Assembly: GCA_017642885.1 (NCBI GenBank)
Contig: JAEPOM010000010.1
Coordinates: forward strand, 1-64,000
DNA from: Henriciella sp.
Lineage (GTDB): Bacteria > Pseudomonadota > Alphaproteobacteria > Caulobacterales > Hyphomonadaceae
Length of the DNA stretch: 64,000 nt
Reading direction: 5' to 3'
Positions 1 to 64,000 of the stretch are shown one piece after another; position 1 is the stretch's first letter, and the number at the start of each line of letters is the position of its first letter. The notes under the pieces were generated by a model. The model was not told where the DNA came from. It saw only the letters and a list, made by a program, of their open reading frames with translations, and did no database searches. Both the position numbers and the translations under genes were made by a program.

Positions 1-62
1 GTAGCAGCATGAACGCCGCTACGTTGAAACCGCCGGACTAACATAGGCGATGGACCACCTTA

Positions 63-308
63 GTGGGGCAGACCAGCCCTGCCGCTATGGATCTAGTCAC
101 ATCTGAAAGATATGGCAGCGACAACGCAAATTCTGAACTCATCGCGGCACTCGTCGAATCTGGTGTGTCGATTGAGCTGTGTGGGCAAACCGCTGCGTTC
201 CGAGACATTTCTGAGGCCGACCTTCTGCCAGGCGTGACAATGTCTCTGTCTGCTATGACGTCCCACGCGCTTTTGCAGCAATCCGGCTACACTTTAAACC
301 CGTTCTAG
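63..308 (+). CDS. DsrE/DsrF-like family protein, apparently missing its N-terminus
   Basis: The 81 residues resemble the C-terminal two thirds of DsrE-like proteins, which carry or relay sulfane sulfur. The matching features are a cysteine in an ELCGQTAA stretch, then EADLLPGV, and a GYTLNPF end typical of the family. The possible start is a GTG at 63. Stops occur in all three frames just upstream (10-12, 39-41, 44-46), so the usual first strand and helix of the roughly 115-160 residue domain are absent. It may be a truncated gene, or a short functional form. It sits 10 bp before an exported rhodanese, which fits a sulfur-relay role. The family assignment is fairly safe; whether the gene is intact is not. 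Confidence 0.5.
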   Translation: MGQTSPAAMDLVTSERYGSDNANSELIAALVESGVSIELCGQTAAFRDISEADLLPGVTMSLSAMTSHALLQQSGYTLNPF

Positions 309-318
309 AGTTCAGTAG

Positions 319-741
319 ATGCGATCGGTATTTGTCCTAATCGTCGCGATTCTTGCCTGGCAATTCGCGGCCGTCGCACAGATCGAGACAGTGACCGCGA
401 CCGAGGCGCATAACCTGCAAAGCCAGAACGGCGCGATCCTCATAGATGTGCGAACACCCGGCGAATGGAACAGAGGCGGAATGCCAGCCGGGTCAATCGG
501 TATTTCGATTGCGGAGACTGACTTTGTCTCACGCGTTCGCAACATTGTCGGCGGTGACTTGGACCGACAAGTGATCCTTATTTGCCAAACCGGAGTGCGA
601 TCTTCACACGCTGCCAGATTATTGGAACAGAATGGGTTCCGTAACCTTAGTAACGTTCAAGAAGGTATACGAGGCAGCTGGCGAGCAGGTCCAGGTTGGA
701 TCAAGAAAGGCTTGCCAATGCGCCCGTTTTCATCCGAATGA
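319..741 (+). CDS. exported single-domain rhodanese
   Basis: This 140-residue protein starts with a hydrophobic signal peptide (about residues 1-20, ending AAVA) and continues as one rhodanese domain. It has the IDVRTPGEW substrate-side motif and the active loop CQTGVRS with catalytic Cys89. Rhodaneses move sulfane sulfur between thiols, so this one would act in the periplasm. Its stop overlaps the start of the next gene (ATGA), so the two are probably translationally coupled. It is one of three exported rhodaneses in the first 16.5 kb, alongside sulfide and persulfide oxidation genes. The physiological donor and acceptor cannot be read from the sequence. Confidence 0.88.
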   Translation: MRSVFVLIVAILAWQFAAVAQIETVTATEAHNLQSQNGAILIDVRTPGEWNRGGMPAGSIGISIAETDFVSRVRNIVGGDLDRQVILICQTGVRSSHAARLLEQNGFRNLSNVQEGIRGSWRAGPGWIKKGLPMRPFSSE

Positions 742-1190
742 AGCTCCTGATACCTCCTCCCTTAATAGGGCTCCTGACAGCCGGAGCGATGTGGGGCGTC
801 GCCAGAAATGCGTCCAGTTTTCAAGTTGAGCAACCGCTAATCCAGCTCCTCTCATTAGGGATTATTGCACTTGGAATAGGCATAGAACTTGTTTGCGTCT
901 TCCAGTTTTTTCGGGCGAGAACCACCGTCAATCCGCTGAGTCCGGATCAGGCGAGCAGTCTCGTTATAACAGGGTTTTATCGATATACTCGCAACCCAAT
1001 GTACCTGGGATTGCTGATTTTGTTGCTCGGGTGGGGGCTAAGACTTTCGAACCCACTGGCGTTGCTACCAATTCTACTATTTGTTGCCTACATGACAGTG
1101 TTTCAGATTAAACCTGAGGAAGAAGCCTTAAAGCGCAAGTTTGGCGATCCGTACTTAGAGTATTGCGCACGAGTGCGCAGATGGCTGTAG
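738..1190 (+). CDS. isoprenylcysteine carboxyl methyltransferase (ICMT)-like membrane methyltransferase
   Basis: The protein has 150 residues with about four membrane segments. Near the end it has the pattern of the ICMT/phospholipid methyltransferase family: YRYTRNPMYLG (residues 81-91), then after two membrane segments an EEEALKRKFGDPY stretch. These enzymes use S-adenosylmethionine to methylate thiol, carboxyl or lipid substrates inside the membrane. The start chosen is the ATG at 738, which overlaps the rhodanese stop, although the frame is open further upstream. The coupling to a rhodanese suggests a sulfur-related substrate, but that is inference. Bacterial members of this family are rarely characterised. 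Confidence 0.75.
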   Translation: MKLLIPPPLIGLLTAGAMWGVARNASSFQVEQPLIQLLSLGIIALGIGIELVCVFQFFRARTTVNPLSPDQASSLVITGFYRYTRNPMYLGLLILLLGWGLRLSNPLALLPILLFVAYMTVFQIKPEEEALKRKFGDPYLEYCARVRRWL

Positions 1191-1200
1191 AAATTTTTCG

Positions 1201-2022
1201 TCACTTAACCGGATACTTAAGCGACCAAGAAAGACTATCCGTGGTTGCGTCTTGCTGGTCGGATAGACCGATTTTCATATCGATATGGCCGTCCTGAGGC
1301 TCGCTTGTATAGGTGCCAAAAATCCGATCCCACAGCGATAAACAAAACCCGAAATTGGTATCGTGTTCATGACTGTGAACCGAATGGTGAACCCGATGCA
1401 TGTCTGGCGTGACGAGTATGGTCCTCAAGATACGGTCCAGCCATCGTGGAAGAGCGAGGTTTGCGTGATTGAACATCGCGCTGGCGTTTAAAACGACCTC
1501 AAACAAAATGACCGCTATCACGCTTGGTCCCAGCAAGAATACCAATACCAGCTTGTAAAGCGAAGAGGCGGCAATCTCGATTGGATGAAACCGCAACGCG
1601 CTGGAGGCGTCTAAATCGCGATCAGCATGATGAACGCGATGAAATCGCCAAAAAAGTGGAACCTTGTGACTAATTAGGTGTTGGAACCAAATCGCCAAAT
1701 CGAGCGCGGCGATCGCGAGTAGAACTGACACGACGAGCGGAAGTTCAATGTAATGGAGCAAACCCCAGCCGAGCTCTAAACTCAAACTGGCTGCTGCCGT
1801 CATCGCAAGGAGCGGAGCTGCGAGTGCTAACACCCGAACCAGCATTGTAGCGATTACCAACAGCGACGCATTGGTTGTCCAACGCTTCAATCGTGATTGA
1901 ATACGTCGTCTGCGAGGGATCGCCGCCTCAAGCGTGGAAAAAAATAGAAAAGCGGCGGCAAAAATGCTGAGCCGAAATGTGGATTCTGTCATCCCCAAAA
2001 TTGTATTTACATCACTTGCCAT
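1201..2022 (-). CDS. sterol desaturase / fatty acid hydroxylase family membrane protein
   Basis: This 273-residue protein has several membrane helices and the clustered histidine boxes of di-iron membrane hydroxylases: HLISH (115-119), HRVHH (128-132), FNHAN (184-188) and HRVHH followed by HEHDTNFG (209-224). The family inserts oxygen into lipids, fatty acids or sterol-like molecules. The boxes are intact, so it is probably active. Its first codons overlap the end of the rhodanese gene upstream by 11 bases, indicating co-transcription. The lipid substrate is unknown. Similar hydroxylases occur next to sulfur genes in other accessory islands, but a functional link is not proven. Confidence 0.85.
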   Translation of the reverse strand: MASDVNTILGMTESTFRLSIFAAAFLFFSTLEAAIPRRRRIQSRLKRWTTNASLLVIATMLVRVLALAAPLLAMTAAASLSLELGWGLLHYIELPLVVSVLLAIAALDLAIWFQHLISHKVPLFWRFHRVHHADRDLDASSALRFHPIEIAASSLYKLVLVFLLGPSVIAVILFEVVLNASAMFNHANLALPRWLDRILRTILVTPDMHRVHHSVHSHEHDTNFGFCLSLWDRIFGTYTSEPQDGHIDMKIGLSDQQDATTDSLSWSLKYPVK

Positions 2023-2575
2023 CAGGTCCTACCGGTAGCCTAGAAATGAACTCGGGGTGGCTAAGCAATTTGCCCCAAGATCGATCAAAAGGGTGCACAA
2101 ATTGCGTTGGTCCGATCTCGTTGTTAAGCAGACGGCCTTCATTATGCCATCTGAATATTCCGCCGCTGAGATTATAGATCTCTTCAGCGCCTACGTCTTT
2201 CAGAGCAGTACGAGAGCGGTCGGCAAGTTTGGACGAGCGAACGCCCACCGAGCAATAAAAAACAATATGTTTCCCGCGAGCTAATGCTACCAATTGGTCG
2301 ATAACCTCTTCTGATTTGGCTCTTGGAGAAATCCGAACTGCATTGGGTAGGCGCGAAACAGCAAACTCTTTTTCCGACCGGACATCAACCAGGATAACGT
2401 TTTCACTGCCAGTGAGAATTGCCGCCAAATCAGAGCTGCTAATATGACCAATATTGGGAAACGCCTTTTGCAGTGACGCATCAATGGATGCGAGGCGGTT
2501 CGGGTCGGCGAAAGACAAGCCAGAAAAGCTTGTGAAGCTCAGCATAATATACAGGGCGAACAATCGTATTGACAT
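2012..2575 (-). CDS. exported rhodanese-like sulfurtransferase
   Basis: This 187-residue protein has a signal peptide (about 1-23, ending LSFA) and one rhodanese domain with ILVDVRSEKEF (residues 61-71) and the active loop CSVGVRS (catalytic Cys108). The start is placed at 2575 because the signal peptide begins there; an upstream in-frame ATG at 2626 would add 17 polar residues. About 45 residues follow the domain, ending in a WHNEGR... extension seen in exported rhodaneses of this type. The 3' end overlaps the hydroxylase gene by 11 bp. It probably handles sulfane sulfur in the periplasm. Confidence 0.85.
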   Translation of the reverse strand: MSIRLFALYIMLSFTSFSGLSFADPNRLASIDASLQKAFPNIGHISSSDLAAILTGSENVILVDVRSEKEFAVSRLPNAVRISPRAKSEEVIDQLVALARGKHIVFYCSVGVRSSKLADRSRTALKDVGAEEIYNLSGGIFRWHNEGRLLNNEIGPTQFVHPFDRSWGKLLSHPEFISRLPVGPDGK

Positions 2576-2632
2576 AGGACGTCCATTCTCACACCTCACG
2601 CCTTGTTCAAACAGTGATCGAGTCACACAACG

Positions 2633-2995
2633 CTACTTGAACTTTATCTGACCTGCACGATGAAAAATCTGAAGATTCAAGAATAACGCTTTCACGATTG
2701 GCAGCAAAACGAAAATCAACAACCCTGTCAGCGCAACCAACAAAGCGTATCCAAACAGTTTGGCACCGAGAGAAAGCTCAGCAATCGATAGGACGACCGC
2801 AAAAGGCATTGTGAGGATCAGCAATGCAAAGCCAACAAAGTAGGCAGGTCCATCTGCCGTATCGGCGATGGAAAAGTCCTGCCCGCAGACTTCACACTGA
2901 TCCCTAAATTGCATTCGGCGCTCGAAGACTTTGCCCTCATTGCAAACGCCGCACTTAAGGCGAAGCGCTGCTGTGACAGGTTTTGAATACGACAT
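2633..2995 (-). CDS. DUF983 membrane protein with two CxxC pairs
   Basis: The 120-residue protein has two CxxC pairs (Cys15/Cys18 and Cys34/Cys37), a DGPAYFVGF stretch and two membrane helices. This is the DUF983 layout. The cysteines probably bind zinc. Members are often found near cytochrome oxidase genes, and here a cytochrome bd operon lies about 1 kb away. The function is not established. It lies between a rhodanese and a peroxiredoxin gene, all on the minus strand. Confidence 0.82.
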   Translation of the reverse strand: MSYSKPVTAALRLKCGVCNEGKVFERRMQFRDQCEVCGQDFSIADTADGPAYFVGFALLILTMPFAVVLSIAELSLGAKLFGYALLVALTGLLIFVLLPIVKALFLNLQIFHRAGQIKFK

Positions 2996-3050
2996 GGCTC
3001 TGTCCTTTTGCCAAGCCAGCCGAATACGGACTGACTTGGCTCGGTTTGGG

Positions 3051-3680
3051 TTAGCTTATTTCTGTGAATCTCAAATACGAGCGTACCTCATCCCATCCTT
3101 GCGGGAATTTGGACCGTGCCTGCTCATTCGTGACTGAAGGTGGGATGATGACCTTGCCGCCTGGCATCCAATCCGCAGGGGTCGCAATGCCATGCTTGTC
3201 ACCCGTTTGAAGCGCATCGATTACACGAAGGATTTCATCAAAGTTTCGACCAACACTCATGGGATAAGTCATGGTGAGGCGGATTTTCTTATTCGGGTCG
3301 ATGATGAAGACCGAACGAACCGCGGCTGTTTCGCTCTCGCCTGGATGGATCATGTCATAGAGTTCGGCCACTTTGTGATCAGTATCAGCGACGATCGGGA
3401 AAGCCAGATCGGTATTCTGCGTGTCATTCACATCATCAATCCACTTGATGTGCTCTTCAACGGTATCGGTGGAGAGACCGAGTGGCTTGGTGTTGCGGTT
3501 GACAAATTCCTGAGAAAGCTGCGCTGTGCGCCCCATTTCTGTGGTGCAGACCGGGGTGAAGTCAGCTGGATGGCTGAAGAAGAAGACCCAGCTGTCGCCG
3601 ATCCAATCATGGAAGGAAATCTCGCCCTTAGTGGTCGGGATGGTGAAGTTTGGGGCGGTATCGCCGATTCTGAGAGACAT
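3051..3680 (-). CDS. 1-Cys peroxiredoxin (Prx6 family)
   Basis: The protein has 209 residues with the peroxiredoxin active site DFTPVCTTEM (peroxidatic Cys45) and the Prx6-type C-terminal half (TYPMSVGRNFDEILRVIDAL, ATPADWMPGGK). It has no clear resolving cysteine, as expected for a 1-Cys enzyme. It reduces peroxides in the cytoplasm using an external thiol donor. It is the first of two such genes in the window; the second (12097-12753) sits with the persulfide dioxygenase genes, so a role against reactive sulfur or peroxide made during sulfide oxidation is plausible. Confidence 0.93.
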   Translation of the reverse strand: MSLRIGDTAPNFTIPTTKGEISFHDWIGDSWVFFFSHPADFTPVCTTEMGRTAQLSQEFVNRNTKPLGLSTDTVEEHIKWIDDVNDTQNTDLAFPIVADTDHKVAELYDMIHPGESETAAVRSVFIIDPNKKIRLTMTYPMSVGRNFDEILRVIDALQTGDKHGIATPADWMPGGKVIIPPSVTNEQARSKFPQGWDEVRSYLRFTEIS

Positions 3681-3725
3681 GGTTTGTCCTTTCTGGGAGG
3701 TATGAGAATGTTGATTGGAAATGGG

Positions 3726-3884
3726 TTAGTGTCTGAGCCACAGCATGATCAGGGGAACCCAGATCAAGGAGGTGGTGATCAGGCCTTTGATGCTCTGATA
3801 TGCGATCCAGACCCAGAAAAGCTCCTTTTACGAGCGCTCAGGGTTTTTAGGGCCAGGCGCGGGGACCAATTGGAAAGCGTTTGC
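3726..3884 (-). pseudogene. possible relic of a small membrane-protein gene
   Basis: On the minus strand a frame without a start codon reads a polar segment containing APGPKNPERS, then an in-frame TAA at 3828-3830, then a clean membrane-helix segment containing ELFWVWIAYQSIKG and LIWVPLIMLWLRH before a TAA at 3726. The amino-acid texture is protein-like across the stop. A strong AGGAGGAGG ribosome site lies upstream, but the only ATG there (3886) opens a different frame encoding 36 unconvincing residues. It sits between the peroxiredoxin and the DUF2474 gene of the cytochrome bd operon. I read it as a decayed gene with a lost start and one nonsense change. Confidence 0.35.
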
Positions 3885-3897
3885 ATATGTCCTCCTC

Positions 3898-4026
3898 CTA
3901 AAGCACCAGCTTGATGAGACCGCCGACGATCAGGATGACGGCGACGCCGAGTGCCCAGAGACCAACGAACCAGGCGATCTCTTTCAGACCGGTCTTCTTG
4001 ATGGGGGTACGGAGTTCTTCACGCAT
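3898..4026 (-). CDS. DUF2474 small membrane subunit of cytochrome bd
   Basis: This 42-residue protein has a basic N-terminus and one membrane helix (IAWFVGLWALGVAVILIVGG, about residues 17-36). Its ATG at 4026 overlaps the cydB stop (ATGA). Small single-helix proteins in this position (CydX/DUF2474 type) associate with and stabilise bd oxidases, especially the cyanide-insensitive branch. Its position, size and coupling support that role. The sequence itself is too short for a firm family call. Confidence 0.7.
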   Translation of the reverse strand: MREELRTPIKKTGLKEIAWFVGLWALGVAVILIVGGLIKLVL

Positions 4027-5027
4027 CAGTGATACCCCGCATCCGGATCGACTTTCCCGCGAAACACCCAATAGGTGAAAACGGTATAGCCAATAATGAT
4101 AGGAAGAAGGATCAGCGCACCGACGAGCATAAATAGTAGGCTCGAATCTGGTGCTGCCGCCTCCTGAATGGTGATCGCGCGCGGCACAATGTAAGGCGAA
4201 ATGCCGATGCCGAGACCTGCAAAGCAGAGCGCGAATAGTCCGATCGAAGTCGGGAAAGCGACTTGATCCTTTTTCGTAATAAGTCCCCAACCGAGGATAG
4301 CAGCAAGGATTGCCGTCAAAGTTGGAACGGGCAGCACAAACATCAATTGCGGGAACGTAAACCATCGTTCCGCGATCTCGGGCGAAAGAAGCGGCGTCCA
4401 AAGACTGACAATTCCCACAAAACCGAGCGTCGCAAGCGCAGAAAGTTTTGCGTAGCGATAGGCGGTATCGCGCAGTTCACCTTCGGTTTTCATAATGAGC
4501 CAAGTTGTCCCAAGCAGAGCATAGCCTGCCACGAGCGCAACGCCGCAGGTCACGGTGAACGGGGTAAACCAATCCCACCAGCCGCCGCCATAAGCGCGGC
4601 CATCAACTTCAATGCCTTGGACGAAGGCTCCAAGCACGATGCCTTGGCAGAACGTCGCGATCAGAGAGCCGTAAAAGAATGACTGGTCCCAGATCTTTTC
4701 ATGAGCTTTGTCGCGCCAGCGATATTCAAAAGCGACGCCGCGGAAGACCAGTGCCAGGATCATGATAATGAAAGGCGCGTAAAGCGCGGGCATCACCACT
4801 GCATAGGCGAGCGGGAAGGCCGCCATCAGGCCGCCGCCGCCAAGCACGAGCCAGGTTTCATTTCCATCCCAAACCGGGGCGACCGAGTTCATAGCGACAT
4901 CACGGTCGCTGTCAGATTTCAAGAACGGAAAAACAATCCCGATCCCAAGGTCAAAACCATCGAGCACGACATAGATGAAGATGGAAAGGGCGAGTAGACC
5001 AGCCCAAACTGTAGGAAGATCAAACAT
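4026..5027 (-). CDS. cydB: cytochrome bd ubiquinol oxidase subunit II
   Basis: The protein has 333 residues with about eight membrane helices. It has the family features VLDGFDLGIG near residue 21, WDGNETWL (53-60) and FRGVAFEYR. It forms the bd oxidase with the product of the adjacent cydA and reduces oxygen to water using quinol. The gene follows cydA by 12 bp and overlaps the DUF2474 gene, giving a three-gene operon on the minus strand. The bd oxidase resists sulfide and nitric oxide, which fits the sulfide-oxidation genes nearby. Confidence 0.95.
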   Translation of the reverse strand: MFDLPTVWAGLLALSIFIYVVLDGFDLGIGIVFPFLKSDSDRDVAMNSVAPVWDGNETWLVLGGGGLMAAFPLAYAVVMPALYAPFIIMILALVFRGVAFEYRWRDKAHEKIWDQSFFYGSLIATFCQGIVLGAFVQGIEVDGRAYGGGWWDWFTPFTVTCGVALVAGYALLGTTWLIMKTEGELRDTAYRYAKLSALATLGFVGIVSLWTPLLSPEIAERWFTFPQLMFVLPVPTLTAILAAILGWGLITKKDQVAFPTSIGLFALCFAGLGIGISPYIVPRAITIQEAAAPDSSLLFMLVGALILLPIIIGYTVFTYWVFRGKVDPDAGYH

Positions 5028-5039
5028 TGAAACCGTCTC

Positions 5040-6446
5040 CTATTCAGCGGGCAGAACGTCAGGACGCTGGGCAGCAAGCTGCGTCGTCCCGGCTGTGCGC
5101 GTTGGTGTTTCTGGAAGTGGTCGAACCTCACCAGGTTCTTTGTTCATCATCTTCAGGATGTAGAGCGTGCCTGCGCCAAACAGGGCGAAATAGACTACGA
5201 TGAAAGCGATTAGGGACGCTGCGACGGCAGGCGCTTCGACCGGCGCAATTGAGTCAGACGTCATCAAATGTCCGTATACCGTATAGGGCTGGCGTCCGAC
5301 CTCTGTCGTGATCCAGCCCGCAAGCACGGCGACAAAGCCAGAGGGTCCCATCAGCATGGCGGCGCGATGGAAGAGTGGCGCATCATAAAGCTTGCGGCGC
5401 CAGCGCAAGAATAAGCTGACAAAGCCGACCAACACCATGAGCATCCCGATGCCGACCATGATCCGGAAGCTCCAGAAGACGATTGGGACAGGTGGCTGCA
5501 GCTCGTCGGGCACGGTGTCGAGCCCCTTCATCGGTGCATTGAGATCGTGCTTGATGATCAGCGATGAAAGCTTGGGGATACCCACAGCATAGTCGAGACG
5601 CTGTTCTTCTTCATTTGGAATTCCAAACAGATAGAGCGGCGCGCCTTCCGGATAGCTCTCATAATGACCTTCCATGGCCATGACTTTGACCGGTTGGTGC
5701 TCATAGGTGTTGATACCGTGGAAGTCGCCAGCAACGACTTGCAACGGCGCGACGATTGCGGCCATCCACATTGCCATGGAGAACATCTTGCGCGCTTCAG
5801 GATTCTGACGGTTACGGAGCAGATGTAGCGCACCGACCGCACCGACCACGAAGGCGGTCGTGAGATAAGCGGCGAGAACCATGTGCACGAGGCGGTAGGG
5901 GAAGGACGGATTGAATATGATCTCCATCCAATTTTCCGGCACAAACTGGCCCACCTCATTGATGCCAAAACCGGCCGGTGTCTGCATCCAGCTATTCACT
6001 GACAGAATCCAGGTCGCTGACAAAAGCGTGCCGAACGCGACCATGATGGTGGAGACGAAGTGCAGCGTGTTGGAAACGCGCCCGAGGCCGAACAGCATGA
6101 CGCCCAGGAATCCGGCTTCTAGGAAGAAAGCGGTTAGAACTTCATAGGCCATGAGCGGCCCGATCACAGGCCCCGCTTTGTCTGAGAACACGCTCCAATT
6201 GGTCCCGAACTGGTAGGACATGACGATTCCTGACACCACGCCCATGCCGAAGGCGACCGCGAAGATTTTCCGCCAGTATTTGAACAGGCGCAGATAAACC
6301 GGATTTTCAGTTTTGAGCCAAAGACCCTCGAGCACCATGAGATAGGAGGCAAGGCCAATAGAAAAAGCCGGAAATATAATATGAAAGCTGACCGTGAACG
6401 CAAACTGGATGCGCGCCAGGAGGACAGCGTCGAGTGCTTCAAACAT
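5040..6446 (-). CDS. cydA: cytochrome bd ubiquinol oxidase subunit I (CIO type)
   Basis: The 468-residue protein has about nine membrane helices. It begins with ARIQFAFTVSFHIIFPAFS, where His22 is the haem ligand at the usual position. A GRQPY motif lies in the last quarter, where classical CydA has GRQPW. It is shorter than the classical 520-residue CydA because the quinol-binding loop is short, which marks the cyanide-insensitive (CIO) branch. It holds the haems and the quinol site of the oxidase. It is transcribed away from the NsrR-type regulator gene at 6574, with 127 bp between them. Confidence 0.94.
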   Translation of the reverse strand: MFEALDAVLLARIQFAFTVSFHIIFPAFSIGLASYLMVLEGLWLKTENPVYLRLFKYWRKIFAVAFGMGVVSGIVMSYQFGTNWSVFSDKAGPVIGPLMAYEVLTAFFLEAGFLGVMLFGLGRVSNTLHFVSTIMVAFGTLLSATWILSVNSWMQTPAGFGINEVGQFVPENWMEIIFNPSFPYRLVHMVLAAYLTTAFVVGAVGALHLLRNRQNPEARKMFSMAMWMAAIVAPLQVVAGDFHGINTYEHQPVKVMAMEGHYESYPEGAPLYLFGIPNEEEQRLDYAVGIPKLSSLIIKHDLNAPMKGLDTVPDELQPPVPIVFWSFRIMVGIGMLMVLVGFVSLFLRWRRKLYDAPLFHRAAMLMGPSGFVAVLAGWITTEVGRQPYTVYGHLMTSDSIAPVEAPAVAASLIAFIVVYFALFGAGTLYILKMMNKEPGEVRPLPETPTRTAGTTQLAAQRPDVLPAE

Positions 6447-6501
6447 GGGAATTTACCCTTTGAATTTGACCAGTGGGCCTAAAAGTGTCATTTGATTTAC
6501 T

Positions 6502-6519
6502 ACTTATAATTTTAAGAGT
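6502..6519. promoter_or_regulatory. imperfect dyad in the cydA / nsrR divergent promoter region
   Basis: ACTTATAAT followed directly by TTTAAGAGT forms an AT-rich imperfect inverted repeat midway between the divergent cydA and Rrf2-family starts. It is the best operator candidate for the Rrf2 regulator in this gap. The arms match at only 6 of 8 positions, so this is tentative. Confidence 0.3.
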
Positions 6520-6573
6520 TATCTTCGAGTACACTTTTTGTCGCATGCGACGCGCTGACTTGAGGAGATTGCA

Positions 6574-7050
6574 TTGAGACTGACCGCTTACACCAACTAT
6601 GCGCTGCGCACGCTGATGTTCTGCGCGCTTCACCCAGACCAACTGGTCCGCATGGAAGATGTGTCGGATGCTTACGGCATCTCGCGCGCGCATCTCTTGA
6701 AAGCCGCGCGCCAACTTGGGCAGCTGGGCTATCTGGAAAATGTCCGCGGACGTAGTGGCGGTGTCCGGCTTGGGCGTGGGCCAGAAGATATTGTGATCGG
6801 CGAAGTCGTCCGACATACCGAAGGTGATCTCGAATTGGTCGAGTGTTTTAATCCCGACAGCAATACCTGTCCCCTTATCGGGGTTTGCAAGCTGAGCGTC
6901 CTGTTTCGCGCGGGCCTTAAGGCCTTCTTCGCCGAACTCGACAAAGTCACGCTTGCCGACATGATTGCTGACGGCCCTGTGCTGATTGAGCGCCTGATGG
7001 CCAATCAGGCAACTGCGCGTGCGATGAGCTCTGCGGCGGAAGGCGTATAG
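6574..7050 (+). CDS. nsrR: Rrf2-family regulator with NsrR-type [Fe-S] cysteines
   Basis: The protein has 158 residues. An N-terminal winged helix (TNYALRTLMF, ISRAHLLKAARQL, RGRSGGVRLG) is followed by three cysteines, Cys91, Cys99 and Cys105, in ECFNPDSNTCPLIGVC. This spacing is the NsrR signature for a nitric-oxide-sensing iron-sulfur cluster. The start is a TTG preceded by GAGGAG at good spacing; no ATG fits. It is divergent from the cytochrome bd operon, whose enzyme resists nitric oxide, so it probably represses that operon. An iron-sulfur regulator could also respond to sulfide or persulfide, which cannot be excluded. Confidence 0.82.
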   Translation: MRLTAYTNYALRTLMFCALHPDQLVRMEDVSDAYGISRAHLLKAARQLGQLGYLENVRGRSGGVRLGRGPEDIVIGEVVRHTEGDLELVECFNPDSNTCPLIGVCKLSVLFRAGLKAFFAELDKVTLADMIADGPVLIERLMANQATARAMSSAAEGV

Positions 7051-7155
7051 AGTTTTGATCGCTTGACGCAGCATTCTATACATCCGGTAAGCTGAACCTT
7101 CAGACCCTTTGCCGTTGATGCTCAAACGAAAGGCAGCGCATCTTGTCAGGGGCGG

Positions 7156-8979
7156 CTATCGGCTTCCTCCATTGGCGGGCTCTAATCCCGCATGCCGCAA
7201 AGACGGGCATGGATCGGTCCCAGGTTCGGTTGTTTTAGGCGTTCGGCTGAAGGCCATTTTTACGCATTCCTCATCGAGTTCGAGCATCGCCTCATACTGA
7301 TTGAGGAACACTTCTCCGGTCAGTTCTTCTAGGAAATGGGCGCGTTCAAGGCGGTCCATAACTGGGCCCTTAACCTCTGAAAGATGCAGCAAAACCCCTG
7401 CATCGTCGAGGCGGTGATTTATGGATTCAAGGCTCTCCAGCGCGCTCGCATCGATGTGGTTTACGGCTGGGCACATGAGAATGAGGTGCTTCATATCCGG
7501 GCGGTTCGACAGCATGCAATAGACGGTATCTTCAAGGAACCGCGCGTTGGCAAAATAGAGGCTCTCATCGATGCGGACGGTCAGCACTGAGTCAGAAATC
7601 ACTACTGAGTGGCGGTTCACATTGCGAAAATGGTGCGTGCCAGGTAACTGGCCGACGAGCGCGAAGTGGGGGCGGCTTGTATTGTAAAGATGCAATAAGA
7701 GCGACAGGACAACGCCGGTGGTAACGCCGAGTTCCACGCCGAAAAAGAGCGTCACGAAGATCGTGGCGGCCATAGCGGCAAAATCGGACTTAGAATACTT
7801 CCAGACTTTGATGACTTCTGGAATGTCGACCAGCGAGAGCACAGCGACAATGATCGTCGCAGCGAGCACTGCTTGCGGGAGAAAGAAAAGGAACGGCGTT
7901 AGAAATACTGTCGCAAGCGCGATACCCACGGCTGTATATGCGCCAGCAGCAGGTGTTTCGGCGCCAGCGTCAAAATTCACGGCCGACCGAGCGAGACCGC
8001 CTGTTACTGGATAACCAGAGGAGACGCCCGCTGAAAAGCTTGCAGCCCCAAGGCCGATCAGTTCCTGGTTAGGATCGATACGGGCCCGGTTTTTCGCCGC
8101 CAACGTCTGACCTACAGAGACGGATTCAACAAAGCCAATCAAGCTGATCAGGGCCGCCGAGCCGAGGAGTTGCATCCAGATGTCCGCGTTGAAGGTCGGA
8201 ACGCCGATAGCGGGCAGGCTTTGCGGCACATCGCCGAGGATTTTGACGCCGCGCTCGTCGAGGCCCATGCCCGCAACCACGAGAATACCGGTGATCACGG
8301 CAAATACTGGGCCCGATCGCGCAATGATGGTGGCTGCTTTCTCGCCCAATCCGATCGCCTTGAGGAGCGGTTTGAATTGCTTGCGAACCCAAAATAGGAA
8401 GATCAGAGACGCCCCGCCGATGTAAAGCGTCGGCAGATTGGTTTCTGGGAGTTTCTCGCCCAACGAAACAACGATTTCAAAGAGGTTATGTCCGCCCGCA
8501 TCCACGCCAAGGATATGCTTCATCTGAGATGCGGCGATAATGATGCCCGACGCTGTGATGAAGGCTGAGACAACCGGGTGGCTTAGGAAGTTTGCGAGAA
8601 AGCCCATACGAAATAGGCCCATCACCAGCAGAATGAGCCCGGATAGTAGTGCCAATATCAGAGCGGCTTGAATGTATTCGGCGCTGCCTTGGGCAGCGAT
8701 CTTACCCGCCGCCGCCGCTGTCATCAGAGACAAAATTGCGACCGGACCAACTGCAAGCTGACGGCTTGAGCCGAAGATTGCGTAAACCAGCAAGGGAAGG
8801 ATCGAAGCATAAAGTCCAATCTCTGGCGGTAGACCTGCGAGCAACGCATAAGCAAGTGATTGCGGGATCAGCATGATCGTCACAATCACCGCTGCAACCA
8901 TGTCGTTGACGAAGGTCTCGCCTCTATATCTTCGTCCCCAATCGAGGATCGGGAAGTATCTTTCAAAACGTCCGAGCAT
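7156..8979 (-). CDS. SulP-family anion transporter with STAS domain
   Basis: The protein has 607 residues. A membrane domain of about twelve helices (LIPQSLAYALLAGLPPEIGL, GSSRQLAVGPVAI, SGYPVTGGLARSAVN) is followed by a cytoplasmic STAS domain over about the last 130 residues (HIDASALESLESI). SulP proteins carry sulfate, bicarbonate or related anions. The ATG at 8979 is preceded by AGGAAG and begins the domain; the frame stays open to 9075, through a large inverted repeat, and is unlikely to be translated there. It follows the sulfide:quinone oxidoreductase gene on the same strand. Movement of sulfate or sulfite made by the pathway is a reasonable guess. Confidence 0.9.
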   Translation of the reverse strand: MLGRFERYFPILDWGRRYRGETFVNDMVAAVIVTIMLIPQSLAYALLAGLPPEIGLYASILPLLVYAIFGSSRQLAVGPVAILSLMTAAAAGKIAAQGSAEYIQAALILALLSGLILLVMGLFRMGFLANFLSHPVVSAFITASGIIIAASQMKHILGVDAGGHNLFEIVVSLGEKLPETNLPTLYIGGASLIFLFWVRKQFKPLLKAIGLGEKAATIIARSGPVFAVITGILVVAGMGLDERGVKILGDVPQSLPAIGVPTFNADIWMQLLGSAALISLIGFVESVSVGQTLAAKNRARIDPNQELIGLGAASFSAGVSSGYPVTGGLARSAVNFDAGAETPAAGAYTAVGIALATVFLTPFLFFLPQAVLAATIIVAVLSLVDIPEVIKVWKYSKSDFAAMAATIFVTLFFGVELGVTTGVVLSLLLHLYNTSRPHFALVGQLPGTHHFRNVNRHSVVISDSVLTVRIDESLYFANARFLEDTVYCMLSNRPDMKHLILMCPAVNHIDASALESLESINHRLDDAGVLLHLSEVKGPVMDRLERAHFLEELTGEVFLNQYEAMLELDEECVKMAFSRTPKTTEPGTDPCPSLRHAGLEPANGGSR

Positions 8980-9015
8980 GGGTTGCAACTTCCTGGGTTT
9001 GATCGTGTTATGAGT

Positions 9016-9072
9016 GACCAGCCCCGCGGATGCCGGCTTGGTGGGGGGACGCACGCGTCCGCGGGGCTGGTC
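9016..9072. repeat. 15-bp perfect inverted repeat between SQR and SulP genes
   Basis: The arms GACCAGCCCCGCGGA (9016-9030) and TCCGCGGGGCTGGTC (9058-9072) are exact reverse complements separated by 27 bases that include a run of six G. In the transcript running from the sulfide:quinone oxidoreductase gene to the SulP gene this would fold into a very stable hairpin. There is no T-tract on either side, so it is not a classical terminator. Attenuation, RNA processing or a transcript-stabilising role is possible. Confidence 0.75.
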
Positions 9073-9117
9073 CATCGAGCGCTAAGCGCCCGACTGTTTA
9101 CGCGTTACTTTTCATGT

Positions 9118-10812
9118 TTAATTCAAAGTGATTTCAGGCTTGGCGAGAAACTCTTTACCTTTCAGCATCTGGTTCCAGTAAACGCCTGGCAGAAGACTGT
9201 CCTTCATAAACCAGGCTGCCCGTGTCGGTTTGGTGCCTTTGAGCATCCATGTCGGGAGAGACGGCAGAAGTTTTCCGCCATAACCGAACTCGGCCAGAAC
9301 GACTTTTCCGCGTTCAACGGTTAGCGGACATGCACCATACCCGTCATAGTTTGCCTGCGCGTTCTCATTTTCCATTTGGAATATAATGTTCGACGCCACG
9401 ATCGGGGCCTGTTTGCGAGCCGCTGCCATGGTCTTAGCGTTTGGTGTCGAGCCCGCATCACCCAGACTGAAGACGTTAGAATATGTGTTGTGTTGCAGCG
9501 TATGCTGGTCGACGTCTACCCACCCAGCCTCATTGGCAAGGGGGCTGCTCTTGATAAACTCTGGCGCTGATTGTGGCGGCGTGACATGCATCATGTCGAA
9601 CTTGCGTTCAACAATGGTTTTATTGCCGTCTTGATCTGCTTTCTCGAACCAGGCTGTTTTTGCCGGGCCATCAACTTTGACGAGGGTTTCACCAAAATTG
9701 AGTTCCACATTATAGCGCTCAACGTATTTCATCAGCGCTGGAACAAAGGCCGCAACACCAAAGAGTGCGCCGCCCGAATTGCAAAATTTGATATCGACTT
9801 TGTCTAGAACACCAGAGCGTTCCCAGTGATTGGCAGATAGATACATCGCCTTCTGAGGCGCTCCTGCACACTTAATCGGCATGGGGGGCTGGGTGAAAAT
9901 GGCCGTTCCTGATTTCAGGTTCGTCACCAGGTCCCATGTGTAAGGGGCGAGGTCGTAGCGGTAATTGGATGTAACGCCATTCTGACCGAGGGTTTGGGAA
10001 AGCCCTTCAATCTTGTCAAAATCTAGCTGTAGGCCCGGAGCAACGACCAGCGTGTCATAACTGACAGTGCCCCCGTCGTCGAGGGTCACCGAATTGTTCT
10101 CGGGCTGGAAGGTGGCGACTGCGGCTTTGATCCATTTTACTTTCGAGGGCATGAGTTCTTTCATGCTGCGCCGGGTTGCTTCAGCTTGAAAGACGCCGCC
10201 GCCAACCATGGTCCAACCCGGCTGATAGAAATGCTCTTCGCGCGGTTCAATGATCGCAATGTCGAGATTGCTTTTGCGTTTTAGCAATGAGGCTGCGGTC
10301 GCGATTCCTGCTGAGCCGCCGCCCACGATAACGATTTGGTGCTTCATAGTATTGCCTCCTCCCGAGAGCGTTTTGGTATGGGTGATGCGTCTTTCTTCGA
10401 GGCGCGGTCTTAGTTTTGATAGGTCGTATCCGGCCTTCTTGGCGGCGTTTAGGATCGCAGCGGTTGAGCTTTTCCCGGCTTCTGAGAGCGCCCAAAGCGT
10501 TGTCGATCGAGTTCCGCTCCGGCAGTATGCGAGGACTGGCGGCGGCGCGGCGTTTAATACTTCGGAGAACTGGGCGATGTCACTCTCAGAGATGTTTCCG
10601 CCCACAATCGGAATATAATTGACTTTCAGGCCCGCGGCTTTCGCCGCCGTCGCAATCTCGTCTTTGCTCGGTTGGTTTCCGGCTTCTCCGTCAGGGCGAT
10701 TTATCACGATCGCGCCGAACCCTTGCGCTTTAGCGCGAGCCATGTCTTCGGGCTGCAATTGGCCTGCTACAGATAATAGCGGGGATATGTGCTTAAACGG
10801 CTCCACGACCAA
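9118..10812 (-). CDS. fusion of phosphatase-like (DUF442) domain and sulfide:quinone oxidoreductase
   Basis: The protein has 564 residues. Residues 1-110 form a tyrosine-phosphatase-like domain of the DUF442/TIGR01244 type with active loop YCRSGTRS (Cys97). Residues 156-564 are a sulfide:quinone oxidoreductase: FAD-binding IVGGGSAG (162-169), KCAGAPQK (Cys315), FCNSGG (Cys344), GDAG (451-454) and Cys495 near the end. The enzyme oxidises sulfide to persulfide or polysulfide and reduces quinone at the membrane. In many bacteria the DUF442 domain is instead fused to, or sits beside, a persulfide dioxygenase; here it is joined to the oxidase and the dioxygenase gene lies 5 bp upstream. The sulfur acceptor may be a cysteine of the N-terminal domain, which is inference. 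Confidence 0.9.
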   Translation of the reverse strand: MVVEPFKHISPLLSVAGQLQPEDMARAKAQGFGAIVINRPDGEAGNQPSKDEIATAAKAAGLKVNYIPIVGGNISESDIAQFSEVLNAAPPPVLAYCRSGTRSTTLWALSEAGKSSTAAILNAAKKAGYDLSKLRPRLEERRITHTKTLSGGGNTMKHQIVIVGGGSAGIATAASLLKRKSNLDIAIIEPREEHFYQPGWTMVGGGVFQAEATRRSMKELMPSKVKWIKAAVATFQPENNSVTLDDGGTVSYDTLVVAPGLQLDFDKIEGLSQTLGQNGVTSNYRYDLAPYTWDLVTNLKSGTAIFTQPPMPIKCAGAPQKAMYLSANHWERSGVLDKVDIKFCNSGGALFGVAAFVPALMKYVERYNVELNFGETLVKVDGPAKTAWFEKADQDGNKTIVERKFDMMHVTPPQSAPEFIKSSPLANEAGWVDVDQHTLQHNTYSNVFSLGDAGSTPNAKTMAAARKQAPIVASNIIFQMENENAQANYDGYGACPLTVERGKVVLAEFGYGGKLLPSLPTWMLKGTKPTRAAWFMKDSLLPGVYWNQMLKGKEFLAKPEITLN

Positions 10813-10817
10813 ACTCC

Positions 10818-11684
10818 CTAAAGCGCGTTGATCGGTACTTTCATGTACCGAACACCATTGTCTTCCGGGGGCGGCATGTCACCCGCGCGCATATTGACCT
10901 GAACAGACGGCAAGATCAGTTTCGGCATGGCGAGCGTCGCATCGCGCTCGGTGCGCATCTTGATGAAGTCTTCGCGCGACGTGCCATCTTTCACGTGAAT
11001 ATTGGAGCGTTTCTGTTCACCAATTGTCGTTTCCCAGACATACGCGTCTCGGCCTGGTGCCTTATAGTCATGGCAAAGGAACATGCGGGTATCGTCCGGG
11101 AAGTCGAACAGCATCTGAATCGAGTCGTAGAGCGTTCCGGCATCGCCGCCTGGAAAATCACACCGTGCAGAGCCGAAGTCAGGCATAAAAATCGTGTCGC
11201 CGACAAACATTGCATCACCGATGAGATGGGTCATGCAAGCGGGTGTATGCCCTGGGGTCGCTAGAGCGCGAGCTTCGATGTTGCCGACGCGGTAAGACTC
11301 ACCGGGTTTGAATAAGTGATCAAACTGGCTGCCATCGGTGTGGAAGCTCTGACCTTCATTGAAGATGTCACCGAAGACGCGCTGCACTACAGGGATCTGG
11401 TCACCGATTGCAGTCTTGCCGCCAAGCTGTTCACGAATGTACGGCGCTGCGGTCAGATGGTCAGCGTGGACGTGTGTGTCGATGATCCACTCGCACGTCA
11501 GCCCATTTTGGCGCACAAACTCAACCAGCTTATCGGCCGATACGGTTTTTGTCCTGCCCGAAGCCTGATCATAATCCAGGAGCGAATCCACGATCGCGCA
11601 GTGTTTCGTCTCCGGATCGGCGACCACGTAGCTAATTGTGTAAGTGGCTTCGTCGAAGAAGCCGGTGACCTCGGGTTTTTGCAT
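10818..11684 (-). CDS. persulfide dioxygenase-type MBL-fold metallohydrolase (Blh/ETHE1-like)
   Basis: The 288-residue protein has metallo-beta-lactamase fold motifs: THVHADH (His71, His73, Asp75, His76), GHTPACMTHL (His146), FVGDTIF (Asp163) and FLCHDY (His205). The closest relatives are Blh and ETHE1-type enzymes, which oxidise glutathione persulfide to sulfite with an iron centre. The start at 11684 is chosen because GGAG lies six bases before it; an ATG at 11696 is the alternative. The gene lies between the BigR-type repressor and the sulfide:quinone oxidoreductase, the standard arrangement of bigR-blh operons. Confidence 0.9.
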   Translation of the reverse strand: MQKPEVTGFFDEATYTISYVVADPETKHCAIVDSLLDYDQASGRTKTVSADKLVEFVRQNGLTCEWIIDTHVHADHLTAAPYIREQLGGKTAIGDQIPVVQRVFGDIFNEGQSFHTDGSQFDHLFKPGESYRVGNIEARALATPGHTPACMTHLIGDAMFVGDTIFMPDFGSARCDFPGGDAGTLYDSIQMLFDFPDDTRMFLCHDYKAPGRDAYVWETTIGEQKRSNIHVKDGTSREDFIKMRTERDATLAMPKLILPSVQVNMRAGDMPPPEDNGVRYMKVPINAL

Positions 11685-11704
11685 CTTTGACTCCATAGCT
11701 TTGT

Positions 11705-12100
11705 CTAATTTCCCGTGCGGGCGAATACGCCGTAGCCGCCGGGACGATTGGGTTTGAGTTTGGGGGAAGTGTCTTTGCTGCCTGTTTTGGGCTCTGACTT
11801 TCCGAGCATGACTGCGCAAATGGCATCAACCATGTCTCGAACGCGCGGCTTGTTGCTTAGCGTGTAGAAGACAAGCTTTGATTCCTTGCGGGTCTCGACG
11901 AGGCCTGTATCTCTTAGTTTCGACAGCTCTCGCGATAGGCGTGGTTGTTTAATGCCGAGCGTCGTTTCGATGTCGCCAACCGACATTTCTGTGTCGCGCA
12001 GCTGGCAACAAATGATTAGCCGCTCTGGATGAGCGAGCGCCTTCAAAAGCTCCGTCGCTTCATTCGCGAGCGGAGCAACATCCTTCGAAAGCGGCGTCAT
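11705..12100 (-). CDS. ArsR-family persulfide-responsive repressor (BigR/SqrR type)
   Basis: The 131-residue winged-helix protein has RLIICCQL (Cys31, Cys32) in the third helix region and DAICAVML (Cys95) in the fifth, plus a recognition helix IKQPRLSRELSKLRDTGLV. BigR and SqrR carry one cysteine at each of these two places. They form a sulfur bridge when persulfide is present and release DNA. The ATG at 12100 overlaps the stop of the peroxiredoxin gene. It probably controls its own operon (peroxiredoxin, regulator, dioxygenase, SQR fusion, SulP) and perhaps the divergent pmpA-pmpB genes. The C-terminal 30 residues are polar and unusual for the family. Confidence 0.88.
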   Translation of the reverse strand: MTPLSKDVAPLANEATELLKALAHPERLIICCQLRDTEMSVGDIETTLGIKQPRLSRELSKLRDTGLVETRKESKLVFYTLSNKPRVRDMVDAICAVMLGKSEPKTGSKDTSPKLKPNRPGGYGVFARTGN

Positions 12101-12753
12101 TGGCTTGCATCCGTATGGGTGAGGTACCAAGCGCCGCCATTCATCGCCGAGCGTTTGTCAGCTTCAGCTTGATCAAGCGGCGGCGGTAGAACCGCTTCAT
12201 CGCCGGGTTTCCAGCCTTCGGGCGTGGCGAGCTCGCAAGAATCAGAGGTTTGCAAAGCATGCAAGACGCGCAGCAACTCATCGACTGAGCGCCCGACATT
12301 CATTGGGTAGTGGATGAGCGCTCTTACGTAGCCTTCAGGATCGATGAAGAAGACCGAGCGTACCGCTGCTGTTGTCGCGGACCCGTCATGGATCATGCCG
12401 TAAGCGCGGCTGACTGCCATCGAGATGTCTTCGATGATGGGAAATGTGATCTTTACATCGAAGCGCGCTTCGATGTCTTTTACCCAGGCAATGTGCGCGT
12501 AAAGGCTATCAATCGAGAGGCCGAGCAGATCGCAGTTTAGGTCGTCAAACTGCGGTTTCGCCTTCTGTAAGGCGACAAACTCTGACGTGCAAACCGGCGT
12601 GAAGTCCGCCGGATGTGAGAAGAAAAGTAGCCAGCGCCCGCGATAGTCAGAAAGATTGACCTCGCCCTGAGTGGTCCGCGCCGTGAAGTCTGGCGCGATG
12701 TCATCAATGCGAGCGGAGAGCGGCTGGGAAGGGGATGTATCGACTTCGTTCAT
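12097..12753 (-). CDS. 1-Cys peroxiredoxin, second copy
   Basis: This 218-residue Prx6-family protein has the active site DFTPVCTSEF (Cys55), further cysteines at 76 and near the C-terminus, and the YPMNVGRSVDELLRVLHALQ region. The ATG at 12753 is taken as the start because the frame upstream reads through promoter DNA. It is the first gene of the regulator-dioxygenase-SQR operon and overlaps the repressor gene (ATGA). It may remove hydrogen peroxide or reactive sulfur species made by the pathway. It is clearly related to the peroxiredoxin at 3051-3680 but has a longer N-terminus and a different C-terminus. Confidence 0.92.
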   Translation of the reverse strand: MNEVDTSPSQPLSARIDDIAPDFTARTTQGEVNLSDYRGRWLLFFSHPADFTPVCTSEFVALQKAKPQFDDLNCDLLGLSIDSLYAHIAWVKDIEARFDVKITFPIIEDISMAVSRAYGMIHDGSATTAAVRSVFFIDPEGYVRALIHYPMNVGRSVDELLRVLHALQTSDSCELATPEGWKPGDEAVLPPPLDQAEADKRSAMNGGAWYLTHTDASQ

Positions 12754-12776
12754 AGTGAAAATCTCTTGCTTGCCTA

Positions 12777-12811
12777 TTAATAAAATACAGTTTACAGATA
12801 TGTCAATACAG
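12777..12811 (-). promoter_or_regulatory. promoter and repeated-motif operator candidate of the sulfide operon
   Basis: On the minus strand TTGACA (12801-12806) lies 18 bases before TATTAA (12777-12782), 24 bases from the peroxiredoxin start. Three TACAG motifs (plus strand, 12786, 12793 and 12807) lie over this promoter at spacings of 7 and 14. The AT-rich repeats overlapping a promoter between divergent sulfur operons are a good site for the BigR/SqrR-type repressor. Confidence 0.45.
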
Positions 12812-12841
12812 GAACGTAAAATGAGATAGAGAGGTACGCCG

Positions 12842-13267
12842 ATGGAGAACTTCACCCCAGTAAGCGCAGCGATTGGTGGGGCCCTGATTGGGCTGTCTGC
12901 TGTCCTATTGATGGCGCTTAATGGCCGAATCGCAGGGATTAGCGGTGTCTTTTCCGGATCCGTCTTCGCTGAGCGCGGGGACAAGCTATGGCGCGTTCTT
13001 TTTGTCGTCGGCCTAATCGCTGCGCCCGCTATGTGGACCCTTGCGCAGGGTGCTCAACCACCATTTGAAATCACGCAAAACTGGCCACTCATTATCGCTG
13101 GAGGCTTGCTTGTTGGGTTCGGAACGCGCCTAGGATCAGGCTGTACAAGCGGCCATGGTGTTTGCGGGCTGTCTCGTTTGTCGCCTCGTTCAATGGCGTC
13201 AGTCGCTCTGTTTATGGGCGCAGGTATGGCGACCGTCGCAATCGCAAAATCAATGTTGGGGGCTTAA
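12842..13267 (+). CDS. pmpA: YeeE/YedE-type sulfur transport half-protein (PmpA-like)
   Basis: The 141-residue membrane protein has about four helices and the signature GTRLGSGCTSGHGVCGLSR, with Cys residues that pass sulfur across the membrane in YeeE/TsuA proteins. It forms a pair with the next gene, each half covering one side of the full-length transporter. It is divergent from the sulfide operon with 88 bp between starts. The substrate is probably thiosulfate or another sulfane sulfur species. Confidence 0.88.
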   Translation: MENFTPVSAAIGGALIGLSAVLLMALNGRIAGISGVFSGSVFAERGDKLWRVLFVVGLIAAPAMWTLAQGAQPPFEITQNWPLIIAGGLLVGFGTRLGSGCTSGHGVCGLSRLSPRSMASVALFMGAGMATVAIAKSMLGA

Positions 13268-13270
13268 GTC

Positions 13271-13705
13271 ATGGGACGGAATATTGCTGCTCTGCTCGCC
13301 GGTCTGATCTTTGGCCTTGGCTTAACCCTCAGCGAGATGGTGAACCCTGCGAAAGTTCTCGCTTTCCTCGACCTTTTCGGAAACTGGGACCCTTCGCTCG
13401 CCTTTGTCATGGGCGCAGCTCTTCTTGTGACGGCCATTGGATACCGGATCGCCTGGGCCCGCCCCAAGCCTGTCTTCGCCGACCAATTCCAAGTGCCTGG
13501 GAATCGCCGGATTGATCAGCGCCTTGCGATCGGGGCTGTATTGTTCGGAATCGGTTGGGGCCTTGTCGGCCTGTGCCCCGGCCCAGCAATATCAGCCCTG
13601 ACCTTTGGAGGAACGCCAATCTTCGTGTTTCTCGCGTCCATGGGAGCGGGAATGGCTCTGTTTGAAGTATTTGATCGATCACCGCTGAAAAAGAGCGCTG
13701 CGTAG
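13271..13705 (+). CDS. pmpB: YeeE/YedE-type sulfur transport half-protein (PmpB-like, DUF6691)
   Basis: This 144-residue membrane protein has about four helices. It has GLGLTLSEMVNPAKVLAFLD near the N-terminus and GIGWGLVGLCPGPAIS later; the cysteine in GLCPGP is the conserved one of this half. It starts 3 bp after pmpA. Such pairs are typical neighbours of bigR and persulfide dioxygenase genes. It should form the second half of the sulfur transporter. Confidence 0.88.
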   Translation: MGRNIAALLAGLIFGLGLTLSEMVNPAKVLAFLDLFGNWDPSLAFVMGAALLVTAIGYRIAWARPKPVFADQFQVPGNRRIDQRLAIGAVLFGIGWGLVGLCPGPAISALTFGGTPIFVFLASMGAGMALFEVFDRSPLKKSAA

Positions 13706-13727
13706 ATGGTCATTCGACACGGCTTAA

Positions 13728-14585
13728 ATGGATTATAAAATGAAGAACTCAGACCAAATCGAATACTGGAATGGTCAAGCAGGTAGCAAATGGGTTCAGC
13801 ACGCCGAGCGATTGGACGAATTGCTAGAACCCTTTGCCGACGATGTCTTAGGGCGCGCTGACCTCAAGCAAGGCGACAGCATCCTTGATGTGGGATGCGG
13901 TGCTGGCGCGTTGACATTGAAAGCCGGGTTCCAAGTGGGCGACGATACTCAATCGCTGGGCATTGATGTGTCAGCTCCATTGCTAGAGCTCGCTAAAAAA
14001 CGCGCGCGAGAGCGAGGCGCTCCGGTCCGTTTTGAGCGAGGCGATGCCTCAATTTTTCAGAGCGGGCATAAATTTGATGCGCTCATATCTCGTTTTGGTG
14101 TCATGTTCTTCGATGAGCCAGTTTCAGCGTTTGCGAACTTAAATGGGCTTATGCAACAGAATGGCCGGCTCACTTTCGCGTGTTGGCAAGCCCTTTCACT
14201 AAATGACTGGGCGAGGGCACCGCTAGAAGCCGCTATGCCATTGCTGCCCAGTTCTCCCGCTTCGCCGCCTCCGGATGCGCCGGGGCCGTTTGCGTTCGCG
14301 GATAAAGATCGAGTATTCCGAATCCTCGACGATGCCGGTTGGAATGATATCGAGATCAAATCTCAGCTTGGGCTTGTGCGCCTACCAGGTGAGACAGTGT
14401 CAGAGGCTGCGCGCTTCATGATGGAGCTTGGTCCGGTCGGGCGATTGCTTTCAGCAGCGGGTATAGACCTCGCAAAAGTTGAAGCCCCGCTGACCGAAAC
14501 TTTGTCAAACCACGTGCTTACAGATGGACGAGTATATATGCCTGCTGCGACTTGGATCGTATCTGCTCGATCCGCTGGGGCGTAA
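13728..14585 (+). CDS. class I SAM-dependent methyltransferase
   Basis: The protein has 285 residues with motif I ILDVGCGAGALT (52-63), GIDVSAPLLELAKKRA for the acidic ribose contact, and ISRFGVMFFDEP, as in UbiE/small-molecule methyltransferases. The substrate is not evident. It follows pmpB by 22 bp in the same direction, so it may be co-transcribed. No clear ribosome site precedes the ATG at 13728; a second ATG at 13740 is possible. A role in methylating a thiol or hydrosulfide is possible but speculative. Confidence 0.82.
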   Translation: MDYKMKNSDQIEYWNGQAGSKWVQHAERLDELLEPFADDVLGRADLKQGDSILDVGCGAGALTLKAGFQVGDDTQSLGIDVSAPLLELAKKRARERGAPVRFERGDASIFQSGHKFDALISRFGVMFFDEPVSAFANLNGLMQQNGRLTFACWQALSLNDWARAPLEAAMPLLPSSPASPPPDAPGPFAFADKDRVFRILDDAGWNDIEIKSQLGLVRLPGETVSEAARFMMELGPVGRLLSAAGIDLAKVEAPLTETLSNHVLTDGRVYMPAATWIVSARSAGA

Positions 14586-14599
14586 AGGGATATGAGTCC

Positions 14600-14653
14600 A
14601 TGCCAAAGGCTTATGTGATCCAGTCACACGATTGTTGCGCCGGGTCCTGTTAG
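14600..14653 (+). CDS. candidate cysteine-rich micro-ORF (17 codons)
   Basis: An ATG at 14600 opens a 17-codon frame MPKAYVIQSHDCCAGSC ending directly in TAG. Three of the last seven residues are cysteine, including the final one. The stop is 31 bases before the DUF2892 gene. Short cysteine-rich frames upstream of metal- or thiol-related genes are known elsewhere to act as sensing leader peptides. The ribosome site is weak (AAGGGA about 9 bases upstream). Whether it is translated is unknown. Confidence 0.35.
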   Translation: MPKAYVIQSHDCCAGSC

Positions 14654-14684
14654 AAACACAACTCCACAGATAATGGAGACTGTC

Positions 14685-14903
14685 ATGTCAGCAAATGTTG
14701 GAACAATAGACCGAGTACTGCGTCTATTCATCGGTATTGCCGCACTCGCCCTGGTTTTTGTAGGCCCGGTCGCTGCCTCAGGTGGTTGGGGTTGGGAACG
14801 TATCGCATTGGTCGCGGTCGGCGCGATCATGATAGGAACGAGCATGATAAAGTTCTGCCCGCTTTATCGCGTGTTCGGTATGCGAACGTGCAGCATGGAC
14901 TAA
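14685..14903 (+). CDS. DUF2892 membrane protein
   Basis: The 72-residue protein has the DUF2892 pattern: NVGTIDRVLRLFIG at the start, two membrane helices and KFCPLYRVFGMRTC near the end. The same domain forms the membrane anchor of the rhodanese YgaP. A GGAGAC site precedes the ATG at 14685; a start at 14673 would lie on that site. The two cysteines near the C-terminus may accept or release sulfur. It leads a small operon with an unknown membrane protein and a Crp/Fnr regulator. Confidence 0.85.
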   Translation: MSANVGTIDRVLRLFIGIAALALVFVGPVAASGGWGWERIALVAVGAIMIGTSMIKFCPLYRVFGMRTCSMD

Positions 14904-14907
14904 TGCG

Positions 14908-15330
14908 ATGCTGGAACTGATTAGAGAAGCGATCGCAGCCAACCAGGCTGAGGCCAGCACCTACTCACAAGCGGTGCGTGTCTGGATGCGCGTAATGTCC
15001 GTCGCTTTTCTGGCGAGTGTTGTGTTCGCGCCTTGGAAAGCCGGAGCGCGATGGATCCTGATAGCGATGTTGATCAACATTGCTGGCCTTGTGTTTGTGA
15101 AGGTAGCAATGCCCGAGCTTACTCGGACAACGATCGGAACAACGGTGCATTTATTGTTCTGGACGCTAGCACTCTTCATGATTTGGCGACCCGGCGCTCG
15201 AGAAACTCGAAGAGATGATTTCTCAGGTGCTACAGGACGGCTGTATCAAGTGTGGCTTGTGCTCGCCAGCTTGATTATGGCGACGTCATTGGTTCTGGAT
15301 GCGCGCACGGCGATTGGGTGGCTTGTTTGA
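14908..15330 (+). CDS. unrecognised four-helix membrane protein
   Basis: I do not recognise this 140-residue protein. A 25-residue polar N-terminus is followed by four predicted membrane helices (around residues 27-43, 49-66, 78-93 and 112-132). It has no cysteines. It starts 4 bp after the DUF2892 gene and its stop overlaps the TTG start of the Crp/Fnr gene, so all three are likely made together. Confidence 0.7.
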   Translation: MLELIREAIAANQAEASTYSQAVRVWMRVMSVAFLASVVFAPWKAGARWILIAMLINIAGLVFVKVAMPELTRTTIGTTVHLLFWTLALFMIWRPGARETRRDDFSGATGRLYQVWLVLASLIMATSLVLDARTAIGWLV

Positions 15331-15983
15331 GCAAAGTCATCGAGCACCTTTCGTCGCTCTTTGGTGTGAGCTCCGACCCGAGAGCTTTGGAGGCACTCGC
15401 CCGCGCAGCTTCTGTCATTCAAGCACCAGCTGGCGCTCAGCTGTTTGCGTCCGGAGATCAATGCGAAAGTTTTGTTGTCGTTGCAGACGGGCGAGCCCGA
15501 ATTCAACTCTCAACGAAAACCGGACGAGACATCACACTTTTCCGGCTTGAACGGGGGCAATCTTGCGCGCTGACGACTTCCTGTCTTTTGTCTGAAATCC
15601 CTTATTATGCGGAAGGGGTAGCAGAAACCGATATCGAATTGATTTCGATTCCATCAGTTGCTTTTCGCGATGCATTAGATGCGTCGCCTGAGATGATGAA
15701 AGTATTGCTATCTGACTATGCAAGTCGCATCGGTCATCTCACAGGACTGGTTGATCGGCTGACGTCTCGAGACCTGAACAGTGAAATCGCGGCTTTCTTG
15801 AAAAGCAGAGTGGGCCCAGATAAAATCGTGCCGTGTTCCCACAAAGAAATTGCTGACGAGCTTGGAACAGCTCGTGAAGTCGTGAGCCGAAGACTCAAGG
15901 AATGGGAAAAGCTCGGGTGGGTCAAGCTATTGCGAGGCCGCCTGCTCATACGTGATGAAGAGGCAATCGCCCGATTCATTTAG
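15327..15983 (+). CDS. Crp/Fnr-family transcriptional regulator
   Basis: The 218-residue protein has an N-terminal cyclic-nucleotide-type beta barrel, a long dimer helix (about 123-145) and a C-terminal helix-turn-helix (SHKEIADELGTAREVVSRRL, 171-190). Residues 79-88 read SCALTTSCLL, giving Cys80 and Cys86; Cys46 is also present. Members with this cysteine pair are common beside sulfide and persulfide genes and may sense sulfane sulfur. It lacks the N-terminal cysteine cluster of true Fnr. The TTG start at 15327 overlaps the previous stop; the frame is open upstream to 15252. Confidence 0.88.
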   Translation: MSKVIEHLSSLFGVSSDPRALEALARAASVIQAPAGAQLFASGDQCESFVVVADGRARIQLSTKTGRDITLFRLERGQSCALTTSCLLSEIPYYAEGVAETDIELISIPSVAFRDALDASPEMMKVLLSDYASRIGHLTGLVDRLTSRDLNSEIAAFLKSRVGPDKIVPCSHKEIADELGTAREVVSRRLKEWEKLGWVKLLRGRLLIRDEEAIARFI

Positions 15984-16002
15984 AAGATTGGTAGAGCAGA
16001 AT

Positions 16003-16482
16003 TTACTTCGAACCCGTGTCGTCTTCTTGTTCCAACGCGTCTTGTCGAAACGAGCCAAACTTGTTCTCGACGGGATGTCCGCCTTCTATCCAGGTTTCGA
16101 ACCCACTGTGCGCAGATACATTTGTATAACCTTGCGCAGATAAGGCTTTTTTGACGAGTGAGGCCCGGCTACCGGTCCGGCAATAGAGTATTATTTCGGC
16201 ATTTGCGTCTCGAACATTTTTTGCGAACTCAAACTCTGCGGTGCCGCGCGGCATAGAGATGGCGCCAGGGATATGACCGACTTCGAAATCACCGTTAGAC
16301 CGAACGTCCACGAGCATAAGGTCTGCGTTGCTGGATTGGCGCTCCAAAATGTAGGAATTATCTACGAATTCGATGCCGTCCTTAGCAGCAGCCGCGACCT
16401 CTTCGAGTGTCATCAATTCTTCTGCTGACGCGGTGAGCGCGATGAAACATCCTGATACAGCTATCACAAATGATCTGATCAT
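16003..16482 (-). CDS. exported single-domain rhodanese
   Basis: This 159-residue protein has a signal peptide (about 1-20, ending TASA) and a rhodanese domain with LMLVDVRSNGDFEVGHIPGA and the active loop CRTGSRAS (Cys101). It is the third exported rhodanese of the module. It is convergent with the Crp/Fnr gene. It likely transfers sulfane sulfur in the periplasm. Confidence 0.88.
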   Translation of the reverse strand: MIRSFVIAVSGCFIALTASAEELMTLEEVAAAAKDGIEFVDNSYILERQSSNADLMLVDVRSNGDFEVGHIPGAISMPRGTAEFEFAKNVRDANAEIILYCRTGSRASLVKKALSAQGYTNVSAHSGFETWIEGGHPVENKFGSFRQDALEQEDDTGSK

Positions 16483-16593
16483 TTTCCAAACCTCTAAATG
16501 CTCTGCTCCAGATAAACTGGCTCGCAGCTTAACTCCATATCAGAGCTGTTCCCAAGTGAAACTAAGGGCCGGGTCTTCGGAAGCAAGCCAGCG

Positions 16594-17853
16594 TCATGAG
16601 CCATATTGAATAGAAACTTTATACCCACTCATAGACATTGGCTTTATGGGGAGATGTTGCGGGCGCGCATCGGTTGCTGTTTTCTCCTGCCCGCTCACGA
16701 CTTCCGGTGAATAGTTCATCAGTTTCCCCAATTCTCTGGTGATTCCGGCATTGGCATTTCTTACTGGCGCGGCTCCAAGGTGCGCATAGCGCGCGGTGGT
16801 TTGAGCTTGCGTATGGCCTAATAGTTTTCCGATGATCGGTAGTCCCAGATTCTGGGAAGCGGCGATCGACGCAAACGTATGCCGCAAGTCATGGATTCTT
16901 ACGTCTGGGATCTTGGCGGATATTCTGATCCGACGCCATGGTTTTTGAAAATCCGTGAGATGCTGACCAGGCACAATCCCCCGAATGACAAATGGATTGT
17001 CAGCTGCTTGCGGAATCGATTTTAGGATCGCTGTTGTTTCTGGGGTCAGATAGATTGTCTTTTTACCAGTTTTTGAATCTTCTAGACGTAATTCGCCACG
17101 CTCAAAGTCGACTTCTCTCCATCGAAGATACTGGATCTCACCAAGACGGCATCCTGTAAATATGAGGAGTCTGAAAGCCGCCGCCGACATGGGCGAGAGT
17201 GTTTCTTCGAGATCCAATGCTCGAAACAAACGTACAAGTTCTTCTTTCGAGAGGAAGCGCTCTCTTTTCTCTTCTTTGAACCTTTTTACACGCATGCACG
17301 GGTTAGCTTTCTCGCCGCGTAAATCCCAAACTTCTGCTTGAGAAATCATCTTTGAGAATGTGCCTAACACGCGATTTGCTTGGTAAGGTCTATCGGAGAG
17401 GCTTTGATGGAGTTGTGCTGCATCGCTGCGGCTTATCTCCAAAACCTTCTTCTCACCCAGCAATGGAACAATATAAAGCTCGATGTTGCGCGTGTACTCG
17501 CTTTGAGTCGAAGGCTTCAAATGATACGGGATGTAGTTTGCTTTAAACCGTTCCGCGAGATCAGAAATCGTTGGAGCTTTCGCGTCCTCTGCTAAGTCGC
17601 CGATTATGTCTTCCCCGCCTGAAGCTGCTCCAATCAAAACTTGAGCCCGTCTTCTTGCTTCGTCGGCTTTTACAGAGCTCGTGCGTCCGAGCACCTTCTT
17701 TCTCTGCTTTCCTTCCACCCGGAAATGAACGATGTATGACATCGTGAGGTTGCGGTTCACCCGCAGGCCAAACCCTTTGAGGTCTGGATCCCAATAGGTC
17801 TCTCCAACGTCAGATGCGCTCAGAGAGTTTACAAATTTCTGCGTGATTTTCAT
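16594..17853 (-). CDS. tyrosine recombinase (phage/island integrase)
   Basis: The protein has 419 residues. An N-terminal arm-binding domain (about 1-80, DUF4102-like) and a core-binding domain (95-190) precede the catalytic domain with TGCRLGEI (Arg236), HDLRHTFA (His321, Arg324), GHTQ (His347) and the nucleophile Tyr356 in ARYAHLG. All catalytic residues are present. The ATG at 17853 follows a GAGGTGG site; the frame is open for 33 further codons upstream. The gene points away from a tRNA remnant about 200 bp to its right, which is the expected attachment site. It marks the edge of an integrated element. Confidence 0.95.
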   Translation of the reverse strand: MKITQKFVNSLSASDVGETYWDPDLKGFGLRVNRNLTMSYIVHFRVEGKQRKKVLGRTSSVKADEARRRAQVLIGAASGGEDIIGDLAEDAKAPTISDLAERFKANYIPYHLKPSTQSEYTRNIELYIVPLLGEKKVLEISRSDAAQLHQSLSDRPYQANRVLGTFSKMISQAEVWDLRGEKANPCMRVKRFKEEKRERFLSKEELVRLFRALDLEETLSPMSAAAFRLLIFTGCRLGEIQYLRWREVDFERGELRLEDSKTGKKTIYLTPETTAILKSIPQAADNPFVIRGIVPGQHLTDFQKPWRRIRISAKIPDVRIHDLRHTFASIAASQNLGLPIIGKLLGHTQAQTTARYAHLGAAPVRNANAGITRELGKLMNYSPEVVSGQEKTATDARPQHLPIKPMSMSGYKVSIQYGS

Positions 17854-18054
17854 CTGCCACCTCACAATTCTCGTTGGCCAGATGATACAATTTAGGGTCG
17901 CTCCATGGTAGCAGATAATCGAGAACGAGCGGGTTGAGCCGGGAAATTCCAAGAAATCGAATTTCCTTATTAATGCAATAATATCAATACGTTACGGACA
18001 AATCGAGATTTTCAATTATATATCGAGATGATATGGGAATTAGCCCGGGGGCGA

Positions 18055-18099
18055 CTCATAACCTGAAGGTCGTAGGTTCAAATCCTACTCCCGCACCCA
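18055..18099 (+). other. 3' remnant of initiator tRNA-Met, candidate attachment site
   Basis: From the anticodon loop (CTCATAA) through AACCTGAAGGTC, the T arm (GTAGG TTCAAAT CCTAC) and the acceptor strand to CCA, this matches the 3' half of a bacterial initiator tRNA. The base before CCA is C rather than the usual A. The 5' half is missing: the sequence upstream cannot form the anticodon stem, D arm or acceptor. Tyrosine recombinases often cross over at the anticodon loop, so this is the expected footprint of integration. The gap 17854-18230 otherwise holds only AT-rich sequence and the terminator below. Confidence 0.82.
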
Positions 18100-18104
18100 A
18101 TAAA

Positions 18105-18143
18105 CCCCTGAAAATCTTCGGATTTTCGGGGGTTTTCCTTTTT
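18105..18143 (+). terminator. rho-independent terminator after the tRNA remnant
   Basis: CCCCTGAAAATC, loop TTCG, then GATTTTCGGGGG forms a strong hairpin with one bulged T, followed by TTTTCCTTTTT. It was probably the terminator of the original tRNA gene and stays on the chromosomal side. Confidence 0.85.
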
Positions 18144-18230
18144 GCGGACGTTTGCGCGCTTGCACGTACGGTTCGGTGTATCTATCGCTTAGTGATACGT
18201 TCAGATTTGTTCGCGATGACGGGAGTGACC

Positions 18231-19199
18231 ATGATCACCAAAAAAGACTTGCTGCGTTTTGTTCCGGCGATTTCTATCTTGGTGACAAGTGCCTGCACCT
18301 CCCATCCGCCATCAACGGCATCGCAACCCATTATCGACATGCATCGCCATGCGCCGCTGGCCAGTTCGTTTGAAAGCGATGATGGACCGGCAGCGACGGC
18401 GGATGAGTTGAGCGAACAGAATGTCGTACTCTCGCTCGTATCAATCACATCACCAATGCAAGCCGAGCAATGGTACGATGGCGCCACCGGGACGTTTATT
18501 CTCGGCGCGATGATGCCCTGTCCGAGAAATTTGGCTGAAAGATATGATTGCTTCCCCGAAACGGATGGATTGCCCGATATCTCTTGGTTGAGAGAAAGCG
18601 TCGAATCTGGATTGATTGGGGCGTTCCATGAGATGATGTTCAATTATGATGGGACGCCTCCAGATAGTCCTAAAATGGCGCCTTACTGGGCTCTCGCTGC
18701 GGAGTTTGGCGTGCCTGTTGGCGTGCATGCCTGGAGCGGCCCACCGCCGGGACGGTCTATCCGAGCAAATCCCAACTGCTGTCCGGATTATGATGGCGAC
18801 ATGGGCAATCCCAAGCATTTGCGGACGGTCCTGCAGCGTCATCCTGGTCTCAAAATCTGGCTTCAGCATGTTGGATCCGATGGCAATGCGTCACCCGAAC
18901 TCTGGGACGAAACGCTAAGTCTGCTCTCGGACTTTCCGAACGTGTATCTTGATATGTCGATCACAAATAGTTTGTTGCCCGTTGAGGCCTATGAAGCCGG
19001 TCTCGTTCGGTTGGTCGATGCTGGTTTTGGCGATCGCATTATGCTCGGTAGCGATAATGTTCCGCTCGCTCTAATCCTCGGACGATTGAGCGAGCTGGAA
19101 GGTGTCTCAGATCTACAGCGGTCGGCAATCCTCTATAACAACGCCGCGGATTTTTTGGAGCTAGATGGCGAGACGCGCCGTGAACATCATGGCCGGTAG
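18231..19199 (+). CDS. amidohydrolase-family putative lipoprotein
   Basis: The 322-residue protein has a hydrophobic leader ending VTSAC (Cys22), a weak lipobox, then a TIM-barrel metal hydrolase. It has IIDMHRH (His38, His40) as the N-terminal metal pair, GVHAWSG, IWLQHVGSDG and LGSDNVPL near the end, where the last aspartate is the expected catalytic one. It belongs to the amidohydrolase_2 type. The substrate is unknown. The ATG at 18231 follows GGGAG at good spacing. It is the first gene outside the element edge. Confidence 0.78.
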   Translation: MITKKDLLRFVPAISILVTSACTSHPPSTASQPIIDMHRHAPLASSFESDDGPAATADELSEQNVVLSLVSITSPMQAEQWYDGATGTFILGAMMPCPRNLAERYDCFPETDGLPDISWLRESVESGLIGAFHEMMFNYDGTPPDSPKMAPYWALAAEFGVPVGVHAWSGPPPGRSIRANPNCCPDYDGDMGNPKHLRTVLQRHPGLKIWLQHVGSDGNASPELWDETLSLLSDFPNVYLDMSITNSLLPVEAYEAGLVRLVDAGFGDRIMLGSDNVPLALILGRLSELEGVSDLQRSAILYNNAADFLELDGETRREHHGR

Positions 19200-19300
19200 C
19201 TATCCATTGAGTGCGCAATTGGCTTAGCCGCGCGTACGGCTTCCTCAGGACGCCAAAGCCGATCATCTTCGTTCGTTCTGACGATGTGTGTAGACGTCGG

Positions 19301-20179
19301 CTACGCGTTAGCTTCTGTTCCATCAAAGACCGTACTGAGTGCTTCAATCTCACGCTGCATATGCTGTCGAAACAGCGTCACGCGTTTGGTTCGTTTCAGG
19401 TCGCGATGATAGAGCAGCCATAGGCCAAGCTCGTGCTTCTTTTCAGGTTCTCGAAACCTGACCAGACCCGGTTCGTTGTCGCCCAAGAAGCATGGCAGGA
19501 AGCCGACGCCTAAGCCCTCTCGCAATGCTGCCACTGTTAGCGATGTGTCATCCACACAAAACGAATGATCAAGTTGTGGCCAGGCCTGTTTGGTCCAGGT
19601 GCGATGAAAGTCGCAACAATCGACACCGACCCATTTTTCCACGGCGCGTCCCGCGGCAACCGCCGCGCAATACTCCTTCGACCCGTACACGGCTGAGGCG
19701 ACTGTAACCAGCCGCGTGCCGATAAGCGTCTCGCCGGGTGTATTGGTTTGTCGCAGAGCCACATCGGCGTCTCGCTCAGCCAACCGGACGGAGTTATTGG
19801 TGACTTCAAGCCGAAGGTCTATGTTCGGGTAAGCTGCATTGAAGCGCGCAAACAAGGGCATCAAGACTGTTGAGGCCATATTCGCAATCGCTGTGACATG
19901 CAGTTTGCCCGATGGCGCATCGCTCTCGCCAGAGCTTGCGGCCTCAAAATGCAGTAATTCTCTTTCCATTCGGGTCGCGGATTCGGTCAGTTTATGACCG
20001 GCCTCGGTCAGCACGTAGCCGTTTGCGCTTCGCTCAACCAACGGCGTCGCTAGGGCTTTTTCAAGCGCATGAATGCGTCGCGAGATGGTCGAGTGCTGAA
20101 CATTCAGCCGCTTTGCCGCCGCGCTAAAAGAACCTTCTCGCGCAAAGGCCAGGAACATTCTTGCATCATCCCAGTCCAC
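19301..20179 (-). CDS. LysR-family transcriptional regulator
   Basis: The 292-residue regulator has an N-terminal helix-turn-helix (GSFSAAAKRLNVQHSTISRR, residues 16-35) and a periplasmic-binding-protein-like effector domain. It is divergent from the MddA-like methyltransferase gene, which it probably controls. The gap holds a perfect palindrome 15 bp upstream of its start. Confidence 0.93.
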   Translation of the reverse strand: MDWDDARMFLAFAREGSFSAAAKRLNVQHSTISRRIHALEKALATPLVERSANGYVLTEAGHKLTESATRMERELLHFEAASSGESDAPSGKLHVTAIANMASTVLMPLFARFNAAYPNIDLRLEVTNNSVRLAERDADVALRQTNTPGETLIGTRLVTVASAVYGSKEYCAAVAAGRAVEKWVGVDCCDFHRTWTKQAWPQLDHSFCVDDTSLTVAALREGLGVGFLPCFLGDNEPGLVRFREPEKKHELGLWLLYHRDLKRTKRVTLFRQHMQREIEALSTVFDGTEANA

Positions 20180-20194
20180 CGCATCCCTCCTTGA

Positions 20195-20212
20195 CTGTGC
20201 ATTTTTGCACAG
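20195..20212. promoter_or_regulatory. palindrome CTGTGCA-TTTT-TGCACAG, candidate operator
   Basis: Two exact 7-bp arms flank TTTT, centred 24 bp upstream of the LysR start and about 120 bp from the divergent mddA-like start. The position fits autoregulation by the LysR protein or a site for another dimeric regulator. It is not a terminator because no T-tract follows. Confidence 0.5.
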
Positions 20213-20323
20213 CGATTTTCGATTTTTCTGGAATACCCGCTAATGAATGCACATGCGAGTCTCCACAAATAATTAGTTGAAACAACGCGCATTCAGTGGA
20301 GCGCGATGACCGGGGAGAACAAA

Positions 20324-21049
20324 ATGACGAAAACCATGATTCTGATTTATGGCGTCGCTTCTTACTTTGTGGGGGTAGCGGGGTTGGTTTGTATTATCGC
20401 GGCCTTAGCCGGATTTATTCAATATGGCTTCTGGCTGGACGGAGCGGAATCCATGCTTGGTCCGATTGCGTGGAACTTCCTATTGGTGGCGATCTGGGGC
20501 GCGATCCACACGCTGATGGCGCGGCCAGGATTCAAATCAGTTCTAACCAAATTCATTCCCGAGGCTGCCGAACGGGCGACTTATGTTCTGGTCGCGGGTT
20601 TAACCAGTGTGGCGCTCATCGGTTTCTGGCAGAACATTCCAGGTCAAGTCTGGCTGATCGAATCCAGCGGGCTTGTTTATGTGCTTTGGGCTGTTTTCGT
20701 CTTCGGCTGGGTGTTCTTGCTCGCCGCTACATTTGCGATCAATCACTTTGACCTCTTTGGACTTCGGCAGGTCTTTTTGAATTTTAAGGAGCAACCGCGC
20801 CCACCGCTTCATTTTGTCAAACGAGCTATGTACAAATATGTCCGACACCCCATTCAAACCGGAGTGTTGATTGGCATATGGGCGACGCCATACATGTCCA
20901 TGACGCAAATTGTGCTGAGCGTCGGATTCACGGTCTACATCTTCGTCGGGCTGTGGTTTGAGGAGCGCGATTTGATCAACGAGCATGGCGACGCGTATTT
21001 GCAATATCGCCGCGAAGCCGGGAAGCTTTTCCCAAAGTTCGGTGGGTAG
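20324..21049 (+). CDS. mddA: methanethiol S-methyltransferase-like membrane protein (MddA/NnrU family)
   Basis: The 241-residue protein has about six membrane helices and the family pattern INHFDLFGLRQV, then YKYVRHPIQTG, then EERDLINEHGDAYLQYRRE at the C-terminus. MddA methylates methanethiol to dimethyl sulfide using S-adenosylmethionine. NnrU-type relatives share the same fold, so the substrate is likely but not certain. The ATG at 20324 follows GGGGAG; an in-frame ATG at 20306 also has a GGAG. It is divergent from a LysR gene and is followed by a GFA-family gene, 28 bp on. Confidence 0.78.
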   Translation: MTKTMILIYGVASYFVGVAGLVCIIAALAGFIQYGFWLDGAESMLGPIAWNFLLVAIWGAIHTLMARPGFKSVLTKFIPEAAERATYVLVAGLTSVALIGFWQNIPGQVWLIESSGLVYVLWAVFVFGWVFLLAATFAINHFDLFGLRQVFLNFKEQPRPPLHFVKRAMYKYVRHPIQTGVLIGIWATPYMSMTQIVLSVGFTVYIFVGLWFEERDLINEHGDAYLQYRREAGKLFPKFGG

Positions 21050-21077
21050 CGATCCCAATTGAATGGAGACTCTTGAG

Positions 21078-21581
21078 ATGACGAAGAGAATCGAAGGTGG
21101 CTGCACATGCGGCGAGGTCCGCTACGAAGTCTTATCCACCCCCTTGGTCGTTCACTGTTGTCATTGCCGCTGGTGTCAGCGGCAAACCGGAACTGCGTTC
21201 GCGCTCAATGCGCTGATTGAAGCGGAGCATGTGCGGGTGACCAAAGGAGACGTTGAGATCCTGCCCGTGTCATCGCCCAGCGGCAGAGGGCAAACGATCG
21301 CGCGATGCCAAAGCTGCCGCATCGCCGTTTGGAGCAATTACCATATGGGTGGGTTGCGCGATTTTATTCGCTTCATACGCGTCGGCACGCTGGATAATCC
21401 AGACCTGATGCCGCCGGATGTTCATATCTTTACGTCGACGAAACAACCCTGGTTCCGGTTGCCCGACGATGACAAAGCTTATGCTGAATTTTACCCTTAT
21501 GAAGATGTTTGGTCGGCAGATTGTCTGGCGCGACGGGAAGCGCTTTTCGAGGAAGCCGGAATAGAAATTCCGCAAAGGTAA
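21078..21581 (+). CDS. GFA-family (glutathione-dependent formaldehyde-activating-like) protein
   Basis: The 167-residue protein has the GFA zinc-binding layout: GGCTCGEVRYE (Cys9, Cys11), VHCCHCRWCQ (Cys28, Cys30, Cys33) and ARCQSCRIAVW (Cys77, Cys80). The family is named for a formaldehyde-glutathione enzyme, but most members have no proven activity. It probably shares the MddA-like transcript. The start at 21078 matches the family N-terminus. Confidence 0.88.
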   Translation: MTKRIEGGCTCGEVRYEVLSTPLVVHCCHCRWCQRQTGTAFALNALIEAEHVRVTKGDVEILPVSSPSGRGQTIARCQSCRIAVWSNYHMGGLRDFIRFIRVGTLDNPDLMPPDVHIFTSTKQPWFRLPDDDKAYAEFYPYEDVWSADCLARREALFEEAGIEIPQR

Positions 21582-21613
21582 AGCTCTCTTCTGCCCTTGG
21601 GTTTTGGCGTAGG

Positions 21614-22522
21614 CTAGCCCGATTGCAACAGTTCCTGGAGCAGGAAGTCCACGGTCGCCTTGATCTTGTTCAGGCGGTATTTCGGTTGGTTGTAGAGTAG
21701 GTAGATGCCGCCGGTCTCGCTGCGTGTGATGGACAGGGATGCGTCTTCCATCGTCACTTCAACCAACTCACCGGACGCAAGTTCTGGCTGAATTCCCCAG
21801 CCAAAAAAAAGTCCGAGGCCTGCGCCGGCAAGGGCCTGTTCGACCAGTTCACGTCCGACATTGCAGATGAAGACCGGATGGGTCTGAACGTCTTGCCAAC
21901 CTGCTTCGGTCTTTGCGTGCCAGTCGATCAATCGGTTTGGGCCGCGATACATCAGGGTCGGATGCGCAGCGAGATCCTCGAGCCTACGCGGCGCGCCGTG
22001 CGCCGCGAGATAAGCCGGGGATGCAACGAGCTTCATCGTGCTGTCGGCGAGCTTACGCGCAATCGCGCGGTCGGGTAGGTCCGCCGTCGCGCGGATGGCG
22101 ATGTCGACCTCATGGCTCGCCAGATTGTAGACCTGATCGGTCAGTTCTACATCAATGATCAGGTCTGGATACTTGGCCCGCAGCTTGTGAATGGCGGGCA
22201 TGAGCAAGACGCGCCCATAGCCTGGATTGGCGGTGATCCGCAACAGACCGCTCGGCGCACTCGGGCGGTCATTGATTAGGGCCTTCGCGTGATCGAGCGA
22301 TTTCAGGGCCGGTCGCACCTGCTCGAGATAGACGCTGCCGAGCTCGGTCAGGCTAACGCTGCGCGTCGTGCGGTTGAGCAAGGTGGTGCCGAGATGAGCT
22401 TCCAAGTCTTGCACCCTGCGGGAAACAGACGAGGCCGGCACGCCCACGGCTCGCGCCGCCGCAGTGAAGCTGCCAAGCTCAGCAACTTTGACGAAATATT
22501 CGATCGCGCGCAGTTGATCCAT
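21614..22522 (-). CDS. LysR-family transcriptional regulator
   Basis: The 302-residue protein starts MDQLRAIEYFVKVAELGSF and has the helix-turn-helix AARAVGVPASSVSRRVQDLE followed by an effector-binding domain of the CrgA/AphB-like class. The start at 22522 is fixed by the family N-terminus; the frame runs open for 115 codons upstream but overlaps the divergent gene. It is divergent from the MECR-like reductase and probably regulates it. Confidence 0.93.
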   Translation of the reverse strand: MDQLRAIEYFVKVAELGSFTAAARAVGVPASSVSRRVQDLEAHLGTTLLNRTTRSVSLTELGSVYLEQVRPALKSLDHAKALINDRPSAPSGLLRITANPGYGRVLLMPAIHKLRAKYPDLIIDVELTDQVYNLASHEVDIAIRATADLPDRAIARKLADSTMKLVASPAYLAAHGAPRRLEDLAAHPTLMYRGPNRLIDWHAKTEAGWQDVQTHPVFICNVGRELVEQALAGAGLGLFFGWGIQPELASGELVEVTMEDASLSITRSETGGIYLLYNQPKYRLNKIKATVDFLLQELLQSG

Positions 22523-22577
22523 GCCGGGCTCCGAGTCTGTTAGGTTGACGGGAGCATCATAGATTGTTGTCGTAAAG

Positions 22578-22590
22578 GCAATACAATTGC
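22578..22590. promoter_or_regulatory. small dyad GCAAT-ACA-ATTGC in the LysR / reductase gap
   Basis: An exact 5-bp inverted repeat, flanked more widely by GTAAA and TTTAC (22572-22599), lies between the divergent starts. This is a plausible LysR binding site; short arms make it tentative. Confidence 0.35.
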
Positions 22591-22667
22591 ACGATTTACC
22601 TGATTTTTCAAAGGTGAGTGTGCCCATATCTACCAGTTTCAGCATTAGACATGAACTGGAGACCATT

Positions 22668-23651
22668 ATGAATATCATCGAACACGAAACCTTGGGTGTA
22701 CCAGCCGAGGTGCTTAAACTGAAACAAATCCCGGACCAGGCCCCAGGGGCTGGCGAAGTGCGGGTACAAATCCTTGCGACCCCGATCCATCCTGCAAGCC
22801 TGTTGCAGATCTCAGGACAATATGCGGCCGCGCCAGAACTGCCCGCGATTCCGGGCGGCGAAGGCATCGGCCGTGTCGTCGAAATCGGCGAAGGCGTTCA
22901 GCATTTGCAAGTCGGCCAGAACGTGCTGCTGGCAGGCGTTGGCGGCACCTGGCGAGATGAAATCGTAGCGCCCGCGACGGGCTTTATCCCGGCACCTCCC
23001 GGAGATGCAGAGCAATTGGCGATGCTCGCTGTGAACCCGATGACGGCGCACTTGATGCTGGCCGACTTTGTCGACTTGCAGCCTGGCGACTGGATCATTC
23101 AAAGCGCCGCCAACTCTGCGGTCGGTGAAATGGTCATCCAGCTGGCTGCGCAGAAAGGCATCAAGACGGTCAATATTGTCCGCCGCGAAGACTTGCTCCT
23201 GCCGCTCAAATCGCTTGGCGGAACAATCGCGCTGGTTGACGGACCCGACCTTGCCGACCGCGTCCGCGAGGTGACCGGCGGGGCCGAGATCAAGATTGCG
23301 TTCGATTGCGTCGGCGGAGACACGTATGAGCGCTTGGTTGAGACGCTCGGATATGGCGCACCGATTGTGAGCTATGGCACGTTGTCTGGAAAACAGCCGG
23401 AGCTAAACATGCGTGCTCTGATTGCCAATGATGTGCGGCCGCGCGGATTCTGGCTACAGAAATGGTACGGGACGGCGAGTGCCGAGCAAAAGCAGGCGGC
23501 GATGGGTGCGCTAGCGCCGCTGATTGCAAGTGGGGCTGTAAAGACCCGGATCGACTCTCGCTTCCCGCTGGAAGAGATCGCTGAAGCGGTAACCCGCGCG
23601 GCGGCCAATGGTCGGGACGGCAAAGTGCTGCTGACGCCGAGTATCGCCTAA
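22668..23651 (+). CDS. MECR/quinone-oxidoreductase-like MDR-family reductase
   Basis: The 327-residue protein is a medium-chain dehydrogenase/reductase without the catalytic zinc cysteines. It has PGGEGIGRVVEIGEGV and QSAANSAVGEMVIQLAAQKG, with the nucleotide-binding region as in mitochondrial-type trans-2-enoyl reductases. It would reduce a C=C bond using NADPH. The ATG at 22668 follows GGAGA. It is divergent from a LysR gene and precedes a MAPEG gene by 32 bp, suggesting an electrophile-detoxifying pair. Confidence 0.85.
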   Translation: MNIIEHETLGVPAEVLKLKQIPDQAPGAGEVRVQILATPIHPASLLQISGQYAAAPELPAIPGGEGIGRVVEIGEGVQHLQVGQNVLLAGVGGTWRDEIVAPATGFIPAPPGDAEQLAMLAVNPMTAHLMLADFVDLQPGDWIIQSAANSAVGEMVIQLAAQKGIKTVNIVRREDLLLPLKSLGGTIALVDGPDLADRVREVTGGAEIKIAFDCVGGDTYERLVETLGYGAPIVSYGTLSGKQPELNMRALIANDVRPRGFWLQKWYGTASAEQKQAAMGALAPLIASGAVKTRIDSRFPLEEIAEAVTRAAANGRDGKVLLTPSIA

Positions 23652-23683
23652 CGGCGTCGTGATCTGAGGAAAGGAACACCGAA

Positions 23684-24127
23684 ATGGAACCGCTTAACAC
23701 ACCTACTTATGCCGCCTTGCTGGGAGGAGGGCTTTTGATCCTGCAAATCCTGCTCATGCTGAGCGTCGGCACCTATCGCTCAGGCGCCAAGAAGGGCGTC
23801 GGCGTTGACGGCGACACCAAGCTTGAGCGGCTCGTGCGCCGGCATGGCAACCTGGCAGAGAATGCCGCGATTTTCATCGTTGTTCTGGCACTCTATGAAC
23901 TGATCTTCGGGCAGACCCTGATTGCGCTTGGCACGGCATCTGTGTTCTTTGCGGCGCGCTTGCTACACGCGTTCGGATTCTCAAGTCTGTCCGGCTCGCA
24001 TCTGGTTGATGCGAAAGGGGCAGGGTCAAAATTTGTCTTGATGCGGGCATCCGGAGCAGGATTGACCGCGCTCGCCTCGCTGGTGATTGCAATTGCTCTG
24101 ATTGTGGGCATCGCTACAGGCGCATAG
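23684..24127 (+). CDS. MAPEG-family membrane protein
   Basis: This 147-residue protein has four membrane helices and the MAPEG signature RRHGNLAENAAIF. MAPEG proteins act on glutathione conjugates or eicosanoid-like molecules. It likely shares a transcript with the reductase upstream. A shared terminator separates it from the convergent diguanylate cyclase gene. Confidence 0.9.
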   Translation: MEPLNTPTYAALLGGGLLILQILLMLSVGTYRSGAKKGVGVDGDTKLERLVRRHGNLAENAAIFIVVLALYELIFGQTLIALGTASVFFAARLLHAFGFSSLSGSHLVDAKGAGSKFVLMRASGAGLTALASLVIAIALIVGIATGA

Positions 24128-24140
24128 CAGACGCAGATCT

Positions 24141-24175
24141 AAAAAGGCGCGGCGGGGATCACCCGTCGCGTTTTT
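24141..24175. terminator. bidirectional rho-independent terminator
   Basis: CGCGGCGGG, loop GATCA, CCCGTCGCG with an A-run on the left and a T-run on the right. The stem has one G-T wobble. It can end both the MAPEG and the diguanylate cyclase transcripts. Confidence 0.85.
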
Positions 24176-24178
24176 CTT

Positions 24179-25249
24179 TTAGGAGAGGCCTTCAGCGCAA
24201 ACCCGGTTACGACCTGTCGTTTTCGCACGGCTGAGCGCGGTGTCAGCGGCAGTGACCATATCCTCTGCGGTGCGACGGTCTTTATATCCGCTAATGCCGA
24301 ACGAGGCTGTCGCCATGGTGGATGCACCCTGGTTCGGTGTATTGAACATCCGCATGCCTTCAAACTGGTGCTTGATAGACACCATCAGATTGTAGGCAGA
24401 GGTGATTTCAATGTTTGGCAGAACAATCGCAAACTCATCGCCGCCATAGCGGGCGACCAAGTCTTGCCCCTTGGTGTGTTCGAACAGAAGCGAAGCGAAC
24501 TTCTTCAGCACATCATCGCCGGCCTGATGGCCATACGTGTCATTGACCTGTTTGAACTCATCCAGGTCAGCGAGAACCAGACAGAATTTCGAACCATTCT
24601 CGCGAGCATCATCAATTTGCCACTTCATCCGGTCCTCAAAGGCGCGGCGGTTGGAGACGGCTGTCAGCGCGTCTAACAGGCTCTGTTGGCGCGCTTGTTC
24701 GAGTTCTTCGTTGAGTTTCTTGACGCGTTCCTGCGTGGCTAGCAATCCTTGGCTGAGACGGGAAGACGATTCAGCCATCTTGAGGCTTTCCGACACCAGC
24801 TGTGATAGCATCGTCTTGAAGTCGCCGTCGACATTCTGAGACTGGCTCGAGGATTCTATACCATGCAGGGTCGAACAGAACTCAGCGTTCTGGGACATGC
24901 CGGATCTGATCAGAGCAGAAACGTCCTGGATGCTCTCCTCGAATTCCTTGCCGATCGCCTCCTGAGCAGCTTCGGCGCTATTGTCGGACAGGTATTCGCG
25001 GTGAATTTCCGCCAATTCATAGCGATCGAGCGCCCGGCCGGATGCCAGTAGCTTGTCAACCGCGACTGTGACCGCGGCAGGCGAGCGGGCGACATAGGCG
25101 TACCAAAGCGCATACGTTGTCGGATCCGGCGGAGTGCCGTACTTTTGAATTTCTTGGAATGCCGCTTTACAGCGCCGGAAGATCAGCGTGCGCTCACTCG
25201 GCTCTGGCGCTGAGCTGAGGTTTTCTTCTATTTTGACAGCGGCTTGCAT
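24179..25249 (-). CDS. diguanylate cyclase (GGDEF domain)
   Basis: The 356-residue protein has an N-terminal unrecognised helical region of about 185 residues and a C-terminal GGDEF domain with LADLDEFKQVNDTYGHQAGD and RYGGDEFAIVLPN. It synthesises cyclic di-GMP. The residues just before the active site are KGQD rather than the RxxD of the inhibitory site, so product inhibition may be absent. No membrane helix is visible. The ATG at 25249 follows GGAGAT. It lies close to the flagellar locus, so it may affect motility. Confidence 0.9.
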   Translation of the reverse strand: MQAAVKIEENLSSAPEPSERTLIFRRCKAAFQEIQKYGTPPDPTTYALWYAYVARSPAAVTVAVDKLLASGRALDRYELAEIHREYLSDNSAEAAQEAIGKEFEESIQDVSALIRSGMSQNAEFCSTLHGIESSSQSQNVDGDFKTMLSQLVSESLKMAESSSRLSQGLLATQERVKKLNEELEQARQQSLLDALTAVSNRRAFEDRMKWQIDDARENGSKFCLVLADLDEFKQVNDTYGHQAGDDVLKKFASLLFEHTKGQDLVARYGGDEFAIVLPNIEITSAYNLMVSIKHQFEGMRMFNTPNQGASTMATASFGISGYKDRRTAEDMVTAADTALSRAKTTGRNRVCAEGLS

Positions 25250-25347
25250 GTCGATCTCCAGGATATCCAATCCTAAAAATCTACCTTGGGTTGTTTTAAT
25301 TAACGTTAATCGTGCTGCGAGTATGCGCGGTTTACTCGGAGAAACTG

Positions 25348-25773
25348 CTAAACTGGATCGGTTACACCGAGGAACTGCCGGGCCATAAGCCGCAAATACT
25401 GGTAAGTATCGTCCGGTATCGTCAGAAACTCCGGGACAATTCCGGCCATAGGCCAGATCACACATGCAGGATTTCGATCCGCAAGCGCTTTGAGGTCGGT
25501 TTCAATCTCTCGCTTCGCGTCCTCGAGGGTTTCAGGAGAGTATGGATCGAAGGGGCCCCAACTGATTGAGATTGCGTGCGCATTCGGCTCTCCGCGCATC
25601 TCGCGTGCCAGACCGCGGCGTCCTTCGCGTTTCACATTGTCCCCGTAGACATAAATCCAGTCCCGGTTCGCTTTCAAATCATCGCGGGTAATCCAGGTCT
25701 GCCGCCGGACGCGAAAGGGAAAACCTGATTTTCCTAAGGCCATTCGTTGAACCTGCCATTTGCCAATCGACAT
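25348..25773 (-). CDS. small DUF7831/phage-type domain protein
   Basis: The 141-residue protein has a region WIYVYGDNVKREGRRG followed by AREMRGEPNAHAI, resembling small proteins in phages and islands that begin with a similar YVFGDN motif. No activity is established for that group. About 98 bp separate it from the start of the diguanylate cyclase gene. The family call is from memory of the motif and is moderate. Confidence 0.55.
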   Translation of the reverse strand: MSIGKWQVQRMALGKSGFPFRVRRQTWITRDDLKANRDWIYVYGDNVKREGRRGLAREMRGEPNAHAISISWGPFDPYSPETLEDAKREIETDLKALADRNPACVIWPMAGIVPEFLTIPDDTYQYLRLMARQFLGVTDPV

Positions 25774-25835
25774 GGTTAAGGCAAGAACTGGGCCAATTTC
25801 TATTTTAAGTTGTTATGTTGTCGTAGTGTCGAAGC

Positions 25836-26468
25836 CTAGGAATCGTTTCTGCGGAGGTCTTCATTGATGCTCGCGAGGCGAACGCTGACAATGTAGGCCT
25901 GCTGGGATTCCATGTTCGCCATGATCAAGCCAGCTTGCTCACTGTTCAGCAGACGCAAGAAACCAGCAGCAAAACCAGGGTCCATCTGGTTGAAGATCGT
26001 TGCCGCCTGGTCCGGTTTCATAGCGCCGTACATCTGGGCCAAATGCTGAAGGTCTTCGCTGGCAAAGGCTTGCATATCCTGCCAGCGCGTATCGAGGGTT
26101 GCCTGAAGGGCGCTGAGATCCGCGCGGCTCTGTTCGAGTTCTGTAGCCCAGGCTTCGAGCTCCAATTCTCGTTCGGTGAGTTTGTTGGTTTCGGTCGAAA
26201 GACGCAACTGATCGGCAGCCATCGCATCAGCCATTTCGTCGCTGAAGCAAACTTGCCCCGCAATATCGGTCAGCTTGGATCTAACCGGAGTATGCTCTGG
26301 CGATGCGGCGGCGACGGCGAGCGAGCTTGTAGCAGCGCTAGCGGCGGCGACATCCGCGCCGTTCGGAGAGGCGACGCTGCTCGGCACCAGGCGCGAAGCG
26401 GCCGCCACTGTGAACAGGACGCCGAGAGTAATCAGAACATTCGTTCGGTTAGCCGCTTTTGCTGCCAT
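25836..26468 (-). CDS. motE: MotE-like flagellar motor protein
   Basis: The 210-residue protein has one N-terminal membrane or signal segment (8-26), a long coiled coil (about 80-135) and a C-terminal MgtE-N-like domain (MYGAMKPDQAATIFNQMDP, then FLRLLNSEQAGLIMANM). This is the MotE architecture of alphaproteobacteria, where it acts as a periplasmic chaperone or motor accessory. It is the last gene of the fliL-DUF6468-motE cluster; its start is 2 bp after the previous stop. Confidence 0.78.
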   Translation of the reverse strand: MAAKAANRTNVLITLGVLFTVAAASRLVPSSVASPNGADVAAASAATSSLAVAAASPEHTPVRSKLTDIAGQVCFSDEMADAMAADQLRLSTETNKLTERELELEAWATELEQSRADLSALQATLDTRWQDMQAFASEDLQHLAQMYGAMKPDQAATIFNQMDPGFAAGFLRLLNSEQAGLIMANMESQQAYIVSVRLASINEDLRRNDS

Positions 26469-26470
26469 GA

Positions 26471-26992
26471 CTAAACAACTTTCATTCTTGATCTCAGTTG
26501 AACAGGACGCGAGTCTTCAGCCTGCATCTCGCGCTGTGCGGTCGCAGCCGAATCTTCAGACATGTGTTTCATGCGATGCATCAGGTCAGTGATCTCGCGC
26601 AGCCTTGCATTCGACAACGCCAGGGCTTCACGCATTTCATCTGCTGTATCCTGCGCAGGCGAGACGGCTGGTGCTGGCGCGTGCTGGATGGGATGGGCAA
26701 CCGGCGGAGGCGCCTGATTCAGCTCACGGGTGAGATCCTCAACTCGTTTGCAGGCCAGCTTCGCCTCTTCGATGAGGTGGGCGAGGCGCGTCGCCAATTC
26801 GCCCGCATGGTAGCGAGTTTCACCGGTGGTAGCCGAAACAGCACTGATCGAATCGGAGAGCGCCTTGATCGTCGCGCCCAATCCGTTTCGCGTGTTCTGC
26901 AAAGCGCGCAGCCTCCGGCTAAGCACCATGCAATAGATGCAGGCGACGGAGGAGATCAGAATGATCGCGATATCAAATGGGGAAACTAGCAC
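26471..26992 (-). CDS. DUF6468 flagellar-associated protein
   Basis: The 173-residue protein has one N-terminal membrane helix (about 5-22), a coiled-coil region (45-95), a proline/alanine-rich linker and a basic C-terminus. DUF6468 proteins occur between fliL and motE in alphaproteobacterial flagellar clusters. The function is unknown, probably at the membrane near the motor. Confidence 0.72.
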   Translation of the reverse strand: MLVSPFDIAIILISSVACIYCMVLSRRLRALQNTRNGLGATIKALSDSISAVSATTGETRYHAGELATRLAHLIEEAKLACKRVEDLTRELNQAPPPVAHPIQHAPAPAVSPAQDTADEMREALALSNARLREITDLMHRMKHMSEDSAATAQREMQAEDSRPVQLRSRMKVV

Positions 26993-26995
26993 GTA

Positions 26996-27505
26996 CTACC
27001 TCAGCAAAAATTCTGTGATCATTACACCCTTCGAAACCCCGTCACCAAGAACGAGATCTGCGCGGCGGGCGAGTTGCTCGCGCATGTGGTTGTAGAAATG
27101 AGGGTCTTCGAAGTCGGAAACTTCGACTGACCGCAAATAGAGCAAGAACGCGTCTATGAGGGCCGTTTCGGCTGATTTCACGTCTTTTGCGGCCGATTTC
27201 TCAGTCGCGACGGAGACCTGCATTTTCAGATATCGCGTCGCCGGGGCGTTGCCGATCGTAATCAGGATTTCCTGGACCGGTGTGTAAGTGTGGGCTTTTG
27301 CGGAAGCCGGTTTCTCTTTCGGAGTATATTCCGGTTCCGCGACGATGGTCGAAGCTGAGGCTGGTGCCGGTGACGGGGCTAGGAAGAAGACGCTTGCAAA
27401 GGAGGTCGTGGCACAGGCCAGGCCAAGCACCATGAGACCCATCATGTTCAGGCCGGATTTCGGGGCGGCTTCCGCCTCCGGATTCGCATCGTCCTTACCG
27501 CTCAT
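26996..27505 (-). CDS. fliL: FliL, flagellar stator-associated protein
   Basis: The 169-residue protein has a short cytoplasmic tail, one membrane helix (about 22-43), a proline/alanine linker and a periplasmic FliL domain (PATRYLKMQVSVATEK, ALIDAFLLYLRSV, GVMITEFLLR at the end). FliL rings the stator and helps torque. It is divergent from fliF, with 124 bp between starts. A second FliL-like gene lies at 44091-44630. Confidence 0.85.
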   Translation of the reverse strand: MSGKDDANPEAEAAPKSGLNMMGLMVLGLACATTSFASVFFLAPSPAPASASTIVAEPEYTPKEKPASAKAHTYTPVQEILITIGNAPATRYLKMQVSVATEKSAAKDVKSAETALIDAFLLYLRSVEVSDFEDPHFYNHMREQLARRADLVLGDGVSKGVMITEFLLR

Positions 27506-27629
27506 GATGGCCCCGCTAAACCAAAAGTTGTTTTCCTGTTTAAATCAATCCCTAGTAAAGGAAGCCTTAACGCTTTCGCCCGAGATTTTAACCAAACTCA
27601 ACCTTAACGAGAACCCGGGCTTATTCGAC

Positions 27630-29165
27630 ATGGATTTCATCGCCAATCTGCGATCCCTAAGTTTGCAGCGCCAGATCATCCTGGGCGTCACCGTCCTCGG
27701 TGTTCTCGCCGCGATGACGTTCCTGGTGCGTGGCACCATGAAAGAGCCGATGTCTTTGCTCTATTCAGGGCTCGACCCGGTTCGTGCGGGGGAGGTAATT
27801 AACGAGCTCGAGCAAATTGGGGTCTCATATGACATCCGAGGCGAAGCGATTTTCATCCCCGCCAATGTCCGCGATAAGACGCGGTTTGCCCTCGCGCGGG
27901 ACGGTCTGCCGCGCCAAACTGTTCAAGGCTACGAGTTGCTGGATGATGTGAACGGTTTCTCGGTTACGTCCGAAATGTACAATGCAGCCTATTGGCGCGC
28001 CAAAGAAGGTGAGCTTACCCGAACTATCCTGACCACGCCCGGTGTTGATTCGGCTCGTGTGCACATTGGCGCCAACCTGCGCTCGGGCTTTTCGCGGTCC
28101 CAACCAACCCCAACCGCCTCTGTGACGCTGTCCTCGGCGCGGCGGTTGAGCAACGGGCAAGCGGAAGCGATCCAGTTCCTGGTCGCCCTCGCCGTATCCG
28201 GATTGAATCCGGAAGACGTTGTGGTGATCGACCCCCGGCACGGCATCCTTGCGGGACCAAACAAGGAAATCGTGGAAGCGCCGTCAGTTGTCGCGGAAAC
28301 GCAGGCCGGCGTACTTGAGCAAAAGATCAAACGGCTCCTGGCGGCGAGGCTTGGCGATGGAAACGCGGAAGTCTCCGTGAGTGTTGACGTCAGCCGCGAT
28401 CGCCAAACCATTTCCGATGTGCGTTTCGATCCTGAATCGCGCGTGGTCCGATCACGGACGACAAATGATGCTACCGAGACGAACCAGGGCGGCGCAGGCA
28501 ATCTCACCGTCGCCAGCAACCTGCCAGATGGTGCTGGTGCAGGCGGGCAATCTGAAAGCACGCGGAAGAATTCAGGCGAGACCATCGCCTATGAACTTAA
28601 CGAGGTCCGCACGCAAACCGAACGCCTTCCCGGTCAGATTGAACGTGTTTCGATTGCCGTTCTGCTGAATGAACAGGCGCTAGGCTTGGACTTTGCCGCG
28701 CCGAATATTGCTGAGCAACTCGAACAAACGCGCGCCGACTTCGAAGCGCTGGTCAGAAATGCTGCTGGCCTGGACTCGGTTCGCGGTGACACGATTACGA
28801 TCGAGCTTATGCCCTTTCAGGAATTGCCAGAAGTCGAAATGACGCCGGCGCCTGGCATGATGCAACGCTTGATTGAACAGCATCTCTGGTCCGCGGTTCA
28901 GGCGATCTTCCTCGGAGTTATCGTCCTCGCGCTTGGGTTCGGCGTCATGCGTCCGATCTTCGCAAACTCCGGCGCGGCGGCGCGAACGAAATCTGGCGAC
29001 GGCGCCAGCGGGGCAGGCGGCAGCGTTGAAGACGATCTGTTTGGCGCCGCTCCGAGCGATCCGATCGACTACCTGAAAGACTATACGCGCGAGAATCAGG
29101 AGCAGACGGCAGCCTTGCTGCAGGATTGGCTCAAAGAAGATCGAAAGATAGCGGCCAATGAATAG
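27630..29165 (+). CDS. fliF: FliF, flagellar MS-ring protein
   Basis: The 511-residue protein has two membrane helices (about 17-35 and 425-445), YscJ-like ring-building domains (LYSGLDPVRAGEVINELEQI, TILTTPGVDSARVHI) and a C-terminal cytoplasmic tail that should bind FliG (about the last 60 residues, DPIDYLKDYTRENQEQTAAL). The start at 27630 matches the family N-terminus; the open frame upstream overlaps fliL and is not coding. The gene heads the operon fliF-fliH-fliN-fliP-fliG. Confidence 0.95.
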   Translation: MDFIANLRSLSLQRQIILGVTVLGVLAAMTFLVRGTMKEPMSLLYSGLDPVRAGEVINELEQIGVSYDIRGEAIFIPANVRDKTRFALARDGLPRQTVQGYELLDDVNGFSVTSEMYNAAYWRAKEGELTRTILTTPGVDSARVHIGANLRSGFSRSQPTPTASVTLSSARRLSNGQAEAIQFLVALAVSGLNPEDVVVIDPRHGILAGPNKEIVEAPSVVAETQAGVLEQKIKRLLAARLGDGNAEVSVSVDVSRDRQTISDVRFDPESRVVRSRTTNDATETNQGGAGNLTVASNLPDGAGAGGQSESTRKNSGETIAYELNEVRTQTERLPGQIERVSIAVLLNEQALGLDFAAPNIAEQLEQTRADFEALVRNAAGLDSVRGDTITIELMPFQELPEVEMTPAPGMMQRLIEQHLWSAVQAIFLGVIVLALGFGVMRPIFANSGAAARTKSGDGASGAGGSVEDDLFGAAPSDPIDYLKDYTRENQEQTAALLQDWLKEDRKIAANE

Positions 29166-29763
29166 ACTATCGCCGCTGACCCTCCCTCGATTTGATGTAA
29201 AAGCGCTGTCTCGGACAGCGCGTACGCTTGAGACGCACACGCAAGCTCCTGAAGGTCAAAGCGACTTCACTCCGGATCCTGATTCAACGCCACAGACTGA
29301 AGTGCAAGCTGAGCCAATTGCGCCGGATTTGAACGCGCCCATTATCCCTGAGCCCGATCCTGTCGACACAGGCGTGCTTCTAAGCAGCCTGGAACAATCG
29401 CTGGGTGAGCTGGAGCGGAACGCGACCTTGACGTGCCATCAGGCGCTCGCTGATTTCTTCGTTGCCGCGTATCCGCGCTTGAACGAAGCTTTCCTGGCGG
29501 CGGAGATTTCCAAGGCGCTCGAAACCATGGCGCCGCCAAAAATCCAGCGCCTGAACCTTCAGGTTCCTTCGACTCTCGAGGCTTCGTTTCGGCAATCGGT
29601 GCAGGCGTCGCCGAGACTCTCAGAGATATGCGAACTGACGCCCACAGACAGCCCTGACCGCGTGCTGGTCGAGGCTGATTGGGGCGAAGGCGGTCTGAGC
29701 TTCGACATGGATCAATTTTTGAATTCGAGCCTCGGGCGTTTGTCCGGGCCGGAAAACACATAA
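29158..29763 (+). CDS. fliH: FliH-like export-ATPase regulator
   Basis: The 201-residue protein starts inside the end of fliF (8-base overlap). It has a disordered acidic/proline-rich N-terminal half (about 25-75), then a helical region (LEQSLGELERNATLTCHQAL) and a small C-terminal domain with RVLVEADWGEGGLSFD. The position between fliF and fliN and the layout fit FliH/FlbE, which holds the ATPase FliI to the C ring. Sequence similarity is weak, so the assignment leans on synteny. Confidence 0.65.
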   Translation: MNRLSPLTLPRFDVKALSRTARTLETHTQAPEGQSDFTPDPDSTPQTEVQAEPIAPDLNAPIIPEPDPVDTGVLLSSLEQSLGELERNATLTCHQALADFFVAAYPRLNEAFLAAEISKALETMAPPKIQRLNLQVPSTLEASFRQSVQASPRLSEICELTPTDSPDRVLVEADWGEGGLSFDMDQFLNSSLGRLSGPENT

Positions 29764-29772
29764 GAGGACAGG

Positions 29773-30087
29773 ATGTCAGAACCAGAAAGAGCAGAAAGCG
29801 TTGTCGGTGAAGCAGAACGCCGCAGTGTGTCGCCTGAAAACCAATTTCGCAGGTCTATTTATGGCCTGCCCGTCAATGTCATCGTTTCAATCGGTCAGAA
29901 GAAACTGAGCGTAGCAGAATTGCTGCAGCTCAAACCCGACACGATCATTCCGCTGACGGCCAAAATAGAAGACCCCATCGAACTGGTTGTTGAAGACCGT
30001 GTGATTGCACATGGCGAGCTGATTGAGCTCGAAGACGGTGCCATTGGCGTACGTTTGACCCAGATCGAGGAACAAGAGGATGCCTAG
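29773..30087 (+). CDS. fliN: FliN, flagellar C-ring protein
   Basis: The 104-residue protein is one SpoA domain with LPVNVIVSIGQKKLSVAELL and a VIAHGELIELEDGAIGVRL ending, as in FliN. It forms the base of the C ring and docks FliH. The end overlaps fliP by 8 bp. Confidence 0.93.
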   Translation: MSEPERAESVVGEAERRSVSPENQFRRSIYGLPVNVIVSIGQKKLSVAELLQLKPDTIIPLTAKIEDPIELVVEDRVIAHGELIELEDGAIGVRLTQIEEQEDA

Positions 30088-30865
30088 CATTCGGTCTGCG
30101 AATTGGGACGGACTGCTGGTCCGTTCCTTTTTGATGATCGCGGGATGCGTCCTGTTCGCGTCGGGCGTGGCCGCGGCGCAAGTTGTTCCGGGCACTGACG
30201 GAGCAGTTCTGGAAGGCATTCTCGGCGGTGAAGGTGAAGGTTTGAGCGGCACGGTCGTACAGCTCTTCCTGTTTGTCACTGTGCTCAGCCTGGTGCCCGG
30301 CATCGCCATGATGGTCACGTGTTTGCCGTTCATGGTGATCGTCTTCTCGATCCTCAGGCAGGCGCTCGGCGTGCAGCAAGCGCCGCCAAACATGATGATC
30401 ATGGCGCTCGCCATGTTCCTCACTTTCTTCATCATGGAGCCGGTCTTCATGGAGGCGTGGACCAATGGTCTGTCGCCTTACATAGACGGGACGATTACGG
30501 AACAGGACGCTTGGCTGCAAACGACCGGGCCTTTCCGCGAGTTCATGATGCGACGCACCGATCCGGAAGCGCTATTCATGTTGTCAGACGCGCTCAATCG
30601 ACCGATGGGCCCGGACGAAGAACCATCTTTTGCGTTGCTTTCAACCGCATTCATGCTGTCTGAAATCAAGCACGCATTTCAAATTGGTTTCGTCATTTTC
30701 ATGCCGTTCATGGTGATCGACCTCGTCGTCGCCTCCGTCCTAATGGCGGTTGGCATGATGATGGTGCCGCCAACCGTTGTCTCATTGCCATTCAAACTCG
30801 GGTTCTTTGTGCTCGCGGACGGGTGGTTGAAAATTACAGAAGCCTTGATCAGGGGGTACGCTTAG
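30080..30865 (+). CDS. fliP: FliP, flagellar export gate protein
   Basis: The 261-residue protein has a cleavable signal sequence (ending about GVAAA), then membrane helices with LFLFVTVLSLVPGIAMMVTC and QQAPPNMMIMALAMFLTFF, and the C-terminal FELGFMIFLPFLVID-like segment (here FQIGFVIFMPFMVID). It forms the core of the export gate with FliQ and FliR. No fliO is seen nearby. Confidence 0.95.
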   Translation: MPSIRSANWDGLLVRSFLMIAGCVLFASGVAAAQVVPGTDGAVLEGILGGEGEGLSGTVVQLFLFVTVLSLVPGIAMMVTCLPFMVIVFSILRQALGVQQAPPNMMIMALAMFLTFFIMEPVFMEAWTNGLSPYIDGTITEQDAWLQTTGPFREFMMRRTDPEALFMLSDALNRPMGPDEEPSFALLSTAFMLSEIKHAFQIGFVIFMPFMVIDLVVASVLMAVGMMMVPPTVVSLPFKLGFFVLADGWLKITEALIRGYA

Positions 30866-31960
30866 GTGTCGACGAAACAAAACCCGACGCAACTGTCGGA
30901 AAGTACGACGCAGCACATCACGCCATCGCAGCGCGCGGCGGTTGTGATCGCTATGCTAGGCGAAACAGCGGCAAAACCGATTGTTGAGCTTCTGGATGAT
31001 GCGGCGATTGCGAATATTGCGGCGTCTCTGGAAACGATCACCGTGCTCGCCCGCGAGCAGTTGATCGAAATCGTGATCGACTTCCTGCGACAGCTTCGTC
31101 TGAACAGTGGGTCGCTCCGCGGAGGGTCGGAGTCAGCGCGCAAGATTCTTGAAGGCGTCCTGGATGAGCCGCGCCTGCAACTCGTCTATGGCGGTCAGTC
31201 GCTTGCTGCTGATCTGCCGATTGAGGCACCAAAGCTCGACAATCTTTCCGAGATTTGGGCGGAGCTTGCCAATCGCGAACCCACAAAGACTGCATCCTAT
31301 CTAGCAGGCCTAACACCGAATATTATCGCGCTCATCTTGCGCAACCTGGAGACCACGCTCTGTTCGGAATTGATTTGTCTCCTCGAAGAAGACGTTCAGA
31401 CCAAAGTCCTCGGCGAAATGGTCGATCCGCCTCCGGTTTCTCCCGATATTGACAGCGTCATCGCACGGATGATCAAGATGGAGTATCTGCAAGCAGCCGA
31501 GGTTGCCGGCGACGACGATACGACCCAGCTGCAATCCGTTGGCGAGATGCTTAGCCTGGTTCCGAATGAACGCCGTAAGTCGCTTATGGGCTTCCTGCAG
31601 GAATCGCATGCCGAGAAGGTTGATCCGATACAACGAGGCATGTTCGCGATTGAAGATCTGCCGAAGATCCTCAACCGAAATCAGATCCCTGTTCTGTTTA
31701 AATCGCTTGAGCAGGCCTTCCTGATGGATGTGCTCTGTTGCTTGCAGGCGCAATATGCAGAGGTAGCAGAGTACTTCCTGTCGAATATCTCAAACCGGAT
31801 GGCGGATCAGTTCAGATCTGAGCTTGAGCGCTTGCCTGCTCCGAGCGCAATGGCGGCGGAGCAGATTGAGAAAGACTTCCTAACCAAGATGATGGAACTG
31901 AAGCGAGACGGCGTGATCGAAGTCGTGCGCGTGCAGGAAGAAGAGGCCGCGAGCGCATAG
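30866..31960 (+). CDS. fliG: FliG, flagellar rotor switch protein, divergent
   Basis: The 364-residue protein begins with GTG immediately after the fliP stop. It shows the FliG three-domain layout: PSQRAAVVIAMLGETAAKPI at the N-terminus, a middle domain around 140-190, and a C-terminal torque domain (about 235-350). The usual EHPQ motif of the middle domain is replaced by REPT (NREPTKTASYLAGLTP). The C-terminal region keeps the charged SNISNRMADQFRSELERL end. It should couple stator force to the rotor, with altered FliM contacts. Confidence 0.85.
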   Translation: MSTKQNPTQLSESTTQHITPSQRAAVVIAMLGETAAKPIVELLDDAAIANIAASLETITVLAREQLIEIVIDFLRQLRLNSGSLRGGSESARKILEGVLDEPRLQLVYGGQSLAADLPIEAPKLDNLSEIWAELANREPTKTASYLAGLTPNIIALILRNLETTLCSELICLLEEDVQTKVLGEMVDPPPVSPDIDSVIARMIKMEYLQAAEVAGDDDTTQLQSVGEMLSLVPNERRKSLMGFLQESHAEKVDPIQRGMFAIEDLPKILNRNQIPVLFKSLEQAFLMDVLCCLQAQYAEVAEYFLSNISNRMADQFRSELERLPAPSAMAAEQIEKDFLTKMMELKRDGVIEVVRVQEEEAASA

Positions 31961-31997
31961 GATCGCCGCGGCCACTCGCATTTGTGTCATTGACGTC

Positions 31998-33107
31998 TTA
32001 GCGAACGACCAGCTCTGCGTGGATCGCACCCGCAGCGCTCATGGCGCGGATAATGTCGGCCATTTCCTGTGGCCGCACGCCGAGCGCGTTGAGGCCATCA
32101 ATCAGCTGCGAAAGCGTGGTGTTGGCTTCCAGGAGAGCGATATTTTCGTTGCCGGTCTGGGTCACCGCAATGTCTGTACGCGGCAGCACGATCGTTTCAC
32201 CTTCGGCGAACGGATTTGGCTGCGATACGACCGGGTTCTCGCGGACCTTGATCGAGATATTACCTTGCGCGATTGCGACTTTCGAAATCGTCACATCCTG
32301 ACCCAGAACAATCGTTCCAGACTTCTCATCGATGACAATTCGGGCCGGGCTCTCAACATTTATCGATAGATTTTCGATCGCCGCCAGCACACGCGCCGGC
32401 GATCCGCCTATGCCTGCCATATTGAGCTCGATAGTTCCGGGATCGCGCATATAGGCCACGGGCCGTCCAAGCGTGGAGTTTATCGTGTCTTCCACGCGTG
32501 CGGCTGTGGTGAAGTCCGGATTTCGCAGCGCCAGGGTCAACGTGTTCTGGGCGTTGAAGTCGAAGCCAATCTCTTGTTCGACAATCGCACCGCCGGGCAC
32601 GGAGCCCGTCGTGGGCGTGCCGACTGTATTGCGAGCACCCGCGGCCTCAACATTGACGCCGCTAACCATCACGCTGCCTTGCGCGACCGCATAGACCTGA
32701 TTGTCGGCACCGCGCAGCGGCGTCAGGATGAGCGTCCCGCCTTGCAGACTGTCAGCATCTCCGATGGAGGCGACCGTCACATCGATGTTTGAGCCGTTTC
32801 GCGCAAAGGCGGGCAGGGAGGCAGTGACGAGCACAGCTGCGACATTGTTTGGTTTGATCTCTTCGCCCTGAACATTCATGCCAAGCCGCTCGAGCATGTT
32901 GGTAAGAGAGTCCTCGGTGAAAGGTGCGTTGCGCACGGAATCTCCGGTGCCGTTCAGACCAACCACGATGCCGTAGCCGACCAGATCATTCGTTCGCACG
33001 CCTTCAATATCCAGGATATCGCGGAGTTTCGCTTGCGCGTTCGCATATGAGCCAAAGACTGGCATCAAGGCGATGGCGAAACAGGCGAGGGCGGATGAAA
33101 GGCGCAT
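31998..33107 (-). CDS. flgI: FlgI, flagellar P-ring protein
   Basis: The 369-residue protein has a signal peptide (ending SYANA) and the highly conserved FlgI sequence: DILDIEGVRTNDLVGYGIVV, GLNGTGD, PARVLAAIENL and the end GVRPQEMADIIRAMSAAGA. It forms the P ring in the peptidoglycan layer. It is the last gene of the minus-strand run flgE-flgK-flgL-flgI. Confidence 0.96.
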   Translation of the reverse strand: MRLSSALACFAIALMPVFGSYANAQAKLRDILDIEGVRTNDLVGYGIVVGLNGTGDSVRNAPFTEDSLTNMLERLGMNVQGEEIKPNNVAAVLVTASLPAFARNGSNIDVTVASIGDADSLQGGTLILTPLRGADNQVYAVAQGSVMVSGVNVEAAGARNTVGTPTTGSVPGGAIVEQEIGFDFNAQNTLTLALRNPDFTTAARVEDTINSTLGRPVAYMRDPGTIELNMAGIGGSPARVLAAIENLSINVESPARIVIDEKSGTIVLGQDVTISKVAIAQGNISIKVRENPVVSQPNPFAEGETIVLPRTDIAVTQTGNENIALLEANTTLSQLIDGLNALGVRPQEMADIIRAMSAAGAIHAELVVR

Positions 33108-33111
33108 ATGA

Positions 33112-34089
33112 TTATCTCAGATAATTAAGAAGCGAGAGGTTGGAGAGGCGAGAGGTGAGCAGGTATGAGGCCTCTAGATTCGCCTCGAGTTCCTTAAGCT
33201 GCGTCGCAGCTTCGTATTGGTCTTTTCCCGCCAGGTCCTGAAAGGAAGAGGTCAGCAGCACCTTTTCGCGACCCAGCAGGTCGAGCTCGGATTGCAGGCT
33301 GTCTTGGCGAATGCCGATACTGGCTTCAACTTCGACGAGGAGCGTTCGCCCGCGATCGAGACGTTCCAGCGCCGAGTCCATGGCGGGCGAGCCAACCGCG
33401 GCAAACGGAATGGCTGTGCCTGGCGCCGACAGTGCCATGATTGAAAGCCCCATGAACATATCAGAAAAAGCGCCCTGGTTCGGCAATACGGCGTCACCGT
33501 CGCTGGCCGTCTGGGTGCCCTGATAGAAATTGGTCTGGAAGCCGCCGGCGGGGTCATCAAAATAGGTTTGCACTTGTGCTGCAAAATCAGCCTCGTCCAC
33601 CGCTCCGGCCGCTATGGCCTCGAGATCGCTCAGCAAGTCGTCCGCATTCTGAAATGGGGGTGTTGCGGTTGCGTCGCCTGAGAACAGATAGCGCTCGCCG
33701 TGGCGGACGTTGAAGCGAGACAGGACTTCGCTCAGCGCCTCGCGGGCCTGTGTTGCGACGGTCTGCTGGCGTTCGACATCGACGATGCCGATGGCCGCCT
33801 GCATTTCCAGAGATAGTCCCGCCGTCAGGTCGCGTACGGCTCCCATCGTGTTTTCGGAAAGGGACAGGCGAATCTGGCGCAGTTCGATGCGCGCCTGATC
33901 ATCTTCGTTTTCCTTGAGCGCTTTGTCACCGAGGAGCGCATGATCAATCCGGCCATTGAGATGGCTGATCAGATCCGCTTGCCGTCCGGTCGTTGCCTCT
34001 TGCGCACGATCAGCGATTTGTGTGCGAAGCTCACCGATTGAATTGCTCAGAGCGGTGTTCAAAAAGCTGTTGAGGGAAATCGAGTTCAT
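33112..34089 (-). CDS. flgL: FlgL, hook-filament junction protein
   Basis: The 325-residue protein has flagellin-like helical ends: SIGELRTQIADRAQEATTGR near the N-terminus and YEAATQLKELEANLEASYLL at the C-terminus. The middle has RYLFSGDATATPPF, typical of FlgL. It caps the hook below the filament with FlgK, whose gene is 4 bp upstream. Confidence 0.9.
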   Translation of the reverse strand: MNSISLNSFLNTALSNSIGELRTQIADRAQEATTGRQADLISHLNGRIDHALLGDKALKENEDDQARIELRQIRLSLSENTMGAVRDLTAGLSLEMQAAIGIVDVERQQTVATQAREALSEVLSRFNVRHGERYLFSGDATATPPFQNADDLLSDLEAIAAGAVDEADFAAQVQTYFDDPAGGFQTNFYQGTQTASDGDAVLPNQGAFSDMFMGLSIMALSAPGTAIPFAAVGSPAMDSALERLDRGRTLLVEVEASIGIRQDSLQSELDLLGREKVLLTSSFQDLAGKDQYEAATQLKELEANLEASYLLTSRLSNLSLLNYLR

Positions 34090-34093
34090 CGCG

Positions 34094-35542
34094 CTACAGC
34101 TCCATCAACTGATTGATCATCTGGCTTGCCGCTTCCAGCACTCGGGCATTGGCCGCAAAGGCCTGTTCGATGAGGAGCAGGTCCTGCATTTCGCGTTCGA
34201 TATCGACGCCAGTCTCATCCTGCTCTGCTTGTTTCACAGCATCATGCTGCAAGGTGACTGACGAGCGGACGGCTTCGTTCTGGATACGGTTCTGGCCGGC
34301 GAGAGAGCCGAGCTGAGCGATCAGATCGCTCGCCGAGTAGCTGCCCTGCAGTCCCGGCTGGGAGACGGTGCGCACTTGCTCCAATGCGCCGACGAGACCT
34401 GTTAGTATTGTCGTGTCGCCTGGATTACCCTGAGTGACCGCACCGAGACCATCTCGCAGACGCCAGCTGGCGCCGCCTTGAGCCGGGTCGACCAGTGAAT
34501 TGATCTGCAACCGGCCGGCAATGCCAACGCCAGCCGCGCTGTTGGAATCCAGGAACAGGCCAGGATCTCCGACGAGAAGCGTCGGGTCGATGGCGGGATC
34601 GGCGAACCGATCGATCATATCCTGCGCCATAGTGTCGAGCTGGTTTTGCAAGTTGGGCAGATCTGTGTCGCGGAGCGTGAACAGAGCCGCCAGAGAGCCA
34701 CTCGATACAGCGCCAAATGTTGGCGCACCGGGCGTGATGTCAACGCCGTCAACGGTGAGGCCAGACAGTTCGCCTCCAGCCAGAGAGAAGTCGGCCGCCA
34801 TGGAATTTGTGGGCGTGAATTCAATCTCGCGCGCCGGGCCGGCGACGAGATAAACGCCTTCTGTGGTCAGGACATCGATCGCGCCGCTATCGCGCTCAAA
34901 CGTCTGAATGGAAATGTGTTCTGAAATGCGGTCGAGCACGCGTCCGCGCTCATCAAATAGAGCTGCGGCTTGCGGCGAGGTCCGGTCAATACTTGCAAGA
35001 GAACGATTGAGATCGGCAACTTCACGCAGCGATGCGTTTACGATCTCAACGCTGCCGGCAATGTCCTGATCTGCCTGGAAACGGCGCTCGGTCAGCAAAT
35101 TGCCGAGCGCGTTGAATTCGGTCACCAGGTCCTTAGCCGATTGCACGACTTGGTTCGCGTGGGTGGTGGATTCGGGGCTGAGCGCAGCGTCTCGTAAGGC
35201 CGTTTCGAATGAGTTCAGCCGTTGGAACAGGGTGGAGCTTTCAATATCTTCGCCAATGCGCTGGGACAATGAGGCCCAAGATGCAGACATGATTTCGGCT
35301 TGCGCATAATCACTGGCAAGCAGGCGGCGCTCACCGGTCAGGCGAGCATTGGTTGATCGGTCGATGCCCTCAATTTGAACCCCGGCGGTTTGTGCCCCGA
35401 GAATGGTTTCGCTGACGGTCAGCGCCCGGCGGACATAGCCGGGCGTCGACGCGTTAGCGACATTGGTGGCGACCAGGTCCGCACGCGCGCCAATGGCGTC
35501 GAGTCCGGATCTGGCGGATACGATGGCACTTGAAATGCTCAC
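34094..35542 (-). CDS. flgK: FlgK, hook-filament junction protein
   Basis: The 482-residue protein begins with ISSAIVSARSGLDAIGARAD, LVATNVANASTPGYVRR (rod/hook family N-terminus) and ends with LLLIEQAFAANARVLEAASQ. These paired helical ends are typical of FlgK. It lies between flgE and flgL in one operon. Confidence 0.93.
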   Translation of the reverse strand: MSISSAIVSARSGLDAIGARADLVATNVANASTPGYVRRALTVSETILGAQTAGVQIEGIDRSTNARLTGERRLLASDYAQAEIMSASWASLSQRIGEDIESSTLFQRLNSFETALRDAALSPESTTHANQVVQSAKDLVTEFNALGNLLTERRFQADQDIAGSVEIVNASLREVADLNRSLASIDRTSPQAAALFDERGRVLDRISEHISIQTFERDSGAIDVLTTEGVYLVAGPAREIEFTPTNSMAADFSLAGGELSGLTVDGVDITPGAPTFGAVSSGSLAALFTLRDTDLPNLQNQLDTMAQDMIDRFADPAIDPTLLVGDPGLFLDSNSAAGVGIAGRLQINSLVDPAQGGASWRLRDGLGAVTQGNPGDTTILTGLVGALEQVRTVSQPGLQGSYSASDLIAQLGSLAGQNRIQNEAVRSSVTLQHDAVKQAEQDETGVDIEREMQDLLLIEQAFAANARVLEAASQMINQLMEL

Positions 35543-35570
35543 GTCGGGCGCCCCTCTGAACTAGCGGTGA

Positions 35571-36875
35571 TTATCGCTTCAGATTGGTGGTTTCCTGCAG
35601 CATCTCATCGACTGTCTGGACGATCTTGGCGCTTGAAGAGTAAGCGCGCTGGGTTTCGATCAGGTCGGTGAGTTCGCGCGCGATATCCGTCGTGGATTCC
35701 ATCAGGGCAAAACCTGAGATCGATCCAACTGGACCGGTTCCCGCGTCCCAGAGATACATGTTTCCGCTTTGCGCTGAAACTGTGTAGGCCTGCGCATCAA
35801 GCGCTTTCAGGCCGTCCATATTCGGCACGTCACCGACAGGAATCTGATACAGCGTCCGGCGGAAGCCAGTATCGTAAATCGCCTGAAGGTTTCCAAGCTC
35901 ATCAATCTCGATTGATTGCAGGTCGCCAATCGGGGCGCCATCTTTCGTAACCGAAGTTGGCGAGAAGGGCGCAGAAAGCTGCGTCATGCCCGCTGTGTCG
36001 AGAGGGCGTCCGATGAACACGTCGACCGGGCCGTGCGACAATGTCAGGGCAACCTGACCTGTTGCGGTGTCATAGGCCGCGCCGCCAGATGGCGTCACGC
36101 TGGCAATCCGACCACCATTGGCGGAGGAGTCATCGAACGTGATATCCAGGGCGCCGATTGCTGTCGTGGGGTCGCCAGCATCATCGAAAATTTGCACTTG
36201 CCACTGATTGGAAGCGCCGGTGCCGGGCACAACAGGCGTAAAGTCCATACGGAGCGTCTGTGCGCGGCCGAGATTATCATAATACTCAATCGGCAAGCTG
36301 TAGCCGCCGCCGGTTGCACCGGCGTCAGTCGCGTCAGCAGGCAGGTTGATACCCACTTCGATAGACGCGGTTGGCGAGGCAACGAACTGAGAGGTTGCGA
36401 TGTTCACTGGCTCAAGATTGGTACCGCTATTGCGGCTGACATTCCCGATTGATCCAGTGCTGTCTGCTGGCCACCCCAGAAGAATGAGACCGCTCTGCGT
36501 GCGCAGGTTGCCGTTCTGATCAGCTGTGAAGGAGCCAGTTGGCAACAGCATCAGGTTGCGGTCTGCGGCACTTTGATCAATGCCTTGAATATCTGTCACC
36601 GGTACAAGGCCGCGACCTGCAACGGCGATATCTGTCGCGTTGCCGGTTGAAATCAGAGAGCCGACGGCACTCACATCTTTAAACGTGTCGACCATAACAC
36701 CGCCCGCTGAATAAGCAGACGATCTCTGTTCCAAAACCATGGAGGAAAACTCCACCTGGCTTCGTTTGTACCCGAAGGTTTCAGAGTTTGCGATGTTGTC
36801 GGAAATGGTAGAGAGGCGGGTCGAGTTGGCGTTGAGGCCCATGACCCCGGCATTCAAGGATGATGAAATACTCAT
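35571..36875 (-). CDS. flgE: FlgE, flagellar hook protein
   Basis: The 434-residue protein has GLNANSTRLSTISDNIANSE at the N-terminus, a central hook domain (LPIEYYDNLGRAQTLRMDF) and ends with DLIETQRAYSSSAKIVQTVD and MLQETTNLKR. It builds the hook. A CtrA-type box lies about 70 bp before its start. Confidence 0.94.
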   Translation of the reverse strand: MSISSSLNAGVMGLNANSTRLSTISDNIANSETFGYKRSQVEFSSMVLEQRSSAYSAGGVMVDTFKDVSAVGSLISTGNATDIAVAGRGLVPVTDIQGIDQSAADRNLMLLPTGSFTADQNGNLRTQSGLILLGWPADSTGSIGNVSRNSGTNLEPVNIATSQFVASPTASIEVGINLPADATDAGATGGGYSLPIEYYDNLGRAQTLRMDFTPVVPGTGASNQWQVQIFDDAGDPTTAIGALDITFDDSSANGGRIASVTPSGGAAYDTATGQVALTLSHGPVDVFIGRPLDTAGMTQLSAPFSPTSVTKDGAPIGDLQSIEIDELGNLQAIYDTGFRRTLYQIPVGDVPNMDGLKALDAQAYTVSAQSGNMYLWDAGTGPVGSISGFALMESTTDIARELTDLIETQRAYSSSAKIVQTVDEMLQETTNLKR

Positions 36876-36942
36876 GTCGGTTGCTCCTGCAGTCGATGCA
36901 ACCGAAAGTAGAAATCATAGGTTAATAAGCGAATAACTCAAC

Positions 36943-36958
36943 TTAAGGGGGATTTAAC
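36943..36958 (-). promoter_or_regulatory. CtrA-type box TTAA-N7-TTAAC upstream of flgE
   Basis: TTAA (36943-36946), seven bases GGGGGAT, then TTAAC (36954-36958) is an exact match to the CtrA consensus of Caulobacter-like bacteria. It lies 68 bp upstream of the flgE start and overlaps the motB stop codon. CtrA controls many flagellar genes in such bacteria. Confidence 0.5.
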
Positions 36959-37817
36959 TCGCCACCTCTTGCTTTAGCAGCGTGATTGAGATCCGGCGGT
37001 TTTGCGCAGCATACGGATCATCGGGGACCAGCAAGTCGGTATCGGCGCGACCAGAGACCTCCTGAATGCGCTCGAGCGGGAAGCCTTCTTCAACCAGCAT
37101 GCGACGTGCGACATTGGCTCGCTCGGTCGAGAGATCCCAGTTGTCGAATTTGAAGTCGTCTCGGAATGCCAGCGAATCAGTGTGACCTACCACTTTGATA
37201 TTGTTGCCGAAGGCACCGAATGATTCGGTGACCTTGGCGACGAGCTCGACCAGAAGGCCAGTCGGGTTACTTTCGCCTAGGGCGAAAAGCGGAACATCAT
37301 CTGAATCGACCAGTTCCATCACGATCCCTTCAGGAGACAGCTTCACCTGGATATGCTCGCTAAGGGCTTCAGACTCTCCGCTCAGCATCATTTCAAGCTG
37401 AGCGACGGCAGCTGCCTGTTCCTCTTCGGTCAACGGCGCAGGAGAGCTTTCTGAAAACTCAGCCGCTTCATCCTGCGTCAATGGCTTGGTTTTGGCGAGC
37501 GTCGACGATGCCGTCGCGCCGGTTCCCATCTTGGCATATGTCTGCTCGGTGAAGATCGATGAGCCGTTGAGGCCATCGGACCCGCCGCCGGAAATCCGCG
37601 AGATCGGAATGGTTGGATTGAAATAGTCGGCAATCCCTTTGCGCTGCTCTTCTGTGGTGGCGTTGAGCAGCCACATTAAAAGGAAGAACGCCATCATCGC
37701 GGTCACGAAGTCGGCATAGGCAACTTTCCACGCACCGCCGTGGTGCCCGTCGCCGCTGACTTTCTTCTTCTTCTTGATGATGATGATCGGAGCAAGTCCG
37801 TTCGACGCGTCAGCCAT
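36954..37817 (-). CDS. motB: MotB, flagellar stator protein
   Basis: The 287-residue protein has a basic start (IIIIKKKKK), one membrane helix with YADFVTAMMAFFLLMWLL in which Asp36 is the proton-carrying residue, a plug/linker region and a C-terminal OmpA-like peptidoglycan-binding domain (VVGHTDSLAFRDD, NWDLSTERANVARRML). The start at 37817 fits the family; the open frame upstream enters the divergent fliM promoter. The partner motA lies across the fliM gene at 38894. Confidence 0.95.
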   Translation of the reverse strand: MADASNGLAPIIIIKKKKKVSGDGHHGGAWKVAYADFVTAMMAFFLLMWLLNATTEEQRKGIADYFNPTIPISRISGGGSDGLNGSSIFTEQTYAKMGTGATASSTLAKTKPLTQDEAAEFSESSPAPLTEEEQAAAVAQLEMMLSGESEALSEHIQVKLSPEGIVMELVDSDDVPLFALGESNPTGLLVELVAKVTESFGAFGNNIKVVGHTDSLAFRDDFKFDNWDLSTERANVARRMLVEEGFPLERIQEVSGRADTDLLVPDDPYAAQNRRISITLLKQEVAS

Positions 37818-37974
37818 AATGCCTACCCAATTTGTTCGCTGAAGACGGCTTAGCAAAGTACGGTAAATTTCCGAAATACAACTCACGGTCGATTTTTTGG
37901 GCTCTGCTAACCTTTTATCAACCATAGAATTCAATCCTAAATAGAGAGATCTCTCATTCATCCAGGGGTATATT

Positions 37975-38856
37975 TTGAGCGCCGTGCTTCGGAAAAAGCT
38001 TGAATCAAGTGGCGGCGTTCCGCCCAAAGTGCTGCAGAACAAACCGTTCTGGACAACGCTCGAGCACACCCTATCCACCTGGCTCAACGGGGTATTACAG
38101 GATGAAGGGGACCTTCGTTTACAGTCGCGCGAAGTGAGCCCCGGCGCCGCGCTCGCCGACGACTTGTTCGGCGCTTACGTCTACGGCTTTAGAAGTGTTG
38201 AACGCGATTTTGTCGTCGCTGTCTCCATCGATAATCTGGTCGCTTCGCGATTCGCTGCGCAAAAAATGCAGCAAGATGCGTCGCGTCTTGCCGAAGCGCC
38301 GCAACTATTTTTGCAATTGCTGCTGGAACCGGCCGCCAAGCAGCTCAGTGAGTCTCTGGCGACGACTTACGACATGCTTGGTCAAGAAGGAGAGCCGCCA
38401 CAATCGGCACCCTTCGATGGCCTAGAGATCGATGGCAACTGTCTGGTCGCCTATTATCTTTGTGACCTTGATGGGCAGGCCTTTCGGATTGGCGTGGCCC
38501 TGAAGCTTGATGCCGTTCTGGCGCTTACGAATTCCGCTGGCGATGATTCCCCGGGTGGGGGGACGATAAGCGGCGCCAAGGGATTGGCACAGCCAAGAGT
38601 ACAAAATTCAAGCGTTCAGTTGGACGTTGTGCTCGACCGCGTGCCGATGACAGTAGCGGACTGCCTGCGCCTCGAAACCGGATCTGTGATCGAGCTGCCC
38701 GGGACGCATCGGTCCAAGCTGACGATCACGGCGAACACCGTCGATGGTCCCGTAGATATTGCGCAAGGCGAGCTGGGTGTCTGGAAACACCAGCGGGCTG
38801 TGCGGCTGAAATCACCGGTCGATCCGGCCTTCCTCCAGGAGGTCGTGGCGACATGA
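37975..38856 (+). CDS. fliM: FliM-like flagellar switch protein, divergent
   Basis: The 293-residue protein has a FliM middle-domain-like region (about 30-175) and a clear C-terminal SpoA domain (VQLDVVLDRVPMTVADCL, GELGVWKHQRAVRLK). The N-terminal CheY-binding motif of FliM (LSQxEIDALL type) is missing. It starts with a TTG six bases after AGGGG. It precedes motA by 37 bp. It is the only FliM candidate in the locus. Confidence 0.8.
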   Translation: MSAVLRKKLESSGGVPPKVLQNKPFWTTLEHTLSTWLNGVLQDEGDLRLQSREVSPGAALADDLFGAYVYGFRSVERDFVVAVSIDNLVASRFAAQKMQQDASRLAEAPQLFLQLLLEPAAKQLSESLATTYDMLGQEGEPPQSAPFDGLEIDGNCLVAYYLCDLDGQAFRIGVALKLDAVLALTNSAGDDSPGGGTISGAKGLAQPRVQNSSVQLDVVLDRVPMTVADCLRLETGSVIELPGTHRSKLTITANTVDGPVDIAQGELGVWKHQRAVRLKSPVDPAFLQEVVAT

Positions 38857-38893
38857 GTGGAAATTGTAGAATTGGGTTGAAGGGAGGCGTTCT

Positions 38894-39760
38894 GTGGGCG
38901 CGATATTAGGACTTGCCGTAACAATGTGCATGGTCTTCGGCGGGTATATTCTCGCTGGCGGCAAGATGAGCATCATTCTTAAGTCTCTGCCGTTTGAGAT
39001 GATGATGATTGGCGGCGCCGCGACCGGCGCTTTCCTCGCTTCGAACGATTTTACCACGATCAAACACACCGGCGGCGATGTCATGGCCGCAGTGGCTGGG
39101 CCGAAGTGGAAAAAGAAGGATTATCAGGACCTTCTTTGCATGATGCACGAATTGCTCAGTGTGCTGAAAGAAAATCCAGTCGACATTGAGGCGCATATTG
39201 AATCCCCGAGCGATTCAGAGATCTTCCAGCGCTATCCCAAGATCCTGAAAGATCACGAAGCCATCGAAATGATCTGCGACACGATCCGATCGATGATCAT
39301 GAATTTCGACAATGTCCATCAGGTCGAGGAGCTACTCGAAAAGCACCTTGAAAGCCTCCTTGAAGAGCGTTTGCATGGTTCGCACGCGCTCCAAAGCATG
39401 GCGGATGCGCTTCCCGCGCTTGGAATTGTCGCGGCGGTGCTCGGCGTTATCAAGACCATGGCCTCGATTGATAAGCCACCTGAAGTCCTTGGCGGCATGA
39501 TCGGTGGCGCGCTGGTCGGGACCTTCCTTGGAGTATTCCTGGCATATGGCGTGGTTGGCCCGTTCGCGGCCAAAGTCGCTCATACGCGCAAGGAAGAGCA
39601 CTTCTTTTATTCGATGATCGGCGAGATGCTGGTGTCCAGCCTTCACAAGAACCCGGTCAATATCTGCCTAGAGGTGGCGCGTCGACATGCGCCAGCCCGG
39701 GTGCGTCCATCTTTTGATGAAGTTGAAGAAGCAGTGAAAGGGCTACGCCAAGCAGCATGA
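38894..39760 (+). CDS. motA: MotA, flagellar stator protein
   Basis: The 288-residue protein has four membrane helices and the MotA pattern: IGGAATGAFLASND, a large cytoplasmic loop with YPKILKDHEAIEMICDTIRS, MADALPALGIVAAVLGVI and GGALVGTFLGVFLAYGVVGP. It forms the proton channel with MotB. The GTG start follows GGGAGG at good spacing. Its stop overlaps the next gene by 4 bp. Confidence 0.95.
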   Translation: MGAILGLAVTMCMVFGGYILAGGKMSIILKSLPFEMMMIGGAATGAFLASNDFTTIKHTGGDVMAAVAGPKWKKKDYQDLLCMMHELLSVLKENPVDIEAHIESPSDSEIFQRYPKILKDHEAIEMICDTIRSMIMNFDNVHQVEELLEKHLESLLEERLHGSHALQSMADALPALGIVAAVLGVIKTMASIDKPPEVLGGMIGGALVGTFLGVFLAYGVVGPFAAKVAHTRKEEHFFYSMIGEMLVSSLHKNPVNICLEVARRHAPARVRPSFDEVEEAVKGLRQAA

Positions 39761-41460
39761 TCCGGCGCTTAACATATGCCAGTCTCGGTCTGGTTCTGAC
39801 AGCGGCAGCATATGCCGATCCGGAACCAGGAACAGATCCTACGAGTGACGAGCCCGTTCGCGAAAATTCCGCGGCGGGCTTAGACGCATTTGTTGAGACC
39901 GCCATTCGGAACGGCCTTCTGGTTCGCAATCAAGGGGTAGAGACGCCGGACCAATCGATCGTGGAACCAGTGGTTTCACCTGTCTGCTCAGACGGATACC
40001 CACTTGATTTTTCTGTTGAAAAATCCTTACGGCGGTTCACTGAATTGCCTGCCGTCGGTGCTGATGATGGTGGCGACGTGTACGCAGCGTTCCTCAAGGA
40101 CTTGAAGTCCAAACTGGCGCTCGGCTTATACAGCGAAGCCAAGGCCATGCTCGTCTTCGCCGAAGGTCAGGAATGGCAAGTTTATCGCGAGTTCGTGGAG
40201 CTGATGGACGCCCGCAGCGAACCCAATATCGATTATTTCCAGCAGCTGGCTGATTGTCACGAGGATGCTGCCTTCTGGCTTGCCGTCGCTGAGCTGCGCG
40301 GGTTTGAGCCCGACGGTGTCGCCCGAATTCAGGGTCATATCCCAGACATTAGAGGATTGCCGCACAATCTTCGCCAGGATGTTGCGACCCAGACCATTCC
40401 AACTCTGATCATGCAGCGCCGCGCTGACATCGCTCAGCAAGTTCTGTCGACATTCTCGAATGAAGAAATCAGCAACTCGACGCAGCTGACGGCCCTGAAA
40501 ACGGCAATCGCCGACATGCCAAATGGCAGCGAGTCCGACGATCGCCTCGTCATGCTGATGAGCCGGCCGACGCTGAAGCTACCAGCGCTTCTGATCCTGA
40601 TCGAACGTGATGGGACGCTGCGACCAACCATCAAGGAATTCGCGCTCGAGGAAGCCTGGAATATTCTTGAGCAAAACGACACCAAGCATGGGTTTGAACA
40701 AATCCTTGCCTTCGTCATGCAGAACCTGGAGAGCGACAATCTCTATGCCGGGCTGCAGCGGGTGCGAACCCTGCCCATCGCAGAATCCGACGACGTGCGT
40801 GCCGCGGTCGACCGTAACATCATCGAGTCATTGGACGCTTACCTAGCCAGCGCGGAGCCGGCCGCTTCACTAAAAGGCCTGAAAACGCTCACGCAGTTTC
40901 ATACCAGTCTGCCATATGATGCGCAGGGGAACGCGCTGCGACGCCGCGGTGCGGAGATTGCGCTGGAGCTTGGCCTGATCAGCCTGGTTGAGGCGCTTCT
41001 GGAACCCGTTGAGCGCGACGAAGACGTTGCTGGACTTCTGGCTCAGGCCGCTTACTGGAGCCGCGCAGACGACAAGCTGTTCGATCTGCGAGCTGCTTAT
41101 CCAAGCCTGATTGATATTAACCGCCTGGCCGGCATTCGCGCTGCACAGGCTGGCGCCGCACAAGTCGCTGCCGCTGCGTATGCGGACCTTGAGGGCGAGC
41201 CGTCGACCCAGCTGGAGCTGATAGAACATGCCGTGCTCGCCGATGACTGGGCGCTCTATAATGCGAATGTCGAGACGCTTTCCGGAGACGTCAATCTTGA
41301 CGATGGTCTGCGACTGGAACGCGTGAAGCGCATTCATCGCGGCAAAACCGTGGATCCGCAGTCAGGCAGCGCTCGCATCCGTCCGTATCAGATCGCCCCG
41401 CTTCTCGAAGCATCCAAACTCGCCCTCTCATCTTCGCAGGCAGGAGCCAGCCATGAGTAA
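39757..41460 (+). CDS. unrecognised exported helical protein between motA and flgF
   Basis: I do not recognise this 567-residue protein. It has a short signal peptide (about 1-20, ending AYA), a polar stretch to about residue 80 and then a long run of alpha-helical pairs that looks like a solenoid of TPR- or armadillo-like repeats (about 110-540). Two cysteines (77 and 168) could pair in the periplasm. It overlaps motA by 4 bp and flgF by 8 bp, so it is made with motor and rod proteins. Its position and predicted location suggest a periplasmic motor or rod-assembly factor, perhaps doing the job of MotC of rhizobia. That is inference. Confidence 0.8.
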   Translation: MIRRLTYASLGLVLTAAAYADPEPGTDPTSDEPVRENSAAGLDAFVETAIRNGLLVRNQGVETPDQSIVEPVVSPVCSDGYPLDFSVEKSLRRFTELPAVGADDGGDVYAAFLKDLKSKLALGLYSEAKAMLVFAEGQEWQVYREFVELMDARSEPNIDYFQQLADCHEDAAFWLAVAELRGFEPDGVARIQGHIPDIRGLPHNLRQDVATQTIPTLIMQRRADIAQQVLSTFSNEEISNSTQLTALKTAIADMPNGSESDDRLVMLMSRPTLKLPALLILIERDGTLRPTIKEFALEEAWNILEQNDTKHGFEQILAFVMQNLESDNLYAGLQRVRTLPIAESDDVRAAVDRNIIESLDAYLASAEPAASLKGLKTLTQFHTSLPYDAQGNALRRRGAEIALELGLISLVEALLEPVERDEDVAGLLAQAAYWSRADDKLFDLRAAYPSLIDINRLAGIRAAQAGAAQVAAAAYADLEGEPSTQLELIEHAVLADDWALYNANVETLSGDVNLDDGLRLERVKRIHRGKTVDPQSGSARIRPYQIAPLLEASKLALSSSQAGASHE

Positions 41461-42166
41461 CAGCATCTACGCCACGATTTCCCGGCAAGACGGTTTGTTG
41501 AAAGAGCTACAGGTTGTGGCCAACAATATCGCCAACGCAAACACCACCGGTTACAAAACCGATCGCGCTGTGTTCGCTGAGTATCTTGTCAGTACCGGGC
41601 CGGACACGCCGTCTTTGTCGATGGGCGCGCTCTCGGGGCATAGTTTTGACCTCACACAGGGCACCGTAAAATTCACGGGTGGGCAATTTGATATCGCCAT
41701 TCAAGGCGACGGATTCTTCACCATACAAACGCCCGAGGGCGAACGCCTGACGCGCGCAGGCGCGTTTCAGGTTTCTGCCGAAGGGCAGCTGACGACACCG
41801 GATGGCGCCAGTCTTCTCGACGCTGGCAGCACACCGATCCAGATCCCACCGGAGGCAGCAAATGTCTCGATCGCCGGAGATGGCTCGATCACTGTTGATG
41901 GCGAACTGCTCGGTCAGATTGGCGTGTTCAAAGCCAATGGCCAGCTGCAGCGCGATACGGATACGCGCTTCACCGCGCCTGGCGGAACCGAACCCATCGA
42001 AAATGCCAGCGTGCTGCAAGGTGCGCTCGAGCAATCAAATGTTTCTCCCGTTCTGGAGATGGCGCGGATGATTGAGGTCCAGCGCGCCTACGAGGCGGGG
42101 CAAAACGTGCTGGAGGAAGAACACCAGCGCATCACGCAATTTATTTCAACGGTAAGGAACCGGTAG
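41453..42166 (+). CDS. flgF: FlgF, proximal rod protein
   Basis: The 237-residue rod protein has ELQVVANNIANANTTGYK at the N-terminus, FDIAIQGDGFFTIQTPEGER in the middle and EMARMIEVQRAYEAGQNVLE at the C-terminus. It starts inside the end of the preceding unknown gene. Confidence 0.94.
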   Translation: MSNSIYATISRQDGLLKELQVVANNIANANTTGYKTDRAVFAEYLVSTGPDTPSLSMGALSGHSFDLTQGTVKFTGGQFDIAIQGDGFFTIQTPEGERLTRAGAFQVSAEGQLTTPDGASLLDAGSTPIQIPPEAANVSIAGDGSITVDGELLGQIGVFKANGQLQRDTDTRFTAPGGTEPIENASVLQGALEQSNVSPVLEMARMIEVQRAYEAGQNVLEEEHQRITQFISTVRNR

Positions 42167-42182
42167 GCCCAGGAGGTAAGCC

Positions 42183-42968
42183 ATGAAATCTCTCCAGATA
42201 GCAGCAACCGGCATGGCCGCGCAGCAAATGCGCGTCGATGTCATATCGAACAATATCGCGAACATGAGCACGGCGGCATACAGGCCGCGCGTCGCCGAGT
42301 TTTCCGATCTTGTGTATCAGCAATATCTCACGCCAGGCACATTAACGTCGCAACTTGGCACTGTGGTGCCGGCAGGTATCCAGCTCGGGACCGGGGTTAA
42401 AGCCTCAACCGTCTCTGTCGAGATCACTCAGGGCTCCATGCGCCAGACCGGCGCCGAGCTCGATATCGGGATCGATGGAAATGGCTTCTTGGAAGTCGCG
42501 CTACCAGATGGCGAGTCTGTTTACACCCGGGATGGAAAGCTCAACCGCAGTGCGGATGGCGAGATCGTTACCATGGACGGATATCCACTGGCAGACGGGA
42601 TTACGATCCCAGCTGATGCCAACCGCATCTCGATCTCCCGCGATGGGCAGGTCACGGCCTATTTCGATAATGACGAAAACGGGCAGGGCATCGGGGTTAT
42701 CTCGCTGGTCAGTTTCGTCAATGAGAAGGGGCTTGAGGCGCTCGGGGACAATATGTTCCGACGCACCGAAGCATCCGGAGATCCGAACCGGCAAGTGCCG
42801 GGAAGCAATGGTCTCGGCACCTTGAGGCAAGGTTTCCTGGAAGATTCCAGCGTCGATGTTGTGAAGGAAATCTCTGACCTGATCGAAGCACAGCGAGGCT
42901 ATGAGCTGAACTCCAAAGTGATCACCGCGTCGGATGAGATGCTCGCTGCTACAACGCGGCTGAGGTAG
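42183..42968 (+). CDS. flgG: FlgG, distal rod protein
   Basis: The 261-residue protein has MKSLQIAATGMAAQQMRVDV, NIANMSTAAYRPR and ends with EISDLIEAQRGYELNSKVIT, typical of FlgG. It follows flgF by 16 bp with AGGAGG in between and precedes flgA by 4 bp. Confidence 0.96.
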   Translation: MKSLQIAATGMAAQQMRVDVISNNIANMSTAAYRPRVAEFSDLVYQQYLTPGTLTSQLGTVVPAGIQLGTGVKASTVSVEITQGSMRQTGAELDIGIDGNGFLEVALPDGESVYTRDGKLNRSADGEIVTMDGYPLADGITIPADANRISISRDGQVTAYFDNDENGQGIGVISLVSFVNEKGLEALGDNMFRRTEASGDPNRQVPGSNGLGTLRQGFLEDSSVDVVKEISDLIEAQRGYELNSKVITASDEMLAATTRLR

Positions 42969-42972
42969 CGCC

Positions 42973-43374
42973 ATGATTAGTGCCATCTTTTTCAGCCTTG
43001 GGCTAAGCCTGTCCAGCCCGGTCTCGTTGACCGCCAATGACGTCATTCGCGCGGGAGATCTGATCACCCCGGAAAATGTCAGCCCGGAAGGCGATGTCTG
43101 GCAAGACGAACACAACGCTCTCATCGGGCGTGAGGTCCGCCGGACGGTCTATGCCGGACAGAGCATTCAGCAAAAAGACACGCAGAGCCCGCGCCTCGTA
43201 AAGCGCAATCAGCTTGTCACAGTAAAGTATCTTAGAGGGCCGTTGGAGATTTCTCTGACCGGCCGCGCCATGGGGGAAGCTGGTGAGAATGAAACCGTCC
43301 CCGTCTTGAATCTTCAGTCGCGTCAGGTGGTTGAAGGCACAGTCCAAGCAGGAGGCTGGATATGGGTAAAATAG
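42973..43374 (+). CDS. flgA: FlgA, P-ring assembly chaperone (short form)
   Basis: The 133-residue protein has a signal-like N-terminus and the SAF-type domain of FlgA: VIRAGDLITPENV, then LIGREVRRTVYAGQSI, then LVTVKYLRGPLEISLTGRA. It is shorter than the usual 220-residue FlgA and lacks the N-terminal lobe. It helps FlgI assemble the P ring. The end overlaps flgH. Confidence 0.9.
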   Translation: MISAIFFSLGLSLSSPVSLTANDVIRAGDLITPENVSPEGDVWQDEHNALIGREVRRTVYAGQSIQQKDTQSPRLVKRNQLVTVKYLRGPLEISLTGRAMGEAGENETVPVLNLQSRQVVEGTVQAGGWIWVK

Positions 43375-44078
43375 GATTTTTCGCCGCGACCGGGATGGTT
43401 GCGCTGACAGTATCGGCATGTGCATCGGGCGGGACTCAATCCGCTGAGCAGACCGTCCCACCGCCACAACAAATTGACTGGGCTCAGACGACGCGAACCG
43501 CAGATCCTGCGCTGGCGCAGTCGGCGTCCTTGTGGTCGACGGCCCCAAACGCGCTGCTCGGAATGCGCCGCGCGAAAGACGTGGGAGACTTGCTCACCGT
43601 TGTGGTCGATATGAACGATCAGGCGAATGTCCAAACATCGCTCTCTCGCAATCGGTCGACGAATGAGCAGTTCAATCTCGGAGCACTGTTTGGCTTGCCG
43701 CAATGGGCGAACGGCGTGTTACCAGGTGGGGCGTCTGTATCTCCTGGCGTCGATTATGACCGCACCTCCGCTTTAACGGGCAATGGCGCGGTCAATCGCG
43801 CTGAACAGGTGACGTTCCAGCTGTCCGCCCGCGTTGTCGGTGTCGAGCCGAACGGCAATCTGATCATTGCCGGATACCAGCAGACTCAGGTCAGTAATGA
43901 GATCCGGTATTTGACAGTGTCCGGCGTGATCCGCGCCCAGGACATTACGCGCACCAACACTGTGTCTTACGAGAAAATCGCCGACGCAAACCTCTCTTAC
44001 CTGAGCCAGGGCGAAACCATGGCCGGGATGAAACGCGGCCTTGTTCCTAGGGTCCTCCAAACTGTCCTTCCGTTCTAA
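43362..44078 (+). CDS. flgH: FlgH, flagellar L-ring lipoprotein
   Basis: The 238-residue protein has a lipobox VSAC (Cys20) and the FlgH sequence RRAKDVGDLLTVVVDMNDQAN, then LSARVVGVEPNGNLIIAG and SGVIRAQDITRTNTV. It forms the L ring in the outer membrane. Confidence 0.95.
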   Translation: MGKIGFFAATGMVALTVSACASGGTQSAEQTVPPPQQIDWAQTTRTADPALAQSASLWSTAPNALLGMRRAKDVGDLLTVVVDMNDQANVQTSLSRNRSTNEQFNLGALFGLPQWANGVLPGGASVSPGVDYDRTSALTGNGAVNRAEQVTFQLSARVVGVEPNGNLIIAGYQQTQVSNEIRYLTVSGVIRAQDITRTNTVSYEKIADANLSYLSQGETMAGMKRGLVPRVLQTVLPF

Positions 44079-44090
44079 AAAGGAAACGTG

Positions 44091-44630
44091 ATGAAACTCA
44101 TCGTAACCAGCCTCGTTGCCATCATATTTGTCGCCGCCGGCAGCTTTGCTGCAGTGGTCCTCAAGACGCCGTCTGAGGCGTCGGCTTCGTATGCTGAGGC
44201 AGGAGACGATGAGAATCATGACGATGATCACGGCGATGATCACGGAAAGACGCCCAAGAAAGCCGACAAGCATGATGACGGACATGGATCGAAGGCGAGC
44301 TCCGGGAGTTCAGCTTACTACAAGTTCAGTCGTGAATTCGTCGTACCAATCATGCGCGGTGGTCAGGTCACCAGCCTGGTTATTCTCCATATCAGCCTGG
44401 AGACTGACTCGGCCACGTCTGAAAAACTGTTCTCTGAAGAGCCTAAGCTCCGCGACAATATCATGACCACGCTGATCGGGCTGAGCAATGATGGGCGGAC
44501 ATTGGAAGAGCCGACCAATATCAGCAATTACGAGACCATTCGCTCAATGATCCTGATGAACCTCAAAGATTCGATCGATGATGGGATCCAGAATGTTCTG
44601 ATCGTGGATATGGCGAAACAGAATCTCTAG
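44091..44630 (+). CDS. second FliL-like protein with His/Asp-rich linker
   Basis: The 179-residue protein has an N-terminal membrane segment (about 4-21), a strongly charged linker rich in His and Asp (about 40-75) and a domain resembling FliL (REFVVPIMRGGQVTSLVILH, then TTLIGLSNDG and a C-terminal DGIQNVLIVDM). The linker could bind metal. It follows flgH by 12 bp and its end overlaps the convergent flgD gene. It has a different ending from the FliL at 26996, so it is a paralogue or a distinct FliL-fold protein. The ATG at 44091 follows AAGGAA. Confidence 0.72.
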   Translation: MKLIVTSLVAIIFVAAGSFAAVVLKTPSEASASYAEAGDDENHDDDHGDDHGKTPKKADKHDDGHGSKASSGSSAYYKFSREFVVPIMRGGQVTSLVILHISLETDSATSEKLFSEEPKLRDNIMTTLIGLSNDGRTLEEPTNISNYETIRSMILMNLKDSIDDGIQNVLIVDMAKQNL

Positions 44631-45301
44631 TTCGGAGATATCTTGCGCGTCGTCGCAAGGTCGCCCGTCAGATAGTTTTCGGTGCCAAGCACCAGCTTAC
44701 CATCTTCGTTCCCGAGCGCCGTCACTTTGCTGATGAACTCAGCATCAGTCTGGGCAATAGGCTGTCCATCTTTGAAGAGGTCGAGCTGGAACTGATAGAT
44801 CCCGCTGGCCGCTTTGGCATTCTGATTGGCAATGGTGCCATCCCAGCTGTGACGTTCCGAAGACGCATCCAGGGCTTCCTGCCACACCACATTGTTCTGG
44901 CTATCGGTGACGGTCAGCACGGCCTGGTCATGTGCGAGCGAGGGGTTCACCTCAAACTCCACGGGTTTGCCTTCATAAGCGACATGCTTCGAAGCGACCG
45001 CAACTTCCTGGCCAAGCCAGTCATTCGCGACAATCGCATGCAAGTCGCCAATCATCGAGGCAATCCCCTCAAGGCTGACATTGGTTTTGACTTGTTGCTC
45101 CAATGACGAGAAAGTCGCGAGCTGTTCGACGAACTGGGTTGAATCCAGAGGAGACAGCGGATCCTGGTTCTTGATTTGCGCAGTAAGGAGCTGGAGGAAA
45201 TTATTGAACTCTTCCCCGATCCCGGCTGTATTGATGGCGGTGCTCGAAGATGCTGATGTCGTGGTAGCGCCAGTTGATGCGGCTGGATTTACCTCGGTCA
45301 T
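44627..45301 (-). CDS. flgD: FlgD, hook cap / hook assembly scaffold
   Basis: The 224-residue protein has the FlgD signature FLQLLTAQIKNQDPLSPLDS, then TQFVEQLATFSSLEQQVKT, and a small beta domain. It follows fliK by 9 bp, the standard pairing. Confidence 0.94.
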   Translation of the reverse strand: MTEVNPAASTGATTTSASSSTAINTAGIGEEFNNFLQLLTAQIKNQDPLSPLDSTQFVEQLATFSSLEQQVKTNVSLEGIASMIGDLHAIVANDWLGQEVAVASKHVAYEGKPVEFEVNPSLAHDQAVLTVTDSQNNVVWQEALDASSERHSWDGTIANQNAKAASGIYQFQLDLFKDGQPIAQTDAEFISKVTALGNEDGKLVLGTENYLTGDLATTRKISPN

Positions 45302-45310
45302 GGCGGACTC

Positions 45311-46645
45311 CTATAGCGTAAGATCGAGTCGGTCGGTGCGCGTGTAAGCGGCGTTCGACCGGGGAGGAGGGGCGGATGCTTGTTGTGGATCGTCGCTTGC
45401 GGAGAAGGACGCTCCAGATCCGATAAGCTCTGGCATTTGCCAAGCGGGTTGAGACTGATCGTCCGCCTGCTGACGGAACGTCAGATTCTGTTCGGAAAGT
45501 CCATGCTCTCGCAAGGCTTCAGTCAGCTCGAAGTGGAGCTCTCGCAATCGCCGCAATGCTTCAGGGTTTTCCGAAGTGACGGTGATTTGTTGCAAGCCCT
45601 GAGCGTCGAATTTGAAATCAATCGCAACACGCCCGAGCTCAGGCGGATCGAGCTGCACAATCAGTTGTTCGCGCGGCTCAGCACCCGCTTTCATCGCATT
45701 GAGAATGATCGAGTTGATTTCGGTCGGCGCTGCAACCGGGATAGACGGCGCGACTGGTGTGAGGCCAGAGGATACGGTCGGAGCGGGCGTTGTGGCCGGT
45801 TGCGCGACAGAGATCATGGCATCAGGTGCGCCGAGGGTGGCTGCAGCAGCGCGAGCGTCGCCAGTAGTGGCGGCAAGTGCGGATTTGGTCGCAGACTGGG
45901 CGAGGTCAGCGTCACTGGCCAGTTGCGCCAGCTTTCCTTCCCGACCCGGGAGATCCACGCCGTCCTGTTGTCTTATGATTTTAAGTGTGTCGTCGGCGGC
46001 AGGAGCTGAGGTATCAGGCAAGCCGGCCTGGAGTTTTGCTTCAGCTGCATCCCTTCCGGATTTAGGCACCGCCTCCCCGGTCACTTCGATGTCCGCATTA
46101 GATGGATTGGTCGGTTGTCTCGCCGCGTCGATTTCAGGTTTTACGGTTTGCAGCGACTCAGCGCTGGCGGTGCCAGGGAGAATAGCGGCCTGAGCGCGTT
46201 TGGTCTGGATGGCGCTATCCGCATCGGTTTCAATCAAGCCATCTGCGGGCGTGTCTGCGGCCGCGGCAAACGGCGTAGCAGAGTCACTGGTGTTGGGCGT
46301 CGCGCCTGTCTGTAGCGGGGGCGCTTTTTGTTCTGCGTCAGCCTCAAGCTGCGGCCCGAGGAGGTCTTCCGTTTGCGCCAGCGCGGGGTCGATTTGTTCG
46401 CCGGTATTCAGAGCAGAGCCGGGTTTCGGTCGTGCAGGGGTTTCGGATGGCTCAGCTTGCGAGGCGAGCGCCGTGTCCGCATTCGGTGCGTCTGAATTTG
46501 GATCTGCGCTATTGTCTGCTGCGTCGCGCGAAACAAGCGAGGAGAAAGAGGGTTCGTCTGACTTAGACGAAGGCTCTGACAGTTTGTTTTGCTTCGGCGC
46601 CGACTGTGAGGGCGCCAAGCCCTCAGAAGGTAAGATCGATATCAT
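45311..46645 (-). CDS. fliK: FliK, hook-length control protein
   Basis: The 444-residue protein has a long disordered N-terminus rich in Ala, Pro, Ser and Asp (about 1-300), and a C-terminal hook-length domain with LIVQLDPPELGRVAIDF, then EALRRLRELHFELTEALREH. It measures hook length and triggers the FlhB switch. Similar composition explains long open frames on the opposite strand. Confidence 0.92.
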   Translation of the reverse strand: MISILPSEGLAPSQSAPKQNKLSEPSSKSDEPSFSSLVSRDAADNSADPNSDAPNADTALASQAEPSETPARPKPGSALNTGEQIDPALAQTEDLLGPQLEADAEQKAPPLQTGATPNTSDSATPFAAAADTPADGLIETDADSAIQTKRAQAAILPGTASAESLQTVKPEIDAARQPTNPSNADIEVTGEAVPKSGRDAAEAKLQAGLPDTSAPAADDTLKIIRQQDGVDLPGREGKLAQLASDADLAQSATKSALAATTGDARAAAATLGAPDAMISVAQPATTPAPTVSSGLTPVAPSIPVAAPTEINSIILNAMKAGAEPREQLIVQLDPPELGRVAIDFKFDAQGLQQITVTSENPEALRRLRELHFELTEALREHGLSEQNLTFRQQADDQSQPAWQMPELIGSGASFSASDDPQQASAPPPRSNAAYTRTDRLDLTL

Positions 46646-46744
46646 TTAGCGTCATCCTGACTGGCTCCCAATACAACAAGGGGGCGTAAAGACTGAATTA
46701 ACAACTTTAAGTTTAAAAACGATTAAGCTTTCGAGGGTCTAGGA

Positions 46745-47050
46745 ATGACCATTTCACCGACGTCGAGCCCATTGCCGACGGGCGTTTCACAAGCGCCAAC
46801 GCAGCCGAAACTCACCGCCGAAGAGAATACGAATGTCCGATTCGAGCAATTGCTCTGGGCTGAGTTACTCACACACACTGGTCTCGAAAAGGCCCTCACG
46901 CTCGGCGGCGGCGATGGCGCAGCCATGTTCTCCAGATACTTTGTCGAAGCGATCGCTGAAGACATCGCGAAACAACACCCGCTCGGCCTGCTGGACCAGA
47001 ACGAAGCGGTGACCACGCCGAGTGAGCCTGAAGCGGGGAGCGAGTCATGA
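46745..47050 (+). CDS. rod-binding protein (FlgJ N-terminal type)
   Basis: The 101-residue protein has a polar N-terminus and the rod-binding helix region FEQLLWAELLTHTGL, then YFVEAIAEDIAKQHPLGL, as in the N-terminal domain of FlgJ. It has no muramidase domain. It is divergent from fliK; a near-CtrA box TTTA-N7-TTAA (46712-46726) lies just upstream. It overlaps the next gene by 4 bp. Confidence 0.78.
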   Translation: MTISPTSSPLPTGVSQAPTQPKLTAEENTNVRFEQLLWAELLTHTGLEKALTLGGGDGAAMFSRYFVEAIAEDIAKQHPLGLLDQNEAVTTPSEPEAGSES

Positions 47051-47433
47051 GTATGACGACTGAGCAATTGGAAACCTGCTTGGCCTCTATTGAATCTATA
47101 TTTGAGCGCGAGGCAGAGTTTATCGTCGCTGGAAAACTCGCCGAACTCGGGGAACTGGCCCAGGTTAAACTCGAGCACTTTGACGAATTAACCACCGCGA
47201 TTGAATCTGGCGCTCTCGCGCAACAGCCACCAGCCATGATCAGGCGCATCCAACAAGTACAGGCGACAGCGAGCGAACACAGCCGTCATCTGGAAGCAAT
47301 GCGTCACGGATTGGGCCGTATTCTCACGCGATTAGGGCGCATGCAGTCTGACACGCTGGTCGGATCCTATAATGAGTATGGCAGCCGCGTGAAATTCTCA
47401 GACTCTGTCGGCGGCTTCGAAAGCAAGGCGTAG
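47047..47433 (+). CDS. FlgN-like export chaperone candidate
   Basis: The 128-residue protein is mostly alpha-helical with a coiled coil (LETCLASIESIFEREAEFIV, then QQVQATASEHSRHLEAMRHG) and an ending YNEYGSRVKFSDS. This fits the FlgN family, which delivers FlgK and FlgL. The match is by layout and place, not by strong motifs. Confidence 0.6.
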   Translation: MSMTTEQLETCLASIESIFEREAEFIVAGKLAELGELAQVKLEHFDELTTAIESGALAQQPPAMIRRIQQVQATASEHSRHLEAMRHGLGRILTRLGRMQSDTLVGSYNEYGSRVKFSDSVGGFESKA

Positions 47434-47565
47434 CATTAAGAAAATGTACACCCTGTAATAGTAAACATGAAAATACAACCAAGAGTGGTTTGCCGTAAAG
47501 GGCTGTCAGGATGACATTGAACAAAGAGTCCCTCTTAGGACCACACCAATATAGGAATAGCATCA

Positions 47566-48813
47566 ATGTCTAGTATTCTCACTAACAATAGCGCGATGGT
47601 TGCGCTTGAAACATTGCGCGGTATCAACAAAGATCTCGCAATGGTCCAGTCTGAAATTTCGACTGGTAAAAAAGTCTCCAGCGCTAAAGACAACGCTGCG
47701 ATCTGGGCGATCTCAACAGTTATGTCTACAGACGTTGAGAGCTTTAAACAAATTCAGGACTCGCTGAACCTCGGTAACTCTTCTGTCGGCGTTGCACGTT
47801 CGGCTTCTGAGCAAATCACGAGCGTTCTTCAGGACATGAAAGAGCTGATCGTTTCGGCTCAGGAAGAAAACGTCGACCGTACGAAAATCCAAACCGACAT
47901 CGCCGCTCTGCGCGACCAAGTTGGATCTATCGTTGGGGCCGCTCAGTTTAACGGCCTGAACCTGATTGATGGTGCGTCTAGCGAAGATGTGAGTGTTCTT
48001 GCATCTCTCGATCGTACCTCTGCAGGGACTGTCAACGCTTCTTACATCAGCGTTGCACGCGCTGATCTGTCGATTTCGAACTCCAGCACGGCTGCCACTT
48101 ATGGCGGTACGGGTGTGACCGACACGTCTCTGATCGACAATGGCGGTACGAACGCTGGTACAGCTGACACTGTTGCCGATGCCGCAACACAAGTCATCAC
48201 TATTGCATCTGTTGCTGACGGTAACGGCTATCGCATCGAGCTGGACGATACCGGCACGAACAACAATATCGGCACACGGACGTTTGAATATGTCGCGGGT
48301 TCTGGCGATAGCGCAAACTCTGTCGCTGCAAACCTCGAAACTCAGCTTTCGAACTTCCTGTCAGCGACCGGTCAAACTGACTACACCGTATCACGGACTG
48401 ACGATGCGATCTCGATCACCAACAATTCTGGTGCCGCAGTCGACATTACCAGCTTCTCGTCTACTGGCGGTACAGCTGGCGTTTCTGCTGGTGGCCTCGG
48501 TGACCTCGCCACGATCGACGTGACGACAGACACGGGTGCAACTGCTGCTCTGACATCTATCGAAACTCTTCTGGGTCAGTCTATCGACGCCGCTGCAGGC
48601 TTCGGTTCTGCTCAGAAGCGGATCGATACGCAGAGCGAATTCGTTCAAACCATGGTCGACTCTCTGACAACCGGTATCGGTGGTCTGACCGACACGGACA
48701 TGGAAGCAGCTTCAGCGAAACTGCAGGCCCTTCAGGTTCAGCAGCAGCTTGGTACTCAAGCGCTGTCTATCGCGAACCAGGCGCCACAGTCTCTGCTGTC
48801 ACTGTTCCGATAG
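47566..48813 (+). CDS. flagellin
   Basis: The 415-residue protein has the conserved flagellin ends: SAMVALETLRGINKDLAMVQ and SEISTGKKVSSAKDNAAIWA at the N-terminus, and a C-terminus of LGTQALSIANQAPQSLLSLF. A variable domain lies between about residues 145 and 325, rich in Thr, Gly and Ser, making it longer than the 270-residue Caulobacter flagellins. It is the only flagellin in the window and is followed by a strong terminator and then flaF and flbT. Codon usage is strongly biased, as expected for an abundant protein. Confidence 0.96.
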   Translation: MSSILTNNSAMVALETLRGINKDLAMVQSEISTGKKVSSAKDNAAIWAISTVMSTDVESFKQIQDSLNLGNSSVGVARSASEQITSVLQDMKELIVSAQEENVDRTKIQTDIAALRDQVGSIVGAAQFNGLNLIDGASSEDVSVLASLDRTSAGTVNASYISVARADLSISNSSTAATYGGTGVTDTSLIDNGGTNAGTADTVADAATQVITIASVADGNGYRIELDDTGTNNNIGTRTFEYVAGSGDSANSVAANLETQLSNFLSATGQTDYTVSRTDDAISITNNSGAAVDITSFSSTGGTAGVSAGGLGDLATIDVTTDTGATAALTSIETLLGQSIDAAAGFGSAQKRIDTQSEFVQTMVDSLTTGIGGLTDTDMEAASAKLQALQVQQQLGTQALSIANQAPQSLLSLFR

Positions 48814-48821
48814 TACCAATC

Positions 48822-48861
48822 ACCTGGAGCGCTCATCCGAGCGCTCCAGGTTCTTTTTTAT
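48822..48861 (+). terminator. flagellin transcript terminator
   Basis: A perfect 13-bp stem (ACCTGGAGCGCTC, loop ATCC, exact complement) is followed by TCTTTTTTAT. It ends the flagellin transcript and should reduce read-through into flaF. Confidence 0.95.
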
Positions 48862-48878
48862 AATCCCGGGAGGATTGA

Positions 48879-49229
48879 TTGCAGGCACTGGCTCAAAAAG
48901 CGTATGGCGAAGTTCGGAACCGAACCGCTGATAACAAGTCTCTGGAACGTGCGTTGTTTCAACAAATCACCGACGGACTAATCGCTGCGAAAGATCTGGA
49001 AAAGACCGATCCTTCGACCTGGGCAGACGCTGTTAATCGAAACCTTGAACTGTGGACGCTCCTCTCCACAGACCTGCTTCATCCTGAAAACCAGTTGAAT
49101 GAAGCCACGCGCAAGTCGCTCCTGGAACTCTCCATTTTCGTTCGCCGCGCCAGCATGAAAATCCTGAGCGGAGAAGGTGAAATTGCCGATCTGATCGAAA
49201 TCAACGAGTCCATTATAGGCGGGCTCTGA
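48879..49229 (+). CDS. flaF: FlaF, flagellin secretion regulator
   Basis: The 116-residue protein has the FlaF pattern: AYGEVRNRTADNKSLERALF, ITDGLIAAKD, then NLELWTLLSTDLLHPENQLN and SIFVRRASMKILSG. FlaF is needed for flagellin translation and secretion. A TTG start follows GGGAGG; no ATG is present. Confidence 0.93.
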   Translation: MQALAQKAYGEVRNRTADNKSLERALFQQITDGLIAAKDLEKTDPSTWADAVNRNLELWTLLSTDLLHPENQLNEATRKSLLELSIFVRRASMKILSGEGEIADLIEINESIIGGL

Positions 49230-49273
49230 GGTCAGGTTTAGAAATCTGAGTAGACTTGAAGAGGGGACTAGGA

Positions 49274-49690
49274 ATGTCCGGATTAATGCTAAAACTCGCT
49301 CCAGGTGAGCGTTTCATTATCAATGGTACTATGCTCGAAAATGGCGACCGTCCCGGTCGCATTCGCGTGCCCGGCCCAGACGTTATGGTGCTTCGGTGCC
49401 GAGATGCGTTGAAGCCGGAAGAGGTCGATACACCTGTCAAACAAGTCTATTACGCCATCCAGCTCTTGATTACCAAAGACTTGGAAGAAGACGATACGCT
49501 GCCAGCGCTTTATCGCGCTTGCGACGATCTCAAAGCCGCGTTCGGTCATATCAAACCGGATCTGATTCCGACGTTGAGCGAGATGCTCCGCCGTGGAAAT
49601 TACTATTCTGCCCTTTGTTACCTGAAGCAGGTGATCGAGCTTGAAGCTCAATTGCTGGGTCAGGGCAATACAGGCGCATTGGCGGCCTAA
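49274..49690 (+). CDS. flbT: FlbT, flagellin mRNA repressor
   Basis: The 138-residue protein begins MSGLMLKLAPGERFIINGT and has ALYRACDDLKAAFGHIKPDL and RGNYYSALCYLKQVIELEAQ, as in FlbT. It destabilises flagellin mRNA until the hook is done. The start at 49274 gives the family N-terminus. Confidence 0.94.
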   Translation: MSGLMLKLAPGERFIINGTMLENGDRPGRIRVPGPDVMVLRCRDALKPEEVDTPVKQVYYAIQLLITKDLEEDDTLPALYRACDDLKAAFGHIKPDLIPTLSEMLRRGNYYSALCYLKQVIELEAQLLGQGNTGALAA

Positions 49691-49691
49691 A

Positions 49692-50528
49692 ATGGTGTTC
49701 CAGCCGGTCATTCCATTATCAGGCTTTGGAGGCTGGAACTTCCTGCAATCGACTTATGATTCGCAGCTGGAAACGTATTCCAAGTCGGCGCAAATCAAGA
49801 ACGATATCGATTACTTCACCGAGAAGTTCGCCGAGCCGATGGCGGTCGAGGATTTCTTGAGCGATCCGCGTCTGCGTCGCATCTCGATGACGGCGTTCGG
49901 GCTCGCGGGCGAGGAATGGAAGACCGGCTATGTCCGCACCATTCTCGAGGAGGTGCAGGAACCGGAAAGCACCTTCCTGGCGCGGCTCAATAATCCGCAA
50001 TATAGCCAGTTCGCGGAAGAGATGCGCCCGGTGGACGGCAAGATCCTGCTGACTTTACCGAACCTGGAGCGTGTTACGGCACGCTTTGCTGCGGAGTCCT
50101 TTGAACTCGCGGTTGGCGAGCAGGATAATGCGATGAGGCTCAGCCTGAATTATCAGGACGATGTCAACGAGCTGGTGACCGAGGGATCGTCCGATCAGAC
50201 CGTCCTCTATCGTCTCCTCGGCAGCGTGCCTGTTCGAACTGTGCTCGAAAGTGCGCTCGGCCTGCCGGTGGAAATGCAACAACTCGATCTCGATCAGCAG
50301 GCGCGTATTCTAGACGAGAAATTGAAAAGCCAGTTCGGTCTTTCCTCGGTGCAGGATTTGACGGATCCGGAGGTCGTTGACCGTATGGTCTCGCGCTACA
50401 TGGCGCTGGATGGACTTAACAGGAACGCCGCTGCGACCGGTCCTGCGCAAACAGCGTTGGTTTTGCTTGGTAATGCTGTTGGCTTTGGATCAATTGCCAG
50501 TCAGAACCTGTTTCTGAGCCGCTTCTAA
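49692..50528 (+). CDS. DUF1217 flagellar protein
   Basis: The 278-residue protein has DUF1217 features: DIDYFTEKFAEPMAVEDFLS, RLRRISMTAFGL, RLNNPQYSQFA and RYMALDGLNR near the end. Such proteins are found with flagellin genes of alphaproteobacteria; the role is unclear. It follows flbT by 1 bp and is convergent with fliI, overlapping by 4 bp. Confidence 0.85.
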   Translation: MVFQPVIPLSGFGGWNFLQSTYDSQLETYSKSAQIKNDIDYFTEKFAEPMAVEDFLSDPRLRRISMTAFGLAGEEWKTGYVRTILEEVQEPESTFLARLNNPQYSQFAEEMRPVDGKILLTLPNLERVTARFAAESFELAVGEQDNAMRLSLNYQDDVNELVTEGSSDQTVLYRLLGSVPVRTVLESALGLPVEMQQLDLDQQARILDEKLKSQFGLSSVQDLTDPEVVDRMVSRYMALDGLNRNAAATGPAQTALVLLGNAVGFGSIASQNLFLSRF

Positions 50529-51859
50529 CGCGCTTCCACGTTTCCAGCCGCCTTGGCTTCCAGCGCTGGCATCAGCAGTCCCTTGAGATAATCAAACGAC
50601 ATCTCGATCCCATTGCTGGGTTCGGTCAGGAACTGATCCAGTCCCTTGTGCAAGGCGTGGGCGAGGTCGGCTTGCGGGTCGGTCCCGAACTCGAACAAGC
50701 CGGCACGGACCATCGGTGCGATCTCTTCATAGGTGGTCATCAGGCGGCGGAACAGTTGCAACATATCGTTCTGTTCATCCGTTGCAGCCGTGGGCAGGCT
50801 GCGGGAGACGCTGCGCAGCACATCAATGGCCGGATAGTGACCGCGTTCCGCAATCTTGCGCGACAGGACGATATGCCCGTCGAGAATGCCGCGGACCATG
50901 TCGGCGACGGGTTCTTCAAAATCTGAGCCCGCGACCAGGACTGAGAAGATCGCGGTTATGTCTCCGCTGGTCTTTGCGCCAGGACCGGTTCGCTCGGCGA
51001 GTTCAGAAACGACACGCACGGTGGAGGGCGGAAACGCATTGAGCGCGGGGGTCTCGCCGGCCATTAGGGCTGTCTCGCGGTGGGCTTCGGCAAAACGGGT
51101 GAGCGAATCGAAAAGCAGAAGGACCGAATGTCCCTGGTCTCGATAATACTCCGCCGCGGCCATGGCGCAGTAGGCCGCGCGTTTTTTTGCACCTGGTGGT
51201 TCGCTAGCGGTGGCCGCGACGATTGTAGTCTTGGGCAGAATTTCCGGAGGCAGGACGCTATCGATGAACTCCTGTACCTCACGGCTGCGTTCCCCGATCA
51301 GAGCGATCACGACGCGGTCCGCGCTCATGCCGCCCGCCAGGCGCCCAAGCAGAGTCGATTTCCCTACGCCCGAACCCGCAAACAGGCCGATACGTTGGCC
51401 GCGGCAGATCGGCAAAAGCGTGTCGGTCACATTGAGTTGCGTCGGAAGGCGTGGCCCGAGGGGTTTGCGCTCAGCAGGTGATACCGGGTCGCGATGAAGC
51501 GGTGCGATCACCGTTCTGGAGCCCGAGACGTCTGGCACACGGCGCATCTGGACCTGTCCGCGATAATCGATCAGCGCGCCAAGCCAGTGGTCACCAACTT
51601 CGACATGGTCCTGGTGCGAAACATAGGCGCGGTCGCCAATCCGAAGAGCATCCGTGGAGCTGTACATCAGCACTTTTGCGCCGTCGCCGGTCACCGTCAT
51701 GATCTCGCCGATCAGGTGCTGGCCGGGTTTCTCGATAATCACGCTATCGCCAATCCCTGAGGCGTGACTGATTCCGGCAAGCGAGATCATTCCGGGAAGA
51801 ATCTCGGTTACCGACCCCCAAAGGCGTCCGGGCGATGTGAATTGGCTTTGCGTCGTCAA
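50525..51859 (-). CDS. fliI: FliI, flagellar export ATPase
   Basis: The 444-residue protein has the Walker A motif GSGVGKST (162-169), ALIGERSREVQEFI, VLLLFDSLTRFAEAHRE (Walker B) and the F1-like C-terminal domain. It unfolds and feeds export substrates. It is divergent from flgB. Confidence 0.96.
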   Translation of the reverse strand: MTTQSQFTSPGRLWGSVTEILPGMISLAGISHASGIGDSVIIEKPGQHLIGEIMTVTGDGAKVLMYSSTDALRIGDRAYVSHQDHVEVGDHWLGALIDYRGQVQMRRVPDVSGSRTVIAPLHRDPVSPAERKPLGPRLPTQLNVTDTLLPICRGQRIGLFAGSGVGKSTLLGRLAGGMSADRVVIALIGERSREVQEFIDSVLPPEILPKTTIVAATASEPPGAKKRAAYCAMAAAEYYRDQGHSVLLLFDSLTRFAEAHRETALMAGETPALNAFPPSTVRVVSELAERTGPGAKTSGDITAIFSVLVAGSDFEEPVADMVRGILDGHIVLSRKIAERGHYPAIDVLRSVSRSLPTAATDEQNDMLQLFRRLMTTYEEIAPMVRAGLFEFGTDPQADLAHALHKGLDQFLTEPSNGIEMSFDYLKGLLMPALEAKAAGNVEAR

Positions 51860-51948
51860 AAGTTAATTAAACCCAGGGTATCTGTTAATCCTTTCTTCAA
51901 CTTATAGTCGCAAATTTTGCCAAACTGTTAACTTATGGGGATTTCTTG

Positions 51949-52308
51949 ATGCTGTCTGATATGTCGCTCTTCCAAATCTATGGGGCGATGGCGCGGCACG
52001 CGGCAGAAACGCAGAAAACCAGTGCGGGAAATCTCGCCCGTGCGAATGAGCCTGGCTACAAAGCTGTCGAAGTTGAATCCTTTGCCGAATTCATGACGCG
52101 GACCAGCCATCAAGCAGGCGGACTCGATTTTTCGCAAGGGTTTGACCAGCGCCTGACGACCGGGGCTGCCGCACCAAATGGCAATACGGTCAGCATCGAG
52201 GAAGAAGTGTTCAAATCCGCCGAAGCGGTTGGCAAGCACACAATGGCGCTGAATGTCTACACCAAATCCATGGACCTGATGAAACTCGCGCTCGGGCGCC
52301 GAACATAG
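51949..52308 (+). CDS. flgB: FlgB, proximal rod protein
   Basis: The 119-residue protein has the rod family pattern KTSAGNLARANEPGYKAVEV and ends with KSMDLMKLALGRR. It heads the operon flgB-flgC-fliE-fliQ-flhA-fliR-flhB-fliJ. The ATG at 51949 is preferred to the TTG three bases earlier. Confidence 0.93.
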   Translation: MLSDMSLFQIYGAMARHAAETQKTSAGNLARANEPGYKAVEVESFAEFMTRTSHQAGGLDFSQGFDQRLTTGAAAPNGNTVSIEEEVFKSAEAVGKHTMALNVYTKSMDLMKLALGRRT

Positions 52309-52319
52309 GGGCTTAAGTC

Positions 52320-52703
52320 ATGAATCCATTTGATTTTTCCATGCAACAAGCCGTCGCGGGGATGCGAACGCAGTCTCAGCGAATCACGGTTGGAGCCGAG
52401 AATGTCTCGAACGCGGACACGCCCGGATACAAGAGAAAGATTCTCGTCAGTGATCCGCCGGCCGGCAGCAATGTCTCGTTTGCCGCTTTGCGTACCGTGC
52501 TCGATCAAACGCCCGGCGCAGCGGAGTTCAATCCGGAACACCCGATGGCTGATCCAGAAGGTTATGTGACGCTGTCCAATGTCTCCCTGGTCACCGAAAT
52601 GGCTGACCTGCGTGAAGCCAGCCGATCCTATGAAGCTAATCTCAACTCATTCCAACAGGCTCGCACAATGTACAATTCATTGCTCGAAGTCTTGCGGCGC
52701 TAA
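52320..52703 (+). CDS. flgC: FlgC, proximal rod protein
   Basis: The 127-residue protein has TVGAENVSNADTPGYKRK, PEGYVTLSNVSLVTEMADLR and ends NSFQQARTMYNSLLEVLRR. It follows flgB by 11 bp. Confidence 0.95.
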   Translation: MNPFDFSMQQAVAGMRTQSQRITVGAENVSNADTPGYKRKILVSDPPAGSNVSFAALRTVLDQTPGAAEFNPEHPMADPEGYVTLSNVSLVTEMADLREASRSYEANLNSFQQARTMYNSLLEVLRR

Positions 52704-52713
52704 GGAGGGTTAA

Positions 52714-53010
52714 GTGACCAATTTCGGATTTGGCGCCTACGCCTCGATCAACCCCGCAAAGATCCAGACGCCGACCAGCGGCGGGGCCAAGCCTGCACAG
52801 GACGACAACCCGGTTACCAAGGGCGTCTCCGACTTCAAAACCGCCATCCAGGAAGCTGAAAAAGCCGCTGTCGAGACGGCTGTGACGGGCGCTGATCCGC
52901 ACGCCATGGTCGAAGCGTTGGCGAATGCTGAAATGGTCCTCGAAACCGCTGTGACGGTGCGCGACAAGGTTGTCGAAGCCTATCAGGAACTGCTGCGTAT
53001 GCCAGTCTAG
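52714..53010 (+). CDS. fliE: FliE, MS ring-rod junction protein
   Basis: The 98-residue protein begins with GTG after AGGAGG. It has DPHAMVEALANAEMVLETAV and KVVEAYQELLRMPV, the FliE ending. It joins the rod to FliF and enters the gate. Confidence 0.94.
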   Translation: MTNFGFGAYASINPAKIQTPTSGGAKPAQDDNPVTKGVSDFKTAIQEAEKAAVETAVTGADPHAMVEALANAEMVLETAVTVRDKVVEAYQELLRMPV

Positions 53011-53023
53011 ATGGAGCCAGGGG

Positions 53024-53290
53024 ATGATGGGCGAATCTGAAATTTTTGAGGTCCTGCGCGCATCGCTATGGACCGCAGTGCTGATGGGGCTTCCCATTCT
53101 CGGTGTGACGCTGGTGCTCGGTTTTGCGATCGGCCTGGTTCAAGCGCTGACATCAGTACAAGAAATGACTCTGACCTTCGTGCCGAAGATTGTTGCGGTG
53201 GTCGTCGTGTTCTTCTTCAGCATCGGGTACATGACGCGCGTCTGTCTCGATCTGTTCAATAATACAATCATTCCTTTGGTTTTGGGCTAG
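53024..53290 (+). CDS. fliQ: FliQ, flagellar export gate protein
   Basis: The 88-residue protein has two membrane helices with ASLWTAVLMGLPILGVTLVL, then ALTSVQEMTLTFVPKIVAV and SIGYMTRVCLDLFN. This is FliQ length and pattern. The ATG at 53024 or 53027 may be used; both follow CCAGGGG. Confidence 0.95.
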   Translation: MMGESEIFEVLRASLWTAVLMGLPILGVTLVLGFAIGLVQALTSVQEMTLTFVPKIVAVVVVFFFSIGYMTRVCLDLFNNTIIPLVLG

Positions 53291-53297
53291 GGCGCGG

Positions 53298-55376
53298 ATG
53301 TCAGATATGAAACTGCTCGACTTGTCCAAACCGACAGCGCTACTCGCCATCGGATTGATGCTCGTCATTCTCGTCATGGTTTTGCCCGTGCCAGCTTGGG
53401 TGCTCGACTTGGGGCTGACGGCATCTTTTGCCTTCGCGATCCTGATTTTCACGACGTCGATCTTTATAGAAAAGCCGCTCGACTTTTCTTCCTTTCCAAG
53501 CGTGCTGTTGGCATCGCTGATCCTGCGTCTCGCGCTCAATGTCTCCTCGACGAAACTGATTATCTCTGAAGGCCATTCGGGAACGGATGCCGCAGGCGGG
53601 GTCATTGAAGGTTTCGCCATGTTCATAATGGGCGGTAATTTGTTCGTTGGTCTCGTCGTCTTTGGCGTTCTGATTATCGTGAATTTCATGGTCATTACCA
53701 AAGGTGCAGGGCGCATGGCCGAGGTCGGTGCGCGATTTGCCCTGGACGCTATGCCTGGCAAGCAGTTGGCGATCGACTCTGATCTGGCGGTCGGTGCGAT
53801 CAGCCACGAAGAAGCGCGCCAGCGGCGACAAAAGGAACAAGAGGAAGCCGGCTTCCTCGGTTCCCTTGATGGCGCCTCCAAGTTTGTCAAAGGCGATGCG
53901 ATTGCGGGCCTGCTGATTACCGCGCTCAACCTGATTGCAGGGATTGGCTTCGGTGTCGCCGCCCACGGCCTCTCGATTGGCGAGGCTGCGGCCAACTATT
54001 CAGTCCTGACAGTTGGCGACGGGCTCGTCTCCCAGATCCCAGCGGTGATCGTTTCCGTATCGGCAGCGCTGCTCCTCTCCAAGGGGCGTGATGACGGCGC
54101 GATTGACGAAGCGCTTGGAAAGCAGCTGGGCGGCAATGCGACGGCGCTGATGATCGTCGCGGGCTTGCTGCTGGTGTTTGCGCTATTTCCGGGATTGCCG
54201 TTCTTGCCCTTCATGGCCGCATCGGCCGGGTTCGGGATCGCGGCCTTCTACCTTCGAAAACAACAACAGGAAATCGAAGAGAACGTCGCGACTGAAGAAG
54301 AGGAAGAAACAAAACGGGCAGAGCAGATTGGCGACTCCATTCACTCTGACGAAATTCACCTCGAAGTCGCGCCTGACCTCGTCGCGACTGTCCTGCAAGG
54401 CGATAGCGGGATTGAGGCGCGTATCGAAAAGATCCGCCGGTACATCGCGGAAGAGTACGGGTTCGTGCTTCCATCCATTCGGATGACGGATAACCCGACG
54501 CTGGAGCGCAATGTTTATCGCCTCAAGATCCAGGGTGTGCCCGTCGATACTGGCCTACTGCGCCCCGGTTCAATGTTGGCGCTGATGGAAGAAGACCAGC
54601 TGCCACATTTGCAAGGCGAGAAGGTCCTCGAACCCGTCTACAAAGCCTCCGCGCGCTGGCTGCCGACAACCAAGAAACAGGAATTGGTCGCCGCTGGCGT
54701 TCCGGTCATTGAGCCGATTGAAGTCCTCGCGACCCACATGTTGGAGCTGATCCAGGCGAACTTCTCCCTGATCTTTACGCGCATGGTGATGCTCAACACA
54801 CTCGATGCGCTTACCAGCGTGACGGATGAGGATCGCGCCGCGGGCAATAAGCGCCTGCTCGACGAGTACATTCCGGCTAAAGTCGCGCCGGAGCTCTTGC
54901 TGTCCGTGCTACGCGCTTTGTTGGAAGAGCGGGTGTCGGTCCGCAATATCTTCCTGATACTCGAAACAGTGGGCGAGGCGAAATCTCAAGGCGCCACGGT
55001 AACCCATATCATCGAACTCGTGCGCCAGCGCCTGTCATTCCAGATCCTGAACAAACTCCAGGATGGCGAAGGCCGCCTTCCGTTGGTGCAGCTTTCGACC
55101 AATTGGGAGCAGCGATTTGCAGAGCATGAAATCAAGTCAGAAGCCGGAGCGACGGATATAGCGTTGCCGCCAGAACTGTTCAGTGAGTTGTTGAATGGAA
55201 TTCAGGAGAAGCTCAACGAAACTGCGTCACGCGGCGTCGTCGCATCGATTGCAACATCATCCAAGCGTAGGCGCTTCCTGCAGACCGTGCTGGCCAGCAA
55301 AGGCATCCGGAACGCGGTGCTCGCCTATGAAGAGATCAAGTCAGGAACCAAACCGCAAATCGTAGGGGTTGTATGA
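53298..55376 (+). CDS. flhA: FlhA, flagellar export gate protein
   Basis: The 692-residue protein has about eight membrane helices, the FHIPEP-family segment LILRLALNVSSTKLIISEGH and FVKGDAIAGLLITALNLIAG, and a long cytoplasmic domain of about 350 residues (VRNIFLILETVGEA). It selects substrates. It overlaps fliR by 4 bp. Confidence 0.97.
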   Translation: MSDMKLLDLSKPTALLAIGLMLVILVMVLPVPAWVLDLGLTASFAFAILIFTTSIFIEKPLDFSSFPSVLLASLILRLALNVSSTKLIISEGHSGTDAAGGVIEGFAMFIMGGNLFVGLVVFGVLIIVNFMVITKGAGRMAEVGARFALDAMPGKQLAIDSDLAVGAISHEEARQRRQKEQEEAGFLGSLDGASKFVKGDAIAGLLITALNLIAGIGFGVAAHGLSIGEAAANYSVLTVGDGLVSQIPAVIVSVSAALLLSKGRDDGAIDEALGKQLGGNATALMIVAGLLLVFALFPGLPFLPFMAASAGFGIAAFYLRKQQQEIEENVATEEEEETKRAEQIGDSIHSDEIHLEVAPDLVATVLQGDSGIEARIEKIRRYIAEEYGFVLPSIRMTDNPTLERNVYRLKIQGVPVDTGLLRPGSMLALMEEDQLPHLQGEKVLEPVYKASARWLPTTKKQELVAAGVPVIEPIEVLATHMLELIQANFSLIFTRMVMLNTLDALTSVTDEDRAAGNKRLLDEYIPAKVAPELLLSVLRALLEERVSVRNIFLILETVGEAKSQGATVTHIIELVRQRLSFQILNKLQDGEGRLPLVQLSTNWEQRFAEHEIKSEAGATDIALPPELFSELLNGIQEKLNETASRGVVASIATSSKRRRFLQTVLASKGIRNAVLAYEEIKSGTKPQIVGVV

Positions 55377-56131
55377 TCCCGATCATCAACCTGCTCGGGC
55401 CCGACCTGGCAGATTGGGTCGGACAGTTCATGTTGACGGTCGCGAGACTGTCATTCGTGATCATCCTTATCCCCGGTATCGGCGAAAGAGTTATCCCAGC
55501 TCAGGCTCGTGTGATGGTTCTGCTCGCATTGTCCGCGGCAATTTCCGGGCTCGGCATCACAGACTATGAAATGCCGACGCGAATTGCGGATTTCATGTTC
55601 GTCCTGTTCACCGAAGCCTTGCTCAGCCTGTTCCTCGGCATCGGATTGCGACTCATCATCTGGGTGCTTGGTATTGCAGGTGCAGTGATCGCGCAGTCGA
55701 TCGGCTTGTCGCAGTTTCTTGGCGTCGCGCTTGAAGATGAAGCCCAGACGGCCACAGCCAATCTGCTGACTATGGCGGGGGCGGCTTTGCTATTCTCGAT
55801 GAATTTCCACCTGGAAGTGATCAGTAGTTGGATCGGGCTCTATGAGACTGTGCCGGTCGGGGCCGTGTCGTGGACCGGGCAAGCCTACCTGTTTGACAGC
55901 ATCTATGCCGCATTCGCGTTTGCGATCATGCTGTCCTGGCCGTTCGTGGCGATGAACCTTTTGTACAATATCTGTCTCGGCTTCATCAACAAAGCCATGC
56001 CGCAAATGATGGTGGCCTTTGTCGGGGCGCCGTTCCTGGTTGGGGCAGGACTGTTCCTGCTCGCCGTGTCTATCGGATCGCTTCTGATGGTTTGGCAGGA
56101 GCGGATCATTCAACTGATTGTTTGGTTATAG
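55373..56131 (+). CDS. fliR: FliR, flagellar export gate protein
   Basis: The 252-residue protein has about six membrane helices with RLSFVIILIPGIGERVIPAQ and NIGLSQFLG-like segment (IGLSQFLGVALEDEAQTATA) and a C-terminal FINKAMPQMMVAFVGAPF stretch. It starts within the flhA stop (ATGA). Confidence 0.94.
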   Translation: MIPIINLLGPDLADWVGQFMLTVARLSFVIILIPGIGERVIPAQARVMVLLALSAAISGLGITDYEMPTRIADFMFVLFTEALLSLFLGIGLRLIIWVLGIAGAVIAQSIGLSQFLGVALEDEAQTATANLLTMAGAALLFSMNFHLEVISSWIGLYETVPVGAVSWTGQAYLFDSIYAAFAFAIMLSWPFVAMNLLYNICLGFINKAMPQMMVAFVGAPFLVGAGLFLLAVSIGSLLMVWQERIIQLIVWL

Positions 56132-56137
56132 GGCGGC

Positions 56138-57226
56138 ATGGCTGATCAAGAAGACCAGTCCGGCGAAAAGGAGTTTGAAGCCTCCGACGAGCGGCTGCGA
56201 CAGGCGCGCGAGGATGGCGATGTCCCGATGTCCAAGGAGGCCAATACACTCGGTCTCCTGATCGGTATCGGTCTCGCCGCCATCATCTTCGTTTCTTTCA
56301 CATCAGGACAGCTCTCGGACGGGTTTTCGAGTCTGTTTTATTATGCAGAAGAGTATGCCACCGACATCTTTACAGATCACGGTGTGCAAACCCGCCGAAC
56401 GTTGGCTGACATCATGTTTTCGATCTTGCCCATCTTCATGGTGTTGGCCGCTTGCGTGCTACTGGTCCTGATCCTTCAGCAGGGCATCGCCTTCTCCACG
56501 AAGAAGATCCAGCCAGACGTGAAGAAGCTGTCGCCGGTTGAAAACATCAAGAAAAAGTACGGCGCGAAGGGCTTGCTCGATTTTCTGAAAGACGCAGCAA
56601 AGATGATCTTTGCAGGTCTGATTGCAGCATATTTTCTACTCTATTTCGCGACGGAGTATTACGGTGCCAGCGCACTCGGGCGCGAAGGTCTGGGGGAGTT
56701 TACGCTCAATCAGATCCTGAAACTGATCTTCTATTTCGGCATATTCCAGCTGGCGCTCGCGCTGCTCGACTTGCCACTGCAGACATACTTGCACGGCCAG
56801 CGTTTGCGCATGACGCGCGAAGACCTCAAGAAAGAGATGAAGCAGAGCGAGGGTGATCCGCAGCTCAAACAGCAACGCCGCGAGCGTGGTACGCAAATTA
56901 CGCGCAGCGACATGCTCAAAAACGTTGAGAGCGCCACTGTCATCATGGTCAACCCGGAGCACTATGCGGTCGCCCTGAAATGGGATCCCGACAGCGATAA
57001 TGCACCGGTCTGTGTCGCCAAGGGCGTTGACCATCTGGCCGCCAAGATCCGCGAAGTGGCACAGGCAAACGGAATTCCGATCTATCGCGATCCGCCCACG
57101 ACGCGATCCATGTATCGACTCGTTGAAATTGATGAAGAGATCAAACACGAGCACTTCGCGGCCGTGGCTGCAGCCATTCAATATGTTGATCGCGTGCGTC
57201 AGCACATAGGAAAACGTGATGGCTGA
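56138..57226 (+). CDS. flhB: FlhB, flagellar export switch protein with NPEH motif
   Basis: The 362-residue protein has a polar N-terminus (EKEFEASDERLRQAREDGDV), four membrane helices and a C-terminal cytoplasmic domain. The autocleavage motif, normally NPTH, reads NPEH (Asn272-Pro273-Glu274-His275, in VNPEHYAVALKWD). Asn and Pro at the cut site are kept. It switches export specificity after FliK signals. The end overlaps the next gene by 8 bp. Confidence 0.95.
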   Translation: MADQEDQSGEKEFEASDERLRQAREDGDVPMSKEANTLGLLIGIGLAAIIFVSFTSGQLSDGFSSLFYYAEEYATDIFTDHGVQTRRTLADIMFSILPIFMVLAACVLLVLILQQGIAFSTKKIQPDVKKLSPVENIKKKYGAKGLLDFLKDAAKMIFAGLIAAYFLLYFATEYYGASALGREGLGEFTLNQILKLIFYFGIFQLALALLDLPLQTYLHGQRLRMTREDLKKEMKQSEGDPQLKQQRRERGTQITRSDMLKNVESATVIMVNPEHYAVALKWDPDSDNAPVCVAKGVDHLAAKIREVAQANGIPIYRDPPTTRSMYRLVEIDEEIKHEHFAAVAAAIQYVDRVRQHIGKRDG

Positions 57227-57545
57227 GCCGAATGATATTGTACCGTGGCTGCTTGACTTGAAGCATCAGAACCAGGTGCGCCGGTTGAGTGCCGTGATGA
57301 CGGAGATCCGGTTGGTCGAACGCAAGCGACAGGAGCTTCGTGAGGAGCGCGCGAAACTCGACGTCGACCCAAATGGGTTTACCCGAATCAGTCTGCAAAA
57401 TGGTTACGGACGTTACCTTCAGGCGCGCACCGAAGCTCTCGACACGCAGATTCTCGCGCTGAAGGAAAAGGCATCTGAGATTCAGAATAGTATAAAAGAA
57501 ACAATGTGTTCGCAGTCGGTTTTGCGCGAAGATGGCGGCGTGTAA
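57219..57545 (+). CDS. FliJ-like coiled-coil protein
   Basis: The 108-residue protein is mostly coiled coil (RRLSAVMTEIRLVERKRQEL, then EALDTQILALKEKASEIQN). A coiled-coil protein of this size after flhB is consistent with FliJ, the stalk of the export ATPase. Similarity is weak. A small palindrome GTAAAC-AA-GTTTAC overlaps its stop. Confidence 0.55.
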   Translation: MAEPNDIVPWLLDLKHQNQVRRLSAVMTEIRLVERKRQELREERAKLDVDPNGFTRISLQNGYGRYLQARTEALDTQILALKEKASEIQNSIKETMCSQSVLREDGGV

Positions 57546-57642
57546 ACAAGTTTACCTTCTCTTCACCATGTCCGTCATACTATCTCAGCGCGAATAAGCG
57601 GCATTTTCAATTATAACACGCCGCACGCAAATGGAGAGAAAT

Positions 57643-58005
57643 ATGAGTGCCAAGACACCGTCACACGTGGACCATCAAGTTGGTCGTCGAATCCGTCAAG
57701 CGCGCCGCGATGCGAAGCTTACGCAAGAGCAGCTTGGAAACATGATCGGCCTGACGTTTCAGCAGGTTCAGAAATACGAAAAAGGCGTGAACCGCGTTTC
57801 TGCCGGAACCCTTTATGAGATTTCGCAGGTCCTGGATCTTCCGATCAGCTGGTTCTTCGACGAAGACGTGGTCAACCGTATCGGTGAACCAGACGCATGC
57901 GATACAATTGAATTTAGCGACTGCATGAACCTGCTCCTTGATTTGCGTCAGAGCAGCAATCTTGGACCGGTGCGCGAAGTGCTGCGCCTCGCAGGCGCGC
58001 GCTAA
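57643..58005 (+). CDS. XRE-family helix-turn-helix regulator
   Basis: The 120-residue protein has a Cro/C1-type helix-turn-helix (RRDAKLTQEQLGNMIGLTFQ then QVQKYEKGVNRVSAGTLYEI) and a C-terminal tail of 45 residues. The start at 57643 follows GGAGAG. It comes right after the flagellar export operon and may regulate it, which is inference. It is similar to the XRE genes at 61589 and 62035. Confidence 0.9.
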   Translation: MSAKTPSHVDHQVGRRIRQARRDAKLTQEQLGNMIGLTFQQVQKYEKGVNRVSAGTLYEISQVLDLPISWFFDEDVVNRIGEPDACDTIEFSDCMNLLLDLRQSSNLGPVREVLRLAGAR

Positions 58006-58057
58006 CCTTTCGGGCTTTCCCATTTGCATGTGTGGCGGCCTCGTGCAGAGGCATCCT

Positions 58058-58393
58058 TCAGGATGCCTGCGCGTAGGTCGCCATTGAGCCGCCATCGGAC
58101 TGCATGAAGGCTTCGAGATCTCTGATCACAGACACGATAAGTTGGGATTCAATTTCGTCTTCGCCAATGTCGCCATTCGGAGACACGAAGCTCTCCCAAA
58201 GCTTGAGTTTGAGCAGCATATCAGCCGGGCTTTGTGCTGCCTTGGCCGTCATAGCTTTTAGAATATCCACCTGAGTATCAAGCTCGGCATCTGCCAGCTC
58301 TTCGGTTTCTATTGACTGAGAAAAGTGAGCGTGACGCCGCATGGACTTCGTCCATTGTGGCATTTCGCGATCAATCAGTGGATCCGACCCCAT
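58058..58393 (-). CDS. hypothetical protein, 111 residues
   Basis: I do not recognise this protein. It is acidic and mostly helical with no membrane segment. A region ADAELDTQVDILKAMTAKAA suggests helix pairs. Its stop lies in an 8-bp perfect hairpin (AGGCATCC, TTCA, GGATGCCT, 58049-58068). The gap beyond its start (58394-58559) holds no gene I can support. Confidence 0.6.
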   Translation of the reverse strand: MGSDPLIDREMPQWTKSMRRHAHFSQSIETEELADAELDTQVDILKAMTAKAAQSPADMLLKLKLWESFVSPNGDIGEDEIESQLIVSVIRDLEAFMQSDGGSMATYAQAS

Positions 58394-58559
58394 TCTAATA
58401 ATCCTTTCGAGTGTTCCGCAGTTTCTCGTAGCGGGCGCTACACCATTTATTATGCGGGGTAGGTCGGGATTGTTCCCGTCCCACTCAAAAAAAAGTCAGA
58501 AAAATTCAGTCGGCTTTTTGGTTACCGAATTGTGCGATCAAATTGCGTCTCGCTGAGAC

Positions 58560-58748
58560 TCACTCAGAACTATCTTCGCCCATGGCGTCCCGGCGTTCTT
58601 TTTCCTTCAGCGCTTCGATCAGCTGTTTGAGTTTCTCGGGAACAGGTTCGTTCAACACTTCCTGGTAACGCGCTCTCAGCGCGTCGCCTAAGGGTGTCTT
58701 GTCGCGCCATTCTGGCGGTAATTCAGGTAAATCCTTTTTACCCGACAT
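58560..58748 (-). CDS. NepR-like anti-sigma factor
   Basis: The 62-residue protein has the NepR core LGDALRARYQEVLNEPVPEK followed by LKQLIEAL, with a polar tail. NepR holds the stress sigma factor EcfG until PhyR-P binds it. The short length and motif fit; phyR and ecfG are not seen here. The ATG at 58748 is chosen because upstream codons look non-coding. Confidence 0.62.
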   Translation of the reverse strand: MSGKKDLPELPPEWRDKTPLGDALRARYQEVLNEPVPEKLKQLIEALKEKERRDAMGEDSSE

Positions 58749-58871
58749 AAGCGTAAACCCTACCAATATCCCCTTTGAGTGAGCAGTTGGACACGAAACC
58801 GACGCGTTATAGCAAGGTGGTGAGTTATATAATTTCTGCAATACACCTTATGCGTTATTCAACAGCCGGTA

Positions 58872-59861
58872 TTACGCATTTTGATGTACTGAAATGGGGG
58901 GATTGGCCAGATCCACCGCGATTTCGTCCTGATCCGCGGTGAGCGGGTGGATGAAGTTCGGTCGGAACCAGGGTGAGAATTTCTGGTTAAACAGGCCGCG
59001 CAGCCAATCGATCACAATTTGGGCGCGGGCGAGACGTCGGACGCGTTCTGTATAAGTAAGCCAGAAACGAATCGGAGCGACCTCCGGAAGCATCAGTGGT
59101 TCCATATTCTTGCCCAGGCTGTGCACGTAAGTTGGCAACAAGGCGATGCCGCCTCCATTGGCACACACCTCGATCATCACCGACCCTGAATTGGTGACCA
59201 ATGAGAAATCGATCAGGTCGCGAAACTGCTTCGCTTTTGGCGCCCAACGTTCCATCTGGTTCACATACCCTGAATGGATGATGCAGCGATGATTGTGCAG
59301 GTCAAACAGGCTGGCGGGGCGACCGAATGTTTCCAGGTATTCCGGTGCAGCGAAGAAGCAGTAGTGCAGGATGCCTAGCTTTTTCGAGACAATCTCTTGC
59401 CGCACGGGCTCGCTGAACTGAATGGCAATCTCCGATTTTTCGTTTAGTAGGTCGGCGTCCGGCTGATCCGTGGTGACCAGACGCAATTCGATCTTGGGGT
59501 TCTGCAGGTGAAACTCGGGAAGGTGCGGGGCGATCCAATGCGCAGCGAGCCCGTCCCCGGTGCAGAGCGTGACGGGACCTTCAGCGGGCAGGTCATGATC
59601 CAGCACATCGCTGCGCAAGCCATCTGCAGCGTCCGACATAATCTCGGCATATCGCAGCGCCTTCTTTCCGGCCTCAGTCAGCGTGACGCCGCGTGGTGAC
59701 CGGTACAGCAACCGCGCATTGAGCGTGCGTTCCAGTTCGTCGATCTTGCGGGACACCGTGGGTGCCGTTTCTTTCAGCCGCGTCGCTGCAGCATTCATGC
59801 TTCCCAGTTCAGCGACCACGCTGAAGACTTTAAGCTTATCCCAGTCCAGATTTTCAAACAT
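58872..59861 (-). CDS. LysR-family transcriptional regulator
   Basis: The 329-residue protein has the helix-turn-helix GSMNAAATRLKETAPTVSRK and an effector domain. The C-terminus is extended by about 35 residues. It is divergent from the acetyltransferase-like operon at 59983 and may regulate it. Confidence 0.92.
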   Translation of the reverse strand: MFENLDWDKLKVFSVVAELGSMNAAATRLKETAPTVSRKIDELERTLNARLLYRSPRGVTLTEAGKKALRYAEIMSDAADGLRSDVLDHDLPAEGPVTLCTGDGLAAHWIAPHLPEFHLQNPKIELRLVTTDQPDADLLNEKSEIAIQFSEPVRQEIVSKKLGILHYCFFAAPEYLETFGRPASLFDLHNHRCIIHSGYVNQMERWAPKAKQFRDLIDFSLVTNSGSVMIEVCANGGGIALLPTYVHSLGKNMEPLMLPEVAPIRFWLTYTERVRRLARAQIVIDWLRGLFNQKFSPWFRPNFIHPLTADQDEIAVDLANPPISVHQNA

Positions 59862-59982
59862 TCCGCCGCAGCCGTTTCACTATCCACCACCCTATTACAT
59901 TTCTGTACTACCGTAATTCGATTCTGTCTGCATCGACGTGCCTCGAATTGTGTCATCCAAAAAGAAGAGAAGGAGAGCAGCG

Positions 59983-60564
59983 ATGACGACAATTTCGGAA
60001 GAACTGGAAACCTATCCGTTCGTTTTGGACCGGGACGCGATTATAAAGGGTATGGGCGCCTTTGGCTGGCGGCTGGCCAAAGCGTCCGAGCACGCTGAGA
60101 TGATGGCACTGGCGGAGAAGTTGCTGGGGAGCGAACTGACCTCTGCCGAAACGATTGCCTGGATCAACAGCATTACCGGTTCAACATCCTGGATTTGCGG
60201 AGACCCTATCGACGGAATCTTTATCATTGTGCCAGTGTCCCCAGAGGGATTGAAAGCCATTCAGTCTGGCGAGTTTAATCCCGGCGGACCAGAGAAGTCG
60301 CATCTTGCCGCGCTGGGGCAGACGTGCGCGGGCGTCTATGTCGGCGCTTATGCTGGTGCAACACATGAGGCCCGCAAGAATGTCATGATGGCGACGGTAA
60401 CCATGCGTGTCGACGGGTACGGACAAGTTCCTGCCTTTGCGCGCGGCGCCACGGATGATGGGGTTCGTTCGATGGAAAGCATTGGATTTCATCCCGCAGG
60501 CTTCGGCGCGGACAAATTGTGGATGCAGCCGCCAATTCGCCGTCCGGAACGGGATGCTGCGTGA
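59983..60564 (+). CDS. unrecognised protein with GNAT-like C-terminus
   Basis: I do not recognise this 193-residue protein by name. The C-terminal part, VPAFARGATDDGVRSMESIG followed by FHPAG, resembles the end of GNAT acetyltransferases, where FARxATxDGxRxMExxGF is usual. The middle (FIIVPVSPEGLKAI, CAGVYVGAYAGATHEARKN) could form the sheet of such a fold, but no clear acetyl-CoA loop is seen. It starts after AAGGAGAG. Its stop overlaps the start of a GNAT gene by 1 bp. Confidence 0.7.
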   Translation: MTTISEELETYPFVLDRDAIIKGMGAFGWRLAKASEHAEMMALAEKLLGSELTSAETIAWINSITGSTSWICGDPIDGIFIIVPVSPEGLKAIQSGEFNPGGPEKSHLAALGQTCAGVYVGAYAGATHEARKNVMMATVTMRVDGYGQVPAFARGATDDGVRSMESIGFHPAGFGADKLWMQPPIRRPERDAA

Positions 60565-61199
60565 TGCTGGCTATAACTGAAACCGGGCAGACCGGCCTTG
60601 CTAAACCACTCCCGCGAGATCTCATCGACAAGTTCGAAATCGAACTCGTTCGGAGTTTCGACTCATACCAGAAAGTGGTGACCGTGCGCACGCTCACATA
60701 TATGGGCGAACAGGATTGCCCTTATGATGAAGAGTTCGATGGTAACGATATGTGCGCTACGCATTTGCTGGCATACTTCAACGGACAGCCGATCGCGACG
60801 TTGCGACTGCGATGGTTTGCAGGCTTTGGAAAGATTGAACGCGTCAGCGTGTTGGAGCGGCATCGCAGCAGCGGTGTCGTAAAGGTGCTGCTCGCCGCGG
60901 CCTGTGAAGTTGCGGCACGCAAAGGATTTCGTCGGATGCTCGCGCAAATTCAGGCTCGCCTGTGGCCGCTTTGGTCGAAGACGCTCAATTGCGAATTGCT
61001 CAAGGATCGTCCCAGCTTTTACTTTTCGGATTTTGAGTACAAGGAAATGGTGATCTCCATAGCCGCGCATCCAGAGGCCATTCGGATCACCTCGGATCCG
61101 TATGAGGTTATTCGGCCGGAAGGAAAGTGGGATGTGCCGGGCGTCCTCGATGCATCCCGCGGTCGGGGTGGCGACGATGTGCGGGTGGTCGCCGCTTGA
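60564..61199 (+). CDS. GNAT-family acyltransferase
   Basis: The 211-residue protein has YMGEQDCPYDEEFDGNDMCA then ATLRLRWF, IERVSVLERHRSSGVVKVLL and AACEVAARKGF. This is the GNAT order with an acetyl-CoA-binding RHRSSG loop, close to the ElaA/YjcF-type. The acceptor is unknown. It is the middle gene of a three-gene operon; the next ATG follows its stop directly. Confidence 0.82.
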   Translation: MLAITETGQTGLAKPLPRDLIDKFEIELVRSFDSYQKVVTVRTLTYMGEQDCPYDEEFDGNDMCATHLLAYFNGQPIATLRLRWFAGFGKIERVSVLERHRSSGVVKVLLAAACEVAARKGFRRMLAQIQARLWPLWSKTLNCELLKDRPSFYFSDFEYKEMVISIAAHPEAIRITSDPYEVIRPEGKWDVPGVLDASRGRGGDDVRVVAA

Positions 61200-61592
61200 A
61201 TGTCGTTGCTTGTCGTCAACTCACGTGCGCCAGGCTTTGATAGCCCGAGTGTTGCTGAGTTTGCGCTCAACATTTCGAGCTTGATCCAGCGCGCACGAAT
61301 TGGCGAAATCCCAATTGCCCATGTTCACCAAGGTGCGAGCAGAGCACCGCTTGCACTGAGGCTGCCAATCGGACGCTTCGACCCGATTTTCGCGACAAGA
61401 GATCTCATATGTGAGTTTCCGAGTGCGCTGATAGAGTTTCTGGTCCACAGCCCGTCAAAGACCATCCATTTGGCGGGCTTTATTCGCCGAGATCAATTAA
61501 TCAGTCTTTCGTCTATCCTGCAGAAGGCTGGTTATGAGCCGAGCTCGCGCGCCTCTGTCCTGATGGTATTCGATCGTGAACCTGTCGACTAA
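61200..61592 (+). CDS. isochorismatase-like protein lacking the catalytic cysteine
   Basis: The 130-residue protein has an isochorismatase-fold texture: SLLVVNSRAPGF in place of LLVIDVQ, then ARIGEIPIAHVHQGAS, and HLAGFIRRDQLISLSS where the catalytic cysteine would normally follow. No cysteine occurs there, so hydrolase activity is doubtful. It abuts the GNAT gene and overlaps a convergent XRE gene by 4 bp. Confidence 0.5.
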   Translation: MSLLVVNSRAPGFDSPSVAEFALNISSLIQRARIGEIPIAHVHQGASRAPLALRLPIGRFDPIFATRDLICEFPSALIEFLVHSPSKTIHLAGFIRRDQLISLSSILQKAGYEPSSRASVLMVFDREPVD

Positions 61593-61855
61593 TGCGACCA
61601 GTGCGAAGTATCAGACGCCGCGCCCTGATCTAGACCGCTGAAAAACCAGTCGAGTGAACGATCCAACACCTGTGCGATCGTATACAGTGTCCCCGCAGAT
61701 ACCCGATTGCTACCTTGCTCATATTTGTGAATCTGTTGGCTAGAGCGGCCCAGAATTTCACCGAGCTCATGCTGCGTGACCGCAGCCTCCTGACGCGCCC
61801 GTTTGATGCGCTGTCCGATCTGAATATCCATCGAATTATCGTGCGGTTTTGACAT
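61589..61855 (-). CDS. XRE-family helix-turn-helix regulator
   Basis: The 88-residue protein has a Cro/C1-type helix-turn-helix: RARQEAAVTQHELGEILGRS, then SSQQIHKYEQGSNRVSAGTL and YTIAQVLDRSLDWFFSGL. It is convergent with the acyltransferase operon. It is a paralogue of the XRE genes at 57643 and 62035. Confidence 0.92.
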   Translation of the reverse strand: MSKPHDNSMDIQIGQRIKRARQEAAVTQHELGEILGRSSQQIHKYEQGSNRVSAGTLYTIAQVLDRSLDWFFSGLDQGAASDTSHWSH

Positions 61856-62034
61856 AAGATCGCCTTCGAACGGAAGAGTACGGCGGCAATGGTAAATTCA
61901 ATCTAAAATAGTGTTTGTGGGATCTCGCTCACCTAATTGTGATGCCGATTTAGCTGACCTGAGCGTTGTATTAATGAATATTATGCTTGCACCGCCTGAC
62001 GTTTCGGTATGATTGGCGGATGTCGCGTGAATAG

Positions 62035-62319
62035 ATGACAAGTTCGGGGGAAATTGTGTCGGGATCAAAGATAGATCGACACCTTGGTCGAAAAATTAAA
62101 GAAGGCCGCGTCCAGCGGAGCCTAAGCGTTGACGCGCTCGCGCAACAGATTGAAATTCCGTCCGCTCAAATCGAGGTAATGGAGTCCGGCGACGTGCGCA
62201 TTGCCTCGTTGCAACTAGCCCGTATAGCAAAGGTGTTAGATCTGCCTTTGAGCTGGTTCTTTGCCGGATTGCCGGGACAAGATGTTTTCGATGCGCCCCG
62301 TGCACATCGCTCAGTTTGA
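62035..62319 (+). CDS. XRE-family helix-turn-helix regulator
   Basis: The 94-residue protein has a helix-turn-helix (GRKIKEGRVQRSLSVDALAQ then IEVMESGDVRIASLQLARIA) and ends with LDLPLSWFFAGLPG. A GTG at 62056 after GGGGGAAATT is an alternative start. It is divergent from the XRE gene at 61589, with 179 bp between; that gap shows no other gene. Confidence 0.85.
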   Translation: MTSSGEIVSGSKIDRHLGRKIKEGRVQRSLSVDALAQQIEIPSAQIEVMESGDVRIASLQLARIAKVLDLPLSWFFAGLPGQDVFDAPRAHRSV

Positions 62320-62517
62320 CTTTTGGCCGGTTGGAACCGACACATTCATCTCTGCAGCAACACGCCGAAGCGCAGATTCAGCCGCACCGAGACATTCTTC
62401 AAGTTCATGCAGGGCTTCCGGCGAGGCAGGGTTTAAGTCCTCTCTCACCCACGCGACCGCACGAAGCATATCAGCTACATATACCAAGTCATCGACGGAT
62501 AATTTTGGCTTCTTCAT
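62311..62517 (-). CDS. hypothetical protein, 68 residues
   Basis: I do not recognise this protein. It is helical and acidic with VDDLVYVADMLRAVAWVRED and LHELEECLGAAESALRRVAA, possibly a small helical bundle. It is convergent with the XRE gene, overlapping by 9 bp. The gap upstream holds the palindrome at 62602. Confidence 0.6.
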   Translation of the reverse strand: MKKPKLSVDDLVYVADMLRAVAWVREDLNPASPEALHELEECLGAAESALRRVAAEMNVSVPTGQKSN

Positions 62518-62601
62518 GCCGCGCTGATTATTCCCCTCGCCGTGATTAACGGTGCTGTCTTTCGATGCCGACTGATCGGATTAAGACACCATTCCCCCGT
62601 C

Positions 62602-62628
62602 TGTGCAATATGTAATATTTATTGCACA
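62602..62628. promoter_or_regulatory. palindrome TGTGCAATA-N9-TATTGCACA, candidate operator
   Basis: Two exact 9-bp arms flank nine AT-rich bases (TGTAATATT). It lies 85 bp upstream of the small gene at 62311-62517 and 39 bp after the end of the membrane protein gene. There is no T-tract. The size and symmetry fit a dimeric regulator site. Confidence 0.55.
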
Positions 62629-62666
62629 AGGCGCTGCGCGGCGTTGCACGTCATACTGCCGTAGGG

Positions 62667-62975
62667 TCACGGCTGAGTGGTAAGAAGAGCCCACATTATC
62701 GCGGGCAAAATGATGAACATGATCATGATGAAAACCCAGACCGGAACCTTCGTTTTCGCGGTCTCTCTCGCAGCTATGCCTGCTGGTGAAGGCCCTTGCC
62801 CAGCCTGGCCGCGCCGCGCTTCAATCAGTTCCTGCGCGATGTAAAAGATCGCGAGCGCGGCAGAGATGGCGGCGCTGGCGAGGATTAGCGGCTTGTTCTG
62901 TGTGCTGATTCCAACAAACAGATTGGAGACTGAAAGCGCCAGAACGGCGAAGAGTGTCAGACTGTTTCGATTCAT
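62667..62975 (-). CDS. hypothetical small membrane protein
   Basis: The 102-residue protein has three membrane helices (about 5-23, 29-50 and 78-99) with a basic, glycine-rich loop between the second and third. I do not recognise it. It lies 26 bp after the sthA stop on the same strand. Confidence 0.65.
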   Translation of the reverse strand: MNRNSLTLFAVLALSVSNLFVGISTQNKPLILASAAISAALAIFYIAQELIEARRGQAGQGPSPAGIAARETAKTKVPVWVFIMIMFIILPAIMWALLTTQP

Positions 62976-63001
62976 TGGATCCTCCTGTTTGCTAGCACGT
63001 C

Positions 63002-64000
63002 CTAGCCGTTCACTACTGCAAGATCGGCAGGCGCCTCGATATTGGTCTGCAGGTCATGCAGCGACAGCCGGTTCCAGGCGTCGAGGGCTGCGATTTTGTA
63101 GGCCTCAGCTAACGTCGGATAGTTGAAAACATTGTCGATAAAATAAGAGAGCTCTCCGCCAAGCACGAGGACGGCTTGGCCAATATGGATCAACTCGGTC
63201 GCGCCCTCGCCTACGATGTGCACCCCAAGCAGTTTACGCGTCTCGATGTGGAACAAGAGTTTCAGCATGCCGCGCTGAATGCCCATGATGTGGCCGCGCG
63301 ACGTCTCCCTGAACCTTGCAATACCGCATTCATAAGGGATGCCTTGCTCCTTGAGTTCCCGCTCGGACAGGCCAACCGTCGAAATCTCGGGGACGGCGTA
63401 AATTCCGTAGGGAAAGTGCTCGGGTTGAGCGGGATTAGCGACGCTGAATGCGTGACAGACGGCAATCCGGCCTTGCGACATCGATGTCGAGGCGAGGCTC
63501 GGAAAGCCGATAATATCGCCGGCCGCATAAATGTTCGGGATTTCGGTTTCATAGCTGACCGGATCGACCTTGAGGCGCCCGCGCGAGTCAGCGCTGAGGC
63601 CAATATTCTCCAGGCCAATATCCGATGACGCGCCGATTCGACCCGCCGCATAGAGTACCATGTCCGATTTGACTTTGCGGCCGTCGCTGAGATCAACGAC
63701 ACAGCATCCGTCATTGGCGTGAACCGTTTGGGCCTTGCATCCGAGCAGCATGCGAATGCCACGATCTCTCAGTTCATAGGTGAACTCATCGATCAGTTCG
63801 TCGTCGATGAAGCTGAGTATGTTCGGACGAGGTTCGATGACGGTCACGGAGATATCGAGCGCGCTGAATATGGTTGCGTACTCGATACCGATCACACCCG
63901 CTCCAATCACAGTCAGTGAACGCGGCAGTGTTTCGACATGCAAGATTTCGTCACTATCGAGTACCGTCCTACCGTCAAAGGGTATATAATCGGGGCGATA
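63002..64000 (-). CDS. sthA: soluble pyridine nucleotide transhydrogenase, C-terminal part (runs off window)
   Basis: The visible 332 residues cover the NAD-binding and dimerisation domains of an SthA-type flavoprotein: PFDGRTVLDSDEI, SLTVIGAGVIGIEYATIF, AAGDIIGFPSLAST and a C-terminal YFIDNVFNYPTLAEAYKIAA. The reading frame stays open to the right edge, so the FAD-binding N-terminus lies outside. It exchanges reducing equivalents between NADPH and NAD. Dihydrolipoamide dehydrogenase is related, but the sequence fits SthA better. Confidence 0.85.
   Translation of the reverse strand, partial: YRPDYIPFDGRTVLDSDEILHVETLPRSLTVIGAGVIGIEYATIFSALDISVTVIEPRPNILSFIDDELIDEFTYELRDRGIRMLLGCKAQTVHANDGCCVVDLSDGRKVKSDMVLYAAGRIGASSDIGLENIGLSADSRGRLKVDPVSYETEIPNIYAAGDIIGFPSLASTSMSQGRIAVCHAFSVANPAQPEHFPYGIYAVPEISTVGLSERELKEQGIPYECGIARFRETSRGHIMGIQRGMLKLLFHIETRKLLGVHIVGEGATELIHIGQAVLVLGGELSYFIDNVFNYPTLAEAYKIAALDAWNRLSLHDLQTNIEAPADLAVVNG

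Follow-up and report, generated by a model that had tools for sequence, protein, structure and literature searches.

The first 18 kb of the DNA analyzed here, a 64,000-nucleotide stretch of a Henriciella genome (the window; contig C1 of genome G000, bases 1-64000), combine sulfide and persulfide genes with a tyrosine recombinase and a partial tRNA gene. Do these genes belong to a mobile element, and if so, where does it end and what kind of element is it? An earlier note, made from the letters alone, had proposed that positions 1 to 18143 are an integrated island with the sulfur genes as cargo and an intact tRNA-fMet gene beyond the left edge. Because the window starts at base 1 of C1, at a contig end in an assembly of 71 contigs rated 100% complete, the left end of any such element is outside its view. 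Other contigs and related genomes were analyzed as well.

The complete tyrosine recombinase named in the note proved to be real. Its 419-amino-acid product matched Pfam Phage_integrase (E = 7e-22) together with arm-binding and SAM-like domains, and it contains GCRLGEI, HDLRH, LLGH, and ARY motifs, which we take to be catalytic. The tRNA remnant was likewise borne out: 46 nt from position 18055, starting 2 nt 5′ of the anticodon, are an exact match to the 3′ half of an intact tRNA-Met(CAT) gene in the same genome (C27:13893-13969, minus strand). ARAGORN found no tRNA within the 64-kb window and typed the intact C27 gene as Met only; we presume from its sequence that it is the initiator tRNA (fMet). 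A terminator-like hairpin, the terminator named in the note, can be read from the window sequence at about 18103-18143. When positions 17800-18200 were searched against their own genome (E <= 0.001), the sole other match was C27:13848-13937 on the minus strand. This repeat, terminator included, is identical at 85 of 90 positions (E = 3e-33) and is thus not due to chance. The 12-nt sequence ATGGTAGCAGAT, common to both ends of the element, is a candidate integrase-binding (arm) site that emerged from a comparison of the two end regions for shared words; the final 11 of its bases are present a single time in the window and a single time in C27. Features of the window are listed in the table.

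Table. Features of the left part of the window
Feature	Position	Strand	Evidence
Right end of a 1265-bp element (presumed IS3 family), cut by the contig end	1..75	+	Identical to the end of the copy at C11:37512-38776
ICE right arm with cargo, integrase, and attR core	76..18098	+	Near-identical to G026 C75
Peroxiredoxin	3051..3680	-	NCBIfam PRK13189 above cut-off
Cytochrome bd-type quinol oxidase (CydB 4026-5027, CydA-like 5040-6446)	4026..6446	-	NCBIfam cydB above cut-off; CydA models below cut-off
SulP-type permease with STAS domain	7156..9075	-	Pfam; TIGR00815 above cut-off
Fusion of sulfurtransferase domain and sulfide:quinone reductase (SQR)-like flavoprotein	9118..10812	-	TIGR01244 above cut-off, SQR model below; Pfam BLH_phosphatase, Pyr_redox_2
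Metallo-beta-lactamase-fold protein, likely persulfide dioxygenase	10818..11819	-	Pfam Lactamase_B; dioxygenase part of bifunctional Blh model, 400 bits, below whole-protein cut-off
ArsR-family regulator, BigR-like	11705..12130	-	NCBIfam HTH_metalloreg above cut-off, BigR below
Two sulfur transport proteins, presumably YeeE/YedE-like	12842..13705	+	Pfam Sulf_transp, DUF6691
Rhodanese-like protein	16003..16482	-	Pfam Rhodanese
Tyrosine recombinase (ICE integrase)	16594..17853	-	Pfam; 100% identical protein beside G026 remnant
12-nt candidate integrase arm site	17905..17916	+	Common to both ICE ends
attR core, tRNA-fMet 3′ part	18055..18098	+	44 nt identical at C27rc 1934, C75 1400, and C75 62134
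Last tRNA base and host's own tRNA terminator	18099..18143	+	Right of the core differs between G000 and G026

On C27, the intact tRNA gene follows 23S and 5S rRNA genes that are encoded on its own strand. Proceeding inward from the tRNA, C27 encodes an XRE/M78 peptidase protein, an AbiE-type pair, ArdC, an S26 peptidase (TraF-like), a relaxase with DUF3363, a MerR regulator, and TraG. TraG is followed by a 138-amino-acid fragment that on its own matched no Pfam model and that by DNA is the first part of the trbB gene of a second Henriciella genome, G026. Genome G000 has the relaxase and TraG, whereas trbB is cut short and the remaining trb genes are absent. A search of plasmid records (2572/2572 records) returned relaxase matches below 60% identity.

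A complete copy of the element was found in G026, a metagenome-assembled genome (MAG) of a different Henriciella species that is 84% complete with 6% contamination. There, contig C75 carries the intact tRNA (1368-1444), 60.7 kb of DNA, and then the remnant. Over C75:1-75000, on both strands and with up to 6 mismatches, the core occurs only at 1400 and 62134, a core-to-core length of 60,734 bases. Window positions 76-18054 differ from C75:44155-62133 at 2 of 17,979 bases (99.95% identity by BLAST for window 76-18136), and the reverse complement of C27 (C27rc), at 1896-15815, is 99.93% identical to C75. The flank to the right of the element (window 21641-24083) is only 69.5% identical to G026. 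The flank at 18144-21640 was ruled out as part of the ICE, as the G026 match ends at the remnant and terminator.

These comparisons support the reading given in the note. The intact tRNA predicted beyond the left edge lies on C27 in the predicted orientation, and in G026 it shares a contig with the whole element, so the plus-direction tRNA with its matching repeat is present in both genomes. The sulfide and persulfide genes are indeed cargo, as the same block and the same remnant are near-identical in another species, where the flanking DNA shows about 70% identity. The proposed extent stands for positions 76-18098, which the evidence supports as the right arm of an ICE in the tRNA-fMet gene downstream of rRNA genes; positions 1-75 belong to the terminus of an insertion sequence and not to the island cargo. 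Calling the locus an integrated island was thus correct but understated, the ICE being larger than the island first proposed.

The cargo functions are likely rather than shown, since several NCBIfam names fall below their cut-offs (table). A second peroxiredoxin-like ORF and two more rhodanese-like ORFs can be read from the window's ORF list.

What the G000 copy lacks is the middle. In G026, C75 15261-44154 encodes the rest of TrbB and then TrbE, TrbF, TrbG, and TrbI. G026 carries a relaxase, a coupling protein, and mating-pair formation genes, the products of its conjugation genes being the relaxase, TraG, the TraF-like peptidase, TrbB, TrbE, TrbF, TrbG, and TrbI; it also has a site-specific integrase, and att repeats at both ends. 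Further genes of the middle encode a DUF3422 protein, a sigma-54 regulator, hydrogenase small and large subunits, a maturation protease, a NifU/Rieske protein, an NHL-repeat protein, HypF, and HypC. Additional hyp-like ORFs were seen in the C75 ORF list only. The hydrogenase large subunit has two CxxC motifs, and the two subunits matched PDB chains 7uus/7utd and 7uur ("Hydrogenase-2") with 629 and 523 bits; the next-best PDB matches reached 208 and 125 bits. We take these chains to be the mycobacterial Huc enzyme, for which we use the group 2a label. By sequence, then, the ICE hydrogenase appears closest to mycobacterial Huc and would be of Huc type.

The two G000 segments break off at C27rc 15794 (C75 15260) and window 76 (C75 44155), and the 28,894 bases between these breakpoints are missing. 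Beyond them, C27 enters the left end and C1 the right end of a 1265-bp insertion sequence, with exact junctions. A complete copy at C11:37512-38776 has two transposase-like frames and imperfect terminal repeats, a layout from which we presume that it belongs to the IS3 family. Searches of G000 with C75:20000-39999, 15200-19999, and 40000-44299 found no near-identical middle; they returned only relatives of 65-77% identity (on C8, C11, and C16) and the junction pieces still present on C27 and C1. Since an end of one IS3-family element lies directly at each breakpoint, the 28.9-kb middle was probably lost from the G000 copy by an IS-mediated deletion that would have disabled transfer. No target duplication was visible by eye at the IS-bounded breakpoints, which fits a deletion. 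The G000 remainder would then be about 33 kb (13,861 + 1265 + 18,023).

It is instead conceivable, although unlikely, that a different segment with the same IS at its borders took the place of the middle or was rearranged with it. Contig C26 also ends in the IS left end, and the identical ends found, C26 and C11 included, are three left and two right; the link between C27 and C1 through one IS copy is therefore itself an inference, and another pairing of ends is possible. Against such a rearrangement, G000 is rated 100% complete and yet holds no near-identical copy of the middle. We consider a second alternative, in which the locus is a non-conjugative genomic island and the C27 conjugation genes are part of another element at the same tRNA, to be very improbable. 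It draws on G000 itself, where each half has its own contig and trbB is truncated. In G026, however, a single contig holds the relaxase, the trb genes, and the window's genes together, flanked by one tRNA and one remnant, and a search of both strands of C75:1-75000 that allowed up to 6 mismatches gave no further copy of the core.

Relatives with an unoccupied site, which the note had named as a check, were sought by comparing 17 loci from 15 relatives, picked from tRNA and integrase matches (up to 6 tRNA candidates were scored per genome; tRNA matches outside the compared set include those in G001, G010, G014, G021, G023, G024, G039, and G042). Three of them (G016, G028, and G003) are unoccupied sites: in each, a single contig carries rRNA sequence, the tRNA, and, 0.6-3.2 kb from that tRNA, homologues of the window's right flank, and none of these loci has an integrase match. 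The flank homologues start at about window 21641 or 24178. The host flank next to attR (18144-21640) does not occupy this position in the matched relatives, so none of the unoccupied sites found has exactly the flank seen in G000. An intact tRNA, its 3′ fragment, an integrase between them, and unoccupied relatives are thus all in evidence for an island integrated in a tRNA gene. A reading of the remnant as a fortuitous or ancient piece of a tRNA gene, with ordinary chromosomal sulfur genes beside an unrelated integrase, is almost certainly wrong: DNA relatives of the SulP gene (about 70% or more identity) in 15 of 29 genus genomes, the one in G026 lying outside its ICE, indicate that such genes are common in the genus, but the 46-nt identity, the unoccupied sites, and an 18-kb block near-identical in G026 together with the remnant, beside a flank of about 70% identity, contradict it, unless the MAG contig were misassembled.

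Taken as a whole, the locus is very probably an ICE that was inserted in the tRNA-fMet gene by its own integrase and that has probably since lost 28.9 kb through an IS-mediated deletion. The tyrosine recombinase would join the 3′ half of the host tRNA-fMet gene with the same sequence on a circular, excised form of the ICE, by a crossover inside the tRNA sequence common to both, which starts in the anticodon loop. As the ICE would bring a replacement 3′ half and terminator, the tRNA would stay intact, and the 3′ half and terminator displaced from the host gene would be left at the far end (18055-18143). The terminators agree with this prediction. The one after the intact tRNA is identical in three species (G000, G026, and G020), whereas the one after the remnant in G000 is unlike that in G026. 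With the left ones the same in all and the right ones different, the left terminator and tRNA 3′ half derive from the ICE and the right ones from the hosts. The IS3-family element would then have deleted most of trbB, the other trb genes, and the hydrogenase cluster, leaving the integrase, the relaxase, and the sulfide cargo of an ICE that presumably once moved by conjugation, now with no complete transfer apparatus of its own.

A third host, G020, carries 1598 bases of the ICE left end at 100% identity, followed by a related IS, and a segment corresponding to C75:12246-45914 at 99.42% identity that also ends in a related IS. Among the matches listed for G020 (10 of 47 candidates), nothing was near-identical to the window beyond query position 1760; its contig C30 holds a related sulfur locus with 70-73% DNA identity. 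Since G020 has the trb and hydrogenase genes, with no near-identical right arm among the matches listed, G000 and G020 appear to have kept largely complementary parts. Searches of the genus with the window and with the hydrogenase genes scored up to 10 candidates per genome. Among 29 genus genomes, the matches listed place the hydrogenase subunit genes in G026 and G020, with a 75% relative on C11 of G000; this related hydrogenase of G000 is 88-90% identical in protein to that of the ICE. No second near-identical copy of the sulfur genes was among the matches listed for G000 (10 of 53 candidates). A tRNA near the chromosomal hydrogenase (C11:61792-61865) was considered as the site of a second island and rejected: within C11:30000-62000, a 200-base probe around it gave only itself, a 52-base partial inverted match within the probe, and a 15-base match. 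At the level of the order, traG at about 100% identity was found only in G000 and G020 (398 genomes, 99 of them matching and G026 not among them; up to 2 candidates scored per genome). The next match by score had 70% identity (G129), and the highest other identity listed was 80% over 448 bases (G262).

Known ICEs offer several comparisons, drawn here from the available text of the papers cited. Tn4371-family ICEs have the order traF, relaxase, traG, trbBCDEJLFGI (PMC2789088), and the TraF-like, relaxase, TraG, TrbB, E, F, G, and I genes follow the same order here, with the TraF-like and relaxase (RlxS model) matches in this comparison below their own cut-offs. Members of that family with identified ends have TTTTTCAT-like repeats, and no repeat is listed for some members (PMC2789088); unlike these, the end repeat here is a tRNA-fMet sequence and not of the TTTTTCAT type. 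Mesorhizobium ICEs such as ICEMlSymR7A combine an RlxS-like relaxase, trb genes, tyrosine integrases, and tRNA insertion (PMC8627217), as does the present element with its relaxase, trb genes, tyrosine integrase, and tRNA gene site; they carry symbiosis or other cargo, in contrast to the sulfide and hydrogenase cargo here. Given the shared gene order and the unused TTTTTCAT site, we place the element outside the Tn4371 family and class it as a tRNA-gene ICE whose transfer region is Tn4371/ICEMlSym-like. A tRNA-Met-type site is not new, since ICEs and IMEs adjoining tRNA-Met have been reported in Mesorhizobium (PMC8627217), and no paper was found that joins tRNA-fMet, ICE, and attachment site. 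Nor is hydrogen cargo on an ICE new: CMGI-2 and CMGI-3 of Cupriavidus metallidurans CH34 carry hyp/hox hydrogenase genes, and IS elements have been proposed to gain or lose cargo there (PMC2864759). Unlike theirs, the hydrogenase here is by sequence closest to Huc. In the vent bacterium Hydrogenovibrio SP-41, hydrogen oxidation was probably gained on a genomic island (PMC6501319); such islands bear a hydrogenase like the ICE here, and the word "conjugative" is absent from the main text of that paper. Our literature searches found no paper on Henriciella with a hydrogenase and, among the papers found, nothing relevant on persulfide dioxygenase and genomic islands. Both ICEs at tRNA genes, including tRNA-Met, and Tn4371-type ICEs with hydrogenase genes have already been published, and what is new here is the combination of cargo, transfer genes, and site.

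One complete copy, two reduced copies, and unoccupied sites indicate that genes for H2 and sulfide oxidation can cross alphaproteobacterial species in one step, on an ICE that can then be pared down by insertion sequences. As a mobile element it is of an ordinary kind, and its interest lies in the cargo. A further idea, which we advance tentatively and consider somewhat doubtful, is that the ICE gives heterotrophic Henriciella a self-transmissible lithotrophy kit in one step, with IS elements trimming parts of it. Such a kit would consist of Huc-type H2 scavenging, sulfide oxidation via persulfide, and a sulfide-tolerant bd oxidase, and the trimming would leave each host the parts it lacks (the sulfur genes in G000, the hydrogenase and trb genes in G020).

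Integration into the tRNA-fMet gene recurs in the genus Henriciella. Among 16 loci of the same 15 genomes, there were seven orphan tRNA halves (in G026, G018, G004, G008, G009, G033, and G006), a number that is not an unbiased sample since at least four loci (G008, G009, G033, and G006) were chosen because both matches were listed. In all seven cases, a related integrase (34-100% identity) is encoded on the opposite strand at a distance of 165-226 bp. The genomes G036, G044, G051, and G030 have integrases of 40-44% identity that are not beside any listed tRNA-fMet match, and the site preference is therefore not common to all relatives. G033 belongs to another genus of the family.

The tRNA-fMet gene that holds the integrative and conjugative element (ICE) was occupied in three relatives by small elements of 6–9 kb with a related integrase. 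Judged by its terminator, another relative, G017, looks like an unoccupied site for the element type of G004 and G018. In G020, a different host, the same ICE is cut by IS elements (L090 and L147) at positions other than in G000, the window's own genome; both IS elements are related to the IS of G000 (81–85% identity).

In the matched relatives, the host genes adjoining attR, the right end of the ICE, were absent from the corresponding place. The first of them has a relative with 77% DNA identity elsewhere in G016.

G000 encodes additional trb-type conjugation genes, with ~70% DNA identity to those of the ICE, that might act in trans. It also encodes a second hydrogenase/hyp cluster, in which the two hydrogenase subunits share 88–90% protein identity with their ICE counterparts.

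Features at tRNA-fMet genes of relatives and in G000
Location	Feature	Remark
G004 C2:457180-465119	Small element	Related integrase, same tRNA-fMet
G018 C1:2025259-2034143	Small element	Related integrase, same tRNA-fMet
G009 C12:811-7058	Small element	Related integrase, same tRNA-fMet
Window 18144-21640	Amidohydrolase (first gene), LysR, methyltransferase-like, GFA-like	Putative names, from ORF reading
G000 C8:10179-18935	trb-type genes	
G000 C11:40500-57700	Hydrogenase/hyp cluster
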